Source of the DNA: Luidia sarsii
Lineage: Eukaryota; Echinodermata; Asteroidea; Paxillosida; Luidiidae
Length of the DNA stretch: 64,000 nucleotides
NCBI GenBank assembly: GCA_949987565.1
Contig: OX465104.1
Location: 12,706,300-12,770,299, forward strand
Direction: 5' to 3'
The first letter of the stretch is position 1. Every line of letters begins with the position of its first letter. The notes below the pieces were generated by a model. That model had not been told where the DNA came from, made no database searches, and saw only the letters and a list, made by a program, of their open reading frames with translations. Shown here in pieces: positions 1 to 64,000 of the stretch. The translations under genes and the position numbers were made by a program.

Positions 1-768
1 TCATTTTCCGTTTTTAGGGGGCGCATATTGCTTTGAAGATGAGAAAAGTCATTGAGCCGCTGACTAATAATAAAATAATTGAAATTATTATTACTGGCCG
101 CATGAGGGCGGACTCAGTGTTAAACAGGGAGAGCTCTGTGGTTTTAAACCAACATGGCGGACGCTCTGAAGAATCCTCGTGCGTTTTCATCTTCGAGAAG
201 AATCTTCATTTTCCCCCAAATAGTCGACGCGAAGGCTTAAGAATGCTACTCACCATTAACAGTAAGTTTCATAGGTGTTTGCCATGATATAAAACCATTC
301 CATTAACTATATAGGAGAATAGAATGAGAATTTTCGTAATTCGGACAACACATGGTACCCTGTTTACAAAGGTGACACAACAAAGGGAAAGAAGGCTTTC
401 ATTCAAAAGCACATGGTTGGACCTAGTCCGAGTAACTTGGACTCGACAAGTCACCCTTTTTTATCGAATTTTGAAATTTTGAGATTCGGGTGACTGTGTG
501 TAGGGTCCAAGGATCATGGCTATGCTGCATCGTGTATAATCACTGTAATGTCATCTTTAAAAAATACCTCCGACCGAAATCCCCAGATTTCCCCCCCAAA
601 ACACCCATGAAACCGTCCCACGCACCCATTGTGGATTCAGTGAGAATTACAGATTCCAATACTGGTCATTTTGTTTTTTTCACGTTTGGGAAAAGGGAGA
701 AAATTCCCCTCAGTTGACCGAGAATGAGTCGACGAGCCGAGTTGGGGTGGCCACCTTCAATTTGAATA
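1..768. other. Outer end of left arm, no gene seen
   Basis: Positions 1 to about 420 pair with 61560-62003. From about 430 to 768 no partner is visible in the right arm. Only short open frames occur, without recognisable domains. An AATAATT-rich palindromic stretch lies at 66-93. Confidence 0.5.
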
Positions 769-1100
769 CCCCTAGAACTGTGGGGTTCTATGTCATCCGC
801 TGCTCTCCCGACCGGAACCATACAGATAACTATGCTTTTTTCCCTTTGGCTTCTGTGTAACATTCACTAGTAGTAGTACTGTGGCATAGGGCTCAGCAGA
901 TTCAGCATAACTCATGAAATACTGCTTCATTTGGCACAAGATTTCTAGCAAATGTGGTTTACATACCGAGGACCTGTGTGCAACTGTCCATGTGGCGAAA
1001 ATGTGTCGATGACCCCCCCAAAAAATTGGCAAAAACCTCCCAGTTCGGTCGCATGATTCAAACGGCAGCGTCGCAACTGGCAGTCTGGTCCCCTGTGGTA
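769..1100 (+). mobile_element. Hairpin-family element, single copy in the left arm
   Basis: It begins with the inverted motif CCCCTAGAACTGTGGGG and ends near CTGGCAGTCTGGTCCCC. The same sequence occurs twice, head to head, at 60387-61055, and a degenerate start occurs at 1805-1865. No coding capacity was recognised. It is probably a non-autonomous transposon, and its target duplication was not identified. Confidence 0.6.
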
Positions 1101-1140
1101 TGGTATAGCGGCTAGCTGCGAAGACGGAACGATTTTGCAA

Positions 1141-2160
1141 AAATAATGCATTATTTTCAACTTCCGATATCTTTCTACAATTCTAGTAAATACATTTCTT
1201 ATGCGGAGTGCGTACTTCGGTTGACCGCGAAACTCGAAACATCGGTGGTACAAATGTAGTAATTAAACATTAGTTTATTGTTAGAAAACAACTGTAAGAA
1301 CTGGTGGAAGTCTACTAATCATTGTGCACCTGCTCAGTGCACACACACTGGATCGGACAGCAGTCTCGCACCACGATAAACAATTAGCATCAACGTAAAC
1401 GTAAGCATGCGCAAATCACGGGGACGAGTACGATCCTAAAAGCCGTTTTACTTTTTAGATTTGTTCGGCAAATGCCTTAAATTTCTGACACAAAACATAT
1501 GTATTTTCATGTGAAAAAACCCCCCAAAAAACCAAGGTTGTACATGATTATAACTCCAGATTTCTTGGCACATTCATACAATCAAATTCTGCAATCGAAT
1601 AATTATTCGCATTCGGTAAATAATATTCAATGATCGATCAAATATTTGATTATTTGGCACCCCTAAATGTACCACCTCTGCGTTATGCAATAGGCAATGG
1701 ATCACGTGTTTCTACATTTCAAAAGTTCATGCGGCCTGTGTTTTTTCATACACACCCTGTTCCACCAATCCTGCCTAACAGCCTGATACACATGTACGGT
1801 ACATGGACCCCCAGAACTGTGGGGTCCTCCATCTGCTGCTCTCCCTACAAACCCCACATAACCATGCATTTTTTCCAACTTTTGCTACTCATAAGGTAAG
1901 GGTATTACCGGTATTAAAACTAAAACAATAACTATTGTCTTCATAACAATAGGTGGTCTATTACAGACTTTTTTCCACCCTTTTACAGTGAGGTAATTTC
2001 CGGTATTAGAACTAAAAATCTTGCCAAATTGAATAGTGTTGATTACTGCAAACTAGTTGAAGTTGAACACAACATTGCGAACAACTTAACAAAAAATCTC
2101 TACATAATATACTGTACTCTGGGCTAGTGTTATAGCTAGGGTATTTTTAGTGGTGGTTCA
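1141..2160. other. Left-arm DNA with little match to the right arm
   Basis: Positions 1150-1345 resemble 51640-51830 inside the right-only transposon, including CTTCCGATATCT and GAAGTCTACTAATCATTG. Positions 1345-1800 have no partner that I can see. Pairing resumes near 1850 against about 60380. No gene was recognised. Confidence 0.45.
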
Positions 2161-2384
2161 AATTTCACCAACAAGAAGTCGTTCTCGTGAACGGAGCCTC
2201 GTGATTAGTGGCTGCGGTCAAAATGATGACAACAATACTTGTATTACACGTACTGTTGTAGATACCAATTAAATTAACTTTACTACAAGTTTTGTTGTTA
2301 ATCTTGTTCTGTGAACAACAAAACTTGAAGATAATGTACATGTACATGTTTGAATTGAATGTGTGTGTACTCGGTACGTATGCA

Positions 2385-2895
2385 TTATGCAATGATTAGT
2401 AGTCTTCCACCAGCCAACAATGAAAGTAGCGTATTTTAGTTATGACCGATTTCCCTTCACGATGTTAGCGAGGTTGGCAAGTCTAGGTGTGGTTTCCGCC
2501 TCTAGGGAAAGCCATTTAGTGACACTACAGTAGGGCCGAAACCAGCCTACGCGCTGCACATGTATGACTCATGACTCAACACGTCTTTGCACACACTGTA
2601 TACTGCACAGTGCACATGCACAGCGGCCGCATGGCTGCATACACGTACACTGCACTAATCAAGCCTGATCAGAACTTCCAGAACAGAAGTATTAGCGAGA
2701 CGTTTACGCTACAAAAAAGTTCAATTTATTTTACTACTGAAACCAAACATGGATCAATTGGGATAATAATGGGGTGAAAATAGTGCCGGTCGGAAGCATT
2801 GTTTTTCACCGGGAGTGGTTGACAGAAATTATCCGTGCTGGTCGGCCCAGTGCACCGCCGACCAACGTAGCTATAACACTGCTGTGGGTCTGTAG
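2385..2895. repeat. Dispersed repeat family A, copy 1 (about 450-500 bp)
   Basis: Hallmarks are GGTGTGGTTTCCGCCTCTAG, TAGGGCCGAAACCAGCCTAC, the CGGCCGCATGG block and GTTTTTCACCGGGAGTGGTT. The same blocks in the same order occur at 59330-59830 (mirror copy) and at 51052-51485 within the right-only TIR element. A shorter version occurs at 5325-5545 with its mirror at 56870-57083. Its presence inside a transposon suggests that it is part of a mobile-element family. Confidence 0.75.
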
Positions 2896-4481
2896 TTGTA
2901 GGTATCAAAAAGTGCCTTTGTGCAAGATGGTGAAATTGTATGACGATGCAAAGGCTTCAGAATGGGGAAAAGTTAACTGAAAAGCTGTAAGAATGCACAG
3001 TAAGGCTGAGTCAATTCGAATAAGTAACTATTCAAATATTCGGTCTTCAATTTGAACCGAAATTTGAATATTCGATCGTAATAACCGGCACTGAATGACA
3101 AGGCCATTTTTATCTACACATTTTTCTTAGGGGGGGTGGTGGCCTCAACGCCAAAAATCAAGTTGGAATGAAGGGCACCAAGTCTGCAAGGCCTGTGTGG
3201 TAGAAATACATATAAAGTACATTGGGTTGCAACTTTCCAACAAAGATCATTTTGCGCTGCTGATGATGAGCAGCATGCAGTCAGCCGCCCTGAAAGAGAT
3301 GGATTAGTGGGATTGTACTTGTAGTAATAAGTCTTGAACAAATCAGCCCAGAACATTGGTTCATATATGTTGTTGTATTTTTGATTAAGTCGAACTGACA
3401 AGGAATAACATATTCTTACCGGTACATATATTCCATTAAGATTTAGGACAATTTTGCCGATTGAATCAAACATTTTGATACCGGCTTTCGTTCACTTCAT
3501 GGCAGTGATCTTGATCGACAATTCCGTCTGGTGCATGCAACATAGCATTTATGCATATAGGCCGTGGCACGCACGCCGAGTGAACACATGTTGTGCTGAT
3601 GTTCATGACAGCAGTAGACATGTCCTGACCCCCGCCTTGGTCTGCGCCTATTGCTCCATTTCGTTTACCGAATTGCAGGAATGAACATGTCCGTACATTG
3701 TATTTGCGTTCACGCACAGACTGGTAAAAAGTTTAGCTATGCAGTATGCATGTGATTACAGGATACATTTTTATTAGATAAGGATCATAAGGTGCTGCTC
3801 AAGACACAATGCATGTGACTCGAACAGTAAAGCATCTACGTTGCGCATGTTGCTATTTTCGCTGTGTGCATGCTCAGGGCCAAATGCTGCAGACCAAAAT
3901 GTTGCCTAATTCAAATCCTGCTTGAGCTACCTGAGTTATTTTTATCAGGCACCGAGCAAAGCACTGAGCACTCGGTGTTTATCACGTCAAGTAAGGGCAA
4001 AACCTCTTTGAATTACATTCTCCTCGACGCAAACATCATGTTATATCCAAAATGTTGCCTACATAGGATGTAAGATTTGTTTTCTAAATGGCCGACTGCA
4101 TAAAACAGTGCCTAAATAGCGTAAGAGTTTTCTTCTGATTGGCTGACTGGGGAAATGTAGCCTTGAGACAAGGCATTTGTGACAAAAAGAACGTAAAATC
4201 TGCATTGACGAATGGCTTGTCAAAAAGCTGCTGACCATTTGAGTCATGTCATAACCTACCCAGTTTCTCAGCCAGCTATTCATTGACTGAACTCTTTCCT
4301 TCTAATTGGTAAAATGGCCAACTTGTCACTCGCCAACATTACAAAATTGGAAGTTTTATCAAGTTTACATTCAGGATTTTAGATAAAGGGTTAGAAAATA
4401 GAGTCAAAGGTCACTCATAGATATAAGATGAGGTCACAGCTGTTGTCGGATACTCGACACTGACGTAGTATCTGTTAACTG
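2896..4481. other. No gene seen; shared by both arms
   Basis: This stretch pairs with about 57730-59300. It has several short open frames, none of them family-like. Open frames on one arm are broken on the other, which argues against coding. No tandem repeat or transposon end was recognised. Confidence 0.45.
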
Positions 4482-4778
4482 AAAGGGGAATGAAACCCAG
4501 AGAAAAATGTTGGCTTATCTGAAAAACAACCTACAATTACCTACCGGTAGGTGAGTAGCACATAAAGAGGTTCATAAAGAGGGAAAAATTGTGGAATTCA
4601 TTGGACAAATTTGCGTTCCCGCACCCCGCCATCTTTTCGAAGGGCCCACCAATCATTGCTGGGGGTGTGACATCACTCTTTATGAAACTCGTAGGTGAGT
4701 AGCACATAGGTAATTGTAGGTTGTTTTTAACACCCAATCAGATAAGCCAACATTTTTCTCTGGGTTTCATTCCCCTTT
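4482..4778. mobile_element. 297-bp MITE-like hairpin element with about 60-bp TIRs
   Basis: The left terminus starts with AAAGGGGAATGAAACCCAGA, and the right terminus is its reverse complement, ending TTTCATTCCCCTTT. Pairing runs inward for about 60 bases to TACAATTACC. The mirror site in the right arm (about 57671-57729) keeps one terminus only. There is no coding capacity. Confidence 0.8.
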
Positions 4779-5682
4779 AAAATACAAAACTATAAATCTT
4801 TTCCCGCTAGTCTCAACTTATATTCATCTGAACTACATGTACTATTTCACTTACATGTAGTTTACTAGTAATACGATAATTTAAAGTAAACTTATTATTC
4901 AAAGTTTTGCAAACTGAGACCATTGCCGAAAACATTTCACAATCCTTTGGGAACTGTCTGCAGCTGCCCATTGACGACTATAGGCTTGTGCATACTTTCA
5001 AGCTGTAGCCAATAAATTTGGTTGCAGCCTCAGTCGATCAAATGTTCGTACATGAGGCATACCCTATTCCATAGCATTTAATATAACGGATCGAGACGAT
5101 GCTACATGTAGTATCAGACTTGGCAACCTTTGGGATAACAAAACTGAAAGTCGAAAAGTTGTGTTTTTTAGATAATTTTTTTTTTTTTTAAAGATGATAA
5201 TTCAACAGTTTAATGTTGCTGCAGTAAGCACTATTACTAGTTCAAAATAAATCAATTCAAAATTGCCTTGAATCTGAGTACATGTACAGCACGCGTAAAC
5301 CACACCCCCCCCCCCCCCCGATTTTAGTTATGACCAATTTCCCTTCGCGACGTTATGAGGTTGGCAAGTCTAGGTGTGGTTTCCGCCTCTAGGTAAAGCC
5401 ATAGCGACACTACAGGACCAGTAGGGCCGAAACCAGCCTACACGCTGCAATGTAACATGACTCAACATGTCCTTGCACACACTGTATACTGCACAGTGCA
5501 CATACACAGCGGCCGCATGGCTGTATGTATGCGTACGATAATATATGCTGCGCTACTCATACTGGTAATGGTATCATGTTATGCCAAGCGTAAAGCTATG
5601 ATCCGCGTAACTAGAAACAATCACTGAATTTATACTCAAAACTTACGGACTTGGATACTTTTTAACTGGTAATTACAGCATT
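4779..5682. other. No gene; poly-C tract and short family A copy
   Basis: A homopolymer C run lies at about 5303-5320, with its G-run mirror at about 57087-57101. A partial family A copy spans 5325-5545. The rest pairs with the right arm without recognisable content. Confidence 0.5.
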
Positions 5683-5693
5683 ATTTTACATGT

Positions 5694-6064
5694 TCTCAAC
5701 CACATGGTCTCAACATCCAGGAGGGTAATGACTAACACCATGCAGCTTTCTGATAATCCGTCTTTTGTGTTCACTCCTTCACACTTTTCTCTTTGATCTT
5801 TCCCCCTCTTCTCACTAATCCCTACCCTACTCCTTGCCCTTCTCTTTGATCTCACCCTACCAGCTTTACTCTTTGCCCTTTGTTTCTCATCCGTGTCCTA
5901 TTCACTCTCTTCCCCCTTCCTTCATGTAGATGTATCTGTGTTGTCCTTGTCACTCTACCTTTTAGAAAGGTCCTGCTAGGATCAAAATGTCAGGCCCACT
6001 AAATTTTAAGATTTGCATTTTGGTAATTTTAGTCAGTAAGCAGTTTGCAACATTTTTGTATATC
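5694..6064 (+). mobile_element. Left-only insertion of a Penelope-type 3-prime tail
   Basis: The 371-bp insert is flanked by the perfect 11-bp duplication ATTTTACATGT at 5683-5693 and 6065-6075. The right arm has the empty site, with a near-match to that word once near 56711-56721. The insert has a pyrimidine-rich first part. It ends with GAAAGGTCCTGCTAGGATC, a degenerate GAAACGTC-like stretch, and GCAACATTTTTGTATATC. The same tail occurs at about 24180-24295 and in its mirror. The tail style, with a GAAACGTC motif near the end, is like Penelope elements; the family assignment is inference. Confidence 0.75.
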
Positions 6065-6286
6065 ATTTTACATGTCGTTAAAAATATGTGGAAGGAATTA
6101 GGCAATTTTAAATCAAAAAGTTGGAAAATGTGTGGTGGTCGGAAAAAGAGAAAATACCACCAGTTGTGGTCGGGGGAATCTCGAGTGCTGGGCGGGTTTT
6201 CCAGCACTGCCCACTGTGGTCAGAACCCTGTCCATCAATAACCTGCATTTTGGACGTCATAAATCTTGCTGACACGTCCACATTAA

Positions 6287-6612
6287 AACCCTAACCCTGC
6301 TGACTCCAACAGAAGCCAACAAATTTTGGGGCCTGTTGTCCTCTGTTGTCCTCTGTTGGGTTCAAACTGTGTTGAGGATTGTTGGGGTCAGTATGGTTGT
6401 CTAGCCTGGCAGCCACACAATGAAGATAGCCCAAAAAATCTATAGAAAAGCCCAAAAACAAAGGGCCTAAAGGATTTTGTTGGGCCTAACATTGTATTCA
6501 AAGTTACTGCAATATTACCATCATTGCAGGACCCTGCTGAACCCAACAGTATCCACTGTTGGGTACTGTTGGGATCAGCAGGCTTCACACTTTCATGCTT
6601 GTGAGGGGGATG
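6287..6612. mobile_element. Left-only 326-bp element with TTAA target duplication
   Basis: TTAA occurs at 6283-6286 and 6613-6616. The right arm (near 56510) has a single TTAA at the empty site. Inverted segments CTGCTGACTCCAACAG and CTGTTGGGATCAGCAG lie near the two ends. A TTAA duplication is characteristic of piggyBac-type transposition, and the short length implies a non-autonomous derivative. No transposase is present. Confidence 0.75.
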
Positions 6613-6710
6613 TTAATCCAGCCATCAAAGCTTGCAGTGTAGTTACTGGCACTGCAGTGTCCATTTCGAAGCTTGCTTTCACAGAGACCATTCAGGCTCA
6701 TACATGTATA

Positions 6711-6908
6711 CATAGCTGTCAACCATTCCTATTTTGGAGGAATCATTCCTCTCTTTTTGGTAAAAATGTAGCACTTTTTACAAGCTCAAACAGATTCCGA
6801 TTTTTGGCTTGGAAACACACATGTATTCCTATGTAGTTTGCTCTGTAATTCCTCTTTTTTTAGCAAAGTATTCCGTCTTTCTATTAATAAGATAGGTTGG
6901 CAACTATG
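6711..6908. mobile_element. Short TIR element, CATAGCTGNCAACC family, copy 1
   Basis: The termini are CATAGCTGTCAACC and GGTTGGCAACTATG. The interior has TTCCTATTTTG, runs of T and TGTAGTTTGCTCTGT. The same structure lies at 18225-18408, 43066-43275 and 56211-56411. It is non-coding and MITE-like. Confidence 0.85.
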
Positions 6909-7059
6909 ATCATGTATATTTATAGTTTTGCTCCATGTTCCCATCTGTTGCCATTGAAAACTTTTTTCAGCGTTAGCAATGTCATTAGATACATATATAC
7001 ATGTACAAAATTTCCTCCAGTTTACATTTTCTATACTTTTATGTTTTTGTTTGTTGTAG

Positions 7060-7940
7060 TAAGCCAATCTGCCAGCCATGATCCAATCATCTAGCCATCC
7101 AATCAACATATCAAGCATCATCAAACCATCCAGTTGGCCAGCTATCCAGCCAACTTGCCAGCCAGTAACCCATTTAACATAGCCCACAAGTCAACCAGCC
7201 ATCCAATCAACCAGCTATCCAGCTACCCAGTCAGCCAGCTATCCAGCCACAGCCACCCTGTCAGCCAGCTATCCAGCCAACTTGCCAGCCAGTGACTCAT
7301 TAGCTATCCAGCCACCCAGTCAGCCAGCTATCCAGCCACCCAGTCAGCTATCCAGCCAACTTGCCAGCCAGTGCCCCTTCAACCAGCCAGCGAGTCAACC
7401 AGTCATCAAATCAACCATCTATCCAGCCACCCAGTCAGCTATCCAGCCAACTTGCCAGCCAGTGACCCATTAGCTATCCAGCCACCCAGTCAACCAGCTA
7501 TCCAGCCATCCAGTCAGCTATCCAGCCAACATGCCAGCCAGTGACCCATTCAACCAGCCAGCGAATCAACAGTCATCAAATCAATCAGCTATCCAGCCAC
7601 CCAGTCAGCCAGCTATCCAGCCAACTTGCCAGCCAGTGACTCATTAGCTATCCAGTCAGCCAGCTATCCAGCCACCCAGTCAGCCAGCTATCCAGTCACC
7701 CAGTCAGCCAGCTATCTAGCCAACTTGCCAGCCAGTGACTCTTTAGCTACCCAGCCACCCAGTCAGCAAGCTATCCAGCCAACTTGCCAGCTAGAAGTAG
7801 TGACCCACTCAACCAGCCAGCGAGTCAACCAGCTATCAAATCAACCAGCTATGCAGCCACCTAGTCAGTCAGCTAGCAATCCACAGTCATCCAGTCAACA
7901 AGTTATCTCGTCAATTAGTCACCCATCCAGTCATCCGGTG
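7060..7940 (+). repeat. Minisatellite of CAGCCAGCTATCCAGCCACC-type units
   Basis: About 880 bp of degenerate tandem units of roughly 20 bp, with recurring longer blocks that include TTGCCAGCCAGTGACCCATT. Two forward frames stay open for 63 and 109 codons and read as Pro/Gln/Ser-rich peptide. The second ends right after the possible splice donor CAG|GTAAAT at about 7950. It could be a low-complexity exon upstream of the exon-like modules at 8464 and 9079, but repeat-driven openness is just as likely. Confidence 0.85.
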
Positions 7941-8463
7941 TTTTGCTTCAGGTAAATATTTTGATTTCATACCTTGTACATGGATAAACATACATCATAA
8001 ACTTACAGGTTTATATTCTTTGCAAACTGGACGAAACTCATGGTGCTATTGTAGACATATGCTTTGCTGACATTTCTGTCAATATAGAAAATTAATATGC
8101 CAACATGTTCAGATATTGCAATGGAAAGTTATATCAAAACGATGAAGAAAAAAGAATGAAAATACTAATGTCTATAAACAAGCTAATATACATCTATAGG
8201 TCTTCTTTGAAATCTTAGCATCAAAATGATTTGCAAGCATTTCTGTTTGGCAAAAGTGTGATCATTGGTCAATTTCATCAAACTCATCATTGCTTACGGC
8301 CAATCGCAAGACAATGGGCAATGCAGACTTATGATGGATTATCCTTCGCAAGTTGAGTTATGACACAAAAGGGTTTGTGAAATCCACTCCTGGTCACATA
8401 AATCATTGGTGGCATATGGATACATGTTGTAACATGTTCTGTTGTATTCTTTTTGTGTTGCAG

Positions 8464-8623
8464 GTCTAGTCCAGCCTTGGTACAGTCACCCTACGATGTG
8501 AACTCCTGTCCCTCTGAGTTTGACTCCAAGCATCACCTTTGCCATCAGCAATTCAGGGCTACCCATTATGTGATGTGACTGCCATCTGCGATGTGCCTCA
8601 TATCACCTGAAGAACCCCAAGAA
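8464..8623 (+). pseudogene. Exon-like module, upstream copy (broken)
   Basis: A 160-bp segment is bounded by a pyrimidine-rich TTGTGTTGCAG acceptor and a GAA|GTAAGTA donor. One frame reads DVNSCPSEFDSKHHLC, close to the downstream copy at 9079-9220. A TGA interrupts that frame after about 38 codons, near an 18-bp difference, so this copy is not a usable exon. The intron-like flanks are duplicated as well, with a period of about 615 bp. I do not recognise the protein. The Cys and His spacing is kept between copies, which argues for former coding function. Confidence 0.5.
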
Positions 8624-9078
8624 GTAAGTACCATCTTCATTTCCTTTGCAATTGGGATTTAGAAGACATTATTTCAGGAAGACCTGCACATGACTGGATG
8701 AGGGTTTCTGTCCCCTGTCTGCATGTATGCCCATGTCCCTGTTTCCCCCTTTCAGCATCTTTGGTCATATCATTTCTTTCGTCTTAGTGAGCAGAATGCC
8801 ACAAAGATGACAGTTTAAGTGTTGTAATCAATTCTGTAACACTGGCAAAAGAGTGACCAGTGGGCAATTTCATCAAACCATTGTCGCTTACGGCCAATCA
8901 CAAGACAATGGGCTATGCACAGAAACAGTCTGTCAAAAACGTACGATGGATTATCCACCGTAAGTTGATTTACAATGTATCATAAGGCTTTGTGAAATCT
9001 ACCTCTGGTCAGGTAAATCATGGGTGGTATATGGATGCATGTTGTAACATGTTGTATTGTGTTGTTTTCTTGTTGCAG

Positions 9079-9220
9079 GTCTAATCCAGCCTTGGCAATA
9101 TCACTCTTCGATGTGAACTCCTGTCCCTCTGAGATCGACTCCAAACATCACCTTTGCCGTCTGCAATTCACGGCTACCTATTATGCGATGCACCTTATTT
9201 CACTTGAAGAACCCCAAGAA
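9079..9220 (+). CDS. Exon-like module, downstream copy (unknown protein fragment)
   Basis: A 142-bp segment lies between the acceptor TTTTCTTGTTGCAG and the donor GAA|GTAAGTAT. It is open throughout, reading SNPALAISLFDVNSCPSEID, then SKHHLCRLQF and ending in EEPQE. It is preserved in the right arm at 53805-53945 with few amino acid changes. No family was recognised. It could be one exon of a host gene captured with this region, or part of a mobile element. Splice signals are seen in the sequence; splicing itself is inferred. Confidence 0.45.
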
Positions 9221-10139
9221 GTAAGTATCAACTTTTCAAAGCCTTTTTTTTCCAGAAAGACCAGCAGCCAATTTCATGAAACATTAGTTTATGGCTTAAC
9301 TCCACTTATGCCATATCTTATTGCGTAAATTTAGCAGTAACTTTATGACGGATTTCACGAAAATAACACATAATCGGGAGAGGGCGGGCGGAAGTCTGGA
9401 GCTTACGTCATGTCATTAGGTAGCGTAAGTCATTGCTACACATTTTAAATATGGTGTTGATGATATGCTGTTAGTGCAGCATGAACATTGAAGAACACCT
9501 GGCCGAGAGATTGTATCGCGACAGAGCAAATTATTTGGATACTTTCAACGACAGAGAAATTTGAGAGGGTCCTATCGATTTTCCTGTGAGGGGATCATTT
9601 GTATTGTTGAAGATAAAATTGCAAGAGATTTTTAGTGTTAGACTCGGGTAATATCCTGTTTTTTAAATTAAGGAAATAAACAAAGAAATGAAACGAAATT
9701 GAATTAAGATTCTACCGAATTTATCACTAACAATGAAGGCCTTATGTGAGATTGCACCATTCACCGGAATATATCGTCATGGTTGAGAGACTCCATTGTT
9801 TAAACAAATGAATTCCCCATAAAACGCCAGAGCCCTCAGCTCCAAAAAGGGATGAGATGGATCAAACCTAATTGGATATGGTACACTGGATGGGTGTATC
9901 TAAGTCCTTCAGTGTTAGTGATAAACTTGGTAGAATCTTAATTAAGCTGCATTTCATTTCATTTATTTGTTGAATTGTTTAATTCTATCTTGTTATCACA
10001 TAACACTTTGGCCTTACGTGAGACATTAAGAGCCAGCTGACAGGCAAGAACGATCGAGTACATACACAGTGATCATCAAGCTCCATCAACAATTTATTGC
10101 TTAACTGAGAACTACGCACTCTGTGCGGTATCTAAAACC

Positions 10140-10834
10140 GTCTTAGTAATGTTCAACTTGGCAAAGGTTGAACAGTTTGTCCACCCTGCAGTACGTACCT
10201 GTAGGATACAATCTAATGACATTTCGTTTTGAAAGGCTGCACTGCAAGCTGCCGATCTAGTACTGTGCGCTTTGAACGTATCCGTATCGATACCTAGCCT
10301 GCTGCTTTCAAAACAATCTTAATCCATCTGGATAAGGTTTGCATCCCCACTTCTTTATGAGGGACCACATAACTTTGAAAAAGCCTGCGTTTCTTTCCCC
10401 AACAGAACGTGTTTTTGACAGATACTCTTTGAGTAAACTTACAACACAGAGCAACTTATCAAACGGGTAGTGGCCTATAACGACATCTATGTAGGGTTTC
10501 CCAGCCTTACAGGTCTTATTTAGTTGGCTTGTCAACTATAAAAAGTAACTCCAGTCGCTGTAAGTGTAACTTGAACATAGTCTAAATTTAACAGAGACAG
10601 TGTTTGGCAACCTTGTCCAGACTCAAGGGTGAAAAGGACAGCATTTTTCATTGCAATGGCTTTCAGTGGCAGATTGTCATTCGGACCCAACCTTTTAAGG
10701 TACGTCAAAACTACTGACACATCCCGCGTGTATGTATATCTTGGTAGTGTGGGACATAAGTTAAACACGCCAATCATAAACCTCTTGATGAGAGGATGTG
10801 CACCCACTGTCAAGCCTCCTACAGTGGGTAACAC
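10140..10834 (-). pseudogene. DIRS tyrosine recombinase, catalytically dead (left)
   Basis: Reverse-strand frames read PTVGGLTVGAHPLIKRFMIG, then FNLCPTLPRYTYTRDVSVVL and LKRLGPNDNLPLKAIAMKNA, the N-terminal SAM-like region of DIRS recombinases. The first catalytic Arg region reads SGQGCQTLSLL, where the family has SGQRCQTL, so the Arg is lost. The HxxR box remains as HSTRS in a third frame. The terminal Tyr region, usually FAKFYNK-like, is further changed to FAKLN. At least two frame breaks separate the parts. The intact enzyme would insert circular DNA intermediates without duplicating the target. Confidence 0.88.
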
Positions 10835-11559
10835 GGTAGAGATAGCACTTCATAAAGTGTTCAGACTACTGTAGTTACTGCTGCTATAAAATGCCGCAGC
10901 GAGACAGTCGATTACTGCTGGTACAGTTGCTCGAACTGGATCAGTCTCTGTCCTAATGCAGAAGAGAATCCTTTTTCATGGCACAGAGTTAGCCAGTAGT
11001 TTTCGTGGCTTTTTTATGGCATTTTCACCAGTGGTCTCCAAGGCCACATTCCTGGTGGTAAATGGCTAGAGGCAGTTTCGAACTAACTGTGAATGACAGT
11101 TACAAGGACACCATACAGTATCTCTATACTTGTAATTGAATTAGTCATCCCTCAAGGCTGGAGCTTTCCAACCTAGATATTCACTTCAGGTCTCTTAAGT
11201 GACCTGAAGATGTCCTTATCAGGTCAGAGAGGCAATTTTTTTCATGGTGAATTCACTGTAGATGCACCCTGAAATCACAGTGACTTTTTTAATAGTAAGT
11301 GTAAGCAAATCAAGTTTGTTGTATAGCAACTTCAGTAGCTTTCGGAACAATTAATATGCCGACCGCCTTGTCATAGCATATTTTGGTTAGAATTATGTCT
11401 GTTTGACAAAATGGTGGAAACGCATAGAACTTTGTGCATGACCAGCTCACCTTGAACTCATCTACATGCGTTGCACCTGGGTCTGGATGCCAGGAAATGT
11501 ACAGCTTCAGCTGAAAATTCAGCCGAGTCGCAAACAAATCTCAGTAATTTTTCCAAAAC

Positions 11560-12295
11560 CTTTGGCATTTAGTTTCCATTCCAAGTCTTCATGCAAATCA
11601 GCAGTCGTGTTTTGACTGCCTGGTAAATGTGAGACTGATGGCCAGATATCTTGCTTCATACACCTAGCCATATTTCCCGTGCTAAACCATTCAACGCTGG
11701 GGAGTGTGTACCCCCAGAGTGTTGTAGGTATGCCACTGCAGTTACATTGTCCGATTTTATATCGACATGGATATTGCGTACATCCAGGGCTTGATTTTCA
11801 GAAAAAAATTTACTGGACAGCAGAAAATGCTGTTTACTCGTACAGGTCAAAGTCAATATATGAGTGCCATTTTCTTCATGGTGCAAGAAAAAAAACACTA
11901 CACAGCCTGTCCAGTGCAGTCACACTCGGCACTAGACCGACGCTGAAATCACTAGACTCGGTCCACGATCTAGTGGATATTTCGAGCCCTGACATCTGTG
12001 AAGAATGATTGCAATGCCAAGTAGCTTGCTTTGAGTTCAAGCACATTGATATATGGTGTACTGATTGGGCTGTGGACCATTGTCTACCAATTGCCTGGCC
12101 ATCATGATGGGCTCCCCATCCTGCCTTCGATGCATCAGTTTCGATTGTACAGTTAGGCATAATCCTGTGTACTGGGGTTGTTGCCGAGGGCATGTGTGAT
12201 ACCCACCATTGCAAATCTGAAATTGCTAGTTCAGATAAACCCACTTTTGTATCATAGTTTTCATAGTTTGTGGTCAGTGCATGATTTTTCTCCAA
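11560..12295 (-). pseudogene. DIRS RNase H domain, interrupted by a MITE (left)
   Basis: Starting near AISDLQWWVSHMPSATTPVH the frame shows TIETDASKAGWGAHHDGQAI, with the first catalytic Asp. The second acidic position region reads CLNSKQATWH, where family members usually carry LELKA, so the Glu looks lost. After the 207-bp MITE the domain resumes at VRNIHVDIKSDNVTAVAYLQ with the third Asp, then GGTHSPALNGLA and VSHLPGSQNT. It would remove RNA from RNA-DNA hybrids. The insertion and the lost Glu make it inactive. Confidence 0.88.
11785..11991. mobile_element. 207-bp MITE in RNase H with 5-bp duplication (left)
   Basis: The ends are CAGGGCTTGA and TTCGAGCCCTG. They are flanked by ACATC at 11780-11784 and 11992-11996. 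Removing the insert and one duplication restores an uninterrupted frame across ACAGATGTACGCAAT. It is shared with the right arm. Confidence 0.82.
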
Positions 12296-12359
12296 TTCAA
12301 CAGTGCGTCTGAAAATGGCCCTGTATATGGGACTGCTAGTTCACAAGAAACCATTAGCC

Positions 12360-13200
12360 CTGTCACTCTAGCCACTTCTCGAATTCCCGGGTATTATGTG
12401 GCTATACCGTATACGTTTACTGATATCAGCAACCAGTTTATCAGCTTTAGCTGACGGGATGGAAATAGTCATATTGACTGAATCTAGCAGGAAACCCATG
12501 AAAATAAGGTTCTGGGTGGGTTCCAGCACAGATTTTAGTCTGTTAATTGTGAACCTCAAATCTTCAGTGAGTTTCGTACTTATACATTCATCCATCATAT
12601 GTATTAGCTATCAATAGGGCATCATCGATATAATCACATGACCAACACACCGGTGTTAGTTGACTAAGGGTTTCATCACCTTTGGGAAAACACGAGAGCA
12701 CATGAAAGCCCAAATGGCAGACTATTGGTATTGCATAATATGCGTCTTCCAGGTCAAGAGATGCCATGAAGCAGTTTGGAAAAAAAGTGGGGTGTGATCC
12801 CTTGAGATATACGGCAGTTAATGGTTGAATTGCTTCTGACTGGCACCCCCCACCCTGGCAAAGACTAGTTGACTATTTGAGAGGCCACCATCTAAGGGCT
12901 GGATAGCTCAGATGGAAGAGCACTGGTACACATGTACGTTAGTCCAGAGGTCTCAGGTTCAAGTCCCGGTCCAGCCAAAGTTTTCTTGGCAAATTTGTCA
13001 ATTAATTGAAAATGTGAGTATTTGACAAAGGTATTTAAGCCCCACAGGATAATACTTTTTTGTATGGATGAATAAGTTAGAGAGGAATTCCCCATCTGTG
13101 TGCGGCATTTCAACAATTGCTTTCTTTTGAAGCATTTTAGTCATTTCCTCTGAAACTCTGAAGCGCAGTATATTGTGACGGAAAAGTGGCAAATTCAATC
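12360..13200 (-). pseudogene. DIRS reverse transcriptase, degenerate (left)
   Basis: Reverse-strand pieces in order are the N-terminal ILRFRVSEEMTKMLQKKAIV and EMPHTDGEFLSNLFI; then the SINE; then a MASLDL-type motif A region; then a YIDD catalytic box near 12630-12645; then LKSVLEPTQNLIFMGFLLDS followed by VNMTISIPSAKADKL. This string is characteristic of DIRS RT. Sequence between motif A and YIDD is shortened, and pieces lie in different frames, so it is non-functional. It is followed at once by RNase H. Confidence 0.88.
12897..12976 (+). ncRNA. tRNA-like head of a SINE, inserted in DIRS RT (left)
   Basis: An 80-nt segment has the 7-bp acceptor pairs GGCTGGA/TCCAGCC, a D-arm GCTC...GAGC and an anticodon-arm stem CTGG...CCAG with an oversized loop. 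It also has polymerase III boxes A (TAGCTCAGATGG, 12904-12915) and B (GGTTCAAGTCC, 12956-12966). No clear anticodon loop is present, so it is not a functional tRNA. The tail continues to about 13060, near TAATACTTTTTT, as in tRNA-derived SINEs. Confidence 0.72.
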
Positions 13201-13297
13201 AGAAAATAGTGAATTGTATTCAGGATACAAGTGTGATGAGATCATGCCATTTGGCTATAGATAAAATGTGCGAGTCTGCCTGCTGTTACAGGTTGAA

Positions 13298-13790
13298 CAT
13301 TCTCACATGTGTGCTTACTCAGAGGGCCATTGTATGGCATTATACTTTGAACATTCTTACATGTGTGCTTACTCAGGGGGCCATCGTATGCCATTATACT
13401 TTGAACATTCTTACATGTATGTGCTTACTCAGAGGGCCATTGTATGGCATTATACTTTGAGCTTTCTCACATGTGTACTTACTCAGAGGGCCATTGTATG
13501 GCATTATACTTTGAACATTCTCACATGTGTGCTTACTCAGAGGGCCATTTGGCATTGTATGGCATTATACTTTGAACATTCTTACATGCATGTGCTTACT
13601 CAGAGGGCCATTGTATGGCATTATACTTTGAACATTCTCACATGCATGTGCTTACTCAGAGGGCCATTGTATGGCATTATACTTTGAACATTCTCACATG
13701 TGTGCTTACTCAGAGGGCCATTGTATGGCATACCTTGAACATTCTCACATTCGTGCTTACTCAAAAGAATGTTATTTGTTATTGATCTTT
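13298..13790 (-). repeat. 54-bp minisatellite inside DIRS, about 8 copies (left)
   Basis: The unit contains TGCTTACTCAGAGGGCCATT and TGGCATTATACTTTGAACAT. About eight copies lie between the gag and RT regions. The core CCATTGTATGG is nearly palindromic. Fifty-four is a multiple of three, so open frames on both strands are repeat artefacts. Confidence 0.93.
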
Positions 13791-14039
13791 GATCAATATC
13801 ACGTATGTGCTTACTCAAGAGCGTGCCTACTGGCATGATGTGTCCATAATCTCAACGTTTATGTTTACTCACCACCTTTATGTGTTCAAGTTCTACTTGA
13901 TTTGAGCATCCCTGGGTGGGTTGTCAGGCTTGTTTTTCCCCCTGCCAGTTGTAGGGGCGGCACTTTGAGTTTAAAGGGCTGTTATAATGGAAATTTCCAT
14001 GAGCCATTTGATAGGATCTTGTGTCCCTGGGGGTGCCCT

Positions 14040-14430
14040 GAGATCGTGTTCTTTGACTGACCCCTTGATCTGTGGCCGACTTTGTAGTCCAGCTTATTAG
14101 TCTCCTGTATGTCTCTACACTTTAGTGTAAGGTTGTCATCAAAGATCAAAGTTCAGTTCCTGGCACATGAGCTGAACGCAGGCCACCAAATTGTTGGTTT
14201 AGGTCCAGTTTTATGACTTTGCATCGTCTTACACTGAGTTCATAATTTGCTTGGTCCAGTATTAAAACTGCATCGAGCAGTTTGGTAATGTCAGTCTTAA
14301 CATCGGCCAGTTGCCCCGGCATAGTTTTAGCCTGACTATTAGGGATTCAATGACACGCAGTATCGGTACAATGACCGATAGAAGGGCTTGCTGAACCTTT
14401 TGCATCTTGATATCAACTGATGAGCGGGTC
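14040..14430 (-). pseudogene. DIRS gag-like protein, C-terminal part (left)
   Basis: The reverse-strand frame after the 969-bp insertion reads RSSVDIKMQKVQQALLSVIV then PILRVIESL. A shifted frame continues with QANYELS and NQQFGG stretches, also seen on the right at 45320-45600. A coiled, Gln-rich segment of this kind ends the first ORF of DIRS elements. Decayed. Confidence 0.5.
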
Positions 14431-14433
14431 TTA

Positions 14434-15402
14434 AGCCGTGTTCCCACAGGACTTTTTCTTCCGCGGCCACGCGGTAACTTACCGTCACATTCCTGAATGC
14501 TAGTCTACCACGCGTTCCCACGTGGACTTTTTTTTACGCTGACGGAATGTTTATTCGCCGTGCATCAAGGAGAATGTCCGATTATTGAGGCTGCTGTGTA
14601 CAGTAACCTTTGCCCTAGGAGGGATATGACGTACTTTTCGCGCTGAAATCGTAACGTTGTAAAGTCAGCTACCGACATGCACTGACTAGTTCTACTGCCA
14701 CTGGGTACGACACGCCACGTGAATATATCGTTGGCAGTTGGGTAAAGACAGGTTATTGTTTCTTCAAGTGCGACTACGAGTGGTAGTACGATGTCCGGTT
14801 TTGAGCTGACTGGTGTTCTGCCAGCTCTCCTCTTTAATTGTTCTTCAGTATTTTCACTGGGATCAGAGCCAGTAAAAAGCCTGACAAAATCAATCAAACC
14901 TGACATATTTCACCGATGTCACGGAGCTTGAAGATGAGAAGTACAGTACATGTATAAGTATACAGCGTACAATTACAAATGAATGATTGAATGGTACATA
15001 CAACATGTATACATGTACAGTACATGTACGTGTAATGTACTGTACTGGCGTGTTGGCGTCAGGGAACCATACCACCACTTTTGCGCTCCTGCTAGCCATT
15101 TCTGTGCTGTGGTGACGTAACACAGGAAGCTGCTCTGTTTATATAGCGTTTTACAGCATGGTACTTGGTAGTGGTAGTTTAACATGACAGGGCTGTTCCC
15201 ACTGGACTTTTTAGCGGCCCTGTTAAGTTACCGTGGCTAAGCGGAAGTCTTCCGTGACTCCTCTCGCCCTGTTATTTACATCGCGGTAGCGGTAACTTGA
15301 CAGGGACGTCAGTTTACCGAGCATCCCCACTGGACTTAATTTTGTCATTCTTCCGCTCAGCCACGGTAGTTTGACAAAATTAAGTCCAGTGGGAACACGG
15401 CT
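14434..15402. mobile_element. Left-only 969-bp DNA transposon with TTA target duplication
   Basis: It starts AGCCGTGTTCCCACAGGACT at 14434 and ends AGTCCAGTGGGAACACGGCT at 15402. TTA is repeated on both sides (14431-14433 and 15403-15405). The right arm has the uninterrupted target GCAGGCTAAGACCCGC near 45307. A 3-bp TTA/TWA duplication suggests the PIF/Harbinger class. Internal copies of the subterminal motif GTTCCCAC...GGACTTTTT occur near 14513 and 15195. A 113-codon reverse frame at 14565-14906 shows no recognisable transposase, so it is probably non-autonomous or internally deleted. Confidence 0.88.
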
Positions 15403-15827
15403 TTAGCCTGCAAAGTATCCCACGCCTCCGGATTAACCTGTGTCAATCCGAGTGCTGTCATGTTGATTGGTCTCTGGCAACTCTTGAGTTTTCCAGACAC
15501 CATCCTTTCAGGCAGTCTTTCAGCGTGTTTCCGTGCTTCTCCGGGTGTTTCCGGGTGGAGTGTTCAGTAGAAACACAAACGGGTGTCAAATTTTCCCGAT
15601 CCTCACCCAGCAACCCAACGCTCACCAACAGCCACCTACCGGGTACTGAGGTGGATCTTGCTGGGTATCCTCGGGTCACACTCACAGTAGAAACACACGC
15701 GGTTGCTGGTTCCTGGGTGTATCGGAAATGATTTGGTATTTAGTGATTCTCAACAGATAGTGTGCCTGTTGGATGTAAAAGCAATGTGAAAATTGACAGC
15801 AATCTGACCAAGTCTGCTTCTGATACC
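15403..15827 (-). pseudogene. DIRS gag-like protein, middle part (left)
   Basis: Between the Penelope and 969-bp insertions the reverse strand gives KVSEADLVRLLS and, further on, DCLKGWCLEN and INMTALGLTQVNPEAWDTLQ. The match to 44870-45320 in the right arm, its position and the low stop density in places mark it as gag. Frameshifts separate the pieces. No function remains. Confidence 0.5.
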
Positions 15828-15917
15828 TTATTATTATTATTATTATTTATTTCGTCAATGAAAACAAACAAGAAGTCAGTGGAAAGGGTGATCAAAGTCA
15901 CGCGATGTGTCGTTGCT

Positions 15918-15962
15918 GGTGGCGACGTTTCGGTTGCTAACTGCTAACCTTCATCAGGCAAC
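15918..15962 (-). ncRNA. Hammerhead-ribozyme-like core in the Penelope 3-prime region
   Basis: The reverse strand reads CTGATGA (15951-15957), a GGTTAGC...GCAACC hairpin, then GAAACGTC (15924-15931). These are the two conserved core boxes of a hammerhead around stem II. Hammerhead motifs are documented in Penelope-like elements, usually with a very short stem III. Here stem III is minimal or absent, so self-cleavage as a monomer is doubtful. Confidence 0.6.
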
Positions 15963-16089
15963 TGAAGAATGCGCGCTGTACTGTGGCGTCTGTTTATGTC
16001 CGCTTCGCCGGTTCCTGTGTACCGGTTTGCGGACGTCGTAGTGGTGATAGTGCGGTTTGGCGCGCGATTCTGGCGTCCACTAGCGGCCC

Positions 16090-16690
16090 CGTCCGTGGTG
16101 GGTCGGCGGTCGTGGCATCTGATGGTGGGAGCCAGAAACCGGGGATGTCAATGCCGCTGTCTCGATTGATGTTGTTTCGGCAAAGTCTGATGTGGATGGC
16201 CTCCTTGACACGCCTGGTGTACCAATGTTGTTCTCGGTCAATACACCGTACATCGTCCCAATTGGGGCGGTGACCAGCTCACCAAGCGTGCTCGGCTACT
16301 GCCGATCCGTCCACACAGGAGAGTCTCACGTCGCGTTGATGCTCCTTGATTCTCTCACTGATGGTCCGGCCGGATTCGCCGATGTAGACCTGGTTGCACT
16401 CGCCACACGGAATCTCGTAAACGACACCTCCGCGTCTTTCCGTGGGGACAGGGTCCTTGGGGTGGAGAAGTTGGTTCCTCAAGGTGGTTGAGGAACGAAA
16501 CACGGTACGGATACCGTGTCCCTCGAGGATTCTCCTCAACTGTCCCAAGACGCCCTCCATGAAGGGGAGTACATCGAAGGACTTGTACTCAACCCGCTCC
16601 GTATCGGTGCTCACCTTGGGTCTCGAAGAGCGACGGATGAAGGGGGTTGGGTATCCGTTCACTGTGAGTGCAGTGTGCGTTTCTCTGAGG
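16090..16690 (-). pseudogene. Penelope-like GIY-YIG endonuclease domain, one stop
   Basis: In frame with NGYPTPFIRRSSRPK the domain shows GGVVYEIPCGECNQVYIGES, then GRTISERIKEHQRD. It contains the paired Cys and the Tyr, Ile-Gly, Arg and Glu positions of the GIY-YIG fold. A stop follows AVAEHAW. The frame then continues with NWDDVRCIDREQHWYTRRVK, EAIHIRLCRNNINRDSGIDI and PGFWLP, the conserved C-terminus of Penelope endonucleases. The domain would nick DNA for target-primed reverse transcription. Apart from the stop it looks well preserved, suggesting a fairly young insertion. Confidence 0.9.
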
Positions 16691-17200
16691 CTGTACAGCG
16701 CGGTTTGGTAACCAAACGCGCTGCACGGTCAAAGAGGCACTTGGCCACTCCACGCTTCACAGATTCAGGGTGGTGGGAGTCGTAAGCCAGGTACTGGTCG
16801 GTGTGTGTGGGTTTGCGGTACACAGTTGTGGTTAGGCTGCCGTCGGGTCCCTGTGGACCAAAGTGTCCAGGAAGGCGATGGTGTTGTCCGCTTCCACCTC
16901 GACAGTGAAGTGTATGGTGGGCCGGAGACAGTTCAGATGGGAGAGAAGCTGGTCGGTCCGGTTACGCAGTGCAATGACAAAGGTGTCATCAACATACCGC
17001 TTCCATACTGAAGGGGAGCATTCGGGAGGTCAACTCTGTAGAGCCTCCTCCTCAAATGCCTCCATGTACAGGTTGGCGATGACCGCAGACACTGGACTGC
17101 CCATAGCTGCTCCATCCGTCTGTTCGTAGAAGGACCCTTCGTGGAGAAAGTACGTGGACCGTAAGACGAACTCCAGCAGGGTGGCGATCTGAGTGTGTGC
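16690..17200 (-). pseudogene. Penelope-like reverse transcriptase, partial and broken
   Basis: Reverse-strand reading begins around LLEFVLRSTYFLHEGSFYEQ. It continues with the Penelope signature GAAMGSPVSAVIANLYMEAF and, after an in-frame TGA following EEALQS, the catalytic YVDD motif at 16985-16996. Next come FLDTLVHRDPTA and, after a frameshift, TVYRKPTHTDQYLAYDSHHP, which is the usual Penelope RT C-terminal region. The early RT motifs and the N-terminus are absent, so the copy is 5-prime truncated. The RT would copy element RNA at a nicked target. With a stop, a frameshift and the truncation it cannot act. Codon use is GC-richer than the surrounding DIRS, consistent with later arrival. Confidence 0.88.
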
Positions 17201-17239
17201 TGAGTAGAAACGCGCCAATTGACGCATCATTTTGGTTGT

Positions 17240-17590
17240 GAGGTTGGCCAACTTTTCGCTAACTGCGGTCCATGTGGCACCTTCGTAGTCAAAAAGCTGC
17301 TCGTAGTCTCGCAGAACTGCATCGTCTTGTTGGTTGACCTCTAGCAAAATGTCCAAGGCCTTGCTCATGCTGAGGACGCTACCAGAGTGGTTAGAGTAAA
17401 CTTTAGGCCGCTTAGGGCATGGCTCTGACAGGACTACAGCCTGTATCTGCTCTACAGCATTGGCCGGAGAAGACAACTGCTCTTGAAGCGGTGAAAGTTC
17501 GTCTCTCGTAATAGTGTTTGCCGTAGCCTTCCTCTTGACTTGTGCCGGTTTCCTGATTGTTGGGTCTAACCCCGGTCGGACTGCTGTCAT
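17240..17590 (-). pseudogene. DIRS gag-like protein, N-terminal part (left)
   Basis: About 117 codons open with MTAVRPGLDPTIRKP and include the stretches VEQIQAVVLSEPCPKRPKV and DYEQLFDYEGAT. A basic, Pro-rich start followed by an acidic helical stretch is typical of the first ORF of DIRS elements; assignment comes from position and recalled family resemblance. The frame then runs into Penelope sequence at about 17215, so the protein is split. Upstream is the inverted terminal repeat. Confidence 0.65.
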
Positions 17591-18224
17591 TATACAGACC
17601 CTGCTGATCTAACTGGGTGAGAATAATCATGATCAAGGAACGGCTACCAAGTCGAGAAGGTCACATTGTTCACTCATGTTGGATTTTTCACAGACACAGT
17701 TGTAGATAAGAATGATACACTCCGGTCACGAAAAATGCACTGAAGAGCTTGGGGCTCGTGTGGGGTTTTATAGGGATTAAATTGTTTTAACAATGGACTC
17801 TGTCAACTGTGCCATACATGCTGGTGAATGGTGCAATCTCACGTAAGGCCTGAAGTTTTAGAGATAAACTTGGTAGAATGTTTATTAAACTTCATTTCTT
17901 TTCATTTATTTGTTTAATTGCTTAATTATTGCATTAAAAAACAGGAAGTTACCCAAGTCTAACACTAAAAATCTCTTGCAATTTTATCTTCAACAATACA
18001 ATTGATCCCCTGACTGGAAAATCTATAGGACCCTGTATAATGGAAAACGACAGCCTACCTCCCTGCAAATGGCTGCCTCAAACAAACGGCGCGTGTACTC
18101 TCAATCACGAACATGTCATGCAGCCTGTGTACATGTACCTGAAAGCGTGTGTAGTTCAAACATTCGTTGCTATGACCTTAGGGTCACCCTCGTGACCTCG
18201 TCCACTACATTCAATAACAACTAA

Positions 18225-18408
18225 CATAGCTGCCAACCATTCCTATTTTGAAGGAATCAGTGCTCTTTTTTTTGTAAAAATGTATCACTTTTTGCAAGCT
18301 CTTGACAAGAGATTCTGATTTTTGGCTTTATGTAGTTTGCTCTGTGATTCCTCTTTTTTTTTTAGCAGAAGTATTCCTAATTTCCTTTAAGATAGGTTGG
18401 CAGCTATG
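18225..18408. mobile_element. Short TIR element, CATAGCTGCCAACC family, copy 2
   Basis: The perfect 14-bp TIRs are CATAGCTGCCAACC and GGTTGGCAGCTATG. The interior matches copy 1. It sits just outside the DIRS element and is shared with the right arm. Confidence 0.88.
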
Positions 18409-20540
18409 AACTAAGAGAAAATCCAATGCTGCGCAGCTATTAAAGTGGTGTTTCGTGAAATTAATTTCAAGTTATGGCGCAGCTACTCCATAAGTTTTGG
18501 AAGCATTGCGCACTGCATAAAATACGCACTGTTTCGTCAAGTCGGCTGCTGCACATGGCTTTTTGAAATTGAAATTTGCATGCCAGTAATAAAGATGTAT
18601 TCAGAATAATATGCTCAAGCTTTTTGAATCGTTTCTTATTGGGATGTTGTTTTAACTTTTTCTGTGCTAGGTGATCTTGTCAAGACAATGAACTGCGGAT
18701 GTTTTACAGCGGAGATGTCACCATTCCAGCCAGTGATGTTGGCTGTCCATAGCAAACAAAGACGTCATAAAGTAATCATTTTTTTTTTATTTGGGAGGGG
18801 GTTAAAGTAGCTGAAATTCACAATTTTTTAAAAAGAAAATGTTTTGATTAAATCCTGTTCACCAGAGAAAATTTCTCGAATTTTTAGAAATTCAGAACGA
18901 TTATCAAAACACCTCCTAATCTTCCCTGGATCAACCCAGTTTTTCTTTGGTGCTGTATTCAATTCATGTTGGTGATATAAATGAGGCACACTTTTTGGGT
19001 GTAGGGATCAGTCTCGAATCTAAGAAGAAATCTTTAATTTTATCTGAAGTCTTTTTAATACAAATCTAAATTTTGTCTAAGATTATTTTTGATTATTACT
19101 TCATTTTCATGTGTGTCAGTCTGGGATGGATTCATTTGATTGAGTTTTGTTCTGCATCACATTCTTACACGTAAGTGGTATATAACTGGTTCACCATTGA
19201 TACATCATTTTTGGACCAGGTGTATGGCATCATTTTCATTGTCCCCTACGTGGGGGAATAGCTTAGTGAAACGCAACATCCAATTATCCAAGAGGTGGGG
19301 ATGTCTGTATCTTTAATCATGTCATTTTTCCCCTGAGCATTATTTTTTCCTCATGTCATTTCTTTCCCCTGGGTGGGGATGTATGGATCTTTGCTCATGC
19401 CAATTTTTTTCCCCTGGGAGGGGACGACTGCATCTTCGCTCATGTCATTGCTTTCCCCTGGGTGGGGCAGCATGTCCCAAAGAGGGCAGTATTCAAACGT
19501 CATTGCATATCCATTATTTTACACAACTTTGCAATTGCTTCAGAAATTCATTTCCCCCAAATGAATCCATCCCAGTCATTAGGGATTTCATGTTCTCATG
19601 TCTTAAGTAATGGGTCAGGATAAAAGCTCATGTGAAATCAATTCATCTTCATCCTTAAAAAATTGACTTTACGAAATGGCTTTTGAAAAAAAAATCAACT
19701 TTTCAAATTTCTCCTTGCAATTCCAAAACAATCTCCCCTGTGTGGGGATACCTGCTTTTTCTACCATTATTGTGGTTTGACATTTTTAAATTCTTTTTAA
19801 AATCGTATACGTTTGGTTTCTTTTATCTAAATCTACCAAAGTTTGTAAATTTTGTATGAGTGCTTATCCTGAACCATTTCAAATGGCATTGGGGGTCGTA
19901 ATATAGACGGAAATTTCCGTCTGGAAAATGTTAATCTTTGAAATCAACTCTTGAATTTAATCTGGGAGAAGGGGTGCTAAATACTTGAAATTTAAACTTC
20001 TGAAATCAATGACCCCCTGCCATTGTAATTCAGTAAGGAGCCTATGATTTTCCATTTTTATTCACCTTCACATGAAACTCACCTTTTCTAATTCAGTGAC
20101 TCATCATTTCATACATTATTTTTCTTTCTGCGTTTAGACAATAATGTTCTGGCCAAAACTGGGCAAACACTGCTTTCAAATTTCAATCCTGAACATTCTA
20201 AAGCTGGGCTTTGGCAAAGTTAGATTTTTCATGCAAATTCATTCAGATAAAGGGCAAAACAAGCCAAAGAAATGCTGCGTAATCAGAAAATACTATATAG
20301 TTTAAGGCTATTTCTTCTGCAACTTTCACTAAACACAAAACATGCATCAGTAAAAGAACTCAGGAATTTTCAAATTGTCATATTTTTTTTCAGTTGTATC
20401 AAAAATGGAAATTCATTGGCCCTTGTATATAGATCCTCTGTACTTACGTTTTAATGATAATTGAACTGGTCCAACATGCATTTTCTCTTTTGTTGCTTAC
20501 CACCATAATCCCCTGAGTGGGGAATAGCTCAGTGATACAT
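18409..20540. other. No gene; scattered degenerate 44-bp satellite units
   Basis: Single or few satellite-like units occur at 19240-19470 and about 19735-19755. The segment CCCCTACGTGGGGGAATAGC at 19243 resembles CCCCTGAGTGGGGAATAGCT at 20510, so a 1.27-kb stretch is flanked by weak direct repeats. The rest is AT-rich and shared with 40965-43065. Confidence 0.5.
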
Positions 20541-20549
20541 GGCATCCAC

Positions 20550-22775
20550 TTTTCCCTCGGGTGGGGATATCTGCACATTTGCTCATATCATTTCTGTCCC
20601 TAGGGTGGGGATGTCAGGATCTTTGCTCATGTCATTTCTGTCTCCATGGTGGGGATGTCAGGATCTTTGCTCATGCCAATTCTATCCCTTGGGAGGGGTT
20701 ATCTGCACCTTTCCTCATGTCATTTCTGTCCCCTTGGTGGGGATGTCAAGATCTTTGCTCATGTCATTTCTGTCTCCATGGTGGGAATGTCAGGATCTTT
20801 GCTCATGACATTTCTATCCCCTGGGTGGGGATGTCAGGATCTTTGCTCATGTCATTTCTGTCCCCTGGGTGGGGATGTCAAGATCTTTGCTCATGTCATT
20901 TGTGTCCCCTGGGTGGGGATGTCAGGATCTTTCCTCATGTCATTTCTGTCCTCTGGGAGGAGATGTCAGGATCTTTGCTCATGCCATTTGTGTCCCCTGG
21001 GTGGGAATGTCAGCATCTTTCCTCATGCCATTTCTGTCTCCTGGGTAGGGATGTCAGGATCTTTCCAAATCGTTCAGTTTGTTGGAGCAGTTCTCTTTTG
21101 TTTATATTTGTATTTGTTTATATTTATATTGTATCTAAAACTGCCAAATGCCAATGCTCATGTCACCATGGTGGGAATGTCAGGATCTTTGCTCATGACA
21201 TTTCTATCCCCTGGGTGGGGATGTCAGGATCTTTGCTCATGTCATTTCTGTCCCCTGGGTGGGGATGTCAAGATCTTTGCTCATGTCATTTGTGTCCCCT
21301 GGGTGGGGATGTCAGGATCTTTCCTCATGTCATTTCTGTCCTCTGGGAGGAGATGTCTGGATCTTTGCTCATGCCATTTCTGTCCCCTGGGAGGGGATGT
21401 CAGGATCTTTGCTCATGCCATTTCTGTCCCCTGGGAGGGGATGTCAGGATCTTCGCTCATGCCATTTCTTTTTCCCTGGGTGGGGATGTCAGGATCTTTG
21501 CTCATTTCATTTCTGTCCCCTGGGTGGGGATGTCAGGATCTTTCCTCATGTCATTTCTGTCCTCCGGGAGGGGATGTCAGGATCTTTGCTCATACCATTT
21601 CTGTCCCCTGGGTGGGGATGTCAGGATCTTTGCTAATACCCTTTCTGTCCCCTGGGTGGGGATGTCAGGATCTTTGCTCATGCCATTTCTGTCCCCTGGG
21701 TGGGAATGTCAGTTTTAGGATCTTTTCTCATGCCATTTCTTTCCCCTGGGTGGGGATGTCAGGATCTTTGCTCATTTCATTTCTGCCCTATGGGTGGGGT
21801 GTCAGGATCTTTCCTCATGTCATTTCTGTCCTCTGGGAGGGGATGTCAGGATCTTTGCTCATACCATTTCTGTCCCCTGGGTGGGGATGTCAGGATCTTT
21901 GCTAATACCCTTTCTGTCCCCTGGGTGGGGATGTCAGGATCTTTGCTCATGCCATTTCTGTCCCCTGGGTGGGGATGTCAGTTTTAGGATCTTTTCTCAT
22001 GCCATTTCTTTTCCCTGGGTGGGGATGTCAGGATCTTTGCTCATGTAATTTCTGTCCCCTGGAAAGGAATGTCAGTGACTTTGCAAATCATTCAGTTTGT
22101 TGGAGCAGTTATCTTTTGTTTATATTTGTATTTGTTTATATATATTGTATCTAAATCTGCCAACTGTCAATGCTCATGTCATTTCCGTCCCCTGGGTGGG
22201 GATGTCAGGATCTTCGCTCATGTCATTTCTGCCCCCTGGGTGGGGATGTCAGGATCTTTGCTCATGTCATTTCCGTCCCCTGGGTGGGGATGTCAGGATC
22301 TTCGCTCATGTCATTTCTGTCCTCTGGGTGGGGATGTCAGGATCTTCGCTCATGTCATTTCTGTCCTCTGGGTGGGGATGTCTATCTTTGCTCATGCTAT
22401 TTCTGTCCCCTGGGTGGGGATGTCAGAATCTTTGGTCATGTCATTTCCGTCCCCTGGGAGGGGATGTCGGGATCTTCGCTCATGCCATTTCTGTCCTCTG
22501 AGAGGGGATGTCTATCTTTGCTCATGCTATTTGTGTCCCCTGGGTGGGGATGTCAGAATCTTTGGTCATGTCATTTCAGTCCCCCGGGAGGGGATGTCAG
22601 GATCTTTGCTCATGTCATTTCTGTCCCCTGGGAGGGGATGTCAGGATCTTCGCTCATGCCATTTCTGTCCTCTGAGTGGGGATGTCTATCTTTGCTCATG
22701 CTATTTCTGTCCCCTGGGTGGGGATGTCAGAATCTTTGGTCATGTCATTTTTGTCCCCTGGGTGGGGATGTCAGT
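20550..22775 (+). repeat. 44-bp satellite array in blocks (left)
   Basis: The unit is TTTGCTCATGTCATTTCTGT followed by CCCCTGGGTGGGGATGTCAG and GATC, about 44 copies in all. Blocks are separated by AT-rich spacers of about 90 bp at 21066-21165, 22078-22170 and, at the end, 22780-22870. Each spacer contains TTTGTTTATATTTGTATTTG. The period is not a multiple of three and the unit lacks stops in several frames, so open frames of up to 419 codons arise without coding meaning. Confidence 0.95.
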
Positions 22776-22901
22776 GACTTTGCAAATTGTTCAGTTTATT
22801 GGAGCATTTCTCTTTTGTTTATATTTGTATTTGTTTATATTTATATTGTATCTAAAACTGCCAACTGTATAAAATTGAATCTGAAGATATGCACAGTAGT
22901 G

Positions 22902-25830
22902 CAAAATGCGAGTGCCGGTCGGTGCGCCCTCTACTGTCTGGGATGCAAAGCGACCTAATGACCCGGGTGCATTGGTCGGTATGCCTCATGTTCAGTGACA
23001 TTGGGCTGCTGTTGCTGCTGGTGCCCTAATCTGCTGCTGCTCTGCCTCACATGATTTGACAAGCTCATTCCAAAATTCCACACCAAATTCCCCATAGGAA
23101 AGAAAGGACTTTGCTGCTGTACACTTAGATTTTGATTTGCCTGTGTGCTTGGGTCGGACTGAGGACCCTTTTTTGCACTTTTTTCGATCTTTTGTTATCC
23201 TAAGTTGGTACCCGTCATGCTTTGTTCCTGTGTAATCAGGACGCTGTTCAGACCGGTCTCCACGACCACCTTTTCTTACAGGACATCTGCTTCTGATCTG
23301 AGGGAGCTCTTGAACCTGATGGATGATGGTGACCTCTGTCTAGTTGATGATATGATGATTGGAGAAATGATATTTTGACATGTATTTTTTTCACTCATTG
23401 ATTTCACTTGCATACTTGAAAAAAAAACCACATTTTCCTCAACTCAGGAGATATCAAAGACGACATTGGGTTGTGTAGTTTCTAACTTAGTCTAAACTAA
23501 AATTAATTTATTGAGTAGTTGCTAGCCAAGCTCCTAGTAACTTTAAAAGAATGTAGGAAAAATTTGCCTATTAGTCATTTTCTTTTATACGTTATCTTTA
23601 GTTTTTACAACATACAAGGATTGAATAGGTACTTAGTTGTAAAAATGTAACCATATCAAATCACATGTCTTATTCTTCAATCTGAAATGCATGATTGGCT
23701 AGGTACTGTGACCATTATTATTCTGAAATTCTATTCTCACCATAATTCCCAAATTATGCTTAGGGAAGGCAAATCTTTGTAGATCTTAACAAAGGAAAGG
23801 ACATTGACTAGGAGTTTCTTACCTGTTAGATAAGATTTTTTTTAAAGTTAAGACACCAGTCGTAGCATAACATTTAGAAAATAGATCTCCAAGATTTAAA
23901 CAGTTACAGTTCTGCAAAATTTAAATTTAGTTCCATTTGTATTGGTAACCAGACTGAAGATTCAAATCAAATTTTACAAATAGGTCAGACAGGGCAAACA
24001 TTTATTAGAACTATCGGCCGTAGTTACTCTCAGAAAGCATTAGGCCAGGTGTTGTAGGCACTGACAGGATACTAATTAATGTAAAGTACGTTATTCTTTT
24101 GAAATACCAGTCGCTTTAAGTTACTCAGGATACTAACCTGGGCAATTAATGAGTATAATCTAATGACTTTAAGAAAGGTCCTGCCTTTGAGAAAGGTCCT
24201 GCTAGGATCGAAACGTCAGGCCCACTAAATTTTAGATTTACATTTGGATAATTTTAGTCAGTAAGCAGTTTGCAACATTTTTGTATATCACCTATAATCT
24301 AATGGGGTCAGGTAATTGCCTGTAGGTAGATTATAGAAATGTCAGATTAGTTTATTTGAGCAATGTCTAGATTTGGTTTTAAGATTGGAGGCTACTAGGG
24401 CTTTTTCTTTTAATTAGTTTAAATCACTTTTCTTCTAAAATAATTATATACACTAGGTCTTTATTAGATTGTACTTGAGCAGCTTGTAGTTGTTACATAA
24501 TTCCATTTCCACTGTATCAAACCATGACAATGCTCAGTTGTGGGATGAAGCAATAATGCATTAGCTTACATTAGCAGATCAAGGATCAGAATGCAAGCAC
24601 TTATTGCCAATAATTAGGAATTAGAAAGCATGGTTGCTTGAGGTCAGAGTTAGAATTCAGGATCGTACCTATAATTGATTTCAAATGCATACCTTTATCA
24701 CTTAGATAGGGATCAGGAAGCATTGTTTGATAGTATAGTTCAAGATTGTGGAAATGATTCACTTAGATACCAATTTAATTCCAAAAAGATCTAAGATCTT
24801 TCCCGCATGTTTTGGCAGCATTAAAGAAATTCTCAAAACATTTTTCTATTGCTTTCCGAAAATTCACGTCAAAACTTATCCTAAAAATCCACTTGTGTGG
24901 CAAATTTGAAATCCTCACTGAAAAATTTATACTGTTTTTGGCAAATGTTGAAATAGTAAAGTATTAACCATGAATTTCTTCCGCAATCTGTAATTTTAAA
25001 TCATTGTGTAGCTCATTATCCTGATAAATGTTTAGTTATTCAAAGAGTAGGTAGTGTCTTCCTATTTAAGTTTTTTTCTGTTTAGTATATTAATTAGTAT
25101 TAATTAGTACTAGGTTAATGTTAGGAGTAGTTTTATCCTACATGAACCCAATGTCGTCTACAATATCTCCCGGTAATAGGAAAATATTCTGAATTTTCTC
25201 TATTTCTTTTTCAAGCGACCCAAAGCAATGAACAAAAACAATGAAAGAAAACATTAGCATCTTGCTAAATACCATGAAAGCTCATGGATTTTGTTTTGGC
25301 CATTTTTTTTTTTTTAGAAATAAATTGAATCGAATATTTCTCTCGTTAGACATGTTGGAATATTGTTTCTCCAATCAGCAAATCATCATCTAGACTGAAG
25401 TTATCTTCATTTTGAGGGTCAAGGACTCAATTAGTGACGCTGTGGAAAAGTCCAAATGAATCGGCATTATTTTTTTTTTTTTTAATACCAAAATTCACCT
25501 CCAAAAGTCTGAACCTAGTGGCCTGGTTGCCCGAACAGGGAGTGACGTCCCGCCCACCCATACAGAAGTATCTCTATCTAAGTGTACAGCAGTGAAACCT
25601 TTCTGACCTTTGTTCAGGCCTTTGTCATTCCCAACAATGCGTGGCTTTCTGCCTCGCATTGCTAATGAGCTTGTTGAAATATGTGTTGCAGAGCACTGGT
25701 GGAGAGGGGTGCCAGTAGCACAGTAGTCTGGTGCCGCTGGACTTGGGGCATACTGGCCAATGTACTCGGGTCATTAGGTCGCTAAGCATTCCAGACAGTA
25801 GAGGGCGCACCGACTGGCACTCGCATTTTG
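22902..25830. mobile_element. Foldback-type element with long TIRs (left)
   Basis: The ends are CAAAATGCGAGTGCCGGTCG and its near complement finishing TCGCATTTTG at 25830. Similarity in inverted orientation extends at least 570 bp inward, for example GACGACATTGGGTT at about 23460 and its complement at about 25150. The TIRs carry a GCGCCCTCTACTGTCTGG block. No transposase was recognised. A Penelope-type tail lies inside at 24180-24295. Confidence 0.82.
24180..24295 (+). mobile_element. Penelope-type 3-prime tail remnant (left)
   Basis: It contains GAAAGGTCCTGCTAGGATCG, AAACGTCAGGCCCAC and the terminal GCAACATTTTTGTATATC. It is the same tail as the left-only insertion ending at 6064, with a better GAAACGTC motif. 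It is preceded by a duplicated CTTTGAGAAAGGTCCTG stretch. Confidence 0.65.
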
Positions 25831-27630
25831 TATTAAATTTTTTTTAAATAAAAAAAAATTCACAGAACAGAGTGATCTCCTTTCACGTTTTTATTTGTCA
25901 AAACTTGAAATCTCCCCCCCCTTACAATTTTAACAATGTGGTTTACTAAGGATACACATACATGGTTTAAGGGGCTACATTGCAAACAGCCTCCCTGAAA
26001 GTTACAGCCAAAAGCAAGAGGGCGCTCATCATTTGGCATTTAGCCAATATGAAGAGCGCCCTCTCTTTAATGGCCATCTTTCATGGAGGCTTATTGAAAT
26101 GGTCCAACAATATAACCTTCAGGAAAATTTGCATATGACCTTTATGCATAGCAAGTAGATGCAGCACAAAGGTCACATGTAAATAGTCTTCAGGTTGTAT
26201 TAGCAGAACACATTTCAATATGCAATGTAGCCTCTTCCCAAAGATATCATTTCAATCATTGTGCTTGACCATTAACTATTTTTTTGCAGCCGAGCAGCGC
26301 AAGTTTTGGACCTTAACCTTTTATCTTCCTTATATTTCAGCGCAAATGCAGAAGTTTTTGGCGCCTAGAATTTGTACCCTGCAGTAGATGCTCCAAGAAA
26401 TGGTGTAAAATCTGAATATCAAGCCCTTTTGACATTATATATTGCATTTTTATTTGCCAACAGATAAGTGATTGAGGCAGCGCAGCAAGAAAAGACGCAA
26501 TCAGAATTGGACATGAAATCGCTGGCACGAGCCATCGCAATTTGGAAAAGGTCAGCACAAAGAATGAAACGAAACCTTTGAAACCAGTAGTAACCTGCCA
26601 CCGTAAACAAGTTGGAGTAAATTTGAGAATTGCACGCAGCTTTTTGACTTTGATTGAATTTAGCAAATGAGCAGAAAAATGCGTTAACAAATTTGGACCA
26701 TGTTTCGTCAAAAATAAAACATGAATCTACAGCCAGGACCATTTCTTGCAACTGTGAAAATGCCAAAAATTGGTGCATATCAATGCATCGTCGCGCTATC
26801 TTCATAACTAGACACAAAATAAGCCCACAAAGTTTGAAATGACATGCTGTTTTGAATGCAATTACATCAGACCAGCGCTTTGTCAACTGAATAAATTAGA
26901 TGTTTTGCAAATTTGGGGCGCGCTTTTCAAAATATCTAGAACAAATACCAGGTTTGTTTTTGGAGCAATCATAACGCATAAGTAACATCCAACTTGGTTC
27001 ACGGTAGCAGGTTACGCGTATCCATAGTTAACCACTCATGCATGGTATGATGGAAGTATGCCAGCTAATATCTTGATTCGCATTATTTTGTGACATTTGT
27101 TTTAAAGAAAGCAATTTAGCCAAGAAAAAAATGTTCAACTTGATGTCTTGTTGCAACAATTCTGTGCTGCGCGTAACTTGGGAAAAATTAAAAACTTAGC
27201 AGAGTAAAAATTGTCCAAACTGCTATGCAAATCCATGGATCATTTCAGCCCAAAGGCAATTCTAACTATTTTCGAAAAACGAATTGAAATTAACACGTCC
27301 CAAGGACTAAATGATTTTGATTTGAGCAGTCTTTCCCCAAGGGAAAGAAATTCTTCCAAAAATAACTGATCACAACGGAAAAGTATGAGCACTGCTTCTC
27401 AATGCATAGTGAATTTAGAAAAATGTCATTGAATTATGCTAAGGAAATTAGACAGCGCGCTTTATTGATCAGTCAGTGAAAGAAGAATCAATGATATAGA
27501 CTGGCATACTTGAACCATCCATGTTACAGTTACATTTACATTTACTTAATTCCTCGCCCAAAAAGACTGGTATCTGGGATGATTAAATCTTGTTTTTGAA
27601 AATGCGAAAGTTCATTTTGTGTTTATTAAC
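25831..27630. other. No convincing gene; one hairpin repeat
   Basis: A hairpin at about 25990-26105 has AGAGGGCGCTC and GAGCGCCCTCT in its arms (26028-26065). Overlapping reverse frames at 26337-26886 (155 and 124 codons) are not preserved as one frame in the mirror at 34800-35343 and match no family that I know. The remainder is AT-rich and shared by both arms. Confidence 0.5.
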
Positions 27631-27631
27631 G

Positions 27632-27990
27632 CCACTCAACCCCCAGGGGTTGCATAAAATTCTTTCAAGATGCTATTGCAAAATTCAGCATTCTTAAGGC
27701 CCATTTGGACAAAAATCTTTCATAAGAGTTTGTGAAAGGTACATGCAATGCAGAAACATTTTTTTGGCGCATTCAACCCCCAGGGGTTACATCAAATTGC
27801 ATCATTATTTGATTTGAGAACTCTGAATTTGAAAGGCCCATTTGGACATCAATCTTTTGGAAGAGTTTTTGAAAAGTATTACAATGCAATGAGGAATTTA
27901 TAACCAAATTCAACCCCCGAGGGTTGCATAAACTTGGGTCAACGTGATTGCAGAAATCAAAATTTGTAAGGCCCATTTGGAATTTCTTTT
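27632..27990. repeat. Tandem repeat of about 135 bp, 2.5 copies (left)
   Basis: Starts of TTCAACCCCCAGGGGTTGCAT type recur at about 27638, 27774 and 27909. Each is followed by AAGGCCCATTTGGA. The CAACCCCCAGGGGTTG core is close to palindromic. There is no coding sign. Confidence 0.8.
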
Positions 27991-28263
27991 TAGAATACAG
28001 TAGTTTGCAGCGCTCAGAAATTTGTGCCAGACTGATGACCAGATACCAGTGGTTTTGGGGAGGGTCTAAAGTGAAGAACACATCCAATGAGTGCACACGG
28101 CACTCCTTTTTAATTATTGCAGCTTACAATGGATCCAGTTAATTCTCATATAAATAATATTTCATAGTTCGGGTGAAATGTTCATTGATGACAGACATGT
28201 CTATTGTCTAATTTGGGATATTCTGAAAATCTAATGGATTTGTTGTTCTTGTTTCTTGTTTCA

Positions 28264-28540
28264 GATCATGAGGGTCATTGTCCAGGGCTTGTGCTAAGCC
28301 CATCAGGCATTAAGATGAATGGCATGGGCAGCTTGGTAACATCAGAGGTAGCTTGGCTGGACTCAAAGCTCTCCCAGGGACATCTGGACATCGGAACTGG
28401 ATCCAGTCGCTGAATGCATGACAGATATGATGGAGACCCCTTCGTTGTCTTGGCGTTCCACTCAACAGCTGGGTAGAGGTGGCTCGATGGTCATCCAACA
28501 GCTTGTCTCATTGTGTGATGCACAGAAACAAAAAAGTACA
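28264..28540 (+). pseudogene. Coding-like duplicated module, copy 1 (left)
   Basis: It begins after an acceptor-like TTCTTGTTTCTTGTTTCAG. The frame reads EGHCPGLVLSPSGIKMNG and GSLVTSEVAWLDSKLSQGHL, then stops. The segment GSLVTSEVAWLD recurs in the same frame in copy 2, about 520 bp downstream. No family was recognised. It is preserved at about 33165-33430 in the right arm. A decayed terminal exon or transposon fragment are both possible. Confidence 0.35.
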
Positions 28541-28829
28541 AAGCAAAAAACAAGAACGAAATGTTTTACTTGATTATATTTAATAGAAATGAAGGGGTTG
28601 TTCATTGCGGTGGTGTAGATAAGTAGAAAGGGTGATTATATTTATTTCAAGTCATGGTCGAGCACAGGGTATGAGGGACACACCATGCCTTTCTATTAGT
28701 TTTGATATATTTGAAATTCAGGAATTATTTTTCGAACTGTGTATGCAAATCGGTACGTGCTCTTTTTGGGTCTGCGTTACTAAACATGATGGTACCCAGA
28801 CCGAAACATGTAACATACCAAGACGAATG

Positions 28830-29040
28830 ACATCGGCAGTTTGGTAACATCAGAGGTAGCTTGGCTGGACTTGGATCTCTCCCATGGACATCTGCACATT
28901 AACCAGTCGCTGAATTATTGGCAGAGAGAATTAAGGGAGACCCCTTCGTTGTTTTGCTGTTCCACTCTTCAGCTGGGTAGAGGGTCACACGATGCTCATT
29001 CGAAAGCTTGTCTCATTCTGTGATACACAGAAAAACACAC
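28830..29040 (+). pseudogene. Coding-like duplicated module, copy 2 (left)
   Basis: The 60-codon frame contains SEVAWLDLDLSHGHLHINQS, then LRETPSLFCCSTLQLGRGSH. It shares its first part and its downstream nucleotide context (GGGTAGAGG, GCTTGTCTCATT) with copy 1. It is better kept than copy 1 and intact in the right arm at 32659-32841. The product is unknown. Confidence 0.35.
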
Positions 29041-29783
29041 ACACAAAAGATAGTTTTCACTTATGCTATTTTTAACCCATGATCTATAACAGGTTATGAG
29101 GCATGCATCCCGCTTTGGGGCTATTTTTTGACAATGTCATTTTTTATGCCATGCTTTTTTCTTTTTTTTATATAATAATTTGAGGTTTTTAATATTTTTT
29201 TTTTAAACTGGAATTGCTAATCAGTATGTGATTTTGTGTCTGCGTGACTAAACATGCTGGTACCCAGACGTGTAACATACAAATCAAAATTGTTCATGGA
29301 ACCCGTAAAATGTTCATGACCGGGATTCATGTTTCATGATGACTTTTGAATGTTAATTCTTGAAAATATGGGGTTAAGACCACCTAAGCATGGACAAAAC
29401 CCACAAATGTATGTTGCCGCACTGAACATTTAATGCGGAAATGAATTTCAGCCTGAGCAAGCTAGGAAACATTTCAGGGAGACTTTTCCCCCCTAGAATA
29501 GTCTCACAGAAGGTTTGCCAGAAATCCCTTCCAAAATTCCTAAAGGTGGGAAAAACCTCCCAGATTCACTCCTAGAAATTTGTTACGACAAATGCCAGCC
29601 TGAGAATATATTTAGACAAAATCACACACGGCATGATTAAATTATGTTGGCCCAAATCTATACACTTTTTTTTTTTTTAGATGTACTGTATGTTAACTTA
29701 ACACAATTTGAAAAATAATCTTCTTTTTTTAAACTAAAAAACCCCCAAAATTTATAGAAAAGGACAGGACAAATCCACACACC
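29041..29783. other. No gene; AT-rich, short CA run
   Basis: A short CACACACACA run lies at 29034-29045. There are poly-T and poly-A tracts at about 29155-29210 and 29665-29680. Shared with 31910-32640; no element ends were recognised. Confidence 0.45.
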
Positions 29784-30116
29784 TCATTGTAAGTATTTTG
29801 GGGGTCCATTAAGCATTCGTTCTTCAGTGAGGGAAGATTTCCTGAATGTTGTCAGTTTCTGGACACTGTGGTATCGACCGTAAATTGCGGTGATCTTCCC
29901 ATGGGTAGAAACACGTCCAGTCGGCACCAGAGTCAGCAGCCAAAGAAAGGCGTGGTGTACGGGTTTCCTAGCCTTCATAAAGGGCCTATTGAAAACGGCC
30001 TGGTACCCCGTGTCCTTGCAATGTAAAACGCTGAAGTACGGTGTGCGGTAGATGTACGGTGGATCTTCTGTGCCCTTAACAGTAGTTGATTTAATTTCAT
30101 TAGTAATTGAAAGACG
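29784..30116 (-). CDS. Unassigned open frame of about 111 codons (left)
   Basis: The reverse-strand frame runs stop to stop from about 30116 to 29784. It includes DPPYIYRTPYFSVLHCKDTG, FNRPFMKARKPVHHAFLWLL, then KITAIYGRYHSVQKL, and ends PPKYLQ. The first ATG is at 29978, giving 64 codons. The right-arm partner has lost a base in the HHAF region and stops early, so at least one arm is broken. I do not recognise the protein. It may be an exon fragment. Confidence 0.3.
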   Translation of the reverse strand, partial: RLSITNEIKSTTVKGTEDPPYIYRTPYFSVLHCKDTGYQAVFNRPFMKARKPVHHAFLWLLTLVPTGRVSTHGKITAIYGRYHSVQKLTTFRKSSLTEERMLNGPPKYLQ

Positions 30117-30479
30117 TACTCAATATTCATATTCAATCCTTTTAAATTCATAATTTTATTGTTTACATTTTAATTTCCAAACGAAAGCACCGAGTATTCA
30201 GCTTGAAGGGTAAAGCCATATATTATATTAATGGTTTTAATAATATTTAAATGATATAGTATATAATATAACTTAAAATATTTTATAAAAATATGATAAT
30301 TTTACACTTAAATGATTATTAAAAATGTATTTTGTACTTTGATGATTGAAATAAAGCACCCTTTCTCCAATGATAAACAATATTAGTCAGTATTTCTTAT
30401 TTGAAATAATATAAGTATGAAATTAAAAATAAAATAAAATAAATATTACATTGAAAAAGTCATTCAATTAAAGGTCAAA
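30117..30479. other. AT-rich flank of the palindrome centre (left)
   Basis: Very AT-rich, with many TTAAAATATT and ATAATATAA words, mirrored at 31211-31600. No gene and no clear element ends. Confidence 0.6.
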
Positions 30480-31210
30480 GGTCAATGGGGCGCCCTCAAG
30501 CGTTTGATGGGACAACTTTAAGCTATTTTTAGAAAACTGGACCATAGACCATTAGCTGAGTATAGCGCCCTCTATTGAGTAATGGTAGAAATTTCCAAAG
30601 TTTCAATCAATTTGAGGGAAAAACTTACCCCCAAAACAGTAGAGGGCGCTGTTTATTTTTTTAACGATTTTTTATTAAGTTGTGTATAGCGCCCTCTATT
30701 GGTCAAATGGTGAAAGTTTTGGAACATTTCTGGATTGAAAGTTCCAAACCTTTCACAAATTTACCAGTAGAGGGCGCTATACACAATTTACTCTAAGAGT
30801 TCCAGTGGAGTAATTAAACACGTGAGGGCGCTGTTTATTTTTAATCTCAATCAAATTTGGTAAGAAGGGCGCCCTCACGTGTTTAATTACACCACTGGAA
30901 CCTAGGAGTAAGTTTTGTATAGCGCCCTCTATTGGTAAAATTGTGAAAGGTTTGGAACTTTCAATCCAGAAATGTTCCAAAACTTTCACTATTTGACCAA
31001 CAGAGGGCGCTATACACAACTTAATAAAAAAGTAATTTAAAAAATAAACAGCGCCCTCTTCTGTTTTTCGTAAGTTTTTCCCTCAAATGGATTGAAACTT
31101 TGGAAGTTTCTACCATTACTCAATAGAGGGCGCTATACTCAGCTAACGGTCTGTTCCATTTTTCTAAAAATAGCTTAAAATTGTCCCATCAAACGCTTGA
31201 GGGCGCCCTA
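30480..31210. repeat. Cluster of small hairpins carrying GAGGGCGC motifs at the palindrome centre
   Basis: Twelve copies of GAGGGCGC or its complement start at 30490, 30565, 30642, 30689, 30770, 30824, 30869, 30922, 31003, 31051, 31126 and 31199. Their orientations are mirror-symmetric about 30850. Each half contains its own hairpin: 30681-30786 folds on itself through TGTGTATAGCGCCCTCTA, and 30913-31020 does the same. The centre is thus a palindrome made of smaller palindromes, probably a family of short TIR elements ending in AGAGGGCGC. The wider motif CCAGTAGAGGGCGCTAT resembles the CTCF core, which is known from other animals. Whether it is bound here is inference. Confidence 0.85.
30832..30868. 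other. Spacer at the centre of the palindrome
   Basis: Thirty-seven bases of AT-rich sequence lie between the innermost paired motif GAGGGCGC (30824-30831) and its complement GCGCCCTC (30869-30876). No longer base pairing across it was found. Confidence 0.85.
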
Positions 31211-31599
31211 TTGACCTTTGACCTTAATTGAATGACTTTATCAATGTTATATTTATTTTAAATTAATTTTTAATTTTTAATTTCATGTTTATATTAATTC
31301 CAATAAGAAATACTGACTATTAGGGTTTATCATTGAGTAAAGGGTGCTTTATTTCAATCATCAAAGTACAAAATGCATTTCTAATAATCATTTAAGTGTA
31401 AAATTATCATATTTTTTATGAAATATTTTAAGTTATACTCATTTAAATATTATTAAAACCATGAATATAATATATGGCTTTACCCTTCAAGCTGAATACT
31501 CGGCGCTTTCGTTTGGAAATTAAAATGGCAACATTAAAATTACAAATTTAAAATGCTTGAATATGAATATTGAGTCCGTCTTTCAATTATTAATCAAAT
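31211..31599. other. AT-rich flank of the palindrome centre (right)
   Basis: Mirror of 30117-30479, with the same AT-rich composition. No gene seen. Confidence 0.6.
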
Positions 31600-31910
31600 T
31601 AAATCAACTTCTGTTAAGGGCACACAAGATCCACCGTACATCTACCGCACACCATACTTCAGCGTTTTACATTGCAAGGACACAGGGTACCAGGCCGGTT
31701 TCAATAGGCCCTTCATGAAGGCTAGGAAACCCGTACACCACGCCTTTATTGGCTGCTGACTCTGGTGCCGACTGGACGTGTTTCTACCCAAGGGAAGATC
31801 ACCGCAATTTACGGTCGATACCACAGTGTCCAGAAACTGACAACATTCAGGAAATCTTCCCTCACTGAAGAACGAATGCTTAATGGACCCCAAAAATACT
31901 TACAATGAGG
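31600..31910 (+). pseudogene. Unassigned open frame, frameshifted right-arm copy
   Basis: This is the mirror of 29784-30116. It reads DPPYIYRTPYFSVLHCKDTG and FNRPFMKARKPVHHAF, then a base deletion shifts the frame to a stop. Downstream codons of the left frame are still recognisable. Confidence 0.3.
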
Positions 31911-32658
31911 TGTGTGGATTTGTCCTGTCCTTTTCTATTAATTTAGGGGTTTTTTTTTTAGTTTAAAAAAAGAAGATTATTTTTCAAATTGTGTTAAGTT
32001 AACATACAGTACATCTAAAAAAAGTGTTTAGGTTTGCGCCAACGTAATTTAATCATGCCGTGTGTCTAAATATATTCTCAGGCTGGTATTTGTCATAACA
32101 AATTTCTAGGAGTGAATCTGGGAGGTTTTTCCCACCTTTTAGAATTTTGGAAGGGATTTCTGGCAAACGTTCTGTGAGACTATTCTAGGGGGGAAAAGTC
32201 TCCCTGAAATGTTTCCTAGCTTGCTCAGGCTGAAATTCATTTCAGCATTAAATGTTCAGTGCGGCAACATACATTTGTGGGTTTTGTCCATGCTTAGGTG
32301 GTCTTAACCCCATATTTTCAAGAATTAACATTAAAAAATCATCATGCACATGAATCCCGGTCATGAACATTTTACGGGTTCCATGAACAATTTTGATTTG
32401 TATGTTACACGTCTGGGTACCAGCATGTTCAGTAACGCAGACACAAAAAAATACTGATTTGCAATTCCAGTTTAAAAAAAAAAATCAAAAACCTCAAATT
32501 ATTATATATAAAAAAAACAAAAAACCAAGCATGGCATAAAAAATGACATTGTCAAAAATAGCCCCGAAGCGGGGTGCATGCCTCATAACCTGTTCTAGAT
32601 CATGGGTTAAAAATAGCATAAGTGAAAACTATCTTTTGTGTGTGTGTTTTTCTGTGTA

Positions 32659-32841
32659 TCACAGAATGAGACAAGCCTTCGAATGAGCATCGTGTGACCC
32701 TCTACCCAGCTGAAGAGTGGAACAGCAAAACAACGAAGGGGTCTCCCTTAATTCTCTCTGCCAATAATTCAGCGACTGGTTAATGTGCAGATGTCCGTTG
32801 GAGAGATTCAAGTCAAGCCAAGCTACCTCTGATGTTACCAA
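32659..32841 (-). pseudogene. Coding-like duplicated module, copy 2 (right)
   Basis: Sixty codons, with three substitutions visible against the left copy. This is the mirror of 28841-29023. Confidence 0.35.
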
Positions 32842-33164
32842 ACTGCCGATGTCATTCGTCTTGGTATGTTACACGTTTCGGTCTGGGTACCATCATGTTT
32901 AGTAACGCAGACCCAAAAAGAGCACGAACCGATTTGCATACGCAGTTCGAAAAATAATTCCCAAAGCTCAAATATATCAAAACTAATAGAAGGGCATGGT
33001 GTGTCCCTCATACCCTGTGCTCGACCATGACTTGAAATAAATATAATACCCCTTTCTACTTATCTACACCACCGCGATGAACAACCCCTTCATTTCGATT
33101 AAATATAATCAAGTAAAACATTTCGTTCTTGTTTTTTGCTTTGTACTTTTGTGTTTCTGTGCAT

Positions 33165-33430
33165 CACACAATGAGACAAGCTGTTGGATGACCATCGAGC
33201 GACCTCTACCCAGCTGATGAGTGGAACGCCAAGACAACGAAGGGGTCTCCATCATATCTGTCATGCATTCAGCGACTGGATCCAGTTCCGATGTCCAGAT
33301 GTCCCTGGGAGAGCTTTGAGTCCAGCCAAGCTAACTCTGATGTTACCAAGCTGCCGATGCCATTCATCTTAATGCCTGATGGGCTTAGCACAAGCCCTGG
33401 ACAATGACCCTCATGATCTGAAACAAGAAA
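33165..33430 (-). pseudogene. Coding-like duplicated module, copy 1 (right)
   Basis: Mirror of 28264-28540. It has the same frame (GSLVTSELAWLDSKLSQGHL) and the same acceptor-like CTTGTTTCAG on the reverse strand. Confidence 0.35.
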
Positions 33431-33689
33431 CAAGAACAACAAATCCATTAGATTTTCAGAATATCCCAAATTAGACATGTCTGTCATCAATGAACATTTC
33501 ACCCGAACTATGAACTATTATTTATATGAGAATTAACTGGATCCATTGTAAGCTGCAATAATTAAAAAGGAGTGCCGTGTGCACTCATTGGATGTGTTCT
33601 TCACTTTAGACCCTCCCCAAAACCACTGGTATCTGGTCATCAATCTGGCACAAATTTCTGAGCACTGCAAACTACTGTATTCTAAAAAG

Positions 33690-34050
33690 ACTCCAAATGG
33701 GCCTCACAAATTTTGAATTCTGCAATCACGTTGACGCAATTTTATGCAACCGTTGGGGGTTGAATTCGGTTATAAATTCCTAATTGCATTGTAATACTTT
33801 TCACAAACTCTTCCAAAAGATTTCTGTCCAAATGGGCCTTTCAAATTCAGAGTTCTCAAATCAAATAATGATGCAATTTGATGCAACCCCTGGGGGTTGA
33901 ATGCGCCAAAAAAATGTTTCTGCATTGCATGTACCTTTCACAAACTCTTATGAAAGATTTTTGTCCAAATGGGCCTTAAAAATGCTGAATTTTGCAATAG
34001 CATCTTGAAAGAATTTTATGCAACCCCTGGGGGTTGAGTGGCGATAATAA
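33690..34050. repeat. Tandem repeat of about 135 bp, 2.5 copies (right)
   Basis: Mirror of 27632-27990, with GCAACCCCTGGGGGTTGA starts and TCCAAATGGGCCTT blocks. Confidence 0.8.
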
Positions 34051-35837
34051 ACACAAAATGAACTTTGGCATTTTCAAAAACAAGATTTAATCACCCCAGA
34101 TACCAGTCTTTTTGGGCGAGGAATTAAGTAAATGTAAACGTAACTGTAACATGGATGGTTCAAGTATGCCAGTCTATATCATTGATTCTTCTTTCACTGA
34201 CTGATCAATAAAGCGCGCTGTCCAATTTCATTAGCATAATTCAATGAGATTTTTCTAAATTCACTATGCATTGAGAAGCAGTGCTCATACTTTTCCGTTG
34301 TGATCAGTTATTTTTGGAAGAATTTCTTTCCCTTGGGGAAAGACCGTTAAAATCAAAATCATTTAGTCCTTGGGACATGTAAATTTCAAGTCGTTTTTCG
34401 AAAATAGTTTGAATTGCTTTTGGGCTGAAATAATTCATGGATTTGCATAGCAGTTTGGACAATTTTTACTCTGCTAAGTTTTTAATTTTTCCCAAGTTAC
34501 GCGCAGCACAGAATTGTTGCAACAAGACATCAAGTTGAAAATTTTTTTCTTGGCTAAATTGCTTTCTTTGAAACAAATGTCATAAAATAATGCGAATCAA
34601 GATATTAGCTGGCATACTTCCATCATACCATGCATGAGTGGTTAACTATGGATACGCGTAACCTGCTACCGTGAACCAAGTTGGATGTTACTTATGCGTT
34701 ATGATTGCTCCAAAAACAAACCTGGTATTTGTTCTAGATATTTTGAAAAGCGCGCCCCAAATTTGCAAAACATCTAATTTATTCAGTTGACAAAGCACCA
34801 TTCTGATGTAATTGCATTCAAAACAGCATGTCATTTCCACCTTTCTGGGCTTATTTTGTGTCTAGTTATGAAGATAGCGCGACGATGCATTGATATGCAC
34901 CAATATTTGGCATTTTCAAAGTTGCAAGAAATGGTCCTGGCTGTAGATTGGTTTTATTTTTGACGAAACATGGTCCAAATTTGTTAAAGCATTTTTCTGC
35001 TCATTTGCTAAATTCAATCAAAGTCAAAAAGCTGCGCGCAATTCTCAAATTTACTCCAACTTGTTTACGGTGGCAGGTTACTACTGGTTTCAAAGGTTTC
35101 TTTTCATTCTTTGTGCTGACCTTTTCCAAATTGCGATGGCTCGTGCCAGCGATTTCATGTCCAATTCTGATTGCGTCTTTTCTTGCTGCGCTGCCTCAAT
35201 CACTTATCTGTTGGCAAATAAAAATGCAATATATAATGTCAAAAGGGCTTGATATTCAGATTTTACACCATTTCTTGGAGCATCTACTGCAGGGTACAAA
35301 TTCTAGGCGCCAAAAACTGTTCTGCATTTGCGCTGAAATGTAAGGAAGATTAAGGTCCAAAAATTGCGCTGCTCGGCTGCAAAAAAAATAGTTAATGGTC
35401 AAGCACAAAGTTTGAAATGATATCTTTGGGAAGAGGCTACATTGCATATTGAAATGTGTTCTGCTATACAACCTGAAGACTATTTACATGTGACCTTTGT
35501 GCTGCATCTGCTTGCTATGCATAAAGGTCATATGCAAATTCTCCTGAAGGTTATATTGTTGGACCATTTCAATAAGCCTCCATGAAAGTTGGCCATTAAA
35601 GAGAGGGCGCTCTTCATATTGGCTAAATGCCAAATGATGAGCGCCCTCTTGCTTTTGGCTGATACTTTCAGGGAGGCTGTTTGCAATGTAGCCCCTTAAA
35701 CCATGTATGCGTATCCTTAGTAAACCACATTGTTAAAATTGTAAGGGGGGGGGGAGATTTCAAGTTTTGACAAATAAAAACGTGAAAGGAGATCACTCTG
35801 TTCTGTGAATTTTTTTTTATTTAAAAAAAATTTAATA
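34051..35837. other. No convincing gene; mirror of 25831-27630
   Basis: It contains the mirrored hairpin (GAGGGCGCTCTTC at about 35603). Open frames at 34948-35343 partly overlap those of the left arm but differ in frame and ends. There is a G-run at about 35745-35755. Confidence 0.45.
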
Positions 35838-38788
35838 CAAAATGCGAGTGCCAGTCGGTGCGCCCTCTACTGTCTGGAATGCTTAGCGACCTAATGGCCC
35901 GAGTACATTGGCCAGTATGCCCCAAGTCCAGCGGCACCAGACTACTGTGCTACTGGCACCCCTCTCCACCAGTGCTCTGCAACACATATTTCAACAAGCT
36001 CATTAGCAATGCGAGGCAGAAAGCCACGCATTGTTGGGAATGACAAAGGCCTGAACAAAGGTCAGAAAGGTTTCACTGCTGTACACTTAGATAGAGATAC
36101 TTCTGTATGGGTGGGCGGGACGTCACTCCCTGTTCGGGCAACCAGGCCACTATGTTCAGACTTTTGGAGGTGAATTTTGGTATAAAAAAAAAGAAAAAAG
36201 AAAATGCCGATTCATTTGGACTTTTCCACAGCTTCACTAATTGAGTCCTTGACCCTCAAAATGAAGACAACTTCAGTCTAGATGATGATTTGCTGATTAG
36301 AGAAACAATATTCCAACATGTCTAATGAGAGAAATATTTGATTCAATTTATTAAAAAAAAAAAAAAAAATGGCCAAAACAAAATCCATGAGCTTTCATGG
36401 TATTTAGCAAGATGCTAATGATTTCTTTCATTGTTTTTGTTCATTGCTTTGTGTCGCTTGAAAAAGAAATAGAGAAAATTCAGAATATTTTCCTATTACC
36501 GGGAGATATTGTAGACGACATTGGGTTCATGTAGGATAAAACTACTCCTAACATTAACCTAATACTAATTAATACTAATTAATAAACTAAACAGAAAAAA
36601 CTTAAACAGGAAGACACTACCTACTCATTGAATAACTAAACATTTATCAGGATAATGAGCTACACAATAATTTAAAATTACAGATTGCGGAAGAAATTCA
36701 TGGTGTATACTTTACTATTTCAACATTTGCCAAAAACAGTATAAATTTTTCAGTGAGGATTTCAAATTTGCCACACAACTTTTTGGTCGAGTGGATTTTT
36801 AGGATAAGTTTTGACGTGAATTTTCGGAAAGCAATAGAAACATGTTTCGAGAATTTCTTTAATGCTGCCAAAACATGCGGGAAAGATCTTAGATCTTTTT
36901 GGAATTAAATTGGTATCTAAGTGAATCATTTCCACAATCTTGAACTACATGTATACTATCAAACAATGCTTCCTGATCCCTATCTAAGTGATAAAGGAAT
37001 GCATTTGAAATCAATTATAGGTACGATCCTGAATTCTAACCTCAAGCAACCATGCTTTCTAATGACTAATTATTGGCAATAAGTGCTTGCATTCTGATCC
37101 TTGATCTGCTAATGTAAGCTAATGCATTATTGCTTCATCCCACAACTGAGCATTGTCATGGTTTGATACAGTGAAAATGGAATTATGTAACGACTACAAG
37201 CTGCTCAAGTACATTCAAATAAAGACCTAGTGTATATCATTATTTTAGAAGAAAAGTGATTTAAACTAATTAAAAGAAAAAAAGCCCTAGTAGCTTCCAA
37301 TCTTAAAACCAAATCTAGACATTGCTCAAATAAACTAATCTGACATTTCTATAATCTACCTACAGGCAATTACCTGACCTCATTAGATTATACAGTAGGT
37401 GATATATATACAAAAATGTTGCAAACTGCTTACTGACTAAAATTACCAAAATGTAAATCTAAAATTCAGTGGGCCTGACGTTTTGATCCTAGCAGGACCT
37501 TTCTCAAAGGCAGGACCTTTCTTAAAGTCATTAGATTATACTCATTAATTGCCCAGGTTAGTATCCTGAGTAACTTAAAGCAACTGGTATTTCAAAAGAA
37601 TAACGTACTTTACATTAATTAGTATCCTGTCAGTGCCTACAACACCTGGCCTAATGCTTTCTGAGAGTAGCTACGGCCGATAGTTCTAATAAATGTTTGC
37701 CCTGTCTGACTTATTTGTAAAATTTGATTTGAATCTTCAAAGTCTGGTTACCAATACAAATAGAACTAAATTTAAATTTTGCAGAACTGTAACTGTTTAA
37801 ATCTATTTTCTAAATGTTATGCTACGACTGGTGTCTTAACTTAAAACAAATTCTGATCTAACAGGTAAGAAACTCCTAGTCAATGTCCTTTCCTTTGTTA
37901 AGATCTACAAAGATTTGCCTTCCCTAAGCATAATTTGGGCATTATAGTTAGAATAGAATTTCAGAATAATAATGGTCACAGTACCTAGCCAATCATGCAT
38001 TTCAGATTGAAGAATAAGACATGTGATTTGATATGGTACGTTACATTTTTACAACTAAGAAGTACCTATTTAATCCTTGTATGTTGTAAAAACTAAAGAT
38101 AACGTATAAAAGATGACTAATAGGCTAATTTTTCCTACATTCTTTTAAAGTTACTAGGAGCTTGGTTAGCAACTACTCAACGAATTAAGTTTAGTTTAGA
38201 CTAAGCTAGAAACTACACAACCCAATGTCGTCTTTGATATCTCGTGAGGTGAGGAAAATGTGTTTTTTTTTCAAGTATGCAAGTGAAATCAATGAGTGAA
38301 AAAAATACATGTCAAAATATCATTTCTCCAATCATCATATCATCAACTAGACAGAGGTCACCATCATCCATCAGGTTCAAGAGCTCCCTCAGATCAGAAG
38401 CAGATGTCCTGTAAGAAAAGGTGGTCGTGGAGACCGGTCTGAACAGCGTCCTGATTACACAGGAACAAAGCATGACGGGTACCAACTTAGGATAACAAAA
38501 GATCGAAAAAAGTGCAAAAAAGGGTCCTCAGTCCGACCCAAGCACACAGGCAAATCAAAATCTAAGTGTACAGCAGCAAAGTCCTTTCTTTCCTATGGGG
38601 AATTTGGGGTGGAATTTTGGAATGAGCTTGTCAAATCATGTGAGGCAGAGCAGCAGCAGATTAGGGCACCAGCAGCAACAGCAGCCCAATGTCACTGAAC
38701 ATGAGGCATACCGACCAATGCACCCGGGCCATTAGGTCGCTTTGCATCCCAGACAGTAGAGGGCGCACCGACCGGCACTCGCATTTTG
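35838..38788. mobile_element. Foldback-type element with long TIRs (right)
   Basis: This is the mirror of 22902-25830, with the same termini and an almost equal length (2951 versus 2929 bp), including the internal Penelope-type tail at about 37400-37512. Confidence 0.82.
37400..37512 (-). mobile_element. Penelope-type 3-prime tail remnant (right)
   Basis: Mirror of 24180-24295, shared by both arms. Confidence 0.65.
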
Positions 38789-38914
38789 CACTACTGTGCA
38801 TATCTTCAGATTCAATTTTATACAGTTGGCAGTTTTAGATACAATATAAATATAAACAAATACAAATATAAACAAAAGAGAAATGCTCCAATAAACTGAA
38901 CGATTTGCAAAGTC

Positions 38915-40965
38915 ACTGACATCCCCACCCAGGGGACAGAAATGACATGAGCAAAGATTCTGATATCCCCACCCAGGGGACAGAAATAGCATGAGCAAAG
39001 ATGGACATCCCCACTCAGGGGACAGAAATGGCATGAGCAAAGATTCTGACATCCCCACTCAGGGGACTGAAATGACATGAGCAAAGATTCTGACATCCCC
39101 ACTCAGGGGACAGAAATGGCATGAGCAAAGATAGACATCCCCACCGAGGGGACAGAATTGACATGAGCAAAGATCCTGACATCCCCTCCCAGGGGACAGA
39201 AATGACATGAGCAAAGATCCTGACATCCCCTCCCAGGGGACTGAAATGACATGAGCAAAGATCCTGACATCCCCTCCCAGGGGACAGAAATGGCATGAGC
39301 AAAGATTCTGACAGCCCCATTCAAGGGACTGAAATGGCATGAGCAAAGATTCTGACAGCCCCATTCAGGGGACAGAAATGGCATGAGCAAAGATTCTGAC
39401 ATCCCCACCCAGGGGACAGAAATGGCATGAGCGAAGATCCTGACATCCCCTCCCAGGGGACAGAAATGACATGAGCAAAGATCCTGACATCCCCTCCCAG
39501 GGGACAGAAATGACATGAGCAAAGATCCTGACATCCCCACCCAGGGGACCGAAATGACATGAGCATTGACAGTTGGCAGATTTAGATACAATATATATAT
39601 ATAAACAAATACAAATATAAACAAAAGATAACTGCTCCAACAAACTGAATGATTTGCAAAGTCACTGACATTCCTTCCCAGGGGACAGAAATGACATGAG
39701 CAAAGATTCTGACATCCCCTCCCAGGGGAAGGAAATGGCATGAGTAAAGATGCTGACATCCCCACCCAGGGGACAGAAATGACATGAGGAAAGATCCTGA
39801 CATCCCCACCCAGGGGACACAAATGGCATGAGCAAAGATCCTGACATCCCCACCCAGGGGACGGAAATGAAATGAGCAAAGATCCTGACGTCCCCTCCCA
39901 GGGGACAGAAATGGCATGAGCAAAGTTCCTGACATCCCCTCCCAGGGGACAGAAATGACAGAGCAAAGATGCTGACATCCCCTCCAAGGGGACAGAAATG
40001 GTATGAGCAAAGATCCTGACATCTCCTACCAGAGGACAGAAATGACATGAGGAAAGATCCTGACATCCCCACCCAGGGGACACAAATGGCATGAGCAAAG
40101 ATGCTGACATCCCCTCCAAGGGGACAGAAATGGCATGAGCAAAGATCCTGACATCCCCTCCCAGGGGACAGAAATGACATCAGCAAAGATCCTGACATCC
40201 CCTCCCAGGGGACAGAAATGACATGAGCAAAGATCCTGACATCCCCTCCCAGGAGACAGAAATGGCATGAGCAAAGATCCTGACATCCCCTCCCAGGGGA
40301 CGGAAATGACATGAGCATTGGCATTTGGCAGTTTTAGATACAATATAAATATAAACAAATACAAATATAAACAAAAGAGAACTGCTCCAACAAACTGAAC
40401 GATTTGGAAAGATCCTGACATCCCCACCCAGGAGACAGAAATGACATGAGCAAAGATCCTGACATCCCCACCCAGGGGACGGAAATGAAATGAGCAAAGA
40501 TCCTGACATCCCCACCCAGGAGACAGAAATGACATGAGCAAAGATCCTGACATCCCAACCCAGGGGACAGAAATCACATGAGCAAAGATCCTGACATCCC
40601 CACCCAGGAGACAGAAATGACATGAGCAAAGATCCTGACATCCCCACCCAGGAGACAGAAATGACATGAGCAAAGATCCTGACATCCCCACCCAGGGGAC
40701 AGAAATCACATGAGCAAAGATCCTGACATCCCCACCCAGGGGACAGAAATCACATGAGCAAAGATCCTGACATCCCCACCCAGGAGACAGAAATGACATG
40801 AGCAAAGATCCTGACATCCCCTCCCAGCGGACAGAAACGGCATGAGCAAAGATCCTGACATCCCCACCATGGAGACAGAAATGACATGAGCAAAGATCCT
40901 GACATCCCCACCCAGGGGACAAAAATGACATGAGCAAATGTGCAGATATCCCCACCCGGGGGAAA
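38915..40965 (-). repeat. 44-bp satellite array in blocks (right)
   Basis: This is the mirror of the left array, read as CATCCCCACCCAGGGGACAG then AAATGACATGAGCAAAGATC. Spacers lie at about 38820-38915, 39565-39665 and 40318-40415. Unit numbers within blocks differ from the left. Confidence 0.95.
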
Positions 40966-43065
40966 AGTGGATGCCAAGTATCACTGAGCTACAAGTACAG
41001 TATTCCCCACTCAGGGGATTATGGTGGTAAGCAACAAAAGAGAAAATGCATGTTGGACCAGTTCAATTATCATTAAAACGTAAGTACAGAGGATCTATCT
41101 ACAAGGGCCAATGAATTTCCATTTTTGTTACAACTGAAAAAAAAAATGAAATTTTGAAAATTCCTGAGTTCTTTTGCTGATGCATGTTTTGAGTTCAGTG
41201 AAAGTTGCAGAAAAAATACCCTTAAACTATAGTATTTGCTGATTACGCAGCATTTCTTTGGCTTGTTTTGCCCTTTATCTGAATGAATTTGCGTGACAAA
41301 TCCAACTTTAAAGCCCAGCTTTAGAATTTTCAGGATTGAAATTTGAAAGCAGTGTTTGCCCAGTTTTGGCCAGAACATTATTGTCTAAACGCAGAAAGAA
41401 AAATAATGTATGAAATGATGAGTCACTGAATTAGAAAAGGTGAGTTTCATGTGAAGGTGAATAAAAATGGAAACTCATAGGCTCCTTACTGAATTACAAT
41501 GGCAGGGGGTCATTGATTTCAGAAGTTTAAATTTCAAGTATTTAGCACCCCTTCTCCCAGATTAAATTCAAGAGTTGATTTCAAAGATTAACATTTTCCA
41601 GACTGAAATTTCCGTCTATATTACGACCCCCAATGCCATTTGAAATGGTTCAGGATAAGCACTCATACAAAATTTACAAACTTTGGTAAATTTTGATAAA
41701 AGAAACCAAAGTATACGATAGTAAACAGAATTTAAAAATGTCAAACCGCAATAATGGTAGAAAAAGCAGGTATCCCCACCCAGGGGAGATTGTTTTTGAA
41801 TTGTAAGGAGAAATTGAAAAGCCATTTCGTAAAGTCAATTTTCTAAGGATGAAGATGAATTGATTTCATATGAGCTTTTATCCTGACCCATTACTTAAGA
41901 CATGAAAACATGAACTCACTAATGACTGGGATGGATTCATTTGGGGGAAATGAATTTCAGAAGCAATTGCAAAGTTGTGTAAAATAATGAATATGCAATG
42001 ACGTTTGAATACTGCCCTCTTTGGGACATGCTGCCCCACCCAGGGGAAAGCAATGACATGAGCGAAGATGCAGTCATCCCCTCCCAGGGGTAAAAAATGG
42101 CATGAGCAGTGATCCATACATCCCCACCCAGGGGAAAGAAATTACATGAGCAAAAATGCTCAGGGGAAAAAATGACATGATTAAAGATACAGACATCCCC
42201 ACCAAGAGGATAATTGGATGTTGTGTTTCACTAAGCTATTCCGCCACATAGGGGCAATGAAAATGATGCCATGAACCAGGTCCAAAAATGATGTATTAAT
42301 GGTGAACCAGTTATATACCATGTGTAAGAATGTGATGCTGAACAAAACTCAATCAAATGAATCCATCCCAGACTGACACACATGAAAATGAAGTAATAAT
42401 CAAAAATAATCTTAGACAAAATTTACATTTGTAAAAGACTTCAGATAAAATGAAAGATTTCTTCTTAGATTCGAGACTGATCCCCATCCCCAAAATGTGT
42501 GCCTCATTTACATCACCAACATGAGTTGAGGACAGTTTGAAAGTATAAGAATTGAATACAGCACCAAAGAAAAACTGGGTTGATCCAGGGAAGATTAGGA
42601 GGCATTTTGATAATCGTTCTGAATTTCTAAAAATTCGAGAAATTTTCTCTGGTGAACAGGATTTAATCAAAACATTTCCTTTTTCAAAAATTGTGAATTT
42701 CAGCTGCTTTAACCCCCTCCCAAATTAAGCAAAAATAATTACTTTATGACGTCTTTGTTTGCTATGGACAGGCAACATCACTGGCTGGAATGGTGACATC
42801 TCCGCTGTAAAACATCCGCAGTTCATTGTCTTGACAAGATCACCTAGCACAGAAAAAGTGAAAACAACATCCCAATAAGTAACGATTCAAAAAGCTTGAG
42901 CATATTATTCAACATCTTTATTACTGGCATGCAAATTTCAATTGCAAAAAGCCATGTGCAGCAGCCGACTTGACGTGCGCAATGCTTCCAAAACGTATGG
43001 AGTACCTGCGCCATAACTTGAAACACCACTTTAATAGCTGCGCAGCATTGGATTTTCTCTTAGTT

Positions 43066-43275
43066 CATAGCTGCCAACCTATCTTAAAGGAAATTAGGAA
43101 TACTTCTGCTAAAAAAAGAGGAATCACAGAGCAAACTACATAGGAATACATGTATATTATTTTCCGAGCTAAAAATCAGAATCTGTTTTCAAGAGCTTGC
43201 AAAAAAGTGATACATGTACCTTGTTACAAAAAAAGAGCACTTATTCCTCCAAAATAGGAATGGTTGGCAGCTATG
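43066..43275. mobile_element. Short TIR element, CATAGCTGCCAACC family, copy 3 (mirror of copy 2)
   Basis: The TIRs are CATAGCTGCCAACC and GGTTGGCAGCTATG. It lies outside the right DIRS, at the position mirroring 18225-18408. Confidence 0.88.
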
Positions 43276-43937
43276 CTAGTTGTTATTGAATGTAGTGGAA
43301 GAGGTCAAAAGGGTGACCCTAAGGTCATAGCAACAAATGTTTGAACTACACACGCTTTCAGGTACATGTACACAGGCTGCATGACATGTTCGTGATTGAG
43401 AGTACCGGTACACGCGCCGTGGGATGTTTGTTTGAGGCAGGCATTTGCAGGGAGGTAGGCTGTCGTTTTCCATTATACAGGGTCCTATAGATTTTCCCGT
43501 CTGGGGATCAATTGTATTGTTGAAGATAAAATTGCAAGAGATTTTTAGTGTTAGACTTGGGTAATTTCCTGTTTTTTAATGCAATAATTAAGCAATTAAA
43601 CAAATAAATGAAATGAAATGAAGTTTAATTAACATTCTACCAAGTTTATCTCTAAAACTTAAGGCCTTACGTGAGATTGCACCATTCACCAGCATGTATG
43701 TCACAGTTTACAGAGTCCATTGTTAAAACAAATTAATCCCTATAAAACCCCACACGAGCCCCAAGCTCCTCAGTGCATTTTTCGTGACCGGAGTGTATCA
43801 TTCTTATCTACAACTATGTCTGTGAACATGAAACATGAAACATGAGTGAACAATGTGACCTTCTCGACTTGGTAGCCGTTCCTTGATCATGATTATTCTC
43901 ACCCAGTTAGATCAGCAGGGTCTGTCTAACAACAACA

Positions 43938-44281
43938 GTCCGACCAGGGTTAAACCCAACAATCAGGAAACCGGCACATGTCAAGAGGAAGGCTACAGCA
44001 AATACCATTATGAGAGACAAACTTTCACTTCTTCAAGAGCAGTTGTCTTCTACGGCCAATGCTGTAGAGCAGATACAGGCTGTAGTCCTGTCAGAGCCAT
44101 GCCCTAAGCGGCCTAAAGTTGACTCTGACCACTCTGGCAGCGTCCTCAGCATGAGCAAGGCCTTAGACATTTTGCTAGAGGACAACAAACAAGACGACGC
44201 AGTTCTGCGAGACTACGAGCAGCTTTTTGACTACGAAGGTGCCACAGGGACCGCAGTTAGCGAAAAGTTAGCCGACCTCAC
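43938..44281 (+). pseudogene. DIRS gag-like protein, N-terminal part (right)
   Basis: This is the same product as 17240-17590. It is open from VRPGLNPTIRKPAHVKRKAT through DYEQLFDYEGATGTAVSEKL. The start codon of the left copy is changed here, with ATG to ACA in an ACAACAACA context, so this copy lacks the original initiator. It is cut off at the filler sequence starting near 44282. Confidence 0.65.
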
Positions 44282-44862
44282 GCGTTACTCAGCACAAGCT
44301 AACACTCGGTATTTCTTGCCAACTTTTTTTCCGGGTGTTGGTGATCCGGATCACCGATAAACGCCTTGTTCCCACTCAGTAAGGAAAAGGCGAGTGTCGC
44401 CCACAAAGGACCTTCGTCGAGGGTAGACTGGACGTGCGGAATGAATCAGGTCATGTTGCAGGTCAAGGCAAGGAATTGTGAGAAATATTTCGCGCTGTAA
44501 ACAAGCAAGATGATGCAGGTCATCTTGGAGGAACAGGCTTTTGAGTCACAGTGTTTTTCACTTTTGTTCCTCCTGGCCATCTTAGATTGGATTGTCCTTA
44601 CTCTGCTTGTTTACTCCTTCCCTCCAAGTTCCCTCTTACCCTCCTGCCCAATCTGTTCCCCTTCATCCCCAGTCCCTACCCCATCTCTTCCTGACCTATC
44701 ACATCTCTGATACATGTGCATAATATTCTCCTTGTTTGGTATTTAATCAACAATTTATCTCCCATCTTGAATTTCCATGATATAGACTGTATGACCTTTC
44801 TCACCTTGAATGTACTTCTTGTTTGTTTTCATTGGCCGAATAAATAATAATAACAATAATAA
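44282..44862 (+). mobile_element. Filler at the Penelope site in the right DIRS gag
   Basis: About 580 bp replaces the Penelope element of the left arm. The 5-prime junction (CGCGTTACTCAGCACA) and the 3-prime tail (TTCATTGGCCGAATAAATAA) resemble those of the left element. The interior is pyrimidine-rich and shows no RT or endonuclease. It could be a non-autonomous relative or a chimeric copy. Confidence 0.6.
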
Positions 44863-44869
44863 GGTATCA

Positions 44870-45790
44870 AAAGCAGACTTGGTCAGATTGCTGTCAACTT
44901 TCACGTTGCTTTTACATCCAACAGGCACACTATCCGTTGAGAATCACTAAATACCAAATCATTTCCGATACACCCAGGAACCAGCAACTGCATGTGTTTC
45001 TACTGTGAGTGTGACCCGAGGATACCCGGCAAGATCCACCTCAGTACCAGGTAGGTTGCTGTTGGCAAGCGTTGGGTTGCTGTGTGAGGATCGGGAAAAT
45101 TGACACCCGTTTGTGTTTCTACTGAACACTCCACCTGTAAACACCCGGAGATGCATGGAAACACCAGGCAACCTTTCGTTATTAGAAACATGCTGAAAGA
45201 CTGCCTGAAAGGATGGTGTCTGGAAAACTTAAGAGTTGCCAAAGACCAATCAACATGACAGCACTCGGATTGACACAGGTTAATCCGGAGGCGTGGGATA
45301 CTTTGCAGGCTAAGACCCGCTCATCAGTTAAATATCAAGATGCAAAAGGTTCAGCAAGCCCTTCTATCGGTCATCGTACCGATACTGCGTGTCATTGAAT
45401 CCCTAATAGTCAGACTAAAACTATGCCGGGGCAAATGGCCAATGTTAAGACTGACATCACCAAACTGCTCGATGCAGTTTCAATACTGGACCAAGCAAAT
45501 TATGAACTCAGTGTGAGACGATGCAAATTCATACAACTGGACCTAAACCAACAATTTGGTGGCCTGCGTACGGATCAAGTGCCAGGAACTGAACTTTGAT
45601 CTTTGATGACAACATTACACTGAAGTGTAGAGACATACAGGAGACTAATAAGCTGGACTACAAAGTCGGCCACAGATCAAGGGGTCAGTCAAAGAACACG
45701 ACCTCAGGGCACCCCCAGGGACACAAGATCCTATCAAATGGCTCATGGAAATTTCCATTATAACAGCCCTTTAAACTCAAAGTGCCGCCC
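44870..45790 (+). pseudogene. DIRS gag-like protein, middle and C-terminal parts (right)
   Basis: Here the gag region is continuous because the 969-bp element is absent. Reading includes MTALGLTQVNPEAWDTLQAK then TRSSVKYQDAKG. A 1-bp-scale frameshift relative to the left copy (DIKMQK versus KYQDAK) follows, and the C-terminal stretches QANYELS and LNQQFGG come in other frames. This arm gives the uninserted reference for the left arm. Several frame breaks show that it is not functional. Confidence 0.5.
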
Positions 45791-45964
45791 CTACAACTGG
45801 CAGGGGGAAAAACAAGCCGGACAACCCACCCAGGGATGCTCAAATCAAGTAGAACACCTAAACTGGTAAGTAAACATGAATGTTGAGATTATGGACACAT
45901 CATGCCTGTAGGCACGCTCTTGAGTAAGCACATACGTGATATTGCTCAAAGATCAATAACAAAT

Positions 45965-48440
45965 AACGTTCTTTTGAGTAAGCATGAATGTGAGAATGCT
46001 CAAAGTATAATGCCATACAATGGCCCTCTGAGTAAGCACACATGTGAGAATGTTCAAAGTATAATGCCATACAATGGCCCTTTGAGTAAGCACACATGTG
46101 AGAATGTTCAAAGTATAATGACATACAATGGCCCTCTGAGTAAGCACACATGTGAGAATGTTCAAAGTATAATGCCATACAATGGCCCTCTGAGTAAGTA
46201 CACATGTGAGAATGTTTAAAGTATAATGCCATACAATGGCCCTCTGAGTAAGCACACATGTGAGAATGTTCAAAGTATAATGCCATACAATGGCCCTCTG
46301 AGTAAGCACACATGTGAGAATGTTCAAAGTATAATGCCATACAATGGCCCTCTGAGTAAGCACATGCATGTGAGAATGTTCAAAGTATAATGACATACAA
46401 TGGCCCTCTGAGTAAGTACACATGTGAGAATGTTCAAAGTATAATGCCATACAATGGCCCTCTGAGTAAGTACATGTATGCATGTGAGAATGGTCAAAGT
46501 ATAATGCCATACAATGGCCCTCTGAGTAAGTACACATGTGAGAATGTTCTAAGTATAATGCCATACAATGGCCCTCTGAGTAAGCACATGCATGTGAGAA
46601 TGCTCAAAGTATAATGCCATACAATGGCCCTTTGAGTAAGCACACATATGAGAATGTTCAAAGTATAATGCCATACAATGGCCCTCTGAGTAAGTACACA
46701 TGAGAATGTTCAAAGTATAATGCCATACAATGGCCCTCTGAGTAAGCACACATGTGAGAATGTTCAAAGTATAATGCTATACAATGGCCCTCTGAGTAAG
46801 CACACATGTGAGAATGTTCAAAGTATAATGCTATACAATGGCCCTCTGAGTAAGCACACATGTGAGAATGTTCAAAGTATAATGCTATACAATGGCCCTC
46901 TGAGTAAGCACACATGTGAGAATGTTCAAAGTATAATGCCATACAATGGCCCTCTGAGTAAGTACACATGTGAGAATGTTCAAAGTATAATGCCATACAA
47001 TGGCCCTCTGAGTAAGCACACATGTGAGAATGTTCAAAGTATAATGCCATACAATGGCCCTCTGAGTAGGTACACATGTGAGAATGTTCAAAGTATAATG
47101 CCATACAATGGCCCTCTGAGTAAGCACACATGTGAGAATGCTCAAAGTATAATGCCATACAATGGCCCTTTGAGTAAGTACACATGTGAGAATGTTCAAA
47201 GTATAATGCCATACAATGGCCCTCTGAGTAAGTACACATGAGAATGTTCAAAGTATAATGCCATACAATGGCCCTCTGAGTAAGTACACATGAGAACGTT
47301 CAAAGTATAATGCCATACAATGGCCCTCTGAGTAAGCACACATGTGAGAATGTTCAAAGTATAATGCCATACAATGGCCCTCCGAGTAAGTACACATGTG
47401 AGAATGCTCAAAGTATAATGCTATACAATGGCCCTCTGAGTAAGCACACATGTGAGAATGTTCAAAGTATAATGCCATACAATGGCCCTCTGAGTAAGCA
47501 CACATGTGAGAATGTTCAAAGTATAATGCCATACAATGGCCCTCTGAGTAAGTACACATGTGAGAATGTTCAAAGTATAATGCCATACAATGGCCCTCTG
47601 AGTAAGTACACATGTGAGAATGCTCAAAGTATAATGCCATACAATGGCCCTTTGAGTAAGCACACATGTGAGAATGTTCAAAGTATAATGCCATACAATG
47701 GCCCTCTGAGTAAGCACACATGTGAGAATGTTCAAAGTATAATGGCATACAATGGCCCTCTGATTAAGTACAATGTGAGAATGTTCAAAGTATAATGCCA
47801 TACAATGGCCCTCTGAGTAAGCACACATGTAAGAATGTTCAAAGTATAATGACATACAATGGCCCTCTGAGTAAGCACATGCATGTGAGAATGTTCAAAG
47901 TATAATGACATACAATGGCCCTCTGAGTAAGTACACATGTGAGAATGTTCAAAGTATAATGCCATACAATGGCCCTCTGAGTAAGCGCACGTGAGAATGT
48001 TCAAAGTATAATGCCATACAATGGCCCTCTGAGTAAGCACATGCATGTGAGAATGTTCAAAGTATAATGGCATACAATGGCCCTCTGATTAAGTACAATG
48101 TGAGAATGTTCAAAGTATAATGCCATACAATGGCCCTCTGAGTAAGTGCACATGTGAGAATGTTCAAAGTATAATGCCATACAATGGCCCTCTGAGTAAG
48201 CACATGCATGTGAGAATGTTCAAAGTATAATGACATACAATGGCCCCCTGAGTAAGTGCACATGTGAGAATGTTCAAAGTATAATGCCATACAATGGCCC
48301 TCTGAGTAAGCACATGCATGTGAGAATGTTCAAAGTATAATGGCATACAATGGCCCTCTGATTAAGTACACATGTGAGAATGTTCAAAGTATAATGCCAT
48401 ACAATGGCTCTCTGAGTAAGCACATGTGAGAATGTTCAAC
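45965..48440 (+). repeat. 54-bp minisatellite inside DIRS, about 45 copies (right)
   Basis: This is the same unit as 13298-13790, read as ATGCCATACAATGGCCCTCT then GAGTAAGCACACATGTGAGA. I counted about 45 copies of the TACAATGG core. Variants with CACATGCATGTG or TACAATGTG segments recur and suggest block amplification. Open frames of up to about 200 codons here are by-products of the period. Confidence 0.95.
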
Positions 48441-48533
48441 CTGTAACAGCAGGCAGACTCGCACATTTTATCTATAGCCAAATGGCACGATATCATTACA
48501 ATTGGGTCCTGAATACAGTTCACCATTTTCTGA

Positions 48534-49470
48534 TTGAATTTGCCCCTTTTCCGTCACAGTATACTGCGCTTCAGAGTTTCGGAGAAAATAACTAAAATGC
48601 TTCAAAAGAAAGCAATTGTTGAAATGCCCCACACAGATGGGGAATTCCTCTCTAACTTATTCATCCATACAAAAAAAAGTATTATTCTGTGTGGCTTTAA
48701 TACCTTTGTCAAATACTCACATTTTCAATTAATTGACAAATTTGCCAAGAAAACTTTGGCTGGACCTGGACTTGAACCTGAGACCTCTGGACTAACGTAC
48801 ATGTGTACCAGTGCTCTTCCATCTGAGCTATCCAGCCCTTAGATGGTGGCCTCCCAAATAGTCAACTAGTCTTTGCCAGGGTGGGGGTGCCAGTCAGAAG
48901 CAATTCAACCATTAACTGCCATATATCTCAAGGGATCACACCCCACTTTTTTTTAAATGCCATTTTTAAATGGAGACAATAGGATATACAATGCAGTTGG
49001 TGACTCCAAACTGCTTCATGGCATCTCTTGACCTGAAAGACACATATCATGCAATACCAATAGTCTGCCATTTTGGCTTTCATGTGCTCTTGTGTTTTCC
49101 CAATGGTGATGAAACCCTTAGTCACCTAACACCGGTGTGTTGGTCATGTGATTATATCGATGATGCCCTATTTAATAGGTAATACATATGATGGATGAAC
49201 GTATAAGTATGAAACTCACTGAAGATTTGAGGTTCACAATTAACAGACTAAAATCAGTGCTGGAACCCACCCAGAACCTTATTTTTTTTAATGGGTTTTC
49301 TGCTAGATTCAGTCAAAATGACTATTTCCATCCCGTCAGCTAAAGCTGATAAACTGGTTGCTGATATCAGTAAACGTATACGGTATAGCCACATATTCCC
49401 CAGGAATTCGAGAAGTGGCTAGAGTGACAGGGCTAATGGTTTCTTGTGAACTAGCAGTCCCATATACAGG
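48534..49470 (+). pseudogene. DIRS reverse transcriptase, degenerate (right)
   Basis: It reads ILRFRVSEKITKMLQKKAIV and EMPHTDGEFLSNLF, interrupted by the SINE. After it comes NCFMASLDLKDTYHAIPI, which carries the motif A aspartate, then a collapsed middle, then CDYIDDALF with the catalytic Asp pair, and then SAKADKLVADISKRI. The segment between motif A and YIDD is too short for an intact palm domain. It is the same decayed copy as the left one, with private frameshifts. Confidence 0.88.
48758..48837 (-). ncRNA. tRNA-like head of a SINE (right)
   Basis: This is the exact-position mirror of 12897-12976, also 80 nt, with the same A and B boxes on the reverse strand. The insertion therefore predates the separation of the arms. 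Confidence 0.72.
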
Positions 49471-49494
49471 GCCATTTTCAGACGCTCTGTCGAA

Positions 49495-50270
49495 TTGGAG
49501 AAAAATCATGCACTGACCACAAACGGAGAAAACTATGATGCAAAAGTGGGTTTATCTGGACTAGCAATTTCAGATTTGCAATGGTGGGTATCACACATGC
49601 CCTCGGCAACAACCCCAGTACACAGGATTATGCCTAACTGTACAATCAAAACTGATGCATCGAAGGCAGGATGGGGAGCCCATCATGATGGCCAGGCAAT
49701 TGGGGAACAATGTTCCATAGCCCAATCAGTACACCATATATCAATGTGCTTGAACTCAAAGCAAGCTACTTGGCATTGCAATCATTCTTCACAGATGTCA
49801 GGGCTCGAAATATCCACTAGATCGTGGACCGAGTCTAGTGATTTCAGCGTCGGTCTAGTGCCGAGTGTGACTGCATTGGACCGGCTGTCAAGTGTTTTTT
49901 TTTCTTGCACCATGAAGAAAATGGTACTCATATATTGACTCTGACCTGTACAAGTAAACAGCATTTTCTGCTGTCTAGTACATTTTTTTTCTGAAATTCA
50001 AGCCCTGGATGTACGCAATATCCATGTGGATATAAAATCGGACAATGTAACTGCAGTGGCATACCTACAACACTCTGGGGGTACACACTCCCCAGCGTTG
50101 AATGGTTTAGCATGGGAAATATGGCTATGGTGTATGAAGCAAGATATCTGGCCATCAGTCTCACATTTACCAGGCAGTCAAAACACGACTACTGATTTCC
50201 ATGAAGACTTGGAATGGAAACTAAATGCCACAGGTTTTGGAAAAATTACTGAGATTTGTTTGTGACTCGG
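49495..50270 (+). pseudogene. DIRS RNase H domain, interrupted by a MITE (right)
   Basis: This is the mirror of the left domain, with TIKTDASKAGWGAHHDGQAI, CLNSKQATWH, the MITE at 49799-50007, then RNIHVDIKSDNVTAVAYLQH and PSVSHLPGSQNTTTDF. It has the same loss at the second acidic site. It is slightly better preserved after the MITE, with an open frame through to about 50265. Confidence 0.88.
49799..50007. mobile_element. 209-bp MITE in RNase H with 5-bp duplication (right)
   Basis: The ends are CAGGGCTCGAAAT and ATTCAAGCCCTG, with flanks GATGT at 49794-49798 and 50008-50012. It mirrors 11785-11991. Confidence 0.82.
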
Positions 50271-50769
50271 CTGAATTTTCAGCTGAAGCCGTACATTTCC
50301 TGGCATCCAGACCCAGGTGCAACGCATGTAGATGAGTTCAAGATGAGCTGGTCACTCACATTTTGTCAAACAGACAATTCTAACCAAAATATGCTTTGAC
50401 AAGGCGGTCGGCATATTAATTGTTCCTCTCTGCCATATGCAAACATGGTTTCTGAAGCTACTGAAGTTGCTATACAACAAACTTGATTTGCTTACACTTA
50501 CTAAAAAGTCACTGTGATTTCACGTTGCATTTACAGTGAATTCACCATGAAAAAAATTGCCTCTCTGACCTGATAAGGACATCTTCAGGTCACTTAAGAG
50601 ACCTGAAGTGAATATCTAGGTTGGAGAGCTCCAGCCTTGAGGGATGACTAATTCAATTACAAGTAAGGCCCCCAGCCCTCATAGAGATACTGTATGGTGT
50701 CCTTGTAACTGTCATTCACAGTTAGTTCGAAACTGCCTCTAGGCATTTACCACCAGGAATGTGGCCTAG

Positions 50770-51964
50770 AGCCCGTTGCACACTAGACGAAATCGCCGAG
50801 GTCCCTGGCGATGAAATCGCAACCATGTCATGAAATCGCAAATCTGTGGTGTGTGCAAGTGACCCTTGCGAAACAAATCGCCAGGGACCTTGGTTTTTGA
50901 TCTCCGAGGTCCAGGCCTCCTACAAAATTTCACACACTTGTCAAAATCGCCCAGATCGTGTGTGTGAAACGTGAACAGTGTTCGTAACCACGGACCCTGG
51001 TTTTGGCAGGGACACTGGGCATGCGCACTGCGCGTGTTTATGTTTGGAACCAGTGTTATAGCTACGCTGGTCGGCGGGCGGACGGGGCTGACCACCACGG
51101 GTAATCTTCGTCCACCACTCCTTGTGAAAAACAATGCATCTGACCGGCACTGTGTTCACCCCATTATTATCCCAATCTATATCATGGTTTCGGTAGTAAA
51201 ATAAATTGTACTTTTTTGTAGCGTAACCGAGTTCCGATCAGGCCTGAGCCTATAGCGCAGCGTGATCGTAGTCGTAACTCGTATGCAGCCATGCGGTCGC
51301 TGTGCACGTGCACTGTGCAGTATACAGTTTGTGCAAAGACGTGTTGTGTCATGTCACATGTGCCGCGCGTAGGCTGGTTTCGGCCCTACTGCTCCTGTAG
51401 TGTCACTATGGCTTTACCTAGAGGCGGAAACCACACGTAGACTTGCCAACCTCGCGAACGTCGCAAAGGGAAATCGGTCATAACAAAAGAAATAATAGTA
51501 ATACGCTACTCATCGTTTGTCTCCGAATGTTGTTTCCGCGTAGTTTAATATTATTCCCTTCGTTACTATTGTGGTATGAATAGTGGTATGAATAGAAAGA
51601 AGGGGAATACAGGCTTCAATTTGAGGGTAAAATTTTGCAATGTTCAACTTCCGATATCTCAAGAAATGAATGAAAAATTCCTTCTCAAATTTTCTAGAAT
51701 TCTAGAAAATACACTTTGGTTGACCGCGAAACTTAAAACATCGCTAGTATAACTGTAATCAACATTAGTTCTGCGCTGGCAGAAGTCTACTAATCATTGC
51801 ACACGTACTGAGTGCACGTAAAGTTCCGAAGCGGGGGAAGTTGGTGTTTTGGTGACAGCGTTGTGTGTGTAAGCTCGCTTCGTGATCGCTAACGACCTAG
51901 GTGACAGACAACTGGCGCCTGTAACCAAGGACCCTAGTTTTTCGGTTTGTGTGTGAAATGGGCT
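50770..51964. mobile_element. Right-only 1195-bp TIR element with TAG target duplication
   Basis: The inserted DNA begins AGCCCGTTGCACACTAGACG and ends GTGTGTGAAATGGGCT. TAG is repeated at 50767-50769 and 51965-51967. The left arm has the empty site GTCTCCAAGGCCACATT at 11034-11050, with one base changed in the target. The interior includes a family A copy (51052-51485) and sequence like 1150-1345. Subterminal motifs such as AAATCGCCAGGGACC recur in both orientations. No transposase was recognised. Confidence 0.85.
51052..51485. repeat. Family A repeat inside the right-only TIR element
   Basis: Inverted relative to copy 1, with GTAGGCTGGTTTCGGCCCTA and CTAGAGGCGGAAACCACAC. It links family A to a transposon with defined ends. 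Confidence 0.75.
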
Positions 51965-52171
51965 TAGGAGACCACTGGTGAAAATGTCATAAAAAAGCCA
52001 TGAAAACTACTGGCTAACTCTGTGCCATGAAAAAGGATTCTCTTCTGCATTAGGACGGAGACTGATCCAGTTCGAGCAACTGTACCAGCAGTAATTGACT
52101 GTCTCGCTGCGGCATTTCATAGCGGCAGTAACTACAGTAGTCTGAACACTTTATGTAGTGCTATCTCTACC

Positions 52172-52907
52172 GTGTTACCCACTGTAGGAGGCTTGACAGT
52201 GGGTGCACATCCTCTAATCAAGAGGTTTATGACTGGCGTGTTTAACTTATGCCCCACACTACCAAGATATACATACACGTGGGACGTGTCAGTAGTTTTG
52301 ACGTACCTTAAAAGGTTGGGTCCGAATGACAAACTGTCACTGAAAGCTATTGCAATGAAAAATGCTGTCCTTTTCGCCCTTGTGTCTGGACAAGGTTGCC
52401 AAACACTGTCTCTGTTAAATTTAGACTATGTTCAAGTTACAGTGACTGGAGTTACTTTTTATAGTTGACAAGCCAACTAAATAAGACCTGTAAGGTTGGG
52501 AAACGCTACATAGATGTCGTTACAGGCCACTACTCCTTTAATAAGTTGCTCTGTGTTGTAAGTTTACTCAAAGAGTATCTGTCAAAAACACGTTCTGTTG
52601 GGGAAAGAAACGCATGCTTTTTCAAAGTTATGTGGTCCCTCATAAAGAAGTGGGGATGCAAACCTTATCCAAATGGATTAAGATTGTTTTGAAAGCAGCA
52701 GGTATCGATACGGATAAGCTCAAAGCGCACAGTACTAGATCGCCAGTTTGCAGTGCAGCCTTTCAAAATGAAATGTCATTAGATTGTATCATACAGGTAC
52801 GTACTGCAGGGTGGACAAACTGTTCAACCTTTGCCAAGTTTCATAACAAACCTATCCAAGTGTCGAACAATAGTAACACAGTTTTAGATACCGCAGAGAG
52901 GGCGTAG
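52172..52907 (+). pseudogene. DIRS tyrosine recombinase, catalytically dead (right)
   Basis: Three overlapping frames (from 52172, 52465 and 52614) carry PTLPRYTYTWDVSVVLTYLK, YIDVVTGHYSFNKLL, LLKEYLSKTRSVGERN and GIDTDKLKAHSTRS. The first catalytic Arg is Gly here as well (SGQGCQ), and the nucleophilic Tyr reads His in FAKFHNKPIQ. The enzyme was therefore already defective before the arms diverged, and frameshifts separate its parts. Confidence 0.88.
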
Positions 52908-53804
52908 TTCTCAGTTAAGCAATACATTACTGATGGAGCTTGATGATCACTGTGTATGTATTCGTTCTTGCCTGTTAGCTGGCTCTCAATGTCTCACGTA
53001 AGGCCAAAGTGTTATGTGATAACAAGATAGAATTAAACAATTCAACAAATAAATGAAATGAAATGCAGTTTAATTAAGATTCTACCAAGTTTATCACTAA
53101 CACTGAAGGACTTAGATACACCCATCCAGTGTACCATATCCAATTAGGTTTGATCCATCTCATCCCTTTTTGGAGCTGAGGGCTGTGGGGTTTTATGAGG
53201 ATTCATTTGTTTAAACAATGGAGTCTCTCAACCATGACGATATATTCCGGTGAATGGTGCAATCTCACATAAGGCCTTCATTGTTAGTGATAAATTTGGT
53301 AGAATCTTAATTCAATTTTGTTTCATTTCTTTGTTTATTTCCTTAATTTAAAAAAAACAGGATATTACCCGAGTTGAACACTAAAAATCTCTTGCAATTT
53401 TATCTTCAACAATACAAATGATCCCCTCACAGGAAAATCGATAGGACCCTCTCTTATTTCTCTGTCGTTGAAAGTATCCAAATAATTTGCTCTGTCGCGA
53501 TACAATCTCTCGGCCAGGTGTTCTTCAATGTTCATGCTGCGCTAACAGCATATCATCAACACCATATTTACAATGTGTAGCAATGACTTATGCCACCTAA
53601 TGACGTGACGTAAGCTCCAGACTTCCGCCCGCTTTCTCCCGATTATGTGTTATTTTCGTGAAATCCGTCATAAAGTTACTGCTAAATTTACGCAATAAGA
53701 TATGGCATAAGTGGAGTTAAGCCATAAACTAATGTTTCGTGAAATTGACTGCTGGTCTTTCTGAAAAAAAAAGGCTTTGAAAAGTTATTTGAATAGATAC
53801 TTAC

Positions 53805-53945
53805 TTCTTGGGTTGTTCAAGTGAAATGAGGTGCATCGCAAAATGGGTAGCTGTGAATTGCGGACGGCAAAGGTGATGTTTGGAGTCGATCTCAGAGGGA
53901 CAGGAGTTCACATCGAACAGTGATATTGCCAAGGCTGGATTAGAC
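53805..53945 (-). CDS. Exon-like module, right-arm copy of 9079-9220
   Basis: Reverse-strand acceptor TTGTTGCAG and donor GTAAGTATC flank an open 141-bp segment. It encodes DVNSCPSEIDSKHHLCRPQF, then a tail ending LEQPK. It is one base shorter than the left copy near the donor, which would change the phase of the junction. The product is unknown. Confidence 0.42.
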
Positions 53946-54399
53946 CTGCAACAAGAAAACAACCAATACAACATGTTACAACATGCATCCATATACCACC
54001 CATGATTAACCTGACCAGAGGAAGATTTCACAAAGCCTTATGATACATTGTAAATCAACTTACGGTGGATAATCCATCATAAGTTTGTGACAGACTGTTT
54101 CTGTGCATAGCCCATTGTCTTGCAATTGGCCGTAAGCGACAATGGTTTGATGAAATTGCCCACTGGTCACTCTTTTGCCAGTGTTACAGAATTGATTACA
54201 ACACTTAAACTGTCATCTTTGTGGCATTCTGCTCACCAAGACGAAAGAAATGATATGACCAAAGATGCTGAAAGGGGGAAAAAGGGGCATGGGCATACAT
54301 GCAGACAGGGGACAGAAACCCTCATCCAGTCATGTGCAGGTCTTCCTGAAATAATGTCTTCTAAATCCCAATTGCAAAGGAGATGAAGATTGTACTTAC

Positions 54400-54559
54400 T
54401 TCTTGGGGTTCTTCAGGTGATATAAGGCACATCGCAGATGGCAGTCACATCACATAATGGGTAGCCCTGAATTGCTGATGTCAAAGGTGTTGCTTGGAGT
54501 CAAACTCAAAGGGACAGGAGTTCACATCGTAGGGTGACTATACCAGGGCTGGATTAGAC
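54400..54559 (-). pseudogene. Exon-like module, right-arm copy of 8464-8623
   Basis: The same 160-bp broken module lies between GTAAGTACA and TGTTGCAG on the reverse strand. Its frame is interrupted as in the left arm, so the break predates the separation of the arms. Confidence 0.45.
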
Positions 54560-55101
54560 CTGCAACACAAAAAGAATACAACAGAACATGTTACAACATG
54601 TATCCATATGCCACCAATGATTTATGTGACCAGGAGTGGATTTCACAAACTCTTTTGTGTCATAACTCAAGTTGCGAAGGATAATCCATCATAAGTCTGC
54701 ATTGCCCATTGTCTTGCGATTGGCCGTAAGCAATGATGAGTTTGATGAAATTGACCAATGATCACACTTTTGCCAAAACAGAAATGCTTGCAACTCATTT
54801 TGATGCTAAGATTTCAAAGAAGACCTATGTATATTAGCTGGTTTATAGACATTAGTATTTCCATTCATTTTTCTTCTTCGTTTTGATAAAACTTTCCATT
54901 GGAATATCTGACCATTTTTGTTGACATGTTGGCATATTAATTTTCTACATTGACAGAAATGTGAACAAGAGCACCATGAGTTTCATCCAATCGGAAAAGA
55001 ATATAAACCTGTAAGTTTATGATGTATGTTTATCCATGTACAAGGTATGAAATCAAAATATCTACATTGTACATGTAGTCCAATTCACCTGAAGCAAAAC
55101 A

Positions 55102-56040
55102 CCGGATGACTGGATGGGTGACTAATTGATGGGATAACTTGTTGACTGGATGACTGTGGATTGCTAGCTGACTGACTAGGTGGCTGGATGCTGGTTGATT
55201 TGATAGCTGGTTGACTCGCTGGCTGGTTGAATGGGTCACTACTTGTAGCTGGCAAGTTGGCTGGATAGCTGGCTGACTGGGTGGCTGGATAGCTAATGAG
55301 TCACTGGCTGGCAAGTTGGCTGGATAGCTGGCTGACTGGGTGGCTGGATAGCTGGCTGACTGGGTGGCTGGATAGCTGGTTGATTTTATGACTGTTGACT
55401 CGCTGGTTGGTTGAATGGGTCACTGGCTCGCATGTTGGCTGGATAACTGACTGGATGGCTGGATAGCTGGTCAACTGGGTGGCTGGATAGCTAATGAGTC
55501 ACTGGCTGGCAAGTTGGCTGGGTAGCTGACTGGGTGGCTGGATAGATGGTTGATTTGATGACTGGTTGACTCACTGGCTGGTTGAATTGGTCACTGGCTG
55601 GCATGGCGGCTGGATAGCTGACTGGATGGCTGGATAGCTGGTCAACTGGGTGGCTGGATAGCTGGTCAACTGGGTGGCTGGATAGCTAATGAGTCACTGG
55701 CTGGCAAGTTGGCTGGATAGCTGACTGGGTGGCTGGATAGATGGTTGATTTGGTGACTGGTTGACTCGCTGGCTGGTTGAATCGGTCACTGGCTGGCAAG
55801 TTGGCTGGATAGCTGACTGGGTGGCTGGATAGCTGGTTGATATGATGACTGGTTGACTCGTTGGATGACTAGGTAGCTGGATAGCCGGTTGATTGGATGG
55901 CTGGTTGACTCGTGGGCTATGTTGAATGGGTTACTGGCTTGCAAGTTGGCTGGATAGCTGGCCAACTGGATGGTTTGATGATGCTTGATATGTTGATTGG
56001 ATGGCTAGATGATTGGATCATGGCTGGCAGATTGGCTTAC
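55102..56040 (-). repeat. Minisatellite, right-arm copy
   Basis: This is the mirror of 7060-7940, read as GGTGGCTGGATAGCTGGCTG-type units. It is slightly longer and arranged differently, so unit number and order have changed between the arms. Confidence 0.85.
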
Positions 56041-56210
56041 TACAACAAACAAAAACATAGAGTATAGAGAATGATTTTAATAAAAGAAACCTGGAGAAAA
56101 TTTTGTACATACAATAACATACACATATGTATTTAATGTTGCTACTGCTGAAAATAGTTTTCCAATGGCAGCAGATGGGAACGTGGATCCAAACTATAAA
56201 AATACATGAT

Positions 56211-56411
56211 CATAGCTGCCAACCTATCTTATTAATAGAAATAAGGAATACTTTGCTAAAAAAAAAGAGGAATCACAGAGCAAACTACATAAGAATACAT
56301 GTGCATTTCCAAGCCAAAAATCGGAATCTGTTAAGAGCTTGTAAAAAGTGCTACATTTGAAAAAACAAAAGAGGAATGATTCCTCCAAAATAGGAATGGT
56401 TGACAGCTATG
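56211..56411. mobile_element. Short TIR element, CATAGCTGCCAACC family, copy 4 (mirror of copy 1)
   Basis: The left terminus is CATAGCTGCCAACC and the right terminus is GGTTGACAGCTATG. It mirrors 6711-6908. Confidence 0.85.
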
Positions 56412-56869
56412 TATACATGTATGAGCCTGAATGGTCTCTGTGAAAGCAAGCTTCGAAATGGACACTGCAGTGCCAGTGACTACACTGAAAGCTTTGATGC
56501 ATGGATTAATGTGGACGTGTCAGCAAGACTTATGACGTCCAAATGCAGCTTATTGACGGACAGGGTTCTGACCACGGTGGTCAGTGCTGGAAAACCCTCC
56601 CAGCACTCGAGATTCCCCCGTCCACAACTGGCGGTATTTTCTCTTTTTCCGACCACCACACATTTTCCAACTTTTATTTAAAATTGCCTAATTCCTTCCA
56701 CATATTTTTAAAAACATGCAAAATGCTGTAATTACCAGTAAAGAAGTATCCAAGTCCGTAAGTTTTGAGCATAAATTCATTGATTGTATCTAGTTACACG
56801 GATCATAGCTTTACGCTTGGCATAACATTACATGATACCATTACCAGTATGAGTAGCGCAGCATATTAT

Positions 56870-57083
56870 CGTACGCATATACAGCCATGCGGCCGCTGTG
56901 CATGTGCACTGTGCAGTATACAGTGTGTGCAAGGACTTGTTGAGTCATGTTACATTGCAGCGTGTAGGCTGGTTTCGGCCCTACTGGTCCTTTAGTGTTG
57001 CTATGGCTTTACCTAGAGGCGGAAACCACACCTAGACTTGCCAACCTCGCTAACGTCGCGAAGGGAAATTGGTCATAACTCAA
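56870..57083. repeat. Family A repeat, short version (right)
   Basis: Mirror of 5325-5545, with CATGCGGCCGCTGTGCATG and GTAGGCTGGTTTCGGCCCTA, ending next to the G-run. Confidence 0.75.
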
Positions 57084-57670
57084 ATCGGGGGGGGGGGGGG
57101 GTGGTGGTTTACGCGCACTGTACATGTACTCAGATTCAAGGCAATATTGAATTGATTTATTTTGAACTACCCGGTAGTAATAGTACTTACTGCAGCAACA
57201 TTAAACTGTTGAATTATCATCTTTTCAACAAAATACAATCATCTAAAAATCACAACTTTTCAACTTTCAGAATACAGTTTTCTTATCCCAAAGGTTGGCA
57301 AGTCTGATACTAGCATGGTCTCGCTCCATTGTATTAAACGCTATAGAATAGGGTATACCTCATGTACGAACATTTGATTGACTGAAGCTGCAACCAAATT
57401 TATTGGCTACAGCTTGAAAGTACGCACAAGCCTATATATGTCGTCAATGAGCAGCTGCAGCCTGTTCCCAAAGGATTGTGTGTTACTTTTAACCGCAGCA
57501 AATGTTTCCGGCAATGGTCTGTTTGCAAAACTTAATAATAAGTTTACTTCAAATTATCGTATTACTAGTAAACTACATGTAAGTGAAGTAGTACTAGTAG
57601 TTTAGATGAATAAGTTGAGACTAGAGGGAAAAGATTTAAAGTTTTGTAAAAATTGAAAGTTTTATTAAGT

Positions 57671-57729
57671 GTAATTGTAGGTTGTTTTTCAGATAAACCA
57701 ACATTTTTCTCTGGGTTTCATTCCCCTTT
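57671..57729. mobile_element. Solo terminus of the 297-bp hairpin element
   Basis: This right-arm partner of 4482-4778 contains a single terminal repeat and lacks the middle and the other end. It fits deletion of most of the element, as expected for a hairpin lost during replication. Confidence 0.7.
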
Positions 57730-59329
57730 AAGGGAACAGATACTACGTCAGTGTCGAGTATCCGACAACAGCTGTGACCTCATCTTATATCTATGAGTGA
57801 CCTTTGACTCTATTTTCTAACCCTTTATCTAAAATCCTGAATGTAAACTTAATAAAACTTTCAATTTTGTAATGTTGGAGAGTGACAAGTTGGCCATTTT
57901 ACCAATTAGAAGGAAAGAGTTCAGTCAATGAATAGCTTGCTGAGATACTGGCTAGGTTATGACATGACTCAAATGGTCAGCAGCTTTTTGACTAGCCTTT
58001 CATCAATGCAGATTTTATGTTCTTTTTGTCACAAATGCCTTGTCTCATTTCCCCGAGTTTCCCCAGTCAGCCAGTCAGAAGAAAAATCTGACGCGCTATT
58101 TAGGCACTGTTTTACGCAGTTGGCCAATTAGAAAACACATCTTACGTCCTATGTAGGCAACATTTTGGATATAACATGATGTTTGCATCGAGGAGAATGT
58201 AATTCAAAGAGGTTTTGCCCTTACTTGACGTGATAAACACTGAGTGCTCAGTGCTTTGCCCGATGCCTGATAAAAATAATTCAGGTAGCTCAAGCAGGAT
58301 TTGAATTAGGCAAGATTTTGGTCTGCAGCATTTGGCCCTGAGCACACAGCGAAAATAGCAACATGCGCAACGTAGATGCTTTACCGTTCATGTCACATGC
58401 GTTTGTGTCTTGAGGAGCACCTTATGATCCTTATCTAATAAAAATGCATCCTGTAATCACATGCATAGATAAACTTGTTACCAGGCTGTGCATGAACGAA
58501 AATACAATGTACGGACATGTTCATTCCTGCAATTCGGTAAACGAAATGGAGCAAGAGGCGCAGACCAAGGCGGGGGTCAGGACAAGTCTACTGCTGTCAT
58601 GAACATCAGCACAACATGTGTGCGTGCGTGCCGCGGCCTATATGCATAAATGCTAAGTTGCATGCACCAGACGGAATTGTCGATCAAGATCGCTGCCATG
58701 GAGTGAACGAAAGTCGGTATCAAAATGTTTGATTCGATCGGCAAAATTGTCCTAAATCTTAATGGAATATATGTACCGGTAAAAATATGTTATTCTTTGT
58801 CATTTCGACTTAATCAAAAATAAAACAACACATATGAACCAATGTTCTGGGCTGATTTGATCAAGACTTATTACTACAAGTACAATCCCACTAATCCAAC
58901 TCTTTCAGGGCGGCTGATTGCATGCTGCTCATCATCAGCAGCGCAAAACGATCTTTGTTGGAAAGTTGCAACCCAATGTACTTTATATGTATTTCTACCA
59001 CACAGGCCTTGCCGACTTGGTGCCCTTCATTCCAACTTGATTTTTGGCGTTGAGGCCACCACCCCCCCTAAGAAAAATGTGTAGATAAAAATGGCCTTGT
59101 CATTCAGTGCCGGTTATTACGATCAAATATTCAAATTTCTGTTCAAATTGAAGACCGAATATTTGAATAGTTAATTATTGGAGCCTTAGTGTGCATTCTT
59201 ACAGCTTTTCAGTTAACTTTTCCCCATTCTGAAATCTTAAGCTTTTGCATCGTCATACAATTTCACCATCTTGCACAAAGGCACTTTTTGATACCTACAA
59301 CTACAGACCCAGAGCAGTGTTATACAGTG

Positions 59330-59830
59330 TAGCTACGTTGGTCGGCGGTGGACGGGGCCGACCAGCACGGGTAATTTCCGTCAACCACTCCTGGTGAAAA
59401 ACAATGCTTCCGACCGGCACTATTTTCACCCCATTATTATCCCAATCCATCTTTGGTTTCAGTAGTAAAATAAATTGAACTTTTTTGTAGCGTAAACATC
59501 TCGCTAATACTTCTGTTCTGGAAGTTCTGATCAGGCTTGATTAGTGCAGTGTACGTGTACGCAGCCATGCGGCCGCTGTGCATGTGCACTGTGCAGTATA
59601 CAGTGTGTGCAAAGACGTGTTGAGTCATGAGTCATACATGTGCAGCGCGTAGGCTGGTTTCGGCCCTACTGTAGTGTCACTAAATGGCTTTCCCTAGAGG
59701 CGGAAACCACACCTAGATTTGCCAACCTCGCTAACATCGTGAAGGGAAATCGGCCATAACTAAAATACGCTACTTTCATTGTTGGCTGGTGGAAGTCTAC
59801 TAATCATTGCATAATGCATACGTACCGAGT
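59330..59830. repeat. Family A repeat, long version (right)
   Basis: Mirror of 2385-2895, with GGTCGGCGGTGGACGGGGCC, GGCGGAAACCACACCTAG and GAAGTCTACTAATCATTGC. Confidence 0.75.
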
Positions 59831-60386
59831 ACACACACATTCAATTCAAACATGTACATTATCTTCAAGTTTTGTTGTTCACTTTACTTGTTCAGTTAAT
59901 GTTGTACAGAACACGATAAACAACAAAACTTGTAGTAAAGTTAATTCTATTGGTATCTACAACAGTACATGTAATACAAGTATTGTTGTCATCATTTTGA
60001 CCGCAGCCACTAATCACGAGGCTCCATTCACGAGAACGACTTCTTGTTGGTGAAATTTGAACCACCACTAAAAATACCCTAGCTATAACACTGACCCAGA
60101 GTATAGTATATTAAGTAGAGATTTTTTGTTGAGTTGTTCGCAATGTTGTGTTCAACTTCAACTAGTTTGCAGTTATCAACATGTAAACTACCGTATTCGA
60201 TTTGGCAAGATTTTAGTTCTAATACCGGAAATTACCTCACTGTAAAAGGGTGGAAAAAAGTCTGTAATAGACCACATATTGTTATGAAGACAATAGTTAT
60301 TGTTTTAGTTTTAATACCGGTAATACCCTCACCTTATATGAGTAGCAAAAGTTGGAAAAAATGCATGGTTATGTGGGGTTTGTATA

Positions 60387-61055
60387 CCCCCAGAACTGTG
60401 GGGTTCTACGTCGTCCGCTGCTCTCCCGACCGGAACCCCACAGATAACTAGGCTTTTTTCCCATAGGCTTCTGTGTAACGTTCACTAATGCTGTGGCATA
60501 GGGATCAGCAGGTTCAGCATAACTCTTAAAATACTGCTTCATTTGGCCCAAGATTTCTAGCAAATGTGGTTTACATACCACGCACCTGTGTGCAACTGTC
60601 CATTTGGCAAAAATGTGTTGATTTCAAAAAAAAATGGGCGAAAACCTCCCGGTTCGGTTGCAACATTCAAACGGCAGCTCCGTAACTGGCAGTCTCGTCC
60701 CTGTAGTACAGTATAGCGCCTTGCTGTGAAGACGTACAGGGGACCAGACTGCCAGTTGCGGCGCTGCCATTTGGATCTTGCGACCAAACCGGGAGGTTTT
60801 CGCCCATTTTTTTTTGGAAATCGACACATTTTCGCCAAATGGACAGTTGCACACAGGTGCGTGGTATGTAAACCACATTTGCTAGAAATCTTGGGCAAAA
60901 TGAAGCAGTATTTTATGAGTTATGCTGAACCTGCTGATCCCTATGCCACAGCATTAGTGAACGTTACACAGAAGCCTATGGGAAAAAAGCCTAGTTATCT
61001 GTGGGGTTCCGGTCGGGAGAGCAGCGGACGACGTAGAACCCCACAGTTCTGGGGG
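60387..61055. repeat. Secondary palindrome of hairpin-family elements near the right end
   Basis: Arms of about 323 bp (60387-60709 and 60734-61055) are inverted copies of the sequence found once at 769-1100. The outer ends are CCCCCAGAACTGTGGGG and its complement, and a spacer of about 24 bp lies between the arms. It was created by a second copy inserting head to head, or by local inverted duplication in this arm only. Confidence 0.88.
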
Positions 61056-61555
61056 TAGGGTTTGTAGCGAGAGCAGCAGATGCAGATGAATCGTTGGACG
61101 CTATTTCGGGCACTTTTAAGGCCTTCGGTTGAGAATTACTGTTTTTGTATATTAAACGCGGTGGGACACTAGTGCTACAGATAATCTCAAAACTCGTTTA
61201 AATTAAGGGGAGCTCCTATAGCGGCCCAGTAAGTGGGACAAGCTAATTATGTGCCTACAGCCAGAGAATTTGCCATGTTTATTGTGCCTGTACTGAGCTT
61301 GAGGCGGCGCTGTCTGTGAATGTGGCGTTCGCATTTGCGCAGTTGCAGTGCGCCGTAACTATAGAAAATGGAAATTACGTTACGGCTGCCGTAGCAATAG
61401 CCACTGCGTATTATTAATTATATTTATAATTACTGGCCTCCTTCCTTCCTCCCTCAATGCTAGCACTAGAACTAAGTAGAACTTACTAGTAATTACCGTC
61501 ATCACTCGGTCAACACCCACTACGTATTACTGACATTGGTCCAACCTCTGTACAT
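61056..61555. other. Right-arm DNA with no left-arm partner
   Basis: About 500 bp, including CTTGAGGCGGCGCTGTCTGT and a GC-richer stretch at 61300-61380, have no match in 430-1850. No gene was recognised. Confidence 0.45.
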
Positions 61556-62229
61556 GCATGGTCCAACCACGTGCTATTGAATGATAAGCCTTCTTTCCCT
61601 TTGTTGTGTCACCTTTGTAAACAGGGTGCCATGTGTTGTCCGAATTACGAAAATTATCATCCTATTCTCTAATATATGGAATGGTTTTATATCATGGCAA
61701 ACACCTATGAAACTTACTGTTAATGGTGAGTATCATTCTTAAGCCTTCGCGTCGACTATTTGGGGGAAAATGAAGATTCTTCTCGAAGATGAAAACGCAC
61801 GAGGATTCTTCAGAGCGTCCGCCATGTTGGTTTAAAACCACAGAGCTCTCCCTGTTTAACACTGACTGAGACCGCCCTCATGCGGCCAGTAATAATAATT
61901 TCAATTATTTCATTATTACTATTAGTCAGCGGCTCAAAAACTTTAACGCATGACTTTTCTCATCTTCAAAGCAATATGCGCCCCCTATAAACGGAAAATG
62001 AGGGCAGAATGATTGAAAAATGCTGAATGTTTCAATTTAAGGCTAAACTGTAAAAAAAAAAATGGGGCGGTTCAACAACATTTATTATTTTGCAAAGCAA
62101 CACGATAATATTCGTTTTATTCATTTTTTTATGGAACAAAGAACTGTATTATTTACATAAAATATTGCTCTTGTCTGCGTTTTTTTTCTCTGAAACGAAG
62201 TGATTATGTAGTTCGTTCCACTTCCACCC

Positions 62230-62740
62230 CGAGCAAACCATTTAGCGCAATGGACAAATTGGGGCGAAGTGGTAGTTCCTTCCCACCCTCCTACAAACCA
62301 CTGACCACATGGGACGAAAATGGGGCGATCGACGTTGTACTCTCAACGTCAATCCCCCGCCACCAGTGGGTGCACGGGGTGAAATGGGGGCGAAGTAGTA
62401 GTTGCTTCCCATACTCACACAAACCAGTGAGTGCATGGGACGAAATGTGGGCGAAGTGGAACTCCCTCATGATAGCCCCCACCACTAGTGGGAGCACGGG
62501 GTAAAATGGGGCGAAGTAGGTGTTCCTCCCACCCTCACACAAACCACTGAGCGCTTGGGACGAAAATGGGGTGAAGTGGTAGTCACTCCAATCCCTGCAC
62601 AAACCAATGAGCGCATGGGACGAAAATGGGGCGAAGTGGTAGACACTCCAACCCCCGCACAAACCAGAGGGTGCACGGGGCAAATTGGGGCGTGTTTGTT
62701 AAACCAATGAGCGAAATGGGGCGAATTTTACAATGGTTAA
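62230..62740. repeat. 60-bp minisatellite, about 8 degenerate copies
   Basis: Units contain GGGGCGAAGTGGTAG, a CTCC-rich stretch, CACAAACCA and TGAGCGCATGGGACGAAAAT. The period of 60 keeps frames open on both strands. It lies beyond the palindrome arm; its mirror, if any, would be outside the window. Confidence 0.88.
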
Positions 62741-64000
62741 ACAATCGCATCCATACCTTGTCTCACCCAGCATATGCATGAAATAACACATAGAGGGCGG
62801 TAACACACATAGAGGGCGGTATTTTTTTTTTTTCCTCTTTCTTCTTACAATATGTCTATTAAAATTGAGACGAATTCAACAAGCAGTGATTGGTCTGACG
62901 TTGCGAAATCCGGATATTTTTTGGTTCTTCAGAACTTGTTCCAGGTTTAAGGATACCATGGTCTTTCAAAACTTGACAACCCTTTCGGGCTTATTTTAAT
63001 AATATTGCTGTATTATAACAATAACACCATAAAGGTATGTCCTTATAATTATGTTTATCCCGTCAGTTTTCAATATTTAACAATCCCTATCTCATATCCT
63101 CTTGATCCCAATCTTATACCCCAAAGCATTTAATGTAGTCTGTCTTCAACAATTTCAACAATACTATCAGAACTCAATAAATCAACCCACACTTTGCATT
63201 TCCTCCGATAGAATGGAACTGTTTTATTATTATTATTTTTTTCAACTATAATACAAGTCCAGACCACAGTGCACACCAATATACAGTATCCAGATGGCTT
63301 ATCTGTAAGAGGGTCAGTTTGTGAGCCACTGTGCTCGTGCACAGTGGTCAGAAAACAAATAACATTCTAAAACAAATAACATTCTTTCTTTGGGAAAGGT
63401 TTCGGTAAAGTCAGAACGTCAGACCCTCTACTTTTTTGAGATTTGTATATTGGTTGTTGAATCAGTCAGCATTTGCAAATGGAACAAAAACCCAGCACAT
63501 TTTCATACAACAGACTTTAACCCATCTTCACGACACCAAAAGTACGACCTCAGCCACTTTGGTAAACCAAATGTCCAATTCTCACTTCAGGCAGGCTTCC
63601 CACTGCTTACCAGAACCGGTTTCAACAAAGGTTCTGAATTAAGTTTGCTGACTGAAGGAATAAGGAACAGAACTAGATATCATGCTAAGAATAGCTCAAA
63701 GCGACTCTTACCATCGGACAGAATTAGGTTCTACATACATTCTTACTGATCTCAAATGATTCATACCAAAGTAACTAATATTTAGCTGTCAGATGGACAA
63801 GCGAGAGAAGCCTGGTTGAAATCTCACAGTTGTTGGAGCTGTGTTGGAAATGTTTTGAGGAGAGCAAATCCTCTTAGAATGTAAAAAAAGGCAATGGTCA
63901 ATGAGTCTAAAAAGGTCTGCTAGTCCAGCAACGATTTAGTCGGGTTTCCTGCTTCCTTCTTGTATGACCAAGTGCTTGATATCAACGTGATTGCTCGAGG
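62741..64000. other. Right flank, no gene recognised
   Basis: Repeated CATAGAGGGCGGTA words occur at 62791-62821, followed by a T run. A forward frame of 119 codons at 63390-63749 matches no family that I know. AGAACGTCAGACCC followed by TTTGTATATTGG at about 63413-63455 loosely resembles the Penelope-type tails seen elsewhere in the window. Confidence 0.4.

Follow-up and report, generated by a model that had tools for sequence, protein, structure and literature searches.

To judge from its sequence, the window, the whole 64,000-nucleotide stretch of sea-star DNA analysed here, appears to hold one member of a family of giant, apparently non-coding palindromes present at many loci. The host was assigned to the sea stars by way of a single gene in the neighbourhood. 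The explanation that we place first, though tentatively, is an element of chromatin architecture that conversion between the arms maintains, with a presumed role for CTCF.

Structure of the palindrome

An earlier note on this DNA had described a 62-kb palindrome with a 37-bp spacer, whose left arm reaches the edge of the window. The palindrome was confirmed by self-comparison, which revealed an inverted match at 22171-39521 (95%) across the axis and further inverted blocks toward both ends of the window. The spacer was borne out at 30832-30868. Chained alignment of the left arm (1-30831) with the right arm (30869-62001) gave 15 collinear blocks of 88-95% identity, which cover 83% of each arm (sum of alignment rows) with inter-block gaps of up to 2.6 kb, and substitutions between the arms amounted to 3.9%. 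The order of the arms is kept throughout the anti-diagonal, as had been claimed, but the line is not continuous, being interrupted by indels and by arrays of unequal copy number. With flanking sequence added, the mirrored part spanned window coordinates of about −731 to about 62786; the left arm does reach the window's edge, and its mirrored part ends beyond it. A chance origin of the palindrome is excluded.

1..30831, minus strand: left arm, outer end at about −731, beyond the window
30832..30868, no strand: non-mirrored 37-bp spacer at the axis
30869..62003, plus strand: right arm, its mirrored part continuing to about 62786
62786..64000, plus strand: outer right arm, with no left-side mirrored partner here, common to both arms of the 11.889-Mb palindrome
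20554..22783, no strand: 44-bp tandem array in the left arm, 50.6 copies
38907..40963, no strand: 44-bp tandem array in the right arm, 46.7 copies
13293..13763, no strand: 54-bp tandem array in the left arm, 8.5 copies
45975..48439, no strand: 54-bp tandem array in the right arm, 45.5 copies

Beyond the window, from 64514 on, the outer right arm is continued by a GA-rich 46-bp array. Where seen, the outer ends of the palindromes are minisatellite arrays, and palindromes end either within minisatellites or unequally.

Stop-masked translations of 30869-45870 and 48501-63502 in six frames, scanned without a positive control and with 45871-48500 and the left arm outside the scan, gave no Pfam match at E ≤ 0.01, and protein-coding arms were rejected on this result. 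Six single arm ORFs compared with Pfam at E ≤ 5 yielded either none or weak matches below Pfam's cut-offs. Broken transposon-like reading frames were noticed in the arms by eye.

A dispersed family of palindromes

Palindromes of such size, held in the earlier note to be rare in most genomes, are not so here, the window's being one of at least 24 loci in the genome. A genome search found a piece of the arm, taken from its core, at 24 loci on 8 contigs; 16 of the 24 have it on both sides, always facing outward. Palindrome centres were matched on both strands. Fourteen of the loci lie on C4, the contig that carries the window; close copies on C4 number 10. The divergence of the copies is star-like. 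One older copy is 68% identical to the window, and its own arms are nevertheless 94% identical to each other, which agrees with homogenisation of the arms. None of the papers listed in literature searches described such a palindrome family. Within each arm lies a conserved core.

34900..36500, plus strand: right-arm core, conserved in older copies at 78-87% identity, with three further motifs (35603, 35641, 35860)
25172..26773, minus strand: left-arm counterpart of this core, with motifs at 25801, 26018 and 26056
35550..35700, plus strand: stable 151-nt hairpin in the conserved right-arm core (−76.6 kcal/mol, z −10)

Probable duplication and recombination between arms

We compared seven C4 loci, namely the window and those designated 12.617, 12.114, 11.889, 9.960, 10.754 and 11.404. 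In the tree of the innermost 700 bp, the window's right arm (W_R) grouped with the left arm of 11.889 (p11889_L; 81/82), its left arm (W_L) with p11889_R (90/93), and 10754_L with 11404_L (100/100). This grouping of arms across loci suggests that two pairs of C4 copies were probably duplicated as whole palindromes. At 12.617 and at 12.114, within-locus pairing of the arms extended to these innermost 700 bp.

From 700 to 3780 bp, W_R grouped with W_L (98/98), and 12.617 and 12.114 again paired within locus, at 100/100. By identity over the same interval, the two arms were mutually closest at three of the seven loci (window, 12.617 and 12.114), the margin for W_R being small (0.968 versus 0.967), and not at the other four (11.889, 9.960, 10.754 and 11.404). 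Site patterns between the window and 11.889, where informative sites were few since 408 of the 494 variable sites were private to one arm, comprised 12 cross-arm and 5 within-locus sites in the inner kilobase, as against 5 and 44, respectively, from there out to 8.2 kb (Fisher p = 5e-6). Over whole arms, within-locus sites numbered 45 versus 4 and 4 at 1-8 kb, and 33 versus 8 and 3 at 16-24 kb. The site patterns from 1 to 24 kb out thereby favour within-locus similarity, the mark of arm-to-arm recombination. Site patterns and tree alike indicate that the window's arms share changes made after the split from other loci, and point to arm-to-arm homogenisation at this locus from 700 bp outward.

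Gene conversion, which had been suggested as the means of upkeep, thus gained support at the window locus, from site patterns and tree, and from the old copy; against it, mutually closest arms were found at only 3 of the 7 loci. If conversion is the cause, it is weak: arm identity is above 99% in mammalian sex-chromosome palindromes (PMC8981503), a level that the window's palindrome, with its arm substitutions, does not reach.

A conserved motif array at the axis

The axis is occupied by an array of short motifs.

30490..31206, no strand: axis array of twelve GAGGGCGC motifs, order <<><>><<><>>, spacing 45-81 bp; 10 of 12 intact in the old copy
30689..30777, plus strand: 89-bp motif-pair unit left of the centre, its exact pattern found only at palindrome axes genome-wide
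30922..31010, plus strand: 89-bp motif-pair unit right of the centre

The twelve motifs span 720 bp. In the palindrome as a whole, GAGGGCGC occurs 20 times, compared with 0.45 expected and with 5 occurrences across some 137 kb of flanking and array sequence; CCANYAGAGGGCGC occurs 4 times, versus 0 in flanks and arrays. The sequence context of the axis motifs resembles the CTCF motif. The candidate CTCF-type site reads CA(A/C)TAGAGGGCGCT, and the strict CTCF form, CCASYAGRGGGCGC, is matched at just one site in the window's palindrome. All 48 genome-wide matches to the exact pattern of the 89-bp unit (26 places) sit at ten C4 axes. On this ground, and with no clear similarity in the flanks, a dispersed MITE at the axis was rejected.

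In the old copy, 10 of the 12 axis motifs were intact, in comparison with 21 of 552 other 8-mers (4%); counted per base, 86 of 96 motif positions were kept, versus 348 of 644 elsewhere. These values were measured against one old copy, whose twelve sites equal about 5-6 independent ones because the arms may convert, and its alignment may be anchored by the motifs themselves. Motif order and spacing, which are independent of alignment, are nearly those of the window, with the innermost pair differing in orientation. Compared with this one old copy, the array is conserved far above its surroundings, to a degree indicative of purifying selection. We infer that it binds a zinc-finger protein, most likely starfish CTCF. 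In a study of echinoderm chromatin, CTCF motifs were enriched at sea-star domain boundaries, although much below the boundary enrichment in a vertebrate, and were not enriched at echinoderm loop anchors (PMC13317027).

Possible function and alternative explanations

In the architectural explanation, the two arms of a locus would exchange sequence by gene conversion, as the site patterns suggest, and perhaps also by crossover flipping the core. Neither the innermost kilobase nor the outermost arms would take part in the exchange. With the zinc-finger protein bound at its axis, each palindrome would be a dense, orientation-symmetric architectural element (insulator or boundary-like), and arm conversion would preserve the mirrored context of the axis. 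The many copies, their concentration on C4 (14 of 24) and their star-like divergence could also be those of a repeat that is neutral or selfish. Such a repeat would be a fold-back element of very large size, or a segmental duplication, which spread without serving the host and whose palindromy was passively kept by recombination. The broken transposon-like frames seen by eye and the minisatellite ends, where seen, fit such a repeat, but the six-frame scans gave no Pfam domain, and neither the selective conservation of the axis motifs nor the higher identity of the 1.6-kb core is expected in neutral DNA; we consider this origin rather unlikely. A hairpin-RNA locus, where read-through transcription would yield long double-stranded RNA for cleavage into small RNAs, is improbable, even though the axis folds as an almost perfect hairpin of 441 nt (−315 kcal/mol, z −38), the conserved arm core holds its own hairpin, and the scanned arms gave no protein domain. 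Folding of this kind is expected of any palindrome, and the one microRNA match lay below threshold (30.5 bits versus a cut-off of 97). In the Rfam search, only two tRNA-type matches reached thresholds. The interior of the motif pairs is weakly paired in the outer units, as it is in the old copy, though the 8-mers are intact, which favours a protein over an RNA and weakens RNA hairpin units as the conserved feature.

The arm differences (3.9% substitutions, indels and array copy number) also resemble two alleles of a variable marine animal, and within-locus divergence over 3.8 kb is alike at five of the seven loci (3.3-4.1%; 6.2-6.5% at the other two), as might arise if the assembly had fused both haplotypes of a single locus, tail to tail, at a hairpin. 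We regard such an artefact as very improbable and rejected it, since the mirror symmetry ends on both sides, with no homology of the sides going on past the arms, and the geometry recurs, both in the copy 68% identical to the window and in copies on other contigs. Moreover, the sole inverted match seen between the window's flanks is 487 bp long, 73% identical and off the mirror line; Pantetheinase and DNAAF5 sequence is present on the left side; the axis asymmetry is common to different loci in inverse orientation; and the 264 kb of joined sequence contains no N.

Comparison with known systems

Giant palindromes are known above all from sex chromosomes, where their upkeep is attributed to the genes in the arms. 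If true, a dispersed family without found genes, with arm recombination and a constrained axis array, would uncouple palindrome upkeep from gene content. It would also offer a way to test whether palindromes are linked to chromatin architecture in echinoderms, a group in which the role of CTCF is open (PMC13317027). A bolder proposal, which we hold doubtful, is that these loci form a dedicated class of giant non-coding palindromes in an animal genome, with a conserved symmetric CTCF-type array as axis and with the mirrored 30-kb arms and their conversion as part of the function, that is, a DXZ4-like chromosome organiser built as a palindrome, with its copies concentrated on a single chromosome.

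The starfish palindrome shares with those of mammalian X and Y and of plant sex chromosomes its inverted arms of tens of kilobases, the short spacer, the occurrence of many on one chromosome and the signs of arm-to-arm conversion. It differs in arm substitutions (3.9% versus less than 1%), in a family spread over 8 contigs at no fewer than 24 loci, and in its arms, whose scanned part gave no protein domain; sex-chromosome palindrome arms carry genes, often testis-expressed ones. It also has an axis motif array, of a kind not known from those palindromes. With DXZ4, FIRRE and ICCE, the CTCF-rich repeats of the mammalian X, it has in common dense CTCF-like motifs in repeated DNA and a proposed architectural role. 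The motifs of DXZ4 repeat head to tail, whereas those of the starfish alternate in orientation about a mirror axis, are candidate binding sites known from sequence, and belong to an echinoderm host. Fold-back (long inverted repeat) transposons likewise have inverted arms and dispersed copies, but the starfish arms are about 30 kb long, gave no transposase domain in the part scanned, and have GA-rich minisatellites at their outer ends where these were seen.

Structure and boundaries of the palindrome

Self-comparison of the window (G000:C4:12706300-12770299, in a genome of 471 Mb and 227 contigs) placed its mirror axis at a 37-bp spacer, 30832-30868. A single inverted match (22171-39521, 95%) spans this axis, and more inverted blocks follow toward both ends. 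Chained arm-to-arm alignment gave 15 collinear blocks of 88-95% identity, covering 83% of each arm (left, 1-30831; right, 30869-62001) with inter-block gaps of up to 2.6 kb. The match through the axis and the collinear blocks bear out the claim of an earlier note that two inverted arms surround the spacer. That note put the extent at 1..62003; mirroring does cover that span, but those are not its limits, since with flanking DNA included the mirrored part ends at about -731 (negative, left of the window) and 62786. In 12 of the 15 blocks, excluding three small ones in or beside a 44-bp tandem array, the arms differ by 490 transitions and 459 transversions (3.9%) in 24,460 aligned positions and by 165 indels.

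A tail-to-tail join of two haplotypes in assembly would leave mirror symmetry continuing past the arms; it ends on either side, and this artefact is therefore very unlikely. No inverted match of at least 400 bp was listed beyond -731/62786 at this locus. Finer comparison of the two flanks gave, among the matches listed, one inverted match (487 bp, 73%), which lies off the mirror line. The related palindrome at 11.889 Mb of the same contig, C4, had no inverted match of at least 700 bp outside about 19.8-81.0 kb of the 100 kb fetched; close to each of its ends lies a GA-rich array with a 46-bp unit. The right side of the window leads into the same kind of array; on its left side none was listed.

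The palindrome adjoins ordinary genes. A DNAAF5 exon lies at -2996 to -2019, 1.3-2.3 kb beyond the left edge, and a frame of pantetheinase type, 14-16 kb beyond the same edge, has its nearest relatives in sea stars (Patiria miniata and Acanthaster planci at 59% identity, Asterias amurensis at 54%, with one unnamed protein at 56%). On the strength of this single gene the host is placed among the sea stars. Between the 12.617-Mb palindrome and that of the window lies a GA-rich array of ~38 kb, mainly of 249-bp (3 x 83) units (L009-L012, C4:12646319-12684446).

Repeats and RNA-type features of the arms
54-bp tandem array: 8.5 copies in the left arm, 45.5 in the right arm
44-bp tandem array: 50.6 copies in the left arm, 46.7 in the right arm
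12897-12977, plus strand: tRNA-type match above the Rfam threshold
48757-48837, minus strand: tRNA-type match above the Rfam threshold

ARAGORN made no call at either tRNA-type sequence, one per arm, and the pair is perhaps a tRNA-derived repeat. Pfam scans in all six frames, covering 30869-45870 and 48501-63502 and run on stop-masked translations without a positive control, found no family at E<=0.01. Broken frames at 43911-52465 (plus) and 11879-17608 (minus) resemble, by eye, what we take to be a DIRS-type retrotransposon, for which Pfam gave no confirmation. A 151-nt hairpin with a motif-bearing stem (35550-35700, z -10) lies within the stretch of the arm that is best conserved.

A dispersed family of palindromes

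The centre (29400-32300) matches many places in the genome on both strands. A 1.6-kb segment of right-arm sequence (34900-36500) is present at 24 or more loci, of which 14 lie on C4 and the other 10 on C11, C12, C13, C14, C17, C19 and C22; these counts are lower bounds, as 40 of 155 candidates were scored. The segment occurs on either side of 16 of the 24 loci, its left copy invariably on the minus strand, its right copy on the plus strand and the two separated by 7-13 kb; at 8 loci it shows on one side only. Its identity to the window is 94-97% in ten C4 palindromes and 78-87% in older copies, which at the axis fall lower, mostly to 67-78%. One copy (C14:8995040-9006251) looks rearranged, with arm-core, centre-like and outer-arm-like matches inside 12 kb. 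Among the papers listed in our search of the starfish and giant-palindrome literature, with most subscription papers outside it, none is on such a family.

Evolution of the arms

Over 3.8 kb, we compared fourteen arms, drawn from seven C4 palindromes. Identity between the two arms of a locus was 0.961 for the window, 0.959 (11.889 Mb), 0.960 (12.617), 0.967 (12.114), 0.935 (9.960), 0.964 (10.754) and 0.938 (11.404); between loci it was mostly 0.93-0.96, the exception being the left arms of 10.754 and 11.404 (0.983). In the tree of the innermost 700 bp, the right arm of the window grouped with the left arm of 11.889 (81/82) and its left arm with the right arm of 11.889 (90/93); the left arms of 10.754 and 11.404 also paired (100/100), and at 12.617 and at 12.114 the two arms of the locus paired with each other. 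Farther out, at 700-3780 bp, the two arms of the window grouped together (98/98), as did the two of 12.617 and the two of 12.114 (100/100 each), and the right arm of 10.754 joined the left arms of 10.754 and 11.404 (100/100).

Site patterns between the window and 11.889 agree with these trees. The inner kilobase held 12 cross-arm and 5 within-locus sites, against 5 and 44 from there to 8.2 kb (Fisher p = 5e-6); same-side sites numbered 8 overall, and 408 sites were private to one arm. Over whole arms, within-locus, cross-arm and same-side counts were 3/13/1 (0-1 kb), 45/4/4 (1-8 kb), 25/17/11 (8-16 kb, where the 44-bp array makes alignment uncertain), 33/8/3 (16-24 kb) and 9/5/19 (beyond 24 kb). 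On the simplest reading of patterns and trees, a whole palindrome would have been duplicated; conversion would then have acted between its arms from about 1 kb out to 24 kb, and an arm-arm crossover would have inverted the core with respect to the outer arms.

The earlier note held palindromes of this size to be unstable in most genomes unless gene conversion maintains them. The within-locus patterns at the window favour such upkeep, and conversion would be their cause, but over 700-3780 bp the arms are mutually closest by identity at only three of seven loci (12.617, 12.114 and, by a small margin, the window) and not so at the other four. A diverged old copy at C4:17.267 Mb is 68% identical to the centre of the window while its own arms are 94% identical (127 mismatches in about 3,030 self-alignment columns, each arm pair counted twice), in line with the prediction of concerted evolution.

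A conserved motif array at the axis

The palindrome of the window holds 20 copies of the motif GAGGGCGC, where 20 first-order simulations gave an expectation of 0.45; the 11.889-Mb copy likewise holds 20, and 5 occur in about 137 kb of fetched flanks and arrays. In the window, twelve of them lie no farther than about 360 bp from the axis, in an order (<<><>><<><>>, the signs giving orientation) common to the window, 11.889, 12.617 and 12.114. The axis number is 11 in 9.960 and 15 in 10.754 and 11.404. In the old copy the order is <<><><><><>>, with the innermost pair turned, and spacings of the outer five sites are similar (on the left side, 75, 77, 47, 81 against 75, 78, 37, 77).

Measured against this one old copy, 10 of the 12 axis motifs are intact, against 21 among the 552 remaining 8-mers in the centre, and 86 of 96 bases are kept in motifs against 348 of 644 elsewhere. 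Because the arms may convert, the 12 motifs represent only about 5-6 independent sites. Base pairing inside the motif-pair units is poor in the outer ones and in the old copy; conservation thus seems to act on the motifs and not on a hairpin RNA.

An 89-bp motif-pair unit matched the whole genome 48 times (23 forward, 25 reverse) at 26 places, all at axes of ten C4 palindromes; its reversed control gave no matches. Five exact matches instead of two occur in the 22.953-Mb palindrome (C4:22953316-22954112), and three each in those at 23.061, 11.404 and 9.694 Mb.

Across 101 motif sites at 8 loci, position -5 is C in 100, and the majority context is CA(A/C)TAGAGGGCGCT. This is near the CTCF consensus; the strict form CCASYAGRGGGCGC occurs once in the palindrome of the window.

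Comparison with known systems

We infer that a protein, putatively CTCF, binds the motifs and that the array may affect chromatin. According to PMC13317027, two of the eleven zinc fingers have been lost from CTCF in echinoderms, and sea-star domain boundaries are enriched in CTCF motifs, far less than in zebrafish, with no orientation rule and no loop-anchor enrichment. A symmetric array would suit such orientation-free use, and we therefore favour the palindrome as an architectural element. DXZ4, FIRRE and ICCE are described, in PMC6985041 and PMC5899087, as repeat loci shaping the mammalian X; when the CTCF-rich Firre locus was deleted, a domain boundary persisted (PMC5899154). A willow sex chromosome carries palindromic repeats (PMC7023750). 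Mammalian sex-chromosome palindromes would have conversion in common with the present family, but their arms are >99% identical (PMC8981503).
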